Shown piece after piece: positions 1 through 35,522 of a DNA stretch of 35,522 nt (its first letter is position 1; each line of letters starts with the position of its first letter). A model generated the notes under the pieces. The model was not told the DNA's origin. It ran no database searches and was given only the letters and a program-made list of their open reading frames with translations. The position numbers and the translations under genes were made by a program. Source of the DNA: Syntrophorhabdaceae bacterium (GTDB lineage Bacteria; Desulfobacterota; Syntrophorhabdia; Syntrophorhabdales; Syntrophorhabdaceae); contig DATKMQ010000173.1 of NCBI GenBank assembly GCA_035541755.1, positions 1 through 35,522 on the forward strand, written 5' to 3'.

Positions 1-175
1 GGTATAGCGATTCTCTTATTTTTCGTCCCTATGCTTCCGAAGCTCAGAAAAAAAAGGCCTGGAGCAGTTATCGGGGGCGATGATGAAATCTGACGTGTAC
101 CGTATTCCGGCCCGTGAACCGGCATACTTTCGGTCAATCAAGACAGCTTGAAAGAACATTATAAGGAGGCGTAAC

Positions 176-1150
176 GTGAATACCCAAAAGAAAGTAGTGA
201 CGATTCTGTTCCTTTCCTTCATGCTTGTTCTGGCTTTTTGCTCCTTTTCGAGGGCGGCGGATTACCCGACCAAGCCCATTACGTTCGTAATACCCTATCA
301 GGCAGGTGGTTTCACCGATATATTAAGCCGTGCCCTTGCAGAGAGTCTGAAAAAGCAGCTCGGCCAGCCCGTCATCTGTGAAAACCGGGCCGGCGGAGGC
401 GGAGCGGTCGGCTTGAGCTATATCGCAACCAGGCAGCCTGACGGCTACACTATCGGCCTTATCACTCCCGGGATGTATCTCGCCTATCATATGAAGAAGA
501 GCGAGCTCAACCCGGTGAAGGATTTAACCTTTATATCCCGCATCAGCGGTGGAATGACCGCAATAGTGGTACGGACAGACTCGTCCTTCAAGACCGTCAA
601 AGACCTCATCAATTACGCCAAACAAAACCCCGGGAAAATAACCTACGGCACTTCGGGACAGGGCACGATAACGCATCTCGCCATGGAAGAGCTCTCGAGC
701 CTTGCGGGTGGGGTCCCCTGGAAACTGGTGCCTTACAAATCGGGTTCAGAAGCGGCAACGGCCCTGTTAGGAGGACACGTGGACGTGGTTTCCGATGCGC
801 CCTCCTGGCAGCCCCTGGTCGACGCCGGCAAACTGAGACTTCTCGCGGTGTTCATGGATAAGCGTTCTGACCGTTATCCGAATGTGCCCACGGTGAAAGA
901 ATCGGGATACGACATGAGCGTACCAGGACCTAACGGGGTAGTGGGACCAAAAGGCATTCCCAAGCCGCTCGTCCAGAAGCTCGACGGGGCTTACAGAAAG
1001 GCCCTCGAAGACCCCGAGGTAAAGGCGGTGCTCAAACAATACGACTTGATCAACCTGTATTTGAATTCCGACGATTACGTAAAAGCTGCGCAAGAGGAGT
1101 TCGATTGGAGCGGAAAGCTCGTGCGAAAGCTCGGGCTCGACAAACAATGA
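176..1150 (+). CDS. Tripartite tricarboxylate transporter (TctC/BUG family) substrate-binding protein
   Basis: This is a periplasmic binding protein of 324 residues, the usual length for the Bordetella uptake gene (TctC) family, which captures carboxylates for TctAB-type secondary transporters. A signal peptide covers about residues 1-27 (hydrophobic VTILFLSFMLVLAF, then SRA). The mature protein starts with the family motif YPTKPITFVIPYQAGG (residues 30-45) and has the NRAGGGGAVG loop near residue 78. The start is GTG, preceded by AAGGAGG at 163-169. No tctA or tctB membrane gene lies in the window, so it is either an orphan or works with a transporter elsewhere. Its position before an IclR regulator and UxaA/enolase-type enzymes suggests it binds the acid those enzymes degrade (inference). 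Confidence 0.9.
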   Translation: MNTQKKVVTILFLSFMLVLAFCSFSRAADYPTKPITFVIPYQAGGFTDILSRALAESLKKQLGQPVICENRAGGGGAVGLSYIATRQPDGYTIGLITPGMYLAYHMKKSELNPVKDLTFISRISGGMTAIVVRTDSSFKTVKDLINYAKQNPGKITYGTSGQGTITHLAMEELSSLAGGVPWKLVPYKSGSEAATALLGGHVDVVSDAPSWQPLVDAGKLRLLAVFMDKRSDRYPNVPTVKESGYDMSVPGPNGVVGPKGIPKPLVQKLDGAYRKALEDPEVKAVLKQYDLINLYLNSDDYVKAAQEEFDWSGKLVRKLGLDKQ

Positions 1151-1191
1151 AGCGGCGCCTGCTTCTGGGCAGTTCTCGAAAATAAAAAAGG

Positions 1192-1207
1192 GCATCAAAA
1201 TTGATGC
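1192..1207. promoter_or_regulatory. Short inverted repeat upstream of the IclR-type regulator gene
   Basis: GCATCAA and TTGATGC form 7-bp arms around a central AA, about 60 bp before the regulator start. IclR-family proteins bind short palindromes near their own promoters, so this may be an operator. It could also be a weak hairpin behind the binding-protein gene, but there is no T-run to make it a convincing terminator. Only the repeat is seen; the function is inference. Confidence 0.3.
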
Positions 1208-1268
1208 GCTCGTCTGGTGAAGCACGTCGCTTATGGAAGAATGTTTCTGCTCCGGAGGCAGAAGAATT

Positions 1269-2054
1269 ATGAGTGATCGGAGAATGAGCAGTCTCTCGAA
1301 AGGCCTTAAGGTGCTCAGGCATTTCGTCTATGAAAAGGAAACATGGGGAATCCGAGAGATTGCGAGAGAATTGGGGTTCAGCAAGAGCGCAACTCTGAGG
1401 ATATTGCAATCCTTATGTGACGAGGATTTTCTCGCCCTTGACCGGAAAGATAGCAAATATGGAATAGGGCCCGAACTCTGGCGTCTGGGTGTGGCTTTGC
1501 GTGGAAAGGAGAACCTGCACGCCACTGCCATGTCCGTAATCAGGAAGTATGCTGATAAAGTGAATGAAATGATGATTTTTTTCAGGCACAGCCGTGGGGC
1601 AGTGGTGTATGAGGGCGTGGCGGAGTGCGATCATGCCCTTCGCTTCACCCTCAAGCTTGGGGTTCCCTACGACATTCACCGAGGACCCGCGGGAAAAACC
1701 ATTCTCGCGTTTCTTCGGCCGCGAGAAGCGGACAAGATCTTTGAAGAACTGAAAAGAAACACCTCGGTGGATATTCCAGCCTTGAAAAAAGCGGTGGAAC
1801 AAACAAGGGTGAATGGGTATTCTACGGCCAGCAGCGAGCGGGCGCAGGGGGTTATCGGTTTTGCCGCCCCCATAATTGGGCCCGATAACGCGTTTCTCGG
1901 GGGCGTCGGGCTATACCTTCCCGAGGCCCGCTACAAACCGGAGGATAGGGGAAAATATGTGGATACGGTCAAAGCCTGCGCAGACGAGATATCTTCCATG
2001 GTAAATCCGGGCCATGCCCGGCCACCAAGGAGCGAGAAGACTCGTGCCAGATAG
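1269..2054 (+). CDS. IclR-family transcriptional regulator
   Basis: This is a DNA-binding regulator of 261 residues with the two IclR domains. The N-terminal winged helix-turn-helix covers about residues 8-65 (SLSKGLKVLRHFV, then IREIARELGFSKSATLRILQ). The C-terminal ligand-binding domain includes GPAGKTILAF and GVIGFAAPIIGPDNAFLGGVG. An ATG at 1233 in the same frame is possible, but ATG 1269 has GGAGG at 1254-1258 with ideal spacing, so I chose it. The end overlaps the start of the next gene (GTG 2044), indicating translational coupling. It very likely controls the adjacent sugar-acid or hydroxy-acid catabolic genes; the effector is unknown. Confidence 0.93.
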   Translation: MSDRRMSSLSKGLKVLRHFVYEKETWGIREIARELGFSKSATLRILQSLCDEDFLALDRKDSKYGIGPELWRLGVALRGKENLHATAMSVIRKYADKVNEMMIFFRHSRGAVVYEGVAECDHALRFTLKLGVPYDIHRGPAGKTILAFLRPREADKIFEELKRNTSVDIPALKKAVEQTRVNGYSTASSERAQGVIGFAAPIIGPDNAFLGGVGLYLPEARYKPEDRGKYVDTVKACADEISSMVNPGHARPPRSEKTRAR

Positions 2055-2346
2055 GCGTGTACTTATACTTGAGCCGCAGGATAACGTAGCGAACGCGCTT
2101 GAAGAAGTGCTGCCCGGTGATTCGATACACGTGAATATGGGTGGTGAAACGGTAATACTTCACGCGGAAGAACATATCCCGTTCGGTTTCAAGGTAGCAG
2201 TCAAAGATATTCCAGTCGGCGAACCGGTCATCAAATACGGTCGGCGTATAGGGATCGCAAGCCGGCCCATAAGAAGAGGCACTCTCGTCCATATTCATAA
2301 TCTTGCAGGTACGCGAGGGCGGGGCGATCTCAAAAGAGGAACGTGA
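2044..2346 (+). CDS. UxaA-type dehydratase small subunit (SAF domain)
   Basis: This small protein of about 100 residues corresponds to the N-terminal SAF domain of altronate/galactarate dehydratases, which is often a separate polypeptide. Recognisable features are a small beta-rich domain with EPQDNVANAL, then IPFGFKVAVKDIPVGEPVIKYG and IGIASRPIRRGTLVHIHN. GTG 2044 is favoured as start because AAGGAG lies at 2027-2032; an ATG at 2014 would add ten unrelated residues. It overlaps the regulator gene by 11 bp and is followed six bases later by the large subunit gene. Together the two would make one dehydratase acting on a sugar acid or related hydroxy acid; the substrate cannot be read from the sequence. 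Confidence 0.88.
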   Translation: MPDRRVLILEPQDNVANALEEVLPGDSIHVNMGGETVILHAEEHIPFGFKVAVKDIPVGEPVIKYGRRIGIASRPIRRGTLVHIHNLAGTRGRGDLKRGT

Positions 2347-2352
2347 GGACGG

Positions 2353-3537
2353 ATGAATTTCCTTGGTTATGTTCGGCCTGATGGTGGAGCGGGTATCAGG
2401 AATTATGTGCTCATCATCCCCGGCGGTCTGATCTCTGAAAAGATATGTGCCTTTGTTCCCGGTACCAGGACGCTGGCGATGGCCAAGAGCGGCGGCGGGA
2501 TGACGTCACGGGACCGTGAGACCATGGCCAGGACACTCTTCGGTTTTGGTCAGAACCCCAACGTTGCCGGGGTGATCGTGCATGACGGCAGTCCCGGGTC
2601 GGGCTATCCTGAACTTAAGGTAGAACGCCTCGTGTCAGAGCTTGCAAAATCGGGCAAACCTGTTGAGACCGTTTATGTAAGAGAAGAGGGCGGGACATTA
2701 GAATCGATAACAAGGGGAATAAAGCTGGCGCGTAGAATGGTTCATGATGCGTCGAAATTAAGGCGTGAGCCGGTCAGTATAAGTGGGTTGTCTCTCGGGG
2801 TCAAGTGCGGTGCGTCGGATCCGACGTCCGGTATGGTGGGCAATCCGGTCGTGGGATACCTCTTCGATAGGATAGTCGAAGCTGGTGGCACGGCCATGTT
2901 CGGGGAGACAACGGAGATTATCGGTTGCGAAGAGCTCCTCGCCGCGCGGGCAGCCAATCAGGAGGTTGCCGGCCAGATCCTGGAAGCGGTGCGTTTTATC
3001 GAAGAGCGCGTCCTTGCAACGGGTGAAGATATCCGCACGGTGAACCCTGTTCCCGAGAACATAAGAGCGGGCATATCGTCTTTGGAGGAGAAATCTTTAG
3101 GCGCCATATACAAAGCCGGGCATCATTCCATCCAGGGTGTGCTCAAGTACGCCGAAAGACCTCGTGGGCCCGGCCTGTATCTCGTAGACAACTGGATGGG
3201 GCCAAACTCAATCTTTCCCGGATACGCGGCCGCCGGAGCGCAGTTGACGATCTTTCAGTATGGAGGCGGCGCATCGGCCCGCACACTTCTCGATCCATCG
3301 CCCGCGGTAACCGCGCCACTTTTGTGGGCATCGGCCAACCCCACTACCTATGCGGTAGCCAAAGAAAGCCTCGATTTTTATTCCGGAACGGTTTTTGAGG
3401 GTACAGAGACTATCGAAGAGGCAGGAGAAAGGTTATTGAGACTGGTCATCGATGTTGCGTCGGGAACGCTCACACACGGTGAAACCATTAATTACAGTGA
3501 CCCCATAGAGGTGTATGGCCTGGATCCGCTCTTCTGA
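2353..3537 (+). CDS. UxaA-family dehydratase large subunit (altronate/galactarate dehydratase-like)
   Basis: This is the catalytic large subunit (394 residues) of a UxaA-type dehydratase. The family signature FLGYVRPDGGAGIRNYVLI opens the protein, and the core motif LGVKCGASDPTSGMVGNP follows near residues 148-165, with GGTAMFGETTEIIGCEELL after it. Family members remove water from hexonates or aldarates using an iron centre; the Cys residues in KCGAS and IIGCEE are candidate ligands. The gene follows the small-subunit gene by six bases, so the two are co-translated. Altronate, galactarate and sulfolactate enzymes all belong here, so the exact substrate is left open. Confidence 0.88.
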   Translation: MNFLGYVRPDGGAGIRNYVLIIPGGLISEKICAFVPGTRTLAMAKSGGGMTSRDRETMARTLFGFGQNPNVAGVIVHDGSPGSGYPELKVERLVSELAKSGKPVETVYVREEGGTLESITRGIKLARRMVHDASKLRREPVSISGLSLGVKCGASDPTSGMVGNPVVGYLFDRIVEAGGTAMFGETTEIIGCEELLAARAANQEVAGQILEAVRFIEERVLATGEDIRTVNPVPENIRAGISSLEEKSLGAIYKAGHHSIQGVLKYAERPRGPGLYLVDNWMGPNSIFPGYAAAGAQLTIFQYGGGASARTLLDPSPAVTAPLLWASANPTTYAVAKESLDFYSGTVFEGTETIEEAGERLLRLVIDVASGTLTHGETINYSDPIEVYGLDPLF

Positions 3538-3597
3538 GCGTTAAGAAGTGCTCCGCTTCACGAGTGGCGAGCGGACGGATATTGAGAGGAGGTCAGT

Positions 3598-4332
3598 ATG
3601 ACATTGGACAGGCAAGATTTTGAGATACTTAAGGAGTTTCATTTTGACATACCGCCGATTGGCGTCAAGTACCTGGTAGCGGCCCCTCACACAATGAATC
3701 CACTTGGCGAGAGGATGGCGCTTTGCGAAATGATGAAAAAGGCGCAGGGAGGAGACATCTTTTACGCGCAGGCCAAGGATCATACCTGTGAGGCAGGGCA
3801 ATACATATTGGGCCAAAGGCAGATCGAGGATCAGTTTGTAAGCGGACAATTCGGGGCGGGGTTAGGCCTTTTCAGAGAAGAGCGCGCAGCGGCCAGGCTC
3901 TATCACTACATCCCGAGGATAGCGAAAGGGGTCGTCAACTATGTGGCATTTTCCCCGTTTGACAGGCTGCCATTCGACCCGGACGTCCTGATCGTTATTG
4001 CCAATACCGATCAGATGGAGATCCTGCTTCGGGCAATGAGCTATGAGACAGGACAGATGTGGTCAAGCAGGTACTCGCCCGCCATGGGGTGTTCCTGGCT
4101 TTTTGCTTATCCTCACCTTACCGGAGAAATAAACTTTATCGCCACCGGGCTTGGGTTCGGAATGAGGCGAAGGAAGCTGTTTCCACAGGGCCTGCATTTC
4201 ATGACCATCCCCTTTGACCGGTTGCCATCCATGATGCAGACCTTAAAGGAGATGCCCTGGGTTCCTGAACCATTTAAGCCAAACGGACTCACATATGTTA
4301 AAGAGCTCCGCCAGAGGTTAGGCCTTGAATAA
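3598..4332 (+). CDS. DUF169 domain-containing protein
   Basis: This 244-residue protein matches the DUF169 family (COG2043), common in methanogens and anaerobic syntrophs and of unknown biochemical role. Visible family features are the opening PPIGVKYL, a Cys in MALCEMMKKAQ, the HTCEAGQYILG segment (His-Cys near residues 62-63), the PFDRLPFDPDVLIVIANTDQ segment and GCSWLFAYPHLTGEINF. There is no signal peptide or membrane segment, so it is likely cytoplasmic. The start ATG has GAGGAGG at 3587-3593. It sits inside the UxaA/enolase-type cassette and is probably part of that pathway, but no reaction is assigned. Confidence 0.85.
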   Translation: MTLDRQDFEILKEFHFDIPPIGVKYLVAAPHTMNPLGERMALCEMMKKAQGGDIFYAQAKDHTCEAGQYILGQRQIEDQFVSGQFGAGLGLFREERAAARLYHYIPRIAKGVVNYVAFSPFDRLPFDPDVLIVIANTDQMEILLRAMSYETGQMWSSRYSPAMGCSWLFAYPHLTGEINFIATGLGFGMRRRKLFPQGLHFMTIPFDRLPSMMQTLKEMPWVPEPFKPNGLTYVKELRQRLGLE

Positions 4333-4438
4333 ATGGTTTTTCGTTAACGATCAGGACTGTCAGGAAGAAAGCCATCTTCCTCGAAAACGGTTTTTGGGGA
4401 AACGAGGACACTAAAAGGGAAACACCGGGAGGAACAAC

Positions 4439-5623
4439 GTGAAGATTACGAGTGTGGATATCTATCAGCTTGGAAGACCGAGGGACGGCAAGACCAAACC
4501 GTTTAATCCGTTGGTTGTGGTGCTCAACACCGATGACGGTGTAAAGGGATTCGGCGAGGTTGGTCTCGCTTACGGAGCAGGCAGTTCGGGTGGCTTCGGT
4601 ATGCTTAAGGACCTCGCCTACTTTGTTCTCGGTGCAGACCCACGTAACGTGGAGGCCATATGGGAAAAGCTGTTTCGAAAAACATTCTGGGGCATGGGTG
4701 GAGGCCCGGTCGTGTATGGCGCAGTGAGCGGCATAGATACGGCTTGCTGGGACATCAAGGCAAAGACCCTTGGCGTCCCCGTGTATGAACTCCTCGGCGG
4801 AAAGTCGAGGGACAAGGTGAGAACCTATGCGAGCCAGATACAGTTCGACTGGGGTCCCGAACATAAATACTTCACCGAGCCCGAGCAGTATGCGGAAGCT
4901 GCTCTGAAGGCCGTGCAGGAGGGATACGATTGTGTGAAGGTTGATCCGGTGGGTATGACAGCACAGGGTGTCTGGGGAGGGGCAAGCCTTGAAGGCATCC
5001 TCACGCCGGCCCAACTCAGGATGTTTTACAACAGGACAAGAGCCATTCGAGAGGCCGTGGGTCCGGATATAGACATTATCATCGAGATCCACTCCTATCT
5101 TGGTGTTTCTTCCGCTATCCAGTTTGCCAACGCCATTGAAGATCTCAACTGCATGTTCTACGAAGAACCGATTCACCCTCTCAATGTTGATTCCATGGCC
5201 CGGGTGGCGCGTAGCGTTAGAATACCGCTCGCCGCCGGTGAGCGAATCTATACGCGCTGGGGATATAGACTCTTCTTTGAAAAGCAGGCCTTATCCGTTA
5301 TTCAGCCTGATCTCGGGCTCGTCGGGGGTTTCACCGAAGGCAAGAAGATAAGTGATATGGCGAATGTCTACGACGTGACCGTTCAATGTCACGTTGCCGG
5401 TGGTCCTATCGCCACAGCTGTGGCCTTGCAACTGGAGGCGGTAATACCAAATTTCCTGATTCATGAATTGCATGCTGTAGCGCTTCAGGAAGAGGTTATT
5501 GCAATGTGCAAGTATAACTATGTGCCCCAACAAGGATACTTCGCAATCCCGGAATTGCCCGGCATCGGACAGGAATTAAGCGACCGGGCACTAAAAGAGG
5601 GTGTTCACGTGAGGATCGAATAG
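4439..5623 (+). CDS. Mandelate racemase/muconate lactonizing enzyme family protein, likely acid-sugar dehydratase
   Basis: This is an enolase-superfamily enzyme (394 residues) with an N-terminal capping domain and a TIM barrel. The usual sites can be placed: K167 in CVKVDP at the second-strand position, metal ligands E216 (IIIEIHS), E242 (FYEEP) and E268 (AAGERI), and a possible D291/H318 pair (IQPDLG and QCHVAGG). The E-x-H arrangement at 216-218 resembles the D-x-H of galactonate and mannonate dehydratases, so beta-elimination of an acid sugar is the best guess. The start is GTG, preceded by GGGAGGAAC. It fits a pathway with the UxaA dehydratase upstream. A racemase or cycloisomerase activity cannot be excluded. 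Confidence 0.88.
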   Translation: MKITSVDIYQLGRPRDGKTKPFNPLVVVLNTDDGVKGFGEVGLAYGAGSSGGFGMLKDLAYFVLGADPRNVEAIWEKLFRKTFWGMGGGPVVYGAVSGIDTACWDIKAKTLGVPVYELLGGKSRDKVRTYASQIQFDWGPEHKYFTEPEQYAEAALKAVQEGYDCVKVDPVGMTAQGVWGGASLEGILTPAQLRMFYNRTRAIREAVGPDIDIIIEIHSYLGVSSAIQFANAIEDLNCMFYEEPIHPLNVDSMARVARSVRIPLAAGERIYTRWGYRLFFEKQALSVIQPDLGLVGGFTEGKKISDMANVYDVTVQCHVAGGPIATAVALQLEAVIPNFLIHELHAVALQEEVIAMCKYNYVPQQGYFAIPELPGIGQELSDRALKEGVHVRIE

Positions 5624-5696
5624 CCGTTGTGATTCTCCTCCACACAAGCATATGACGTCACCGTGGATTGTGGACGTAAAGACAAGAGGAGGTGCC

Positions 5697-6041
5697 ATGA
5701 AAGACAAACTTTTTCTTCTCAAACCCGATTTCATGGATCAGGGCCGAGGGCCGTATTTCTGTCCGGGATGCGCCTTTGTAGAAGGCATGTTATCGTTCTA
5801 TCCTGCTCTAAGGGACAAGATAGAAATAGATTACATCGACTTTGAGCGGCCGCGACCCCTGTTAGTGGCCGAGATTGGAGAAGAGAACCAGAACTGCCCC
5901 AAGCTTGTCCTTGGTGAAAATCGCCCCGTCCCGGAAAGGGTAACCGTACATCAGGCTAAAGGGAAATATTTTATTTCGGAGCCAGCGGAAATTTGCCGCT
6001 ATTTGGGGAGCACTTACGGTTACGGGGTGCCGCACGATTAA
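5697..6041 (+). CDS. DUF3088 family protein with thioredoxin-like CPGC motif
   Basis: This small protein of 114 residues resembles the DUF3088 family. A CPGC motif lies near residues 22-25 (YFCPGCAFVEGML), followed by a helix and later VLGENRPVPERVTVHQ and EPAEICRYLG. The pattern looks like a thioredoxin/glutaredoxin-type fold, with a cis-Pro-like segment and a closing helix. The ATG at 5697 has AGGAGGTGCC just upstream and is preferred over the in-frame ATG at 5652. It is the last gene of the + strand cassette. A redox role for the CPGC pair is plausible but not shown by the sequence. Confidence 0.8.
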   Translation: MKDKLFLLKPDFMDQGRGPYFCPGCAFVEGMLSFYPALRDKIEIDYIDFERPRPLLVAEIGEENQNCPKLVLGENRPVPERVTVHQAKGKYFISEPAEICRYLGSTYGYGVPHD

Positions 6042-6136
6042 ATGCACGCGAGGCAGAGGGCCGCTGCTAAAGTTTTTCAACCTGTCCCGCCTGATCGCGC
6101 CGGTCTTCGGGTTCTTCTTTCTCGTACCGGGCTAAC

Positions 6137-6748
6137 CTACGGCCTCATTCTCACACGACCGCCGGAAAATCTGGCAAGAAAACCGGTGTTGGTCTCGAGG
6201 TACTGTGTTACCTCATCCTCATAGACCTTTACCTGTTCGTCGATCAGCTTCTCAAGGAGGGTCATGTTTATCTTTTCCTGTTTCATCATTTTCTCTACCT
6301 CGTTGATCGTGGTGAGGGGATAGAGGTGTCTGTAGTTATCGAGGTAGACCTTGAGCGCTTCCATGCCCTCCTGCCTCTTAAGGTCCTTGAGAAGGATCAG
6401 CGCCTTATACCCGAGCATGCGGAGACAGTAGAGGCTTGTCTCTTTTATTGATTGCTCGGCGTCACTGATATAGCCTTCGGCGGCAGGAAGATCGTTGAGT
6501 TTATAACTCGCCGTTGCCGCAAAGACAAGGGCATCGGGATTTTTGAGCGTTTGATAGGCCTTCAGGAAGTCTCCCCTTGCCTGTTCGTACTCTTCCTCAG
6601 CCAGAAAGTTTTTGCCCTGAAACATATCCTGACCGTAAATGGTATAGGTAGTGGAGCAGGAAGTTAGACCGATGAGCGCCACGAGCATGACAAGATACGT
6701 GGGTATTCGCTTTAACCCGGCCATTATACAACGATTCGCTTTCTCCAT
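6137..6748 (-). CDS. Putative lipoprotein with TPR-like helical repeats
   Basis: This is a 203-residue envelope protein. A short basic N-terminus and hydrophobic stretch (VMLVALIGLTS) lead to a lipobox LTSC with Cys about residue 31, so it should be lipidated. The mature part is alpha-helical, with TPR-like segments such as EEYEQARGDFLKAYQTL, then LNDLPAAEGYISDAEQSI and RQEGMEALKVYLDNY. ATG 6748 is chosen because AAGGAG lies directly before it; an ATG 24 bp upstream in the same frame lacks such a site. It is convergent with the + strand catabolic cassette, and its function is unknown. A role in envelope assembly or secretion would be a guess. Confidence 0.8.
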   Translation of the reverse strand: MEKANRCIMAGLKRIPTYLVMLVALIGLTSCSTTYTIYGQDMFQGKNFLAEEEYEQARGDFLKAYQTLKNPDALVFAATASYKLNDLPAAEGYISDAEQSIKETSLYCLRMLGYKALILLKDLKRQEGMEALKVYLDNYRHLYPLTTINEVEKMMKQEKINMTLLEKLIDEQVKVYEDEVTQYLETNTGFLARFSGGRVRMRP

Positions 6749-6772
6749 ATTTCTCCTTATGATTCCGTTCAA

Positions 6773-7654
6773 CCGCTAATGAAATGTAGTTACCCTATTC
6801 TGGTTGTCAAGGCGCGGAAGCCTTATTTCGCATGTGGGGATAATGGCCGGGTTTTGAGTCATACAAAAGATGATGGTAACAACAAATTCCGTAGAGTCCG
6901 GGCATGGACGAAGCTCGGCATGGCCCGCGCGAGCATTCAAAAAAGAGAGCGGAACGGCAAGCGGAACCATCGCTTGGCGGCCATCTTCGCAACCATGTAA
7001 CACTTTGATATCATAAACAATAACATACAAAGGAGAGATCGTTTTGGCGCTGCGCGGCGGCGAGCCCGTGACCGAAAAGTTCTGCGCTATCTCCACATAT
7101 TCGAATGGCATTCTTGTTGCATCTTACCTTTGCGGGAGACGTCTCGTGCAGGCAAGGGGAGTTGAGACGCACCTCCCGCGAGAACAGATGATGACGATTC
7201 ACGAGGTGATCCATGTGTCTGAGCCGATTTTTGAGCGATTCCGTGGAAAGACAGGATAAAGGCGACGCAGGTGTGGCCATAATCGAAACCATGTGGACTC
7301 TTTTGCGAGAGACGCACACCTCTGAAGCTGACATGAAAAAAGACCATCTGGAGGGAACTGTACCTTTCGAGATATTGCGGTCGTCGCAGAGGTGATCCTT
7401 GCCAACGAATTTCACGCATTCAATCCTTTAATGGCCGGGTATGGCCCGATCCGTCCTCGACGCATACGGAGCAGGTCTTACGTCCCTGTTACAGTCCGGC
7501 AAAAAAACTCGATGCACGGGCAAAAGGTGCGTCGTCACCATTGAGGGCACTCTTGCAGAAGAGCGATCTCTGCATGATTATGATAAAGAACCTGTCTTAT
7601 GTTACAATAAGCGATAGTGAGAAGAGGGAGCATGTCTTTTAAGAGGATTCAGTC
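6773..7654. other. Intergenic stretch with no confident gene
   Basis: About 880 bp lie between the lipoprotein gene and the PAC2-family gene. The short reading frames in all six frames look like chance, except for the one starting at TTG 7044, described separately. I see no tRNA fold, no repeats and no clear promoter or terminator. It may be a decayed gene or an unannotated regulatory region. Confidence 0.5.
7044..7395 (+). pseudogene. Possible decayed gene (frameshifted remnant)
   Basis: A TTG codon at 7044 is preceded by AAAGGAGAG with good spacing, and the frame reads ALRGGEPVTEKF and onward for 71 codons to a stop at 7257. The frame +1 relative to it then stays open through GDAGVAIIETMWTLL to 7395. 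Joining the two with one frameshift near 7255 would give a polypeptide of about 115 residues. The opening LALRGGEPV resembles the beginning of DegT/DnrJ-type aminotransferases, but nothing after it fits that family. I do not recognise the product. It could be a remnant, a sequencing indel or chance. Confidence 0.25.
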
Positions 7655-8539
7655 GTGAAGATCGGTGCTTTTGAGATTGAGCCTCCGCTGCCCGAGGGCG
7701 ACGATCCTTACGCACTGGCGGTGCTCAGACCCTGGATTGATGTGAACAATGTGGGGACGCTCGTGCTCAAGGAACTATCGGCGCGATTCGGGGCCACGCA
7801 ATTGGGAAAACTGTCGAGGCCCGGTTTATTCTACGATTTCACCAGATACCGGCCGGTGGTTGAGATCGAAGACGGTATCCGGGATATGTCCATTCCAAAT
7901 ACAACGATACGCTACGCCAAGCGACAGGGCCAGAACGACCTGCTTTTGCTCCGTCTTTTGGAGCCGCACGCTCACTCCGAGTTCTACATCAGTTCCGTTT
8001 TGAAGCTGCTCATGACCTTCAGGGTGAAGAAATATATTCTTTTGGGGAGCATGTACGACACGGTCCCGCACACCAAGCCGCTTATCGTCAGCGGGTATGC
8101 CATGGGGGAAAAGACACAGGCGGACCTGAGGAAGGCGGGCACCCTTTCCATTACGTATCGCGGGCCGTCCAGCATCGCGAACCTCATCACCAAAGAGGCG
8201 GCTCAGGCGGGTATCGAAGTAATAGTGCTCATTGTTTCGCTGCCGCAGTACGTGGCTGTAGAGGAGGACTATCCTGGCATGCTGAGAATCATGGAAACGT
8301 TGAATACGCTCTATGATATCCCCGTTTCGCGTGAGGACTTTGAAAAAGCGCTGGAACAGCGCGATGCGATCAATGAGAGGCTGAAGAGCTCTCCTGAAAT
8401 AAAAGTTCTGTTGCCTCAGCTCGAAAATATATATGACACCCGCATCAAGGCTATGGAAAAAGAGGGCGTTGCGACCCTGACCCCGGAAATGGAAGAGCTT
8501 TTCTGGAAAACAACAGAGAAAGACATCGGCAGGGCATAG
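7655..8539 (+). CDS. PAC2 family protein
   Basis: This is a 294-residue protein of the PAC2 family, named after the proteasome assembly chaperone 2 fold and also found in bacteria and archaea with no settled role. Visible signatures are an opening strand and loop (ALAVLRPWIDVNNVGTLVL), LGKLSRPGLFYDFTRYRP, the central KKYILLGSMYDTVPHTKP and ITYRGPSSIANLITKEAAQAGIEVIVLIVSLPQYV. The C-terminal 60 residues are helical and charged. The start is GTG with a modest AAGAGGA before it. It stands alone between intergenic stretches of more than 250 bp. Family membership is fairly secure; function is unknown. Confidence 0.82.
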   Translation: MKIGAFEIEPPLPEGDDPYALAVLRPWIDVNNVGTLVLKELSARFGATQLGKLSRPGLFYDFTRYRPVVEIEDGIRDMSIPNTTIRYAKRQGQNDLLLLRLLEPHAHSEFYISSVLKLLMTFRVKKYILLGSMYDTVPHTKPLIVSGYAMGEKTQADLRKAGTLSITYRGPSSIANLITKEAAQAGIEVIVLIVSLPQYVAVEEDYPGMLRIMETLNTLYDIPVSREDFEKALEQRDAINERLKSSPEIKVLLPQLENIYDTRIKAMEKEGVATLTPEMEELFWKTTEKDIGRA

Positions 8540-8692
8540 AACGACGTTTCATCAGTCTGCCTACGAAAAGCGAATATTCAATAAGAATCCTGGTGAAATA
8601 CCGTAACAGGTGTCGCGTCGTCAACATGGCTTAAGGATCGGCGTCCCGGAAGTAGATCCTTGCCGGCAGTGCGTGGAAAGGGGCCTATTTGC

Positions 8693-8720
8693 TTGAATGA
8701 GAGCGATGAAATGTTATATA
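8693..8720 (+). promoter_or_regulatory. Candidate sigma70-type promoter for the response regulator gene
   Basis: TTGAAT at 8693-8698 and TATATA at 8715-8720 are separated by 16 bp, placing a transcription start near 8727 and giving a leader of about 70 nt. This is judged by eye from consensus only. Confidence 0.35.
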
Positions 8721-8798
8721 AGATTACTGCAATAATATACTGGTGGTATGGGCCCATAATGTCGAGCCGTACCGCAGGAGACGACAAGGGAGAATAGC

Positions 8799-9266
8799 AT
8801 GGAGAAATCAATTTTGGATAACAAAAGGTTACTTATAGTCGATGATGAGCCTGATATTCTGGCGGTTGTCAAGGCAGAGATTCGTGATGCCTGTCCGGAG
8901 AGTACGATCGATACGGCGACCACCTACGAGCAAGCGCTCAAGCTTCTTAAGACCAATAAATACGACATCGTGATCCTCGACATCATGGGTGTGCGTGGTT
9001 TTGATCTTCTTGAGGAGGCTATAGAGCGTAAGTTTAAGGTCGCCATGCTCACCGCCCATGCCTTAAGCCCTGAAGCGTTAAAAAAGTCACACGATATGGG
9101 CGCCATGGCGTATCTGCCCAAGGATAAGCTGGGGGAACTCGTACCTTTTCTCGAAGACGTATTGCGATACGATTATAAAACGGGGTGGCAGCGCCTCATG
9201 AATAAGCTGGATAACTATTTCACCGAGCAGTTTGAACACGATTGGAAGAGTAATCTCTGGTACTAA
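8799..9266 (+). CDS. Stand-alone response regulator receiver protein
   Basis: This is a CheY-like receiver domain of 155 residues with a short C-terminal tail and no DNA-binding or enzymatic output domain. The acidic pair D15-D16 (LLIVDDEPD), phospho-acceptor D61 (IVILDIMG), T85 (MLTAH) and K108 (YLPKDK) are all present, so it should be phosphorylated on D61. AGGGAGA sits just before the ATG. The tail (about residues 125-155, ending WKSNLWY) has aromatic residues and may bind a partner. No histidine kinase lies nearby, so the partner is unknown. Confidence 0.9.
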   Translation: MEKSILDNKRLLIVDDEPDILAVVKAEIRDACPESTIDTATTYEQALKLLKTNKYDIVILDIMGVRGFDLLEEAIERKFKVAMLTAHALSPEALKKSHDMGAMAYLPKDKLGELVPFLEDVLRYDYKTGWQRLMNKLDNYFTEQFEHDWKSNLWY

Positions 9267-9340
9267 AAGATTATGCCAAAAACCCTTGAGGCGAAATTTT
9301 CTGTCTCACCACGGCGGCGTATCGTTGTCGCCGGGCGCTC

Positions 9341-9883
9341 TTAATGCTTCAGAGAAGGGAAAAATAGAGCATAGAGCGCCATAATCATAGGATGGGTTTC
9401 TCGTGATCTAATTTTCGCCCACTCGCACGCGACTCCCTTGAGCAGGCGAGTCCCACTCTGCCCGAAAACAGACGAATCGCCGAGTTCGTGATCGTTCTCG
9501 TCATAGTCTGTCACGGGGATAATCCGATAGCGTTCGTTTTCCCTGTCGAATTCCGCGAGGCACAGAGAATACTGCAAGTTCTCATACCCGGCAATTGAAA
9601 GCCCCTTCTCTCTCCTCTCCTCCATGTAGCGTTTCTTTTTTGCGTTGGTTTTGAAAGCAAGGGATGTAAAGACCGCGAAACGTTCGGGTAGCGGCATATA
9701 ACACTCTGTTCCTGCATAAAGACCTTCTTCGTCCGCGGCCGTGCCCACGATCTTATCGAGATCGCAATAAAACATGCAGAGATTGTCCTGGTAAACTATC
9801 TTCCAGTTCCACACGGCTTTGCTCCAGTCATGCGCGTGTACCTCGTGAAATCGACTCACGCGAGTGGGCCGGATAATATCCAT
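9341..9883 (-). CDS. Hypothetical protein next to photolyase
   Basis: This is an unrecognised soluble protein of 180 residues. It is rich in aromatic and charged residues (VHAHDWSKAVWNWKIVYQD near residues 15-33), has no signal peptide or membrane segment, and ends with a hydrophobic segment MIMALYALFFPSLKH. Coding is supported by even amino-acid composition over its full length and by lying 35 bp downstream of the photolyase gene on the same strand, in a likely two-gene unit. I cannot assign a domain or reaction. Confidence 0.65.
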   Translation of the reverse strand: MDIIRPTRVSRFHEVHAHDWSKAVWNWKIVYQDNLCMFYCDLDKIVGTAADEEGLYAGTECYMPLPERFAVFTSLAFKTNAKKKRYMEERREKGLSIAGYENLQYSLCLAEFDRENERYRIIPVTDYDENDHELGDSSVFGQSGTRLLKGVACEWAKIRSRETHPMIMALYALFFPSLKH

Positions 9884-9918
9884 CCATAGGGATCATTCCC
9901 TTAAGCACTTGTCCTCGC

Positions 9919-11265
9919 TCATAGCGATCTCACCTTTTCGATATATCGCTTTATATCGAATTTGGACGCGCAGCCATTATAACTCATGAAGCGGATTTTT
10001 CCAAAGACATTCCTCTGTCTAAAGGCCCTGTCATGAACCCCGCCTATACTCCAGGCGATGCCTGCATAACCGTTCGGGTCCCTGCCGTCGAGCTCATACC
10101 TGTCGTTCAAGTAAATCGCGTATTCCATTGCAGTCTCAGGCGACGGTGTCCATTCGAGGATCTTCTTTGCCCAGTACATCCTCATGTAACCGTGCATCTT
10201 GCCCTTCTTTACCATCTCCATTTGTGCTGCATTCCATAACTCGTCGTGCGTTTGCCCCGACTCGAATTGATCGAGGCTGTAAAGGTAGGAGCGGCGGTCC
10301 TCTCTATGATCGTTGAGCGTCTTTTGCGCCCACGGGGCGAACCCGTCAAAGCTGTCGTAGTGTTCATTGTAATAACAGAAGTTGTCCGAAAGCTCTCTGC
10401 GGATAACGAGTTCTTCGAGAAAAGCTGCCTTCGAAGAACCCGACATGCGGCTTTCTTCGATGCTAAGCGCCACCCTCTGCGCCGACAGTTGACCGAAATG
10501 GAGGTATGGGGAAAGAGATGACTGGCCATCAAGCGTCGGGTCATTTCGGTCTCGCTCGTAGTGAATAAACCTCCTGTTCATGAAATCGGCGAGGCTCCTC
10601 TGCGCAGCTTCTTCACCGGGGGCAATCCAGTCCACCTCTTTCACTCGCCTATCGATATCGAGGTTCTTCACCAATCCATCCCACCGGATTAATGGCATTT
10701 CTTTGTTCGAGGAAAAGGGGTGCTTTTGCATCGGGGGGATATGATCCAAAAACACCGGCAGGAGGCGGCCCATCTTCTTTCTTATGGTAAACGCCGAATA
10801 CTCTTGTTTGCCAGATGCAACCACACAGGGCACGATATTGTGGGCGTCCACTTCGTAGAATGGGACCTCTATCTTTCGCATGACGTCTTTCTTCCACGTC
10901 TTCTTAATGCGTAGCGGATCGAAGTCGCTCGTGAGAGCGCAGATTGCGTGAGTGCGGACAAATTCCGTAAGGACCGAGGCAGCCTCGCCATGCACAAGAT
11001 AAAAGGGTATATTGAGTTTTGCAAGCTTTCGCGACAACTGTTCGAGACCGGCAAGCATAAAGGCATACTGTCGGTGAGTGGCATTCAAAAAGCGGGGAGC
11101 GAGACAAAAAACCACAAGCAGAGGCACTTTCCTTTGGATGGCCAATCGCTGGGAGAAGATGAGCGCCCAGTTATCATCGACGCGCTGGTCGCGACTCATC
11201 CAGTAAAGCACCGGACCTTTTCCAAACTCGCCCTCCTTAAGCGTCCGCGCCCTTTGATCTATCAT
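9919..11265 (-). CDS. phr: Deoxyribodipyrimidine photo-lyase, class II
   Basis: This is a light-driven DNA repair enzyme that reverses cyclobutane pyrimidine dimers using FAD. The 448-residue length and motifs match class II photolyases: VLYWMSRDQRVDDNWAL near the N-terminus (photolyase N-terminal Rossmann domain), HYERDRNDPTLDGQSSLSPY and the helical FAD-binding domain with MHGYMRMYWAKKILEW. Near the C-terminus is the class II hallmark GYAGIAWSIGGVHDRAF and FGKIRFMSYNGC. The start is ATG 11265; a divergent gene begins 95 bp away. The gene is complete. An anaerobe carrying photolyase suggests occasional light exposure in its habitat (inference). Confidence 0.95.
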   Translation of the reverse strand: MIDQRARTLKEGEFGKGPVLYWMSRDQRVDDNWALIFSQRLAIQRKVPLLVVFCLAPRFLNATHRQYAFMLAGLEQLSRKLAKLNIPFYLVHGEAASVLTEFVRTHAICALTSDFDPLRIKKTWKKDVMRKIEVPFYEVDAHNIVPCVVASGKQEYSAFTIRKKMGRLLPVFLDHIPPMQKHPFSSNKEMPLIRWDGLVKNLDIDRRVKEVDWIAPGEEAAQRSLADFMNRRFIHYERDRNDPTLDGQSSLSPYLHFGQLSAQRVALSIEESRMSGSSKAAFLEELVIRRELSDNFCYYNEHYDSFDGFAPWAQKTLNDHREDRRSYLYSLDQFESGQTHDELWNAAQMEMVKKGKMHGYMRMYWAKKILEWTPSPETAMEYAIYLNDRYELDGRDPNGYAGIAWSIGGVHDRAFRQRNVFGKIRFMSYNGCASKFDIKRYIEKVRSL

Positions 11266-11292
11266 GTCTTGCCCTTTATGATTCCGATGATA

Positions 11293-11323
11293 ATTATATA
11301 TAACAGACCGGCGCGCTTTGCCA
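11293..11323 (-). promoter_or_regulatory. Candidate promoter of the photolyase gene
   Basis: On the minus strand TGGCAA (11323-11318) and TATATAAT (11300-11293) are separated by 17 bp, about 28 bp before the photolyase start codon. The -10 element is strong and the -35 weak. Visual match only. Confidence 0.3.
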
Positions 11324-11360
11324 GCATCTGTGGAAGAGAAAAAACCATCGGAGGTATGCC

Positions 11361-11750
11361 ATGAAATTGAGTGAATATTTTGAGAATACGACGGGCAGAG
11401 GGGTGCTCGCGACCGCCGACGCCCACGGGTACGTGGACGCTGCGGTCTATTCGCGGCCGCATTTTATCGACGAAACCACCATCGCCTATATCATGACGGA
11501 CCGGCTCACGCACGAAAATCTTCAGTCCAACCCCCACGCGGCGTACATCTTTGTGGAATCACCCGGGGAGAGATTCGCGGGCAAAAGACTTTACCTGACC
11601 AAGATAAAAGAGGATACCGACGCTCAAGCCATTCAAAAGATCCGCTGGCGAAAGACGTATGTGATCCCTGACGGTGACAAGGATAAGCCCCGGTTTCTCG
11701 TCTATTTCAGGATTGATAAGGTGTTGCCCCTTATCGGAGACAAAGATTAG
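11361..11750 (+). CDS. Pyridoxamine 5'-phosphate oxidase-fold family protein
   Basis: This 129-residue protein has the split beta-barrel flavin-binding fold: an opening helix (KLSEYFENTTGRGVLATADAHG), then VDAAVYSRPHFIDETTIAYIM and TDRLTHENLQSNPHAAYIFVE. The pattern matches small PPOX-like proteins that bind FMN or F420 and act as oxidoreductases; true vitamin B6 oxidase residues are not evident. GGAGG lies close before the ATG. The stop at 11750 is followed two bases later by the ATG of the 58-residue small protein, suggesting coupling. The substrate is unknown. Confidence 0.85.
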   Translation: MKLSEYFENTTGRGVLATADAHGYVDAAVYSRPHFIDETTIAYIMTDRLTHENLQSNPHAAYIFVESPGERFAGKRLYLTKIKEDTDAQAIQKIRWRKTYVIPDGDKDKPRFLVYFRIDKVLPLIGDKD

Positions 11751-11752
11751 CC

Positions 11753-11929
11753 ATGGTGAGTGACGAGCACGATCACCATCGCACGCGTCCCCATGCACGC
11801 GCCTTTTTCACGAACCTGGACACGGATATGCCTCTTACCCGGAAGATCTGGCTCATATTCAGAAACAATATGAAGAAGATTCTCACGCTGAAGAGCTGTC
11901 GCGGCCATCCAGGCGAACCGGGATGCTGA
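11753..11929 (+). CDS. Small protein (58 aa) with C-terminal Cys-rich motif
   Basis: This short reading frame opens with ATG two bases after the stop of the flavin-fold gene and encodes 58 residues. It has a His/Arg-rich start (DEHDHHRTRPHARAFF), a central amphipathic segment (TRKIWLIFRNNMKKILTLK) and the C-terminus SCRGHPGEPGC. The last part recalls small uncharacterised proteins that end in CCGNxGxPGC-type motifs, as far as I remember; this is not verified here. The two Cys (49 and 58) and His 52 could hold a metal. It is convergent with modC, ending 49 bp from the modC stop. The ribosome site is weak, so coupling to the upstream gene is likely. Confidence 0.65.
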   Translation: MVSDEHDHHRTRPHARAFFTNLDTDMPLTRKIWLIFRNNMKKILTLKSCRGHPGEPGC

Positions 11930-11978
11930 CAGGACCATAATGGATCTGCCGGTCGGTAGATCACGGTGCGGGTCGATC

Positions 11979-12713
11979 TCAGTGTCTTGATATGAGCAGG
12001 GGAAAATTGAGCGAGAGATAGAGGTCAATCTCCGACGATAAAGGGCTTGAGAATACTTCCTGCGGCGTACCCGTGCCGGCAATCTTACCTTGCGAATAGA
12101 GCACAATCTTGTCGCCTATGGAGTAAGCCTCAAGCATATCATGGCTCACGAGGATGATTGGGACGTTGAACTGCCGCTGAACATCTCTTAAGAGCTCCCG
12201 CATTTCTATGCGCAGAGGATTATCGAGGGCTGAAAACGGCTCATCGAGGAGCAGCACCTCAGGGCGTCCGATAAGCGCCCGGGCGAGGGTCACCCGCTGC
12301 TTTTCCCCGCCGGATATCTGGCCGGGGTGCTTGTTCTCCAATCCCTCGAGGTAGAGGAGCCTGATCATCTGCCTTATTCTGTCCTGTTTCTCTGCCTTCG
12401 GACACTTCTTGAGCCCATACCCGATGTTCTCCCAAACCGTCATGTGAGGGAAAAGGACGCGGTCCTGGAAGACGTACCCTACGGACCGTTTTTGCGGCGG
12501 GAGATTAATGCCCAAAGCGCGGTCAAAGAGCACCTTATCGCCGAAACATATCCTGCCCTCATCGGGATCGGCTAGGCCTGCTATGAGCTGCAATGTCATT
12601 GACTTACCCGACCCGGAGTGACCAAAAAGCACCACAAGTTCATTTTCCATGTCCCAGGCCACATTGAGAGAAAATCCCGAGACCTTCTTTTGTAACTGTA
12701 CATTGAGCCCCAT
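11979..12713 (-). CDS. modC: Molybdate ABC transporter ATP-binding protein
   Basis: This is the ATPase of the molybdate/tungstate importer. Walker A is GHSGSGKS (residues 31-38), followed by a Q-loop segment (VGYVFQDRVLFPHMTVWENI), the ABC signature SGGEKQR, Walker B VLLLDEPFSALD and the switch His in LVSHD. At 244 residues it stops after the nucleotide-binding domain and lacks the C-terminal TOBE/MOP molybdate-binding domain that makes typical ModC about 350 residues long. The start ATG overlaps the modB stop by 4 nt (ATGA). Assignment rests on the modA-modB-modC order plus the sequence; sulfate-type ATPases are close relatives. Confidence 0.88.
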   Translation of the reverse strand: MGLNVQLQKKVSGFSLNVAWDMENELVVLFGHSGSGKSMTLQLIAGLADPDEGRICFGDKVLFDRALGINLPPQKRSVGYVFQDRVLFPHMTVWENIGYGLKKCPKAEKQDRIRQMIRLLYLEGLENKHPGQISGGEKQRVTLARALIGRPEVLLLDEPFSALDNPLRIEMRELLRDVQRQFNVPIILVSHDMLEAYSIGDKIVLYSQGKIAGTGTPQEVFSSPLSSEIDLYLSLNFPLLISRH

Positions 12714-13378
12714 CAGAGAATCCTCTTGCTGAGCTTGTTGGCCGTGTAGAGAAAGAACCCCGAGAGCGCTGTAAAGAATATAACGAGGATATTTGCCTGC
12801 GACCAGGCCCCGCTGTTTGCGAGCGAGTATATGGTGAGCGGCATGGTGTTCGTCTTGCCGGGGATGTTTCCCGCCACCATGAGGGTAGCCCCGAATTCGC
12901 CGAGGGCTCGCGCAAATGCCAATACCGTACCGGCAATCAGCCCTTTTTTTGCGATGGGCAGGATCACTTTGAGGGCCGTCACTAGCTCAGAGTGGCCGAG
13001 CGTGTATGAGGCGCTGATCAGGTTTTTATCGATCGACTCGAAGGCCGCCCGGGTTATTTTGACCATAAGCGGAAGGGAGACGATAAAGGAAGCGAGGGCC
13101 GCGCCATACCACGTGAACATGATGCTCCATCCTGTCCATTGATAGATGGGATGCCCGATGAGACCGTTTCTTCCGAAAAGAATAATAAGATAATAACCGG
13201 TGACGGTGGGCGGCAACACAAGGGGGAGGGTGAAAAGCATGTCGACAAGCTCTTTTCCCTTAAAGTCCCGACGGGCGAGGAGGTAAGCCACGCAGATGCC
13301 GATGATGATGACGAAACAGGTGGATACTATGGCGACCTGGAAGGAGAGTCGTAGTGAGAAGAATATGGGATGTTCCAT
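12713..13378 (-). CDS. modB: Molybdate ABC transporter permease
   Basis: This is an inner-membrane permease of 221 residues with about five membrane segments, the usual ModB size. The loop that contacts the ATPase is visible as RALGEFGATLMVAGNIPGKT near residues 160-180, which is characteristic for molybdate/tungstate permeases. Early segments include VAIVSTCFVIIIGICVAYLL. It has a GGAAGAGG-like ribosome site before ATG 13378 and shares an ATGA overlap with modC. It lies 181 bp downstream of modA, with a hairpin between them. Confidence 0.92.
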   Translation of the reverse strand: MEHPIFFSLRLSFQVAIVSTCFVIIIGICVAYLLARRDFKGKELVDMLFTLPLVLPPTVTGYYLIILFGRNGLIGHPIYQWTGWSIMFTWYGAALASFIVSLPLMVKITRAAFESIDKNLISASYTLGHSELVTALKVILPIAKKGLIAGTVLAFARALGEFGATLMVAGNIPGKTNTMPLTIYSLANSGAWSQANILVIFFTALSGFFLYTANKLSKRIL

Positions 13379-13478
13379 GTGGCCTCTTCCGTAAACGGTC
13401 TATAAACGTTCTTACCTATCAGACAAAGAGCTTATCACAGGGATATGTTTACGTCAATATAACGAATGTTTTCGGGAT

Positions 13479-13514
13479 AATTTGGCCGCCTGGTCCTGTA
13501 CAGGCGGCCAAATT
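13479..13514. terminator. Strong 14-bp inverted repeat between modA and modB
   Basis: AATTTGGCCGCCTG at 13479-13492 is exactly complementary to 13501-13514, with an 8-nt loop that contains an inner palindrome CCTGTACAGG (13495-13504). It lies about 45 bp after the modA stop on the transcribed (minus) strand. It lacks a downstream T-run, so it is a weak candidate terminator. It could act as an attenuator or RNA-stability hairpin that makes more ModA than ModBC. Confidence 0.45.
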
Positions 13515-13559
13515 TATAAAGGAATCGGAAAAGGAGAGAAAGCCTACGTTTGTATTGCG

Positions 13560-14378
13560 TTATTTCGCGCTTCTGAAACCATATTTCTCGAGAATCTGCT
13601 GTCCCTCGGGGGAACAAACAAATTCGACAAATGCCCTTGCCTCTTTTTCGTGTTTCGTTTCCATGATTACGGCAATGGGATAGAGCACCCGCTCGTGGCT
13701 TGCCTCGGGTGCTATCGCTGCCACGGAAACCTCTTTGGCCCGCGCGCGGGCGTCCGTGGAAAAGACCATGGCGGCATCCACCTCGCCGCGCGCTGCGTAG
13801 TCGAGCACCTGCCGGACGTTTTCACCGAAAACAAGCCTGTTTTTAACGTCATCCCATATCTTCAAGTATCTCAGTGTCTGCTCCGCGTACATCCCGGCTG
13901 GAACCGTGGCGGGGTTTCCAATAGCGATCTTTTTTACCCGAGGGTCCTTCAAATCGGAAAAAGATTTTACGGACGCATTCGAAGCTGAGGGCGCCACCAG
14001 GGCAATGCCATTGGCAGCGAAATTGGAACGTGTTCCTGCAACAAGGAGGTTCTTCTTTTGAAGCTCATCCATTTCGCGGGCCGCAGCGGACGCGAACACG
14101 TCAACCGGCGCCCCGGCTTCTATCTGGCGGACGAGATCGCCGGAAGCTGCAAAGTTGAAAAGAACTTTTACGTTCTTTTGTTTGGCCTCAAAGGCCTTCC
14201 CGATCTCCTCAAAGGAGTTCGTCAGACTGGAGGCGGCCGAAACTGTTATCTCGTCAGCCCCTAGCGCCACTCCCTGCAGTAAGGCAAAAGAAAATAGGAT
14301 GGTTAAAATGCTTGGAATTATAACGACCGCGACGCGGGCCACGCGCTTGTGCAACTCCCACCGAAGAGATTGTCTCAT
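13560..14378 (-). CDS. modA: Molybdate ABC transporter periplasmic binding protein
   Basis: This is the periplasmic receptor for molybdate or tungstate (about 272 residues). A signal peptide precedes GADEITVSAASSLTNSFEEI, the classic ModA opening whose Ser residues contact the oxyanion. Also present are FAASGDLVRQIEAGAPVDVF, GNPATVPAGMYAEQTLRYL and GEVDAAMVFSTDA. ATG 14378 has GAGG eight bases upstream and is favoured over GTG 14387. The promoter and a ModE-like box lie just upstream, and modB and modC follow on the same strand. Confidence 0.94.
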   Translation of the reverse strand: MRQSLRWELHKRVARVAVVIIPSILTILFSFALLQGVALGADEITVSAASSLTNSFEEIGKAFEAKQKNVKVLFNFAASGDLVRQIEAGAPVDVFASAAAREMDELQKKNLLVAGTRSNFAANGIALVAPSASNASVKSFSDLKDPRVKKIAIGNPATVPAGMYAEQTLRYLKIWDDVKNRLVFGENVRQVLDYAARGEVDAAMVFSTDARARAKEVSVAAIAPEASHERVLYPIAVIMETKHEKEARAFVEFVCSPEGQQILEKYGFRSAK

Positions 14379-14437
14379 GGATGCCACCTCACTCTCTCAT
14401 GCTTTTATACACCGGCCGTCAAAACAGATGTATGGGT

Positions 14438-14461
14438 CATTATATACCACAGGGAATAACG
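14438..14461 (-). promoter_or_regulatory. Imperfect ModE-box-like operator at the modA promoter
   Basis: Read on the + strand, CATTATATA (14438-14446) and GAATAACG (14454-14461) flank a 7-bp spacer. This resembles the ModE operator type (TATATA half-sites with an outer AACG) with mismatches. It sits over the -10 and spacer of the modA promoter, where the E. coli Mo-ModE repressor site also overlaps the promoter. No modE gene is in the window. Confidence 0.5.
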
Positions 14462-14469
14462 CTTGTCAA
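14439..14469 (-). promoter_or_regulatory. Sigma70-type promoter of modABC
   Basis: On the minus strand TTGACA (14469-14464) is followed, after a 17-bp spacer, by TATATA (14446-14441) extending to TATAAT (14444-14439). It is a near-consensus promoter and gives a leader of about 55 nt before modA. Confidence 0.6.
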
Positions 14470-14502
14470 GAAGTTTTTCAGGATACAATACGGCGAAAAG
14501 CC

Positions 14503-14532
14503 TTGACCTATGGTTATATAGTGTAGTATATA
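14503..14532 (+). promoter_or_regulatory. Sigma70-type promoter of exbB-exbD
   Basis: TTGACC at 14503-14508 and TATATA at 14527-14532 have an 18-bp spacer. The predicted transcription start (about 14539-14541) falls at or just after the first possible start codon of exbB, so the mRNA may have almost no leader. The -10 lies within the right arm of the perfect palindrome. Confidence 0.5.
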
Positions 14533-14534
14533 AC
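14513..14534. promoter_or_regulatory. Perfect ModE-box-like palindrome at the exbB promoter
   Basis: GTTATATA (14513-14520), a 6-bp spacer GTGTAG and TATATAAC (14527-14534) form a perfect inverted repeat, followed by GAT. This closely matches the TATATA-N6/7-TATATAACG form of molybdate-responsive ModE operators as I know it. It overlaps the exbB -10 element, predicting repression of exbBD when molybdate (or tungstate) is plentiful. The pattern is seen; ModE binding is inference. Confidence 0.6.
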
Positions 14535-14535
14535 G

Positions 14536-15210
14536 ATGACTGGCATGAATGATCTTATGACTTCAATTGGGAATGGTAACCTTATCTTATCGGCGGGACC
14601 CATGGCGAAGGTCGTCGCTTCGATCCTTTTCCTATTCTCCCTGATCTCGTGGACGATCATATTTAAAAAATGGAGGCAGCTCAACGAGGCGTACCGTTGG
14701 AGCGATTTGTTCCTGAAGACCATGAAGGGGAATAACCCTAGAATTGTGCCTCTTCCGGGCGAGATGGAGGACGAGAAGAACCCGTTCTCAAGCCTGTTCT
14801 CTGTGGCTCGCCAGGAGGCATTGGTGCGCGGCGGCGAAAACAAGACGATGACCGTCGAAACTATCATGGCGATACGAGGTTTGATGCAGGCCGTGGGGGC
14901 GGAACAGATTGCCCGCCTTGAAGACAGACTCACTTTTCTTGCAACTACGGCGAACACCGCCCCCTTTATCGGCTTGTTCGGGACCGTCTGGGGGATTATG
15001 GACTCATTCCGGGAGATCGGCGCCAAGGGGACAACGAGCCTTGCAGTTGTGGCGCCCGGCATAAGTCAAGCACTCATCGCCACGGCCATAGGCCTTGCCA
15101 CGGCTATCCCTGCCGTGCTTGCGTACAACTATTTCATGGGGAGGGTCAAAGGCATTGCCTCGAAGATCGAGAACGGCTCCATATATCTCCTCAATTACCT
15201 GACCCGATGA
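14536..15210 (+). CDS. exbB: ExbB/TolQ-type proton channel subunit
   Basis: This is an inner-membrane protein of 224 residues in the MotA/TolQ/ExbB family, which powers TonB using the proton gradient. It has a first membrane helix (VVASILFLFSLISWTIIF), a cytoplasmic loop and two C-terminal helices with the family motif ATTANTAPFIGLFGTVWGIM and GISQALIATAIGLATAIPAVL. The start is uncertain: ATG codons at 14536, 14545 and 14557 all lack a ribosome site, and the promoter would start RNA near 14539, so a leaderless message from 14545 or 14557 is possible. The exbD gene overlaps its stop by 4 nt. A TolQ role is less likely because no tolA, tolB or pal gene follows. Confidence 0.9.
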   Translation: MTGMNDLMTSIGNGNLILSAGPMAKVVASILFLFSLISWTIIFKKWRQLNEAYRWSDLFLKTMKGNNPRIVPLPGEMEDEKNPFSSLFSVARQEALVRGGENKTMTVETIMAIRGLMQAVGAEQIARLEDRLTFLATTANTAPFIGLFGTVWGIMDSFREIGAKGTTSLAVVAPGISQALIATAIGLATAIPAVLAYNYFMGRVKGIASKIENGSIYLLNYLTR

Positions 15211-15611
15211 AAGCGAAGAAGACAGCAGGTCCATTGTCTGATATAAACGTTGTTCCGCTTGTCGATATCATGCTCGTGCTGCTCATCATCTTCATGCTCA
15301 CATCGCCTATGATGCAACACGGGCTGGGTGTTGATCTGCCCAGGACGAGTGCAAAAGCGCTTCCCCTTAAAGATGATCCCCGGGTGATCACGGTGAACAA
15401 AGAAATGAAGGTGATTCTCAATGAAAAGATACTTGATATCAAAAACCTCGGGCCGGCCCTGCAATTTGCTTTTGCCGGCAAACCCGAGAAGGAGATATTG
15501 CTCAAGGCAGACAGCTCTGTCCCCTACGGTTTCGTGGCACAATGCATGACGGCGATGAGAGAGGCCGGTGCAAACAAGATCAACCTCGTGACAAAACCTA
15601 TAGATGAGTGA
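15207..15611 (+). CDS. exbD: ExbD/TolR-type biopolymer transport protein
   Basis: This 134-residue protein has one N-terminal membrane helix and a periplasmic domain, as in ExbD/TolR. The helix carries the proton-binding Asp (D20 in NVVPLVDIMLVLLIIFML), followed by HGLGVDLPRTSAK. The C-terminal part contains DSSVPYGFVAQCMTAMREAG, the usual peptidoglycan or TonB contact region. The start overlaps exbB (ATGA), showing co-translation. No tonB follows here; the TonB gene of the window is at 32.8-33.6 kb. Confidence 0.9.
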   Translation: MKAKKTAGPLSDINVVPLVDIMLVLLIIFMLTSPMMQHGLGVDLPRTSAKALPLKDDPRVITVNKEMKVILNEKILDIKNLGPALQFAFAGKPEKEILLKADSSVPYGFVAQCMTAMREAGANKINLVTKPIDE

Positions 15612-15626
15612 CCGGCTTGAGTCTTG

Positions 15627-15935
15627 TCAGCGCGTTTCAATAAAAACTGAATATGCCTCCATAAACGTGGGAAATCCGGTAGTCTGGATGATGAGGAGCA
15701 GAGTATGCAGGATCTCCTCGTCCGTCGCCCCAGCTTCGCGCGCCTTGCCGATGTGTGTCTCGAGGGCAATCCTATGGTTACTCGCCCCTGAGATAGCAAC
15801 CTTCATGAGCCATCTGGTCTTCTCGGACAGCGGGCCCGACTTTTCGTGGATTTGTCTTCCCAGGGCCTCATGGGCCCTATAAATCGCCGGAAACTCCTTT
15901 TTGAACTTTCTAAAAGCATCGTGCACATCTTTCAT
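15627..15935 (-). CDS. Carboxymuconolactone decarboxylase (AhpD-like) family protein
   Basis: This all-helical protein of 102 residues has the CMD fold: HDAFRKFKKEFPAIYRAHEALG, then SEKTRWLMKVAISGASNHRIALETHIGKA and GATDEEILHTLLLIIQTTG. The usual redox CxxC of AhpD is absent; S-x-x-N-H stands in its place, so peroxidase activity is doubtful. ATG 15935 is preceded by AAGGAGACA, so the longer frame beginning at 16019 is not used. It lies at the far end of the minus-strand island, 85 bp after the 382-residue gene, and is convergent with exbD. Confidence 0.85.
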   Translation of the reverse strand: MKDVHDAFRKFKKEFPAIYRAHEALGRQIHEKSGPLSEKTRWLMKVAISGASNHRIALETHIGKAREAGATDEEILHTLLLIIQTTGFPTFMEAYSVFIETR

Positions 15936-16019
15936 GGAATGTCTCCTTTTAGTCGGTTTTACAGCAAGTATAGCCCACAATTTCTTTCTGTCAATATTGT
16001 ACTCTCCATGACAACCCAT

Positions 16020-17168
16020 TTATCGTGGTTTGTCCTCACGATGAATAACGGCCATGGTGCCCTGGTTGTGCATGTTGCGGGAAAAGCACTCCACTGAAAG
16101 GTCAGCGCCAGCTACCATGTGCATGAACATGCTCTTATTTCCTACTGCAATACTTCTGCCAGGAAAGATCCTCCCGAAGGTGCCCTCCGGAATCGATTTG
16201 AAGAGCCCGGAGAGCGGATAGTCCGTGGTGCTTTCTTTTTTGTCCAGGTATTTGTACCCCGATCCCGTGGGATAATCGAGAAAACGGTGCTCACCCGTGG
16301 TTATGGTCAGGTATTGGGCCTCTCCCGGCTCGTAGTAGTACCATTCTGTGCCGTTGCGACACGGCGAATGAGACCACAGAAAGTCATGCAAACCAACGCC
16401 TTCAAGCACGATGAGGGCCATATTCCGAGTTGCAAGGCCTTGTTCCAGCGCCCCGAAAATACCGGTAATGGCTTGGATGCTGTGGCCCGGTGCATGGAGG
16501 GGGACATCGAAATTGAAGGCCGGTATTCGCGCCGGCGTCCTCATGGCGCCGGCTGTGGTCTTGAAGGCGTACCCCTCGCGGGCAAGCATGAGGTATTCCG
16601 GTACTTGTGACGCCTCCTGAGCGGATCCGTCAAAAAGACGCACTACTTCGTCTCGATGAACTATCTTCTGTATGTGAGGATGCCCTCGCAAGATCTTCAT
16701 GTCCTCATCGCTTGGACCATAGAGGCCGGCGTACCGCGCCGACCAGTGCGTGCACACGGCAAGGCCGTCTAGCGCTGTTGCATCGATAAAGCCCGAAAGC
16801 GGTATCATGTCGCCCATTCCGACTACAATGGCGGAGAAACCGGATATGCTGAGAAACCGCTCAACTTCCAGAAACGCATCGGCCATCATTTTCGCCCGGT
16901 CTTCTTTGGTCATGGGTGTGTATCTGCCGGAAAAATACTGTGCCGCGTAAGTGAGAAAAACCAAACGTGGGTTATAGCGGCCAATCAGATCAAGGCCTGT
17001 ATCAGTTACCCAGCGGTTGCTGCCAGGGTCCATATCACCCGGATAGGGGTGTCTCTGCAACACGCCCCCTACCATCTCGACAAGAGCCCCCGCTGCCTTG
17101 ACCTCATCGCCTGTCCGAAGGTCGAAGGTATTCTGCCATCCCCTGGCATCCACAATCGCCGTACTCAT
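16020..17168 (-). CDS. Conserved protein of unknown function coupled to a radical SAM gene
   Basis: This is a soluble protein of 382 residues that I cannot place in a family. Features include a start VDARGWQNTFDLRTGDEV, a central VVGMGDMIPLSGFIDATALD, a His-rich segment RIPAFNFDVPLHAPGHSIQ, then VLEGVGLHDFLWSHSPC and a C-terminal VAGADLSVECFSRNMHNQG. Several conserved-looking His, Asp and Cys residues suggest an enzyme with a metal or phosphate site, but no reaction is claimed. No signal peptide is present. Its ATG overlaps the stop of the radical SAM gene by 4 nt, so the pair is translated together and the protein may be its substrate-processing partner. Confidence 0.75.
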   Translation of the reverse strand: MSTAIVDARGWQNTFDLRTGDEVKAAGALVEMVGGVLQRHPYPGDMDPGSNRWVTDTGLDLIGRYNPRLVFLTYAAQYFSGRYTPMTKEDRAKMMADAFLEVERFLSISGFSAIVVGMGDMIPLSGFIDATALDGLAVCTHWSARYAGLYGPSDEDMKILRGHPHIQKIVHRDEVVRLFDGSAQEASQVPEYLMLAREGYAFKTTAGAMRTPARIPAFNFDVPLHAPGHSIQAITGIFGALEQGLATRNMALIVLEGVGLHDFLWSHSPCRNGTEWYYYEPGEAQYLTITTGEHRFLDYPTGSGYKYLDKKESTTDYPLSGLFKSIPEGTFGRIFPGRSIAVGNKSMFMHMVAGADLSVECFSRNMHNQGTMAVIHREDKPR

Positions 17169-18172
17169 TGTCGCGCTCCATTGAAGTCATCACGAATTGT
17201 GCCGGTTAGGAGTTTAATCCCATGTCCGCACGTTGGACAGAGTTTTCCTTCGCCGTTTAAGCGCTTGAGTTTGTCACCACCGCAGCCCAGGCTGAACCGC
17301 TCTATGACCACGGTCCCGCAGGCGGGACACAGGGTATCCACCCATTCGGAGCCCACAAAGTTGTGAAAATAGATGTATGGTAGCCTTTTTCGCGCAGACT
17401 TAAGCGCTGCGTCTATGGCCCGAATGTCGGGATACTTATCACCCGTCATTTCGTCTTCTGGAAGAAGACGAAATACATGCCAGGGTATCTCCCTGTCGAC
17501 TTCCGAAAGAAAGTCCACTATGGTATCGATATCCCCGTCGTTTGCTCCCTCTATGATGGGCGTGGTCACCTCCACATGACGATCCCGTGCCAGTCGTCTG
17601 ATATTACGGAGCACGGGTTTGGTAAAGTTGATGCCTATATAGGTCTTGTTGAAATGGAAAGAGATCCCCTTGAGGCTAATGTTAAAAAATGAGAAGATCG
17701 ATGCCAGAAGCTCCGTTGATTCCACGGTCATGTAACCGTTGGTAAGACACCCCATGGGCAGACCGGAAGCCTTTGCCTCCTCCGCAAGATCCATGAGTGA
17801 AGGGATGGACACAGTAGGTTCATTGACGTTGAATACAATACTCGAACAGTTGAGCTTCTTCGCCATGTTCACCAATTCTCGGGGTGAGAGGTTATATAAG
17901 AGCTCCTGCTGAATCGCGGGATCTTCTTTTGCGACGAAGGCGTTCGAGCAGTATTTGCACCTGAAATTGCAACTTAAGGTGCCGATCGCTAGGCACCTGC
18001 TCCCAGGATACGCGTGATAGAACGGGATAGATTCGAGCCGTGATGCCCCGCAGGAGCTCCAGCGGTGAGGAAATCTCTCTTTGATGGCTCCTTCCGAGAC
18101 CGCATACATCCGACAAAAGCCCGTCTTGCTTTCGTTTAGCTCACATCGTCGTTCACAGTAACTGCAATGCAT
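17165..18172 (-). CDS. Radical SAM protein with extra Cys clusters (AmmeMemoRadiSam-like)
   Basis: This radical SAM enzyme has 335 residues. The [4Fe-4S] motif CxxxCxxC is C68-C72-C75 (SCNFRCKYC). An N-terminal cluster C3, C6, C10, C20 and a C-terminal pair of CxxC motifs (C282/C285 and C312/C315) could bind zinc or additional clusters. The layout resembles the pyruvate-formate-lyase-activase-like proteins of the AmmeMemoRadiSam group. It is coupled to the 382-residue unknown protein by a 4-nt overlap. The ribosome site is GAGAGG before ATG. The reaction is unknown; peptide or small-molecule modification connected with metal handling is possible. Confidence 0.88.
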   Translation of the reverse strand: MHCSYCERRCELNESKTGFCRMYAVSEGAIKERFPHRWSSCGASRLESIPFYHAYPGSRCLAIGTLSCNFRCKYCSNAFVAKEDPAIQQELLYNLSPRELVNMAKKLNCSSIVFNVNEPTVSIPSLMDLAEEAKASGLPMGCLTNGYMTVESTELLASIFSFFNISLKGISFHFNKTYIGINFTKPVLRNIRRLARDRHVEVTTPIIEGANDGDIDTIVDFLSEVDREIPWHVFRLLPEDEMTGDKYPDIRAIDAALKSARKRLPYIYFHNFVGSEWVDTLCPACGTVVIERFSLGCGGDKLKRLNGEGKLCPTCGHGIKLLTGTIRDDFNGARQ

Positions 18173-18340
18173 GGTTTACCTCTCCGCTGATGCTATCCGC
18201 CGGTTCACAGATTCGGCATAAGGGAGCGAATCCAACGATATAACGATTACCAGGAATGTTTTCTCCTTAGAGTCATCCGGACGGACTATCTGCACCATGG
18301 TCACCGTTCAATTCATTCCCTTTTTCTGCGTCACGCTCAT
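18173..18340 (-). other. Possible small ORF with an in-frame TGA upstream of the radical SAM gene
   Basis: One base after the flavodoxin stop an ATG (18340) opens a frame of ten codons ending at TGA (18310-18308). The same frame continues for 43 sense codons to TAA at 18178-18176, three bases before the radical SAM ATG. It could be read from the inner ATG at 18298 (40 residues: MVQIVRPDDSKEK and on). Alternatively the TGA might be read through or decode selenocysteine, or the stretch is simply spacer. Nothing in its sequence is recognisable. Confidence 0.25.
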
Positions 18341-18341
18341 C

Positions 18342-18896
18342 TTAATCCTGTACTAGCTGTCTGGCAAAACTCACCACCGGCTGTATCGCGATCCAGTCTG
18401 TCCAATCAAGTGGACTAAAAAATCTGGCCAGCATCTCCCTTGCTTTCTCGTCCTTTTTCAGCCACCAATCTATTTGAAGCCTTATTCTTGGTCCGCTCAT
18501 AAGAATCTTGTCGATGTAGCTCAGCTTACCGTAATTGAATGCGCCTCGAAGCGGATAGTATGTTACCTTCTTTCGTATATCCACGGGAAGACTGGCCCGG
18601 AACACTTTGTCTTGTCTTGGATCATTAGATGGAACTCCTGTAACAGCAAAGATTGCAAGTTTCTTTTCACATAGGATCTTCCAGTTACGCTTTACAAAAC
18701 TTATATGTTTTATCCTTCCCATATACACGGGAGATCCAAAGAGAACCGTTGAATAGTGCTTCAGAAAGGGCGGGTCAAATGCCGAGATTTCGAAGATGTC
18801 AGCCCCGACTTCTTCCGCTATCCATTGGGCGTATCGTTTCGTGCTTCCATATTTTGTCCCGTACAGTACAACTATTCTCTTGAGAGATTGTTCCAC
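18342..18896 (-). CDS. Flavodoxin-domain protein (HemG-like)
   Basis: This FMN-binding electron-transfer protein has 184 residues. The phosphate-binding loop is visible at the start as VVLYGTKYGSTKRYAQWIA, and the other flavin contacts fit VLFGSPVYMGRIKHISF and LAIFAVTG. It resembles the flavodoxin-like, HemG-type group more than short electron-carrier flavodoxins. The start is GTG with AAGGAAAGGGA upstream, 27 bp after the MoeA-like gene. It may supply electrons to the neighbouring radical SAM enzyme or reduce a metal or metal chelate (inference). Confidence 0.88.
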   Translation of the reverse strand: MEQSLKRIVVLYGTKYGSTKRYAQWIAEEVGADIFEISAFDPPFLKHYSTVLFGSPVYMGRIKHISFVKRNWKILCEKKLAIFAVTGVPSNDPRQDKVFRASLPVDIRKKVTYYPLRGAFNYGKLSYIDKILMSGPRIRLQIDWWLKKDEKAREMLARFFSPLDWTDWIAIQPVVSFARQLVQD

Positions 18897-18923
18897 TTTC
18901 TTGTCCCTTTCCTTAAGAATGAT

Positions 18924-20111
18924 TCATTCAAAGTAGATTATCTCCACAAACTCTCCTGCCTCCAGACCGGCCCGATCTTCCGGAATCATAATATATCCAT
19001 ACTTCCCCATTAAATTGGATTCGCCAAGCATCTTGATCGGCCTCGCTTTGCCGTCGTGAATGTTAACTTTTCGCACCCCTCGTACTCCGAGAGAAGCAGT
19101 TGCTCTCCCTATCAGTTGCGCCTGATGTCCGGTGCGGGATGACGGGGGATAATGACCGAGCTTTTTGACAACAGCGTCAACAAACATGAAAGCAGCGACG
19201 GCGCATGATTCGGTATAACCGGGAAGAAAGATTACCGGTATCGTCTTCTCCCCATTTCGTATAAGACCTGTGCCCATATGGTTTCCAGGGTGTAGGGCCA
19301 CACCATGAAAAAGTACCTCCCCCATTGACGATATCACCTGTTCCATGAGGTCTCTTTTACTCTTGGAGCTCCCGCCTATGGTGATAATGAGATCGTAATC
19401 GGTTCCGTCCATCAAAACCTCTTTGAGTTGTGTTTCGTCGTCGGGAACGATCTCGTGGAGCGTGGGGCAGCCGCCATACCGTTCAACAAGGAGACTACAC
19501 ATGAGTCCGTTCGTTTCGTAAACGAATCCCGGAGAAATCTGATCACCCCTTTTTACGCACTCATCACCGGTGGGTACGATCAAAACACGGGGTCTGTCGT
19601 ATACTTCGACATCGCCCACCCCCAGCTTGGCAAGCATGGCAATGTCAACAGGCTTCAGCTGCAGCCCCTCTTTATTTACACAGTCACCCCTGGCTAGTCC
19701 ACCACCCCGGGGCCAGATCCATTGATGTTTTGTTACTTCTTTGGAAACAAGAACACAGCCGTCCCTTTCCTTGGCGTCTTCAAGAGGGAGAAGCGCGTCG
19801 GCTCCTCCAGGCAACGCGCTCCCCGTGTGCGCCAGCACACAACAACCACTAGCGATGTGTTCATCTGTGGTTACGCGCAGCACCCTCTCGGAACCCTCCC
19901 CGCAGCCAACGGTATCAAGGGCTCGCAGAACATAACCGTCCAGAATACACTGATCATAATGCGGATAGTCCATAGGCGCAACAACATTCTTGGAGAGCAC
20001 CCTGTTGTCGGCATCCTCCAGAAGCACTGTCACTACGCGTTTCAGGGGTTCCACAGTCTCAAGAAGGGACGCGATCGCCTTATCAACGTTTGGGAGCATG
20101 CTATTTTTCAT
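18924..20111 (-). CDS. Divergent MoeA-like molybdopterin-binding protein
   Basis: This 395-residue protein has the MoeA domain order: an N-terminal MoeA domain with the D58 motif (QCILDGYVL in place of SAMDGYAV), a MoCF molybdopterin-binding domain (VLIVPTGDEC, then TIGGSSKSKRDLMEQ), and a C-terminal beta barrel (IIYFE end). Standard MoeA inserts Mo into molybdopterin. Here the usual PGKP segment is HPGNHM and LPGNPVS is LPGYTES, so residues near the active site differ. This suggests a paralogue with changed activity, perhaps metal binding or sensing. It sits 21 bp after a TonB receptor gene and before a flavodoxin, inside the metal-uptake island. Confidence 0.85.
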   Translation of the reverse strand: MKNSMLPNVDKAIASLLETVEPLKRVVTVLLEDADNRVLSKNVVAPMDYPHYDQCILDGYVLRALDTVGCGEGSERVLRVTTDEHIASGCCVLAHTGSALPGGADALLPLEDAKERDGCVLVSKEVTKHQWIWPRGGGLARGDCVNKEGLQLKPVDIAMLAKLGVGDVEVYDRPRVLIVPTGDECVKRGDQISPGFVYETNGLMCSLLVERYGGCPTLHEIVPDDETQLKEVLMDGTDYDLIITIGGSSKSKRDLMEQVISSMGEVLFHGVALHPGNHMGTGLIRNGEKTIPVIFLPGYTESCAVAAFMFVDAVVKKLGHYPPSSRTGHQAQLIGRATASLGVRGVRKVNIHDGKARPIKMLGESNLMGKYGYIMIPEDRAGLEAGEFVEIIYFE

Positions 20112-20132
20112 ATCACCCCACTCGAATTGGGA

Positions 20133-22274
20133 TCAAAAGTTGACGCTTACTACGCCCATAATCGTCCGGCCAGGGTTGGGATATACATATTCCTGGGCAA
20201 ATTGCCTATCCAGGAGATTTTCAACCGTAAGAGCAGTCTTTAGTATGGTTCTTTCCGTTAGTTTCCAATCGCGCCATATCTTTAGATCGACCGTCTGGTA
20301 GGAGTCCATACTGTAAAAAGGAAGTCTGGTATTTTCATTGTCGTAGAATTGGTTGCCCACGTATCGGTATATGAGGCTTCCACTCATGAGCCTGGGGTTC
20401 ATGTATTGTATTCCCGCGTTGCCCATGAAACTGGGGGTATTGGCCACCTGGTTTCCTTGATTGGCGGGATCCTCTATGATAAGAGATTTATTCAGGGTCA
20501 GATTCATGACAGCTGAAAATTGATCCGTGATGATCTGATTTATCTGAGTTTCAAGGCCATAGATCTCCACCTTGCCTATGTTTTGGATCTTCAGAAGCGA
20601 TACGCCGGGGACAGTCGGGCTGGGACTATAGACGCCTGAAAACATATTTTCGATCTTCCCGTAATATGTGGTCATGTTGAAAGAAGTGCCTGTTTTTTTC
20701 AGCTGCCCTTCCAATCCAAGATCCACCATCCAGGTCTTTTCCGGTTTCAAGTCAGGATTCGCTACACGCCACGTGGTCCCGGTGGTAGTATTTTGAAAGT
20801 ACCACGTGGGGAGGCCGGGATAGAATGCCGTACCGGCAGATGATCTAATAGCGAACTGATCGTTGATCCGATATTTTGCTCCTCCCCGATAGGTAGTATA
20901 GTTACTGGAAGAGTCCTTCAGATAGTTCGGTGTTGAAGCGCTATCGTAGATATCGTGGAATTTCCAATTATCATACCGAGCACCCATCAGCAGAGAGAGC
21001 TTTTTGTCAAGGAATAAAGCTTGGTCCTGGAGGTAAAAGGCCTCTTGGTCCGTTTTATAATCGGTCCCGGAAACGGCTGCCCCAGTGGTCCACGTGTTTG
21101 TATCTGATCCAATCCTTTCTCTGCTGTAGAAGGTTCCAGCTGTTAAAATGTTGTTCTTCCCCAGGTAAAAATCGTCCTGGAGTTCCAGGGGCGTCCTCGT
21201 CACTTTCGATTCTTGCGAGTAACGCTTCCTCCAATCAAATACAAGCTTCGAACCGACTTGAGAAATGCCGTAATCGGTCTTGGCCGGTCTATCCCAATCC
21301 TGGTATCCTCCGGAAAAAGTGATCTTCATTATGTTACTAACAGGAAGTTGAAACCGGACACTTCCGAGGCCCTGTTTCCCGCTGTCCAAAGGAATCAGAT
21401 TGGGCTGGCCGCCGTTGATGTTGAGAAGGGCGTAGTTATATGCAATCGTGAAGCTTGCTCCGTCCCTTCCAATCCAGCCAGCCTTTCCCGACAGATATGT
21501 ACTGCTATAATCCGCGCTGTCCACCGTCGCAGTCGTGAGGGTCGAAGGACTCTTTGTATATATCCTCCGCGTATTGTCGATAGGAATATTGCTATATCCG
21601 TCCGAATAGTCGCCGGCATAGGAGAGATAATAGTGGAACTGGTTATCTCCCTGTCTAAATGCCCCACCCGTGCTGGCGTAAGGGCGCTTCGTATTGTTGC
21701 TGCCGTATCCGACGGAAAGTGTAGACCCCATATCTTTCTTACCCTGCCTCGTAATGATATTCACAACGCCGCCTGATGCGTTGGCGCCATAAAGGGCGGA
21801 TGAGGGACCCATGACAACGTCGATTCTCTCTATATCATTCCTGTTAATGGTATTGGTAAACGATATCGAGGATCCAACAGGCATGCCGTCGATGAGATAG
21901 ACGGTCCTCGCACTAAAATCGCCTGTTCCCCGGAGATTTACCCAGGCCGGATTCTTATTTGGCGCCTGGCCGACAAATACACCAGGTAAATCCTGAATAA
22001 GCTGACCATAGTTTGGGATGATATAGTCGGGCTGAGATTCTATGTTTTCACGATCAACCGTGTACGTGGTGAATGGAGAGTATTCTGCCGGGGCATTGGT
22101 CTTCGTAGCGGTTACGACTACTTCAGGAAGAACAATGCCCTTTTCGTGCGTCTTACTCTCCTCGGATGAAGCCGTCGGTCCTCCCGGCGAAGCGTTTGCT
22201 TTTTCCGCTGCCGATCCTGCTACGGGGGAGAACAATAGTGCAATTAACAACAGTAAGCAGAAAATCCGTGACAT
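20133..22274 (-). CDS. TonB-dependent outer-membrane receptor (third in transcription order)
   Basis: This is an outer-membrane receptor of 713 residues. A signal peptide (about residues 1-22) is followed by a TonB-box-like segment IVLPEVVVTATK (residues 47-58) and the plug domain (IPNYGQLIQDLPGVFVG, DGMPVGSSISFTNTINRNDI, SALYGANASGGVVNIITR). The beta-barrel closes with GVVSVNF, ending in Phe as outer-membrane proteins do. AGAGGAGG precedes the ATG. The receptor takes up chelated metal or another large ligand, powered by TonB-ExbBD. The next gene downstream is the MoeA-like gene, 21 bp away, which links it to molybdenum chemistry by position. Confidence 0.93.
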   Translation of the reverse strand: MSRIFCLLLLIALLFSPVAGSAAEKANASPGGPTASSEESKTHEKGIVLPEVVVTATKTNAPAEYSPFTTYTVDRENIESQPDYIIPNYGQLIQDLPGVFVGQAPNKNPAWVNLRGTGDFSARTVYLIDGMPVGSSISFTNTINRNDIERIDVVMGPSSALYGANASGGVVNIITRQGKKDMGSTLSVGYGSNNTKRPYASTGGAFRQGDNQFHYYLSYAGDYSDGYSNIPIDNTRRIYTKSPSTLTTATVDSADYSSTYLSGKAGWIGRDGASFTIAYNYALLNINGGQPNLIPLDSGKQGLGSVRFQLPVSNIMKITFSGGYQDWDRPAKTDYGISQVGSKLVFDWRKRYSQESKVTRTPLELQDDFYLGKNNILTAGTFYSRERIGSDTNTWTTGAAVSGTDYKTDQEAFYLQDQALFLDKKLSLLMGARYDNWKFHDIYDSASTPNYLKDSSSNYTTYRGGAKYRINDQFAIRSSAGTAFYPGLPTWYFQNTTTGTTWRVANPDLKPEKTWMVDLGLEGQLKKTGTSFNMTTYYGKIENMFSGVYSPSPTVPGVSLLKIQNIGKVEIYGLETQINQIITDQFSAVMNLTLNKSLIIEDPANQGNQVANTPSFMGNAGIQYMNPRLMSGSLIYRYVGNQFYDNENTRLPFYSMDSYQTVDLKIWRDWKLTERTILKTALTVENLLDRQFAQEYVYPNPGRTIMGVVSVNF

Positions 22275-22369
22275 AGTGGTTTCCTCCTCTTGAGAATAAT
22301 AGAATGTGGTGGAACAGGTGCTCGCATTCGTTGATATTCCTTTCTAATACATATCGATGGCACTATTAC

Positions 22370-23446
22370 TTACGGAAACAGGGCCCTTTTCATCGTCTCT
22401 TCCGGTACATTTATTCCAAGGAAGAGCCGGTAGAACTTGCAGGCCTCCCCTATTATGTCTGTGTGGTGCCGTTCAGGGTAGAGACGCCACATGAGCCACT
22501 TGATGCCCAAGAGCCTCATAAATGAGGGCGGTCTATCGAACCAATTGAGAAGCATTGTCGGGGATAGATAAACCCTGCCTGTTTTGACCGCCCTGACATT
22601 CTGCCACCGCTCGTCTTTGAAGACATTCCCGTAGAAAGCAGGCTCTGTCGCTATAATTACCTCGGGATCATAGCGAAGCACTTGCTCCAACGAGACGGGC
22701 TCCCTGCCCCTCACTTTAAACCTGCCATCACTGCACCGATGGACGTTTGTTGCACCTGAAAGCGAGATAAGCTCTGCATGAATGGACGTATCACATTCCG
22801 TAAAAAGCCCGCTCATTCCTTCCGCATAATAGACGCGGGGTCGCTCGACCTGAGGGATAAGGTCTCTTGTTCGGGCCGTCTCTTTAAGTACCCGATCACC
22901 GTAATCGGCAAGGGTGCGCGCCCGTTTTTCACGTCCAAGGAGATTCCCAAGGAAGAGAAAGGCGGCAGGGTAATCGCTCGTCTTATCGATCTTCACGTAC
23001 GCCACAGGGATGCCGAGTTTGGCGAGCAGTTTCTCTGATGGCACATTGAGTTCCATGTTACCCCACATTTCAGCGACTACTACATCGGGTTTTGCTTTGA
23101 GAAGGGCTTCCATGGTTATTGTAGCGCTCTGCCCGAAAAATCCCCCAACCACGGGGAGTTTTTCCACCTCAGGAGACAAATATTTCTTCTGTTCTGTTGT
23201 AAAAGGTGCGCTTATTCCTGCAAGGAGAGTGGGATCGATTGCGTAGATGAGATACATTACGATTGGCCAGTCCCCGCAGACTTTTGTGATCCTGTCTGGC
23301 ACCACGACTTTTCGGCCCGCCATATCCGTTATCTCACGGGCACACGAAGCCGTATAAGAAGAACCAACAAAGAGAACAAAGAGAACAAAGAAAAATGAGG
23401 CCTTGAGACGCCGGGATGGCCGAGTGGCGAGGCGGTTATTTCTCAT
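22370..23446 (-). CDS. ABC transporter periplasmic binding protein, iron-complex/metal type (SBP1)
   Basis: This is a periplasmic binding protein of the FepB/BtuF-like class (358 residues). A signal peptide ends near residue 36 (YTASCA/REI). The mature part starts REITDMAGRKVVVPDRI and contains the YYAEG segment, then E217-C218, H223, H236 and C238 (NVHRC), a Cys/His/Glu set shared with the two other binding proteins of the window. The C-terminus has NWFDRPPSFMRLLGIKWL. The gene overlaps the end of the methyltransferase gene upstream by 11 nt. No permease or ATPase follows, so it probably shares the single transporter encoded upstream. Confidence 0.9.
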   Translation of the reverse strand: MRNNRLATRPSRRLKASFFFVLFVLFVGSSYTASCAREITDMAGRKVVVPDRITKVCGDWPIVMYLIYAIDPTLLAGISAPFTTEQKKYLSPEVEKLPVVGGFFGQSATITMEALLKAKPDVVVAEMWGNMELNVPSEKLLAKLGIPVAYVKIDKTSDYPAAFLFLGNLLGREKRARTLADYGDRVLKETARTRDLIPQVERPRVYYAEGMSGLFTECDTSIHAELISLSGATNVHRCSDGRFKVRGREPVSLEQVLRYDPEVIIATEPAFYGNVFKDERWQNVRAVKTGRVYLSPTMLLNWFDRPPSFMRLLGIKWLMWRLYPERHHTDIIGEACKFYRLFLGINVPEETMKRALFP

Positions 23447-24290
23447 TGCCCCTCCATATTAGCACTCCGGTAACACTGCGTCTTTTGCACTGGACAGATT
23501 CATGTTGTTCGCGATCCCTGAAGAGAGTGGCAATGGCGGTTAAGATTCGTGATTGGTCAACTCCTCGTCCCTGCGCTTCCACGCTTCTTGCCAGGTCTAG
23601 AGCCAGCTCCTGCATGGTTTTCGTTTCCTCTATGGTAATCGGAAAAGATGTATACGAAAAGATTCTTCCCATCTGCTTAAGCGTTTTTCGAATGTTACGA
23701 ATGTCTGGCCTGGGGTTGAGAGACAGGCTGAGCATCCGCCGTATCTTGTTGCAGGTGGGGTGACGTTGTATCTTACCTGTTGCTATGTAGACGCACCATT
23801 GCCTGGAACACTTCTCCATCTTTAGAATATCTTCTTCGTCCTCTACTGCTTGGGACAGGGCCGTGAGAACAATGTCGAAAGCCCCCGAGAGTGCTTCCGT
23901 GTCTGGATCAATTTCTTTCCAGGAAGCCCGGACGGTCCTTGCGACCGTTACATCGACGCGCTGAGCTTCCGCGATGAGACGCAAAAGCATCTTGTCGGAT
24001 ATGTCAAGTGCCGTAACCGACGCTCCAAGCAAAGCCAGGGGAAGTGCGAAGGTTCCCGGGCCGCTGCCTACGTCGAGAATATGCGTTCCTGCGACGATAA
24101 TGCCTTTACGCTCTAAAAGATCGATAACCTGGTTCGTTCGTGCCACAGTCTTTTCCTCGAAGGGAAGGGTATACTCTGACGCCTTTTCGTCCCAAAAAAG
24201 ACGACTGTCTACGCCGAGGCTTGTTTTATCGTTAGTCAAAGCGGCGTTATTATCTTGTTGGGTCATCTGATTCACAATTTGCATCCTCAT
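23436..24290 (-). CDS. Class I SAM-dependent methyltransferase (MT3)
   Basis: This methyltransferase has about 284 residues and the Rossmann motif I ILDVGSGPGTFALPLALLGA, followed by the acidic end of strand 2 (VTALDISDKMLLRL). The first 55 residues contain FWDEKASEYTLPFEEKT, which is similar in style to the paralogue at 31.3-32.1 kb (SWDKRAPSFAEHV). A C-terminal IWRGNEK parallels VIWWNK there, so I regard the two as one family. The ATG at 24290 is used; no clear ribosome site is seen. It overlaps the binding protein SBP1 by 11 nt. A methylated small molecule, possibly the metal ligand, is a likely target (inference). Confidence 0.87.
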   Translation of the reverse strand: MRMQIVNQMTQQDNNAALTNDKTSLGVDSRLFWDEKASEYTLPFEEKTVARTNQVIDLLERKGIIVAGTHILDVGSGPGTFALPLALLGASVTALDISDKMLLRLIAEAQRVDVTVARTVRASWKEIDPDTEALSGAFDIVLTALSQAVEDEEDILKMEKCSRQWCVYIATGKIQRHPTCNKIRRMLSLSLNPRPDIRNIRKTLKQMGRIFSYTSFPITIEETKTMQELALDLARSVEAQGRGVDQSRILTAIATLFRDREQHESVQCKRRSVTGVLIWRGNEK

Positions 24291-24324
24291 CAATCATTTC
24301 AGCTCACAGGCTTATGCCGTCTCC

Positions 24325-24370
24325 AGTTTTGCTATATCCGTTTAAAGATGCGACGACGGATAACAAAACT
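24325..24370. other. Imperfect inverted repeat (hairpin) between ATPase and methyltransferase genes
   Basis: AGTTTTG-CTA-TATCCG (24325-24340) pairs with CGGATA-A-CAAAACT (24357-24370), with a 16-nt loop and a small bulge. It sits in the 121-bp gap between the ATPase stop and the third methyltransferase start. It may be an attenuator, an RNA-processing site or an operator for the downstream half of the island. Confidence 0.4.
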
Positions 24371-24411
24371 GCACGCCGCACCGGTTGCTCCTAACGATTG
24401 TCAAATCCCGC

Positions 24412-25200
24412 TTAGCTGCATATACTCTCCGGAACGCAAACGCGTAAAGAACCATTAAGCTTCAGTACGTTGACTCTTGCGTCATAGAGATGGAATAGAT
24501 TTTCGTCGCTAATTATGTCGCCACATGCACCATCTGCCATAATGGCGCCGTTCTTTATCATGATTGCGCGGTGGGCGACCCAGAGCGCATGCTCCGGCGA
24601 GTGGGTTGATTTGATAAAGGTGTATCCTTGCCTCGAAAGCTTCATGATCTGATCGAGGAGTCTCAACTGGTTCCCGTAATCGAGGCCGCTCGCCGGTTCG
24701 TCCATGATGAATGTCCTGGCGCCCTGGGCGAGCGCCCGGGCGATCAAGGTGAGTTGCCTCTCTCCACCGCTTATCTCCGTATAAGCTCTGTCCGCGAGGT
24801 GCGCTATGGCGAGCCTTTGGATTGCATCACCGGCCACGCTCATATCCTCCTTGGAGTATCTGAAGAAGAAAGTTTTGTGGGGTATCCTCCCCATGAGCAC
24901 CACATCCATAACCGTGTAGGGAAAAGAACTTTTATGTGTCTGCGGCACGTAAGCTATTTTTCTGGCGAGAAACTTGGAGCCAAGCTGTGCAATATCCTCA
25001 CCGTCAAAGAAAATTCTGCCCTCGGCCGGGCGGATAAGGCCGAGCATGATCTTGATGAGGGTGCTCTTTCCGCATCCGTTGGGCCCGAGCAACGTAAGGA
25101 TCTCTCCCTCTGCGACGGTGAAGTTGATATCGTTCAGCACGTTCTTTTGGGTATAGCCGAAAGATACCCCTTGCACTTCGATCAATGGTTTTAGTTCCAT
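24412..25200 (-). CDS. ABC transporter ATP-binding protein, iron-complex/metal type (FecE/BtuD-like)
   Basis: This is a 262-residue ATPase with Walker A GPNGCGKST (residues 39-47), Q-loop AYVPQTHKSSFPYTVMDVVL, signature SGGERQL, Walker B TFIMDEPASGLD and switch His in STHSPEHAL. ATG 25200 is chosen: it is followed by the typical ELKPLIEVQGVSFGY, and the frame farther upstream is only a shadow of the permease gene. It overlaps the permease stop by 10 nt. It would drive the FecCD-type permease for import of a chelated metal or corrinoid-like ligand. Confidence 0.93.
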   Translation of the reverse strand: MELKPLIEVQGVSFGYTQKNVLNDINFTVAEGEILTLLGPNGCGKSTLIKIMLGLIRPAEGRIFFDGEDIAQLGSKFLARKIAYVPQTHKSSFPYTVMDVVLMGRIPHKTFFFRYSKEDMSVAGDAIQRLAIAHLADRAYTEISGGERQLTLIARALAQGARTFIMDEPASGLDYGNQLRLLDQIMKLSRQGYTFIKSTHSPEHALWVAHRAIMIKNGAIMADGACGDIISDENLFHLYDARVNVLKLNGSLRVCVPESICS

Positions 25201-26207
25201 CCTTTTTTGGCCTTTCTCAATATCATTGCAAAAAATGGTATGCCGATAAGTGACGTGGTGATTCCGATAGGGATCTCTACATTGAAGAGCATGCGCGAAA
25301 CATCGTCCACAACAACGAGATAAAGAGCCCCGATCAAGGCGCTCGCGGGGACAAGCACCTTGTTGTTGGGACCGACGAGCATACGGGTGATATGAGGAAT
25401 GATAAGCCCAACCCAGCCGATCATCCCGGCGAGCACGACTGTGAGCGCACTCATAAGCGTCGCGAAGAATATAAGGAGCATGCGAACCCATTCCACGGGA
25501 ATGCCGAGCGCCCGTGCTTCCTCGTCGCCCATACTCAGCGCATTGAGATACCCGGAAAAAAGTGTTATGAGGATAATGCTCGCCACCTGTGGGATGCCTG
25601 CAGCGAGTAGTGTTTTTCTGTCAACAAGTGATAGCCCGCCCATGAGCCACTGCGTGATGGCTGGCAACTGGTTATACGGGTCAGCGATGTATTTGATGAT
25701 CGAAAGAAGAGAGGTGAAAAGAGCGCCGCTGATAACACCGCCAAGAACGAGGAGCAGGACAGTATTTCCCTTATGCATCTTGGCTATGCCCACAGAGACA
25801 AGTACCGCCATGAACCCGAAAACAAAGGTTAAGCATTGCACAGCGACCCAGCTTTTAGAAAAGACCATGCCCACCGCTGCCCCGAATGAAGCGCCGGCAA
25901 GCACGCCGAGGAGCGAAGGCGAAACCAGGGGGTTCACGAACATGGCCTGGAAGGCTGCCCCTGAGACGGAAAGCGAAGCGCCGACGAGGATGGCCGCAAG
26001 GATACGAGGCAAGCGGATATCGATGAGAAGGTTTTCGAGTAAAAGAAGCCGCTCACGTTCAATGTTCCCCACACCGGATATTTTGAAAAAAAGGAAACGG
26101 CTAATATCGCCCGCCGCGAGCGGGTATTTACCAAGCGTGAGCGAGAAGCCCGCTACGCCTATAAGCAGGAGCGCAAGAAAAGGGAAAAAGGTTTTGCCGT
26201 GCTTCAT
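25191..26207 (-). CDS. FecCD-family ABC transporter permease
   Basis: This is an inner-membrane permease of 338 residues of the FecCD/BtuC type, with about ten hydrophobic segments. Signature stretches are RLPRILAAILVGASLSVSGA near residue 70, NPLVSPSLLGVLAGASFGAA, and the C-terminal AGMIGWVGLIIPHITRMLVG, which carries the ATPase-contact loop. AAGGTGA lies before ATG 26207, and the gene shares a 4-nt overlap with SBP2. One permease serves what appear to be three binding proteins; it probably forms a homodimer. Confidence 0.94.
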   Translation of the reverse strand: MKHGKTFFPFLALLLIGVAGFSLTLGKYPLAAGDISRFLFFKISGVGNIERERLLLLENLLIDIRLPRILAAILVGASLSVSGAAFQAMFVNPLVSPSLLGVLAGASFGAAVGMVFSKSWVAVQCLTFVFGFMAVLVSVGIAKMHKGNTVLLLVLGGVISGALFTSLLSIIKYIADPYNQLPAITQWLMGGLSLVDRKTLLAAGIPQVASIILITLFSGYLNALSMGDEEARALGIPVEWVRMLLIFFATLMSALTVVLAGMIGWVGLIIPHITRMLVGPNNKVLVPASALIGALYLVVVDDVSRMLFNVEIPIGITTSLIGIPFFAMILRKAKKGWN

Positions 26208-27358
26208 GGATAGATCACCTTTCTGATTTCTTCGTCGGAAAGATCAATGCCCAAAAACAGTTTGTAGAACTTCTTTGCGGTCCCGACTATGTCGATGGGG
26301 TATTCGTTAGGGTAGAGGCAATTGGCAAACCACTTTACGCCCAGGAAGCGCATGAACGACGGAGGGCGGTCGAACCAGTTGAAGGGGGCCTTGGGGATAA
26401 GATAGACCCGCTTGTCTTTGACAGCCTTTACGGTCTGCCATCGGGGGTCTTTGAAAATGGCGTCAAAAAAGGTGTCTTCCTGCACCACAATCAGATCCGG
26501 ATTGTACGCGATTACCTGTTCGAGATTTACTTTCTCCATGCCCATCTGGTCCTTTATGTCGCACCGGTGTACGTTTACCCCGCCGGCGAGGTTTATTAGT
26601 TCGCCGTGCCACGATGTATCGCATTCGGTACTCAGACCATCAGGGCCTTCGGCGTAATAGACCCTCACTCTCTTTGAAGCGGGTATAGACCCGATTTTTT
26701 TTTGCACGTCGGTCAACGCATCTCTTCCATACTTGCTCAAGACCATTGCCCTGTCTTCCTTTCCCAGAAGCCTTCCAACGAAAATAAAAGCTTTTTCGTA
26801 ATCCTTGAGGCTATCAACCTGAACGTGAAATTTAGGGATGGGGAATTTCTTCATCATCTCTTCTTCCATCATGCTCTTTCCCATGGACCCCTTTTGCCTC
26901 CACATGATGATCACATCAGGGTCTGCCTTTAAGATCAGCTCAGGATTTGCGGTCTGGCCCTGGCCGAAAAAGCCGCCTATGACCGGCTTGGTCGTGACGC
27001 TTTTTCGGAGAAACCGCCTTTCCTGTTCCTTAAGGGGAAAATTGAGGCCCACGAGTACGTCCGGATCCATGGCGTAGAGCATATATGTCGAAGGGGGCGA
27101 AGTAGCATATACTTTTATTACTCTGTCAGGAACGGTTATCTTACAACCATCCATATCGACCACTTCCCGTGCCCTGGCGCAGGGTGCGGCAGCGACAATG
27201 CACAAGACCGTTAAGAAGATAAGGGCCCATTTACGAGATAATGCATGCAACCTTGTGGCACCCCCGTTTCTTATTCGCCCCACGATACGATGCTCTTTGC
27301 CGGGTATGAGCTTCTGCTCCCGGCGGCATTCATATGTCAAAAAATGCACCGACGCCAC
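26204..27358 (-). CDS. ABC transporter periplasmic binding protein, metal type (SBP2)
   Basis: This binding protein is in the same family as SBP1 and SBP3. As drawn, GTG 27358 gives 384 residues with an unusual 40-residue basic leader before the hydrophobic signal core (WALIFLTVLCIVAAA). A start at TTG 27250 would give a normal signal peptide, so the N-terminus is uncertain. The mature part begins AREVVDMDGCKITVPDRV. The conserved set E245-C246, H251, E253 and NVHRC (H264, C266) is present, as is NWFDRPPSFMRFLG. Its stop overlaps the permease start by 4 nt, giving the classic binding protein-permease-ATPase order. Confidence 0.9.
   Translation of the reverse strand: MASVHFLTYECRREQKLIPGKEHRIVGRIRNGGATRLHALSRKWALIFLTVLCIVAAAPCARAREVVDMDGCKITVPDRVIKVYATSPPSTYMLYAMDPDVLVGLNFPLKEQERRFLRKSVTTKPVIGGFFGQGQTANPELILKADPDVIIMWRQKGSMGKSMMEEEMMKKFPIPKFHVQVDSLKDYEKAFIFVGRLLGKEDRAMVLSKYGRDALTDVQKKIGSIPASKRVRVYYAEGPDGLSTECDTSWHGELINLAGGVNVHRCDIKDQMGMEKVNLEQVIAYNPDLIVVQEDTFFDAIFKDPRWQTVKAVKDKRVYLIPKAPFNWFDRPPSFMRFLGVKWFANCLYPNEYPIDIVGTAKKFYKLFLGIDLSDEEIRKVIYP
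26349..26380. repeat. 32-bp perfect repeat shared by the SBP2 and SBP3 genes (copy 1)
   Basis: The 32 bases at 26349-26380 are identical to those at 27517-27548. Both encode the conserved NWFDRPPSFMR segment near the C-terminus of the two adjacent binding-protein genes. This supports tandem duplication or recent gene conversion, because the third copy in SBP1 differs at several positions. Confidence 0.75.
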
Positions 27359-27368
27359 GTACGCCCCC

Positions 27369-28427
27369 TCATTGCTGATATATCACCTGCCTTATGTCCT
27401 GTTCAGAAAGACTCGTCCCGAGAAAGAGCCGATAGAAGTCACGGGCCTCTTTGACGATGTCGATCCGGTAGTCATTCGGATAGAGACAATTCATTAACCA
27501 TTTAAGACCAAGGATACGCATGAACGACGGAGGGCGGTCGAACCAGTTAAAGGGGTGTCTGGGGATGAGATAGACGCGCCCTTCCTTCACCGCCTTGATA
27601 TTCTGCCATACCGGGCTCTTTTCCCTGACGACCTTATCGTAGAAAACCTTTTCCTGCGCTACGATGACATCGGGGTTATAAAGCATGATCTGCTCCATTG
27701 AGACCTTCTCAAACCCCACGTGACTCGATGTGTGGCAGCGATGGACATTCCTGTCGCCTGCGAGCTGGAGCAGTTCCACATGGATCGAGTCATTGCATTC
27801 CGTGCTGAGGCCGTCCACACCTTCAGCGTAGTAGACCGTAGGTCTTTTTTCGGCGGGGATCTTGCTTACCGTGTTCTTCACATCATCGAGTGTTTTTCGG
27901 AAATAGCCGCTTAACTGTTTGGTCCGGTCTTCTCTCTTGAGCAGTCTACCGAGGAACAAATAGACCTCGGGGTAGTCGGAAAGACTCTCGGCCACGGCGT
28001 AGACAAAGGGTATGTTGAGCTTCTTTATCGATTCTTCCGATCTTTCGTTAATCGCGGATTTGTTTGCCGACCACATGATCAACAAATCCGGTTTTGCCTT
28101 GAGCAGTATTTCAACATTGGCGGCCTGACCCTGACCCCCGAGAGATCCGATAACCGGCAGATTGGCCACCTCTTTCGGGAAGTATTTTTTGTCCTCATCT
28201 TTTATGGAGAGATTGAGCCCCGGCAACATGGACGGGTCCACAGAGTACATGATGAAGGAGCCATAGGGCGAGGGCGCATATACCTTCCCGATAGAATCCG
28301 GTAAGGTCACCGTGCGGCCGGCCATATCGACAACCTCCCGCGCGTTCGCGGTAGACAGTGAAGTAAGAGCCGGTACAAGGAGTGCTATTATTAGTGCAAT
28401 GATACCAAAGTTTCTCTGTTTCAACAT
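27369..28427 (-). CDS. ABC transporter periplasmic binding protein, metal type (SBP3)
   Basis: This is a 352-residue binding protein, paralogous to SBP1 and SBP2. A clear signal peptide covers residues 1-29 (IIALIIALLVPALTSLSTANA), and the mature part starts REVVDMAGRTVTLPDSI. The shared set E210-C211, H216, E218 and NVHRC (H229, C231) is present. GAGGAGG is well placed before ATG 28427. It is separated from SBP2 by only 10 bp, indicating a tandem duplication. Either binding protein could serve the same transporter with different ligands. Confidence 0.92.
   Translation of the reverse strand: MLKQRNFGIIALIIALLVPALTSLSTANAREVVDMAGRTVTLPDSIGKVYAPSPYGSFIMYSVDPSMLPGLNLSIKDEDKKYFPKEVANLPVIGSLGGQGQAANVEILLKAKPDLLIMWSANKSAINERSEESIKKLNIPFVYAVAESLSDYPEVYLFLGRLLKREDRTKQLSGYFRKTLDDVKNTVSKIPAEKRPTVYYAEGVDGLSTECNDSIHVELLQLAGDRNVHRCHTSSHVGFEKVSMEQIMLYNPDVIVAQEKVFYDKVVREKSPVWQNIKAVKEGRVYLIPRHPFNWFDRPPSFMRILGLKWLMNCLYPNDYRIDIVKEARDFYRLFLGTSLSEQDIRQVIYQQ
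27517..27548. repeat. 32-bp perfect repeat shared by the SBP2 and SBP3 genes (copy 2)
   Basis: This is identical to 26349-26380. It lies at the same place in the coding sequence of the neighbouring paralogue, and the surrounding sequence is similar but not identical. Confidence 0.75.
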
Positions 28428-28457
28428 TGATGCTACCTCCTCATCAGTTCAGCGTTT

Positions 28458-29066
28458 TCATCTCCACATTTCAATCCACAGGCCCACTTCACTTCTTGTT
28501 ACGGAGCAATTCTTGATACCGGCCTGTTGCAGTGCTTTGCGGTATTCAGTTTCATGATTTCTACTTCTCTTCATAGGACCGGACCACGCTTTATTGATTT
28601 CCCTCATCTTTGCCATGACCTGCGCCTGGATTTCCGGTGAGCCCAAACCCCCTCCGATGAAAGCCCGTCCGCCCGGAGCGAGAACCCGGTATATCTCATG
28701 GAATGCCTTTGCCTTGTCCTCCCAGAAGAATACCGAGCCCCTGCTTACGACAAGATCGATAGATTGGTCATTGACGGGAATTTCATGCACATCACCGCGG
28801 AGAACGGACATCCTTGCTTTGAAGTGGGATGCGGCGATGTTTTGATTTGCGATATCGATCATTTCCTCCGAACTGTCGAGGAGCAGTATGTCAAGGTCTG
28901 TAATGCGTGCGAGGGCCAGGGAAAGATAGCCGCCGCCCGATCCCGCATCGAGACAGACGCCATTTGTGATGCCCGTTCTTTCTGCTATCTGTTGCGCGAT
29001 GAAGACATAAACAGGAGCGAACGCCTCCCGAGCGATCCTGTCGAATTGTTGGACGTCCATCTTCAT
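28458..29066 (-). CDS. Class I SAM-dependent methyltransferase (MT2)
   Basis: This is a methyltransferase of about 202 residues of the UbiE/Methyltransf_11 type. Motif I is VCLDAGSGGGYLSLALARI near residues 37-55, followed by the acidic LLLDSSEEMIDIA. The post-motif segments LRGDVHEIPVNDQSIDLVV and VLAPGGRAFIGGG are typical. It lies 30 bp upstream of SBP3 and 72 bp downstream of the second TonB receptor gene. It belongs to a different subfamily from the two paralogous methyltransferases of the island. The substrate is unknown. Confidence 0.88.
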   Translation of the reverse strand: MKMDVQQFDRIAREAFAPVYVFIAQQIAERTGITNGVCLDAGSGGGYLSLALARITDLDILLLDSSEEMIDIANQNIAASHFKARMSVLRGDVHEIPVNDQSIDLVVSRGSVFFWEDKAKAFHEIYRVLAPGGRAFIGGGLGSPEIQAQVMAKMREINKAWSGPMKRSRNHETEYRKALQQAGIKNCSVTRSEVGLWIEMWR

Positions 29067-29138
29067 ATTCTTATTAGTCCCATCTAATCCTCGTCGCCGA
29101 GAAGTTCTTCACGACGATCTCTCATTTTCCTTTGGATG

Positions 29139-31250
29139 TTAGAAAAAGCTGTAGGCAAGCTGCACCCCGACTTGAAGACCGGGGTCTCTGTATGTGCCCG
29201 TCACGTATCGGGTGGCATAGTGGGTGTTACCCAGGTTTCGTCCGTATAGCGTGATCCTTGTGTCCCTGTTTAAGAGTTTGCAATTGTACGCTACGTTGGC
29301 GTCATAGCGCTGATAGCCGCCCAGTTCATAGTATATGGTCCCTATGGGGGAAGTGCTCTGGCCGTGGGTATCCACAGTCCGCGCGCTGAAGTTGGCGTCG
29401 AAATTCTTGTATTTGTAGCTGATGACGCCGCTCGCAAAATTGTGACCCATACTCCTATTGGTGGAGAGGTCGTTGGTTGTAACGTAAGTGTACTGGATGC
29501 GGTAAATGAGGGTGCCGTACGTAGAGGACTTGAACACCTCTCCGGATGAGCCGAATTCTGCTCCCCTGGTTATTATGTTCGTTGTGGTCACATAATCGAT
29601 CTCGTCTCCTGTGGACGGGTCGATAAAGGAGGATTGACCGCCGACAGTTGTACTCGTCTTCTGGTTTGCCGTGTCGTAGTAGTAAATGGTGAGCCACGGA
29701 TTCAGGAAAGAGTACAGGTTTGCGAGAACTCCGCCTTCGTATCGGGACCGCTTTTCAACGGGCAGGACCGTCTTGGAAACGCTGTCCTGATATCCGGATT
29801 GATAATTCTCCGTATAGGCATATCGTCCGGTGAGCGTGAGCTTTGGGATGAGTTTGAATGCGGTGCCCACGGTGTAGGCGTATACCGGTCTCGACCATTC
29901 GTTCACCGGCCTATATGTTACAGGACTATCGTAATAGAGTTCCTTGTCCACTCTGATACCTGCGTCTACGGTCATTCTGTCATTCAACATATGGTACTCA
30001 TCCTGGGCGAAGAGGCCGAACAAGTCCTCGTCGCTTCTACTTGCTGAACTTGGAGCGTTTGCGGCAGGGAAAACCTGGTCGTTCCACTGGCCTCCGGCCT
30101 TCAGAATATTGTTGTGAGAAGTGAGGACGTGTCTCAAGCTCAAGCTCTGGCTGCGGCTGTCCTGATCTGAAAAGGTCACTTTTTGACCCTTTCCGTCAGG
30201 GAAATTGGTCGTCATACTCGTAACGATGATGCCGTTGTACGCATAACTGAAGTTCGTCGTATGTGTATCGTTCCAGTGTTTGCTCAAGTTGGCGGCAAAC
30301 ATGTTTGAGATGAGAGGGTCTATCTTCCACTTGCTCGTGTCGAGGGTCCCGACCGGCCCGGTTCCGCCAGGCTGCAGGATTAGACCACGCTCGAATTCTC
30401 GCATGCCGCGGCTTGCGTAGTAGAGTACATCGGCTTCCAGGTCAGACCGTGTATATCCGCCCCGAAGAAGGGCGGATTCGTTGCGGCTTGCGTTGTACCA
30501 GTTCGATTTCCCGAGCGTGTTGTTGTAGGTGCCGGCTACCCGGTAATCAAAATTGCCGATTTTAGACCCCTGGTAGAGGTGCTCCTTTTCGGTATGAAAG
30601 CTTCCGTAGCTTGCCACCGTGCCGCCTTCAAGTTTTGCAGCCCGTTTGGTCTTGATAATGATGAAACCCTGATTCGAGTCGCCGGTGGTTGAGCCAAAGT
30701 TGGTGAGAGGGCCGAGCGTGAGTGCCGTGGAATCCCGCATGACTGTTACAGACTCGATGGCATCCACAGGAAGGGTCTGAAGTATGCGATCAATCTGCGA
30801 AACGTAGACACCGTCCAGGATGATCCCGAAATTGCCTGTACCCCTCATATTGGAGAACTCCATGTGCTGTCTTCCCTGAAAGGTCACTTCCATGCCGGGC
30901 AGTTGTTCTATCACATCCCAGACGGTTTCTGGGTGCAGGGCCTCGATCTGTTCGCTCGTGATGGTGTTGGTCTGAAGCTTGCTGCTTTCGGCCACCGCGT
31001 ATGGGCTTGTCACCGGCTCTGCAATCTTCTTACCGGTTACTGTAATCTCTTCAAGGTTATGCGAACTCTTGGGAAGGGTCTTCTGCGGGGTCTCAGCCTC
31101 AGCTTTTTGCGCCGCTTGATCTCCCGATGTTTTTTGAGTGCTTTGTGGGTCCTTTTGTTCTGTCTTTTCCTGAGCAAACGCCATTTGAGATATGAGAAAG
31201 ATCCCGAGTATGAGTACAGAAAATAATGTTCTTCTGAAAATGCATTTCAT
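29139..31250 (-). CDS. TonB-dependent outer-membrane receptor (second in transcription order)
   Basis: This is an outer-membrane receptor of 703 residues. A signal peptide ends at AFA (residues 24-26). A Gln/Lys/Glu-rich linker leads to the TonB box LEEITVTGKK (residues 66-75), then the plug domain (ALHPETVWDVIEQLPGMEV, MRGTGNFGIILDGVYVSQID) and a 22-strand-type barrel ending in YSFF. It sits between two methyltransferase genes, showing integration into the island rather than a separate iron-uptake locus. The ligand is not readable from sequence. It differs from the first receptor in its linker and plug, so the ligands may differ. Confidence 0.93.
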   Translation of the reverse strand: MKCIFRRTLFSVLILGIFLISQMAFAQEKTEQKDPQSTQKTSGDQAAQKAEAETPQKTLPKSSHNLEEITVTGKKIAEPVTSPYAVAESSKLQTNTITSEQIEALHPETVWDVIEQLPGMEVTFQGRQHMEFSNMRGTGNFGIILDGVYVSQIDRILQTLPVDAIESVTVMRDSTALTLGPLTNFGSTTGDSNQGFIIIKTKRAAKLEGGTVASYGSFHTEKEHLYQGSKIGNFDYRVAGTYNNTLGKSNWYNASRNESALLRGGYTRSDLEADVLYYASRGMREFERGLILQPGGTGPVGTLDTSKWKIDPLISNMFAANLSKHWNDTHTTNFSYAYNGIIVTSMTTNFPDGKGQKVTFSDQDSRSQSLSLRHVLTSHNNILKAGGQWNDQVFPAANAPSSASRSDEDLFGLFAQDEYHMLNDRMTVDAGIRVDKELYYDSPVTYRPVNEWSRPVYAYTVGTAFKLIPKLTLTGRYAYTENYQSGYQDSVSKTVLPVEKRSRYEGGVLANLYSFLNPWLTIYYYDTANQKTSTTVGGQSSFIDPSTGDEIDYVTTTNIITRGAEFGSSGEVFKSSTYGTLIYRIQYTYVTTNDLSTNRSMGHNFASGVISYKYKNFDANFSARTVDTHGQSTSPIGTIYYELGGYQRYDANVAYNCKLLNRDTRITLYGRNLGNTHYATRYVTGTYRDPGLQVGVQLAYSFF

Positions 31251-31282
31251 TGCCGCCTTCCTCCTTATGAAATTTTGCGAAA

Positions 31283-32104
31283 TTAACTATGGCTATCCTT
31301 GTTCCACCAGATTACCGCCCAGGTGATTGGCTTTTCGTAATTGAGCATCCACCATCCCGCATCGTAAACCAGGTGTTTGTCCAGATACTCGTTGAGCTTC
31401 TCTGCTTCTTCAGGGGTCATATCGCCGAGCATCCATTTCATGGATTCAACAACCTGATGGCGTCTCTTGTATGCCTTGTGGTTCCTCTCGGTTATGAAAT
31501 CGATATTCGCCCTCACCCCCATCTGATAGAGGAGATTGTACGTGTATATATAGTCAGGGCCGATGTTCAGCTCTCTGCCTATGGCCTCGAATACGCGCCG
31601 GTCATGGGGCCCGTCATCCACGATCGTAGAAATATAGACGCGTCTTTTTGCCATGCTGCTCAGCTTCAGGATGGCTGAACGGAGGTCATCCACCACAAGA
31701 GAACGCGAAGCGATCGCCACATCGTGGAGACCTATACCTGCTCTGCCCCAATCATCTGCCCAGCTCGCATTGATGGTCCTGATATTTGAAATTGCTGACC
31801 TGTGGCACTGCTCCCTGAGGATACGGATCATAGCCTCGGAAAAATCTACGGCTGTGATCGCCTTTACACGTTTTGCGAAAGGAATGGCGAGCGTTCCTGC
31901 CCCGCAGGCCATATCAAAGATAGTCCAGTTGCGTTTGGGATTAACTATTTTCAAGAATGCTTCGGCGTACGCAGTTTTCGCTACATGCTCGGCAAAAGAA
32001 GGCGCCCGTTTATCCCAGGATGCGGAGTCGCGGGTAGGATAAGGGCGTGTTGCTTTCTTTGCCTTCCACACTTCATTCCAATCTATGGTCTGAATATCGA
32101 TCAT
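31283..32104 (-). CDS. Class I SAM-dependent methyltransferase (MT1)
   Basis: This is a methyltransferase of 273 residues with motif I WTIFDMACGAGTLAIPFAKR and ITAVDFSEAMIRIL. The N-terminal WNEVWKAKKATRPYPTRDSA and the C-terminal WWMLNYEKPITWAVIWWNK are family-specific and match, in style, the paralogue at 23.4-24.3 kb. AGGAGA precedes ATG 32104. It lies 32 bp after the FmdE-family gene and 32 bp before a TonB receptor gene, so it is co-transcribed. A role in modifying a metal ligand or tetrapyrrole-like molecule is an inference from the neighbours. Confidence 0.88.
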   Translation of the reverse strand: MIDIQTIDWNEVWKAKKATRPYPTRDSASWDKRAPSFAEHVAKTAYAEAFLKIVNPKRNWTIFDMACGAGTLAIPFAKRVKAITAVDFSEAMIRILREQCHRSAISNIRTINASWADDWGRAGIGLHDVAIASRSLVVDDLRSAILKLSSMAKRRVYISTIVDDGPHDRRVFEAIGRELNIGPDYIYTYNLLYQMGVRANIDFITERNHKAYKRRHQVVESMKWMLGDMTPEEAEKLNEYLDKHLVYDAGWWMLNYEKPITWAVIWWNKDSHS

Positions 32105-32136
32105 CTATCTCCTGGTATCGCCTGCGGCGGACTTTT

Positions 32137-32748
32137 TTACACCTTTGGTCTCGCTTGAGAACCAAGCGGCTCATAGTAATAGCTGTTGCTCGCGCAGGGT
32201 TTACAGAGGGTATTTCCATCTTGGATAACTTCTCTCATGTCCATGATCCGCTCTCCACAGGAGGCGCATGTGACCACATGGAGCGGCTTACCCGGTAAAT
32301 CTTGAGGCTTCAGATCCACGGAAACCTCCACGACATTAAAGAGGTCTTCGGCCGGCATCGTGAGATATGCGTCCGTATGAGGACTTTGCTCGATCTCTTC
32401 GCGGGTCTGCTTCTTGTTGCCGTCTTTATTCTTTACGTTCACCCGGACCGCTTTGCCGGTCTTCAGGTTTACAAAGGTAGCGGCCATCTTGCCGTAGTCG
32501 AGGATCTTCATGGTTCTTTTGCCTGGATGACATCCCGTTGTGGCAAGCAAGGCATCGGTCACACACCTGTCCGTCTCGGCAAAGACAATAAGATCTTTTC
32601 TGTCTTTTCCTTTGGGATCGTCAATGCCAATGGCTTTGAGCCCTATGATTGACATACGAGTGCCCAGGGTAATTCCGGCACAGAGGTCTCCGTGAAATTG
32701 TTTTGCTCGCTCCAGACACATTTCCAAATCCAGTTTATCCCTATCCAT
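32137..32748 (-). CDS. FmdE-family metal-binding protein
   Basis: This 203-residue protein belongs to the FmdE family, named from the operon of the molybdenum/tungsten formylmethanofuran dehydrogenase of methanogens. The N-terminal alpha+beta core has the motif FHGDLCAGITLGTRMS with H19 and C23, plus C62 and C73 (TDRCVTDALLATTGCHPG). The C-terminal treble-clef zinc finger is C161-x2-C164 and C182-x2-C185. Bacterial members are not enzymes of methanogenesis; a metal-handling role is suspected. AAAGGAG precedes ATG 32748. It lies 34 bp after TonB. Its presence links the uptake island to Mo/W metabolism. Confidence 0.93.
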   Translation of the reverse strand: MDRDKLDLEMCLERAKQFHGDLCAGITLGTRMSIIGLKAIGIDDPKGKDRKDLIVFAETDRCVTDALLATTGCHPGKRTMKILDYGKMAATFVNLKTGKAVRVNVKNKDGNKKQTREEIEQSPHTDAYLTMPAEDLFNVVEVSVDLKPQDLPGKPLHVVTCASCGERIMDMREVIQDGNTLCKPCASNSYYYEPLGSQARPKV

Positions 32749-32782
32749 AGGAGCATCTCCTTTGCATTTGATTGATCTATCT

Positions 32783-33583
32783 CTACTCCAACTTGTACGT
32801 AACAGGCATGATAAGTTCCGCCTTCATGGGCGGCCTTGGGAAAGGCTGCACCTCCTTGATCACCGCCAGCACGTTCTTATCGAGCACCTCGTGCCCCGAG
32901 CTGACAATGATTCTCGAGTTCTCAACGCTGCCATTTTCCTTAATGAGAAAGGAGACCACAACCTTTCCCTTCCATCCCATCCTCTTTGCTATCTGAGGGT
33001 AGGTAAGATGTTTCATAATGAGATCCCTGATGTAGGCGTAATGTTCCGCGAGATATTGCTCGATGAGGAGATTTGCGTCACCCGAACCGGTGCCGTGGCC
33101 TCTTCCCGTGCCACCTCCGCTGCCTCCCTCGCCGCCCGAGCCCACGCCGAATCCGCCACCACCCGGTCCTCCCGAGCCGCCTCCGATTGAACCTGTCCCC
33201 GTGGGCGAACCGGCCGGCACGGTAGTTGCCGTCACAACATTTTCCACGGATGGCGCATCCAATGGCGCAGTTTTGGGTTGAGCGTTGTCTGCCTTATTCC
33301 TGTCGATGCTTACGGCTTGCTCGGTTAGGACTTGAGCGGCCTTCGCGGCCATTATCCTGTGAGCCACGGGCGATGGTTGCCCCTTCTTTATCTGAAAGCC
33401 CACATCCTTTATGCCGCTGCCGCCATTGCCGCCCGGCATTTCATCGCTCAAAAAGACAACCACAGGGGCATCGAGTTTTTTGTCAAACTGGCCGGCCAAC
33501 ACGATCGCGGCGCTTAGTACCACAAAATGGACGAGAAGCGATAGAACGAACTCTTTGCGTATTGATCCAATCTTTTTGTTCAT
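32783..33583 (-). CDS. tonB: TonB energy-transducing protein with a Gly-rich linker
   Basis: This is an energy transducer of 266 residues. It has an N-terminal membrane helix (VLSLLVHFVVLSAAIVLAG, residues 13-31), a linker and a C-terminal TonB domain (about residues 175-266: GWKGKVVVSFLIKENGSVEN, NVLAVIKEVQPFPRPP, VTYKLE end). The usual Pro/Glu/Lys spacer is replaced by a Gly/Ser-rich stretch (residues 129-168). The start overlaps the stop of the DUF364 gene by 4 nt. It would connect ExbBD (14.5-15.6 kb, divergent from modA) with the receptors of this island. Confidence 0.92.
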   Translation of the reverse strand: MNKKIGSIRKEFVLSLLVHFVVLSAAIVLAGQFDKKLDAPVVVFLSDEMPGGNGGSGIKDVGFQIKKGQPSPVAHRIMAAKAAQVLTEQAVSIDRNKADNAQPKTAPLDAPSVENVVTATTVPAGSPTGTGSIGGGSGGPGGGGFGVGSGGEGGSGGGTGRGHGTGSGDANLLIEQYLAEHYAYIRDLIMKHLTYPQIAKRMGWKGKVVVSFLIKENGSVENSRIIVSSGHEVLDKNVLAVIKEVQPFPRPPMKAELIMPVTYKLE

Positions 33584-34416
33584 GAATTAGCTTGATCGTT
33601 CCTTTCATCCCGGATGATATTGATCTTTCGCAAACAGGAAGCTTGAAAGAGGTGGTACGCCCCTCCTCCTTGTGCAAGGATATCGAGCATCTTGTCGACG
33701 GCGGTCACCATGGCCCCGCTCACGATATGCACATGCCTTTGGAATAGCGCATCGGGCAGGAAGCTGACCGTGGGTCCTGTGACGATCACCCGTGCGTCGG
33801 GACTCGTATAGCCGAGGAGTTCATCGATAGTTCCGTTAGCCACCGATGCACCGGTAATGATCACCGTATCGCAGCGTGGAATTATTTCTCCGGCTTTCTT
33901 CGACGGTACGTAGTATCGTATTTCATCCTTATGGAGAGACTGCCTCTTCTTTTCGATCACGTAAAGCCCGATCCCATCAATAATCTTGAGTCGCGACAGA
34001 ATAGGACTAATAGCCCCCACCATGGCTATTCTTTTTACGGATTTGAGGTTGACGACATCAAGAACGTCGCGGTTGTTTGCCATAATGTATCGATTCTTGG
34101 TAAAGAAACGAGAAGAAAGGGCGTTCAATACCACGAGACGTACTGTGTTGAGAAGCGGCGAGTCATCTGATGTATTCAGTATTTCAGAAACAGATGCGCC
34201 CCGGAGGTTTCCAGGGGCGCCAAGCTGCAGAGGCATATTGCTACAACAGGGATTCTTGTGTATGTCCGAGACAGGCGTGTATGAGACGCCCCCGGACCCG
34301 CTCGAAAGCTTCACCCCTGTAAAGAATATGCCCACAACCAATCCCTCTATGACTATGTGGTTCAGGGCTTTGCCATAAAGCCTTTGAAGGATATCTGCGG
34401 TCTCATCTACAATCAT
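33580..34416 (-). CDS. DUF364/DUF4213 putative heavy-metal chelation protein
   Basis: This 278-residue protein has the two-domain layout of the family: an N-terminal enolase-like DUF4213 domain (VEGLVVGIFFTGVKLSSG-type start, then GGVSYTPVSDI and a CC pair near residues 57-58) and a C-terminal Rossmann-like DUF364 domain (CDTVIITGASVANGTIDELL, VIVTGPTVSFLPDALFQR, VSGAMVTAVDKML). Family structures have been described as possible heavy-metal chelating proteins; the activity is not known. It is coupled to TonB by a 4-nt overlap and lies 9 bp after a TonB receptor gene. A role in releasing or re-chelating the imported metal is plausible. Confidence 0.9.
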   Translation of the reverse strand: MIVDETADILQRLYGKALNHIVIEGLVVGIFFTGVKLSSGSGGVSYTPVSDIHKNPCCSNMPLQLGAPGNLRGASVSEILNTSDDSPLLNTVRLVVLNALSSRFFTKNRYIMANNRDVLDVVNLKSVKRIAMVGAISPILSRLKIIDGIGLYVIEKKRQSLHKDEIRYYVPSKKAGEIIPRCDTVIITGASVANGTIDELLGYTSPDARVIVTGPTVSFLPDALFQRHVHIVSGAMVTAVDKMLDILAQGGGAYHLFQASCLRKINIIRDERNDQANS

Positions 34417-34425
34417 GACGATTCT

Positions 34426-35522
34426 TCAGAAGCTATATCTCACGCCTGCGAAATAAGTTCTTCCCGGTTCCGGGTAGCCGACCGCATACTCGTAATACCG
34501 ATCAAAAGCGTTATTGACGCCGGCTTCAACCATCAATCCTTCTCGTATGATGTAGGACGCTTTCATGTTGACAAGTGCAAATGCCCCTGTATTGTAGATT
34601 CCATCAGACGTTGTGCCGGTATCCGAGAGATACTCGACGCTAACTAACGTGCTTAATCCCTTGAGGGGGGTTGTGTATTTCACATAGCTAAAGATCTTGT
34701 GCACCGGAACGCTGGTCAGCCTGATATATGTGGGGCTGTACTGGTTGATAGGCGTCTCATTGTTCCTGTCAAGATACGTATAGTTGAGCCCTCCTTCGAT
34801 GTCTTTTGTGACAGATACCACTCCCTCTATTTCAATACCGTATTGCTGCACCTCCCCGATATTCTGATTCTGCGTTATTTTGGGAGCGACCGTGATGGAC
34901 TGAATGGCATTGGTAATGTCATTGTGAAAAACCGCGGTCTTAAACCGCACCTTTTTCAGGAACATATCCTCGTAACCAATCTCGTAGTTAACCGATTTTT
35001 CAGGCGCCAGACTGGGGTTGGGCAGTTTTGTTCCGAAACCTCCTGAAAATTTTTCTTTCATGGAAGGGAACCTTGTCTTCTTTTCGACGCTGGCATGGAG
35101 CTTGCCCGTATCGGAAACCAGATAGAAGAGCCCTGCTTGAGGGTTCCATGACGAGGTGGAGCCGACCGCATAGTCAAACCAACCACCAGGTACATTCTTG
35201 GGATCCCATTCGCGGGCACGAAGCCCCTCCGCTTTGTCGTGGCTAACCCCGATAATTGAGTAAAGACTTTTGGTGATATCAATGGTGTCTTCCATGCCCC
35301 AGGAGCTAATCAGATCATCGGATCTCTGCCAGGGTTCGGGCAAATTGTCGCTGCCAACCGTGTTACGCTCATTGTGGGTATCTCTTTTGTAATGGAAAGC
35401 TGTCTTAATGTTGTTTCTTGGAAGAAGGGTGGTACCCGCTTCGATGGAGCCGCCTATTGTCCAGTCGTCGTATAAGCTCCTTGCTCCAAAGCTTGTATCG
35501 TATACGCTGTAGTCTTTATTGG
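34426..35522 (-). CDS. TonB-dependent outer-membrane receptor, C-terminal part (cut by window end)
   Basis: The reading frame stays open to the window edge at 35522, so the N-terminal signal, TonB box and plug lie outside; about 365 residues of barrel are visible. Barrel features include DWTIGGSIEAGTTLLPRNNI near the top, FPSMKEKFSGGFGTKLPNPS, YEIGYEDMFLKKVRFKTAVF and the closing RTYFAGVRYSF ending in Phe. A TTG inside the frame (35343) could mimic a start but is not one. It is the first visible gene of the minus-strand island and precedes DUF364 by 9 bp. Confidence 0.92.
   Translation of the reverse strand, partial: NKDYSVYDTSFGARSLYDDWTIGGSIEAGTTLLPRNNIKTAFHYKRDTHNERNTVGSDNLPEPWQRSDDLISSWGMEDTIDITKSLYSIIGVSHDKAEGLRAREWDPKNVPGGWFDYAVGSTSSWNPQAGLFYLVSDTGKLHASVEKKTRFPSMKEKFSGGFGTKLPNPSLAPEKSVNYEIGYEDMFLKKVRFKTAVFHNDITNAIQSITVAPKITQNQNIGEVQQYGIEIEGVVSVTKDIEGGLNYTYLDRNNETPINQYSPTYIRLTSVPVHKIFSYVKYTTPLKGLSTLVSVEYLSDTGTTSDGIYNTGAFALVNMKASYIIREGLMVEAGVNNAFDRYYEYAVGYPEPGRTYFAGVRYSF

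Follow-up and report, generated by a model that had tools for sequence, protein, structure and literature searches.

A probable ModE-controlled, TonB-dependent island for molybdenum and/or tungsten acquisition in a Syntrophorhabdaceae bacterium

The gene island analysed here is very probably a TonB-dependent acquisition system of the FecCD type for molybdenum and/or tungsten, under the control of ModE. This assignment is made because ModE-type operators are present, ModE boxes are enriched in 79 related loci, genes for ModE and ModABC are adjacent, and the binding proteins are related to MolA. The window, by which we mean the whole stretch of 35,522 nucleotides, represents contig C173 in full, within a 3.85-Mb assembly of 96% completeness (Table 1). 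Every gene named in the original prediction proved to be real, with all of them on one strand (Pfam/NCBIfam domains), but its description of mostly 4-nt overlaps or short gaps held only in part, since true 4-nt overlaps occur at some joints only and the others are gaps of about 0-170 nt. Its extent, 15627-35522, was too short on both sides. To the left the island reaches 11979 and takes in ModABC and ExbBD, and to the right it runs on to contig C71 of the same genome, TBDR_C being split over C173 and C71. The start of C71 holds the missing N-terminal 314 residues of this receptor on the minus strand, then two operators and then the divergent ModE-type gene; about 20 codons are absent between the contig ends, and we take C71, from its sequence, to be the continuation of the window. 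Two genes that had gone unlisted, for a flavodoxin and a CMD-family protein, also belong to the island.

Table 1. Genes and regulatory elements of the island, with coordinates in the window unless a locus is given
Feature	Position	Strand	Remarks
ModABC molybdate/tungstate ABC transporter	11979..14387	-	ModC 11979-12713, ModB 12713-13378, ModA 13560-14387; TIGR01256 and TIGR02141 above cut-off; operator upstream
ModE-type operator, modABC promoter, CGTTATTCCCTGTGGTATATAA	14440..14461	-	one of three perfect genome matches
E. coli-type ModE box directly upstream of exbB, GGTTATATAGTGTAGTATATAACG	14512..14535	.	1 mismatch; genome's only match with <=1 mismatch
ExbB/TolQ-like (14536-15210) and ExbD/TolR-like (15207-15611) energising pair	14536..15611	+	Pfam MotA_ExbB, ExbD
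Carboxymuconolactone decarboxylase (CMD, AhpD-like) family protein	15627..16019	-	PF02627; also adjoins UNK382 in loci L022/L023
UNK382, partner of radical SAM protein	16020..17168	-	no Pfam or NCBIfam match
Radical SAM protein, distant from AmmeMemoRadiSam	17165..18172	-	PF04055; TIGR04337 below cut-off
Flavodoxin-like protein	18342..18896	-	PF12724
Divergent MoeA-family protein	18924..20111	-	PF03453, PF00994
TonB-dependent receptor A (TBDR_A)	20133..22274	-	PF00593, PF07715
Periplasmic binding protein 1 (PBP1), MolA-like	22370..23446	-	PF01497 (Peripla_BP_2)
SAM methyltransferase 1 (MT1)	23436..24293	-	PF13649
ABC transporter ATPase	24412..25203	-	PF00005; true start probably about 25203, not 25491, from domain position
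FecCD-type permease	25191..26207	-	PF01032
Periplasmic binding protein 2 (PBP2), MolA-like	26204..27358	-	PF01497
Periplasmic binding protein 3 (PBP3), MolA-like	27369..28427	-	PF01497; profile and model matches to 3psa
SAM methyltransferase 2 (MT2)	28458..29066	-	PF08241
TonB-dependent receptor B (TBDR_B)	29139..31250	-	PF07715
SAM methyltransferase 3 (MT3)	31283..32104	-	PF13649; co-occurs with system
FmdE with C-terminal zinc finger	32137..32748	-	PF02663, PF01258
TonB	32783..33583	-	PF03544
DUF364/DUF4213 protein	33580..34416	-	PF04016, PF13938
TonB-dependent receptor C (TBDR_C), C-terminal 364 aa, cut by contig end	34426..35522	-	N-terminal 314 aa on C71 (L125:1-944)
Divergent ModE-type gene on C71, beyond two operators	L125:1173-1496	divergent from TBDR_C	

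For E. coli ModE the consensus in print is ATCGNTATATA-N6-TATATANCGAT (PMC545781), and the E. coli-type pattern used in our scans was CGNTATATA-N6-TATATANCG. The sole match to this pattern in the whole genome at <=1 mismatch lies in the window, between modA and exbB. A lineage-specific operator, CGYTATTCCC-N4-GTATATAA, occurs without mismatch at exactly three places in the 3.85 Mb genome (none for the reversed-pattern control), two of them before TBDR_C on C71, at the island promoter, and one before modA; the pattern was derived partly from the sites that it counts, and the independent test is therefore that of the 79 loci with the E. coli consensus. A site of the same type also precedes modABC, beside modE, in the related genome G004, where no island genes were found nearby. 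The operator at the island promoter has four mismatches to the E. coli consensus and partly overlaps a likely -10 element; it is termed ModE-type because it is common to the modABC promoters of the host genome and of G004. A fourth near-match with two mismatches (C3:28195) falls towards the 3' end of a flavoprotein gene that is unrelated to the island, and appears to be a chance hit. No consensus sigma-70 promoter was called above chance at 14300-14700.

Relatives of the binding proteins were found in 13 of 60 related genomes and, when 84,980 species genomes were scanned, at 360 places, of which the 79 loci are the best distinct ones. The carriers number in the hundreds and are mostly anaerobic or sulfur-metabolising bacteria, among them Syntrophorhabdus, Syntrophus, Geobacter/Trichlorobacter, Desulfobulbus, Desulfosarcina, Sulfurospirillum, Sulfurovum and Sulfuricurvum, with Sulfurospirillum diekertiae, S. 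cavolei, Desulfobulbus elongatus and Trichlorobacter thiogenes as cultured examples. Those of the best 79 loci that are nearest to the window are Syntrophorhabdus-like, and the window is placed accordingly. When the neighbourhoods of these 79 were scanned with the window proteins, FecCD was present in 62, the ATPase in 63, MT3 in 44, TonB in 39, FmdE in 38 and DUF364 in 28. The original prediction had proposed such a search, and as the gene set recurs across many other genomes its order in the window is not due to chance. Across 44 genomes of the class, MT3 and the binding protein share 10 of their respective 12 and 13 occurrences (p about 6e-6). Three modules can be distinguished, alone or joined, namely TBDR_C-DUF364-TonB-FmdE-MT3-(TBDR_B-MT2-PBP3)-FecCD-ATPase, MT1-PBP1-TBDR_A-MoeA-flavodoxin and radical SAM-UNK382, and the window unites all three in one island.

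The 79 loci, which come from named genomes, contain 32 E. coli-type ModE boxes at <=2 mismatches against 0.35 expected from Markov resamples, an enrichment of about 90-fold, and 22 of the 32 lie upstream of island genes, where 22.5% of all bases are located (p about 3e-8), these counts overstating independence in that the loci are related to one another. The level of <=3 mismatches was set aside, since there the reversed control was also enriched (35 against 4.25 in the loci, 16 against 5 in the own genome). The Desulfovibrio-type ModE consensus is weakly present in the 79 loci. In addition to the modE gene on C71 there is, for 6 of the 13 relatives with the system, a ModE gene no further than 15 kb from it (chance about 5e-9, a figure that ignores relatedness). 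The Syntrophorhabdus-type ModE consists of the DNA-binding domain only, with no TOBE domain, and NCBIfam models identify a full-length ModE with a Mop domain in Sulfurospirillum cavolei, as well as ModA and ModD in other neighbours. A stand-alone MT1-PBP1-TBDR_A-MoeA-Flav5 operon has ModE-like boxes of its own in loci L035 and L098; in the window the corresponding segment lies inside a larger operon and has no such box of its own.

PBP1-3 have in common the motif NWFDRPPSFMR and two invariant cysteines. The profile of this family reaches MolA of Haemophilus influenzae (3psa) with an E value of 6e-29, and the structural matches of an AlphaFold model of PBP3 (pLDDT 84.8) are, in order, 4pag, 4ovk, 4hn9 and then MolA (Z 25.3, rmsd 3.6, 298 aligned), which we take to be the best of these with a known ligand. 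MolA binds molybdate and tungstate (PMC4031551). In the profile alignment MolA lacks the two invariant cysteines, therefore the form bound by PBP1-3 may not be the free oxyanion, and their ligand binding may differ from that of MolA. Likeness in fold to MolA would not settle the ligand alone; together with the operators it settles molybdenum/tungsten with good probability. A FecCD permease, an ATPase and a MolA-related binding protein, as in an importer of the MolBC-A type, are all present.

Set against an approximate reference sequence of E. coli MoeA, the MoeA-like protein has retained residues equivalent to D59, T100, E188, D228, D259 and P298 and has lost those equivalent to D142, K275, K279 and P301. 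Because of these losses, and because the genome has three other MoeA genes, the island protein is probably not an ordinary molybdotransferase. The radical SAM protein scores 136.3 bits against TIGR04337, below the cut-off of 220 for AmmeMemoRadiSam. In genomes G243 and G265 it forms with UNK382 a single reading frame of 1026 residues beside FecCD, ATPase, TonB and ExbBD genes, and thus the pair is tied to transport, even with a transporter of another branch. UNK382 has no sequence relative in the PDB; its model (pLDDT 70.6) gave a weak match to the alkaline-phosphatase-superfamily fold (1ei6, Z 8.4, rmsd 4.8, 212 aligned). It has been proposed that DUF364 acts on flavin- or pterin-like chelators, and Mo/W transporters are among its neighbours (PMC2954201), while most FmdE genes adjoin metal transporters (PMC2954224). 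The genome has a demand for Mo/W, with five AOR-family and seven molybdopterin oxidoreductase genes.

As judged from known ModE, scarcity of molybdenum or tungsten would take the ModE-type repressor off its operators, with expression of the island, ExbBD and ModABC as the result. TonB and ExbBD would power the three outer-membrane receptors in capturing the scarce metal, the cargo being most likely ligand-bound or a thio- or poly-oxoanion and not free molybdate, because porins would pass the latter. The MolA-like binding proteins might pass this cargo to the FecCD permease and ATPase, and ModABC could take up any oxyanion set free in the periplasm. Stripping or modification of the ligand may then follow in the cytoplasm, through the methyltransferases, the radical SAM/UNK382 pair, FmdE, DUF364, the flavodoxin and the MoeA-like protein, and this cassette would deliver the metal to molybdopterin.

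It is possible, although we consider it rather unlikely, that the same system simply imports free molybdate/tungstate over the outer membrane with high affinity, and that its enzymes serve cofactor biosynthesis and not ligand removal. This would be a sub-case of molybdenum/tungsten acquisition as proposed above. MolA does bind free oxyanions (PMC4031551), genes of the MoeA family and for FmdE have links to Mo/W enzymes, and on contig C81 the genome has its second FmdE close to a molybdopterin oxidoreductase; however, such a route would not need as much as three receptors together with seven or more enzyme genes, PBP1-3 depart from MolA, and the genome has canonical copies of MoeA outside the island. 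A still less likely idea is that the receptors import an intact organic complex of molybdenum or tungsten, for instance a dedicated metallophore or a cofactor of the pterin type, which the methyltransferases, radical SAM/UNK382, MoeA-like protein, FmdE and DUF364 would salvage or dismantle in the cytoplasm, as a salvage pathway for cofactor or ligand.

Nickel, cobalt and iron are not supported as cargo. The original prediction had favoured molybdenum or tungsten and allowed for nickel or cobalt, and only the former is borne out by the ModE boxes and gene, the adjacent ModABC and the homology to MolA. An island for nickel or cobalt (corrinoid) uptake would agree with the structural relationship of the PBP3 model to Helicobacter pylori CeuE with nickel (a lower-ranked match, Z 22.8), with BtuC as the nearest named permease to the FecCD protein and with the existence of TonB/FecCD/CeuE-type nickel uptake in Helicobacter, but it is highly improbable given that NikR boxes, like those of Zur, are at chance in the 79 loci, that no NikR homologue was found nearby (phmmer with a single E. 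coli NikR sequence, a weak test), and that the neighbours are ModABC and ModE. Uptake of an iron-siderophore or of heme, with the Mo-type genes incidental, is equally hard to credit: iron uptake is the classical setting of FecCD, Peripla_BP_2 and TonB receptors, and siderophore/heme models pick up receptors A and C with scores below cut-off, but Fur boxes, one part of the refuting test set by the original prediction, are at chance in the 79 loci (at <=3 mismatches, 2 sites where 0.9 are expected), no Fur homologue was found nearby (phmmer with a single E. coli Fur sequence, again a weak test), and ModE boxes and ModE genes are present instead.

Molybdenum and tungsten are limiting for anaerobic metabolism, formate/CO2 chemistry and nitrogen fixation; where water is sulfidic, both are bound as thio- or organic complexes. 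Molybdate is usually assumed to cross the outer membrane simply via pores, and a full-text literature search, with most subscription journals outside its scope, found no description of TonB-dependent uptake of either metal or of a system that combines the parts seen here. If molybdenum/tungsten acquisition by the island is correct, an outer-membrane route switched by ModE and equipped with its own enzymes would explain the access of anaerobes to the complexed pool of these metals, and FmdE and DUF364, old gene families with no clear role, would gain a function.

To our knowledge MolBC-A of Haemophilus influenzae (HI1470-1472) has no TonB receptor or enzyme cassette, and its MolA is without the two cysteines that are invariant in the island binding proteins. 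The two nevertheless share a FecCD-type (type II) importer and a homologous molybdate/tungstate-binding protein (PMC4031551). With the ModE regulon and its ModABC, the island has in common the ModE box, the ModE gene and the ModABC genes beside it, and differs in adding TonB receptors, TonB/ExbBD and a large set of enzymes. TonB-dependent nickel uptake in Helicobacter, by FrpB4, CeuE and FecDE, follows the same logic of TonB and FecCD for a trace metal other than iron, and the fold of CeuE is matched, whereas the regulator and operator of the island are of the Mo type and not NikR. The FmdE (PF02663) and DUF364 (PF04016) families are the same as those described earlier, including their known closeness to metal transporters, but the TonB/ModE system found around them here was not described in that work. 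In its way of working the island resembles both a TonB-dependent metallophore system and MolBC-A combined with a ModE regulon.

The left end of the window is an ordinary cluster for sugar-acid catabolism, with TctC, IclR, altronate-dehydratase-like and enolase-superfamily genes. Adjoining modABC, the molybdate/tungstate transporter genes, or the end of the island, a photolyase and PNPOx-like pair was repeatedly found, as if this were a conserved insertion site. A luciferase-like flavin monooxygenase gene is present near the system at 14 loci from carriers of the Campylobacterota type, and a truncated-globin gene lies close to it at 11 loci. An XRE-type regulator joined to a PBP_like domain (PF12727), encoded close to the system at 7 loci, is possibly a second Mo sensor.

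Features and loci around the island and its relatives
Feature	Position or loci
Sugar-acid cluster	window 176-6041
Photolyase + PNPOx-like pair	window 9919-11750; L027, L031-L034, L130
Luciferase-like monooxygenase/truncated-globin neighbours	L049-L053, L055-L057, L059, L061, L063, L086, L089, L113
XRE-PBP_like fusion	L046, L048, L075, L079, L093, L104, L110
Second FmdE near oxidoreductase frame	C81:12201-15814
UPF0066/TrmO-like ORF	L023:565-1044

At one locus in each of two other genomes (L137 in G243, L138 in G265), the radical SAM protein and its partner UNK382 form a single frame of 1026 residues, which according to the search output contains one TGA within the aligned stretch. A second FmdE of the window's own genome, on contig C81, is near a molybdopterin oxidoreductase frame of 999 amino acids. 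Elsewhere, the ORF beside the carboxymuconolactone decarboxylase-family gene was judged by eye to be UPF0066/TrmO-like; a fusion of FmdE with UPF0066 has been reported in some genomes (PMC2954224).
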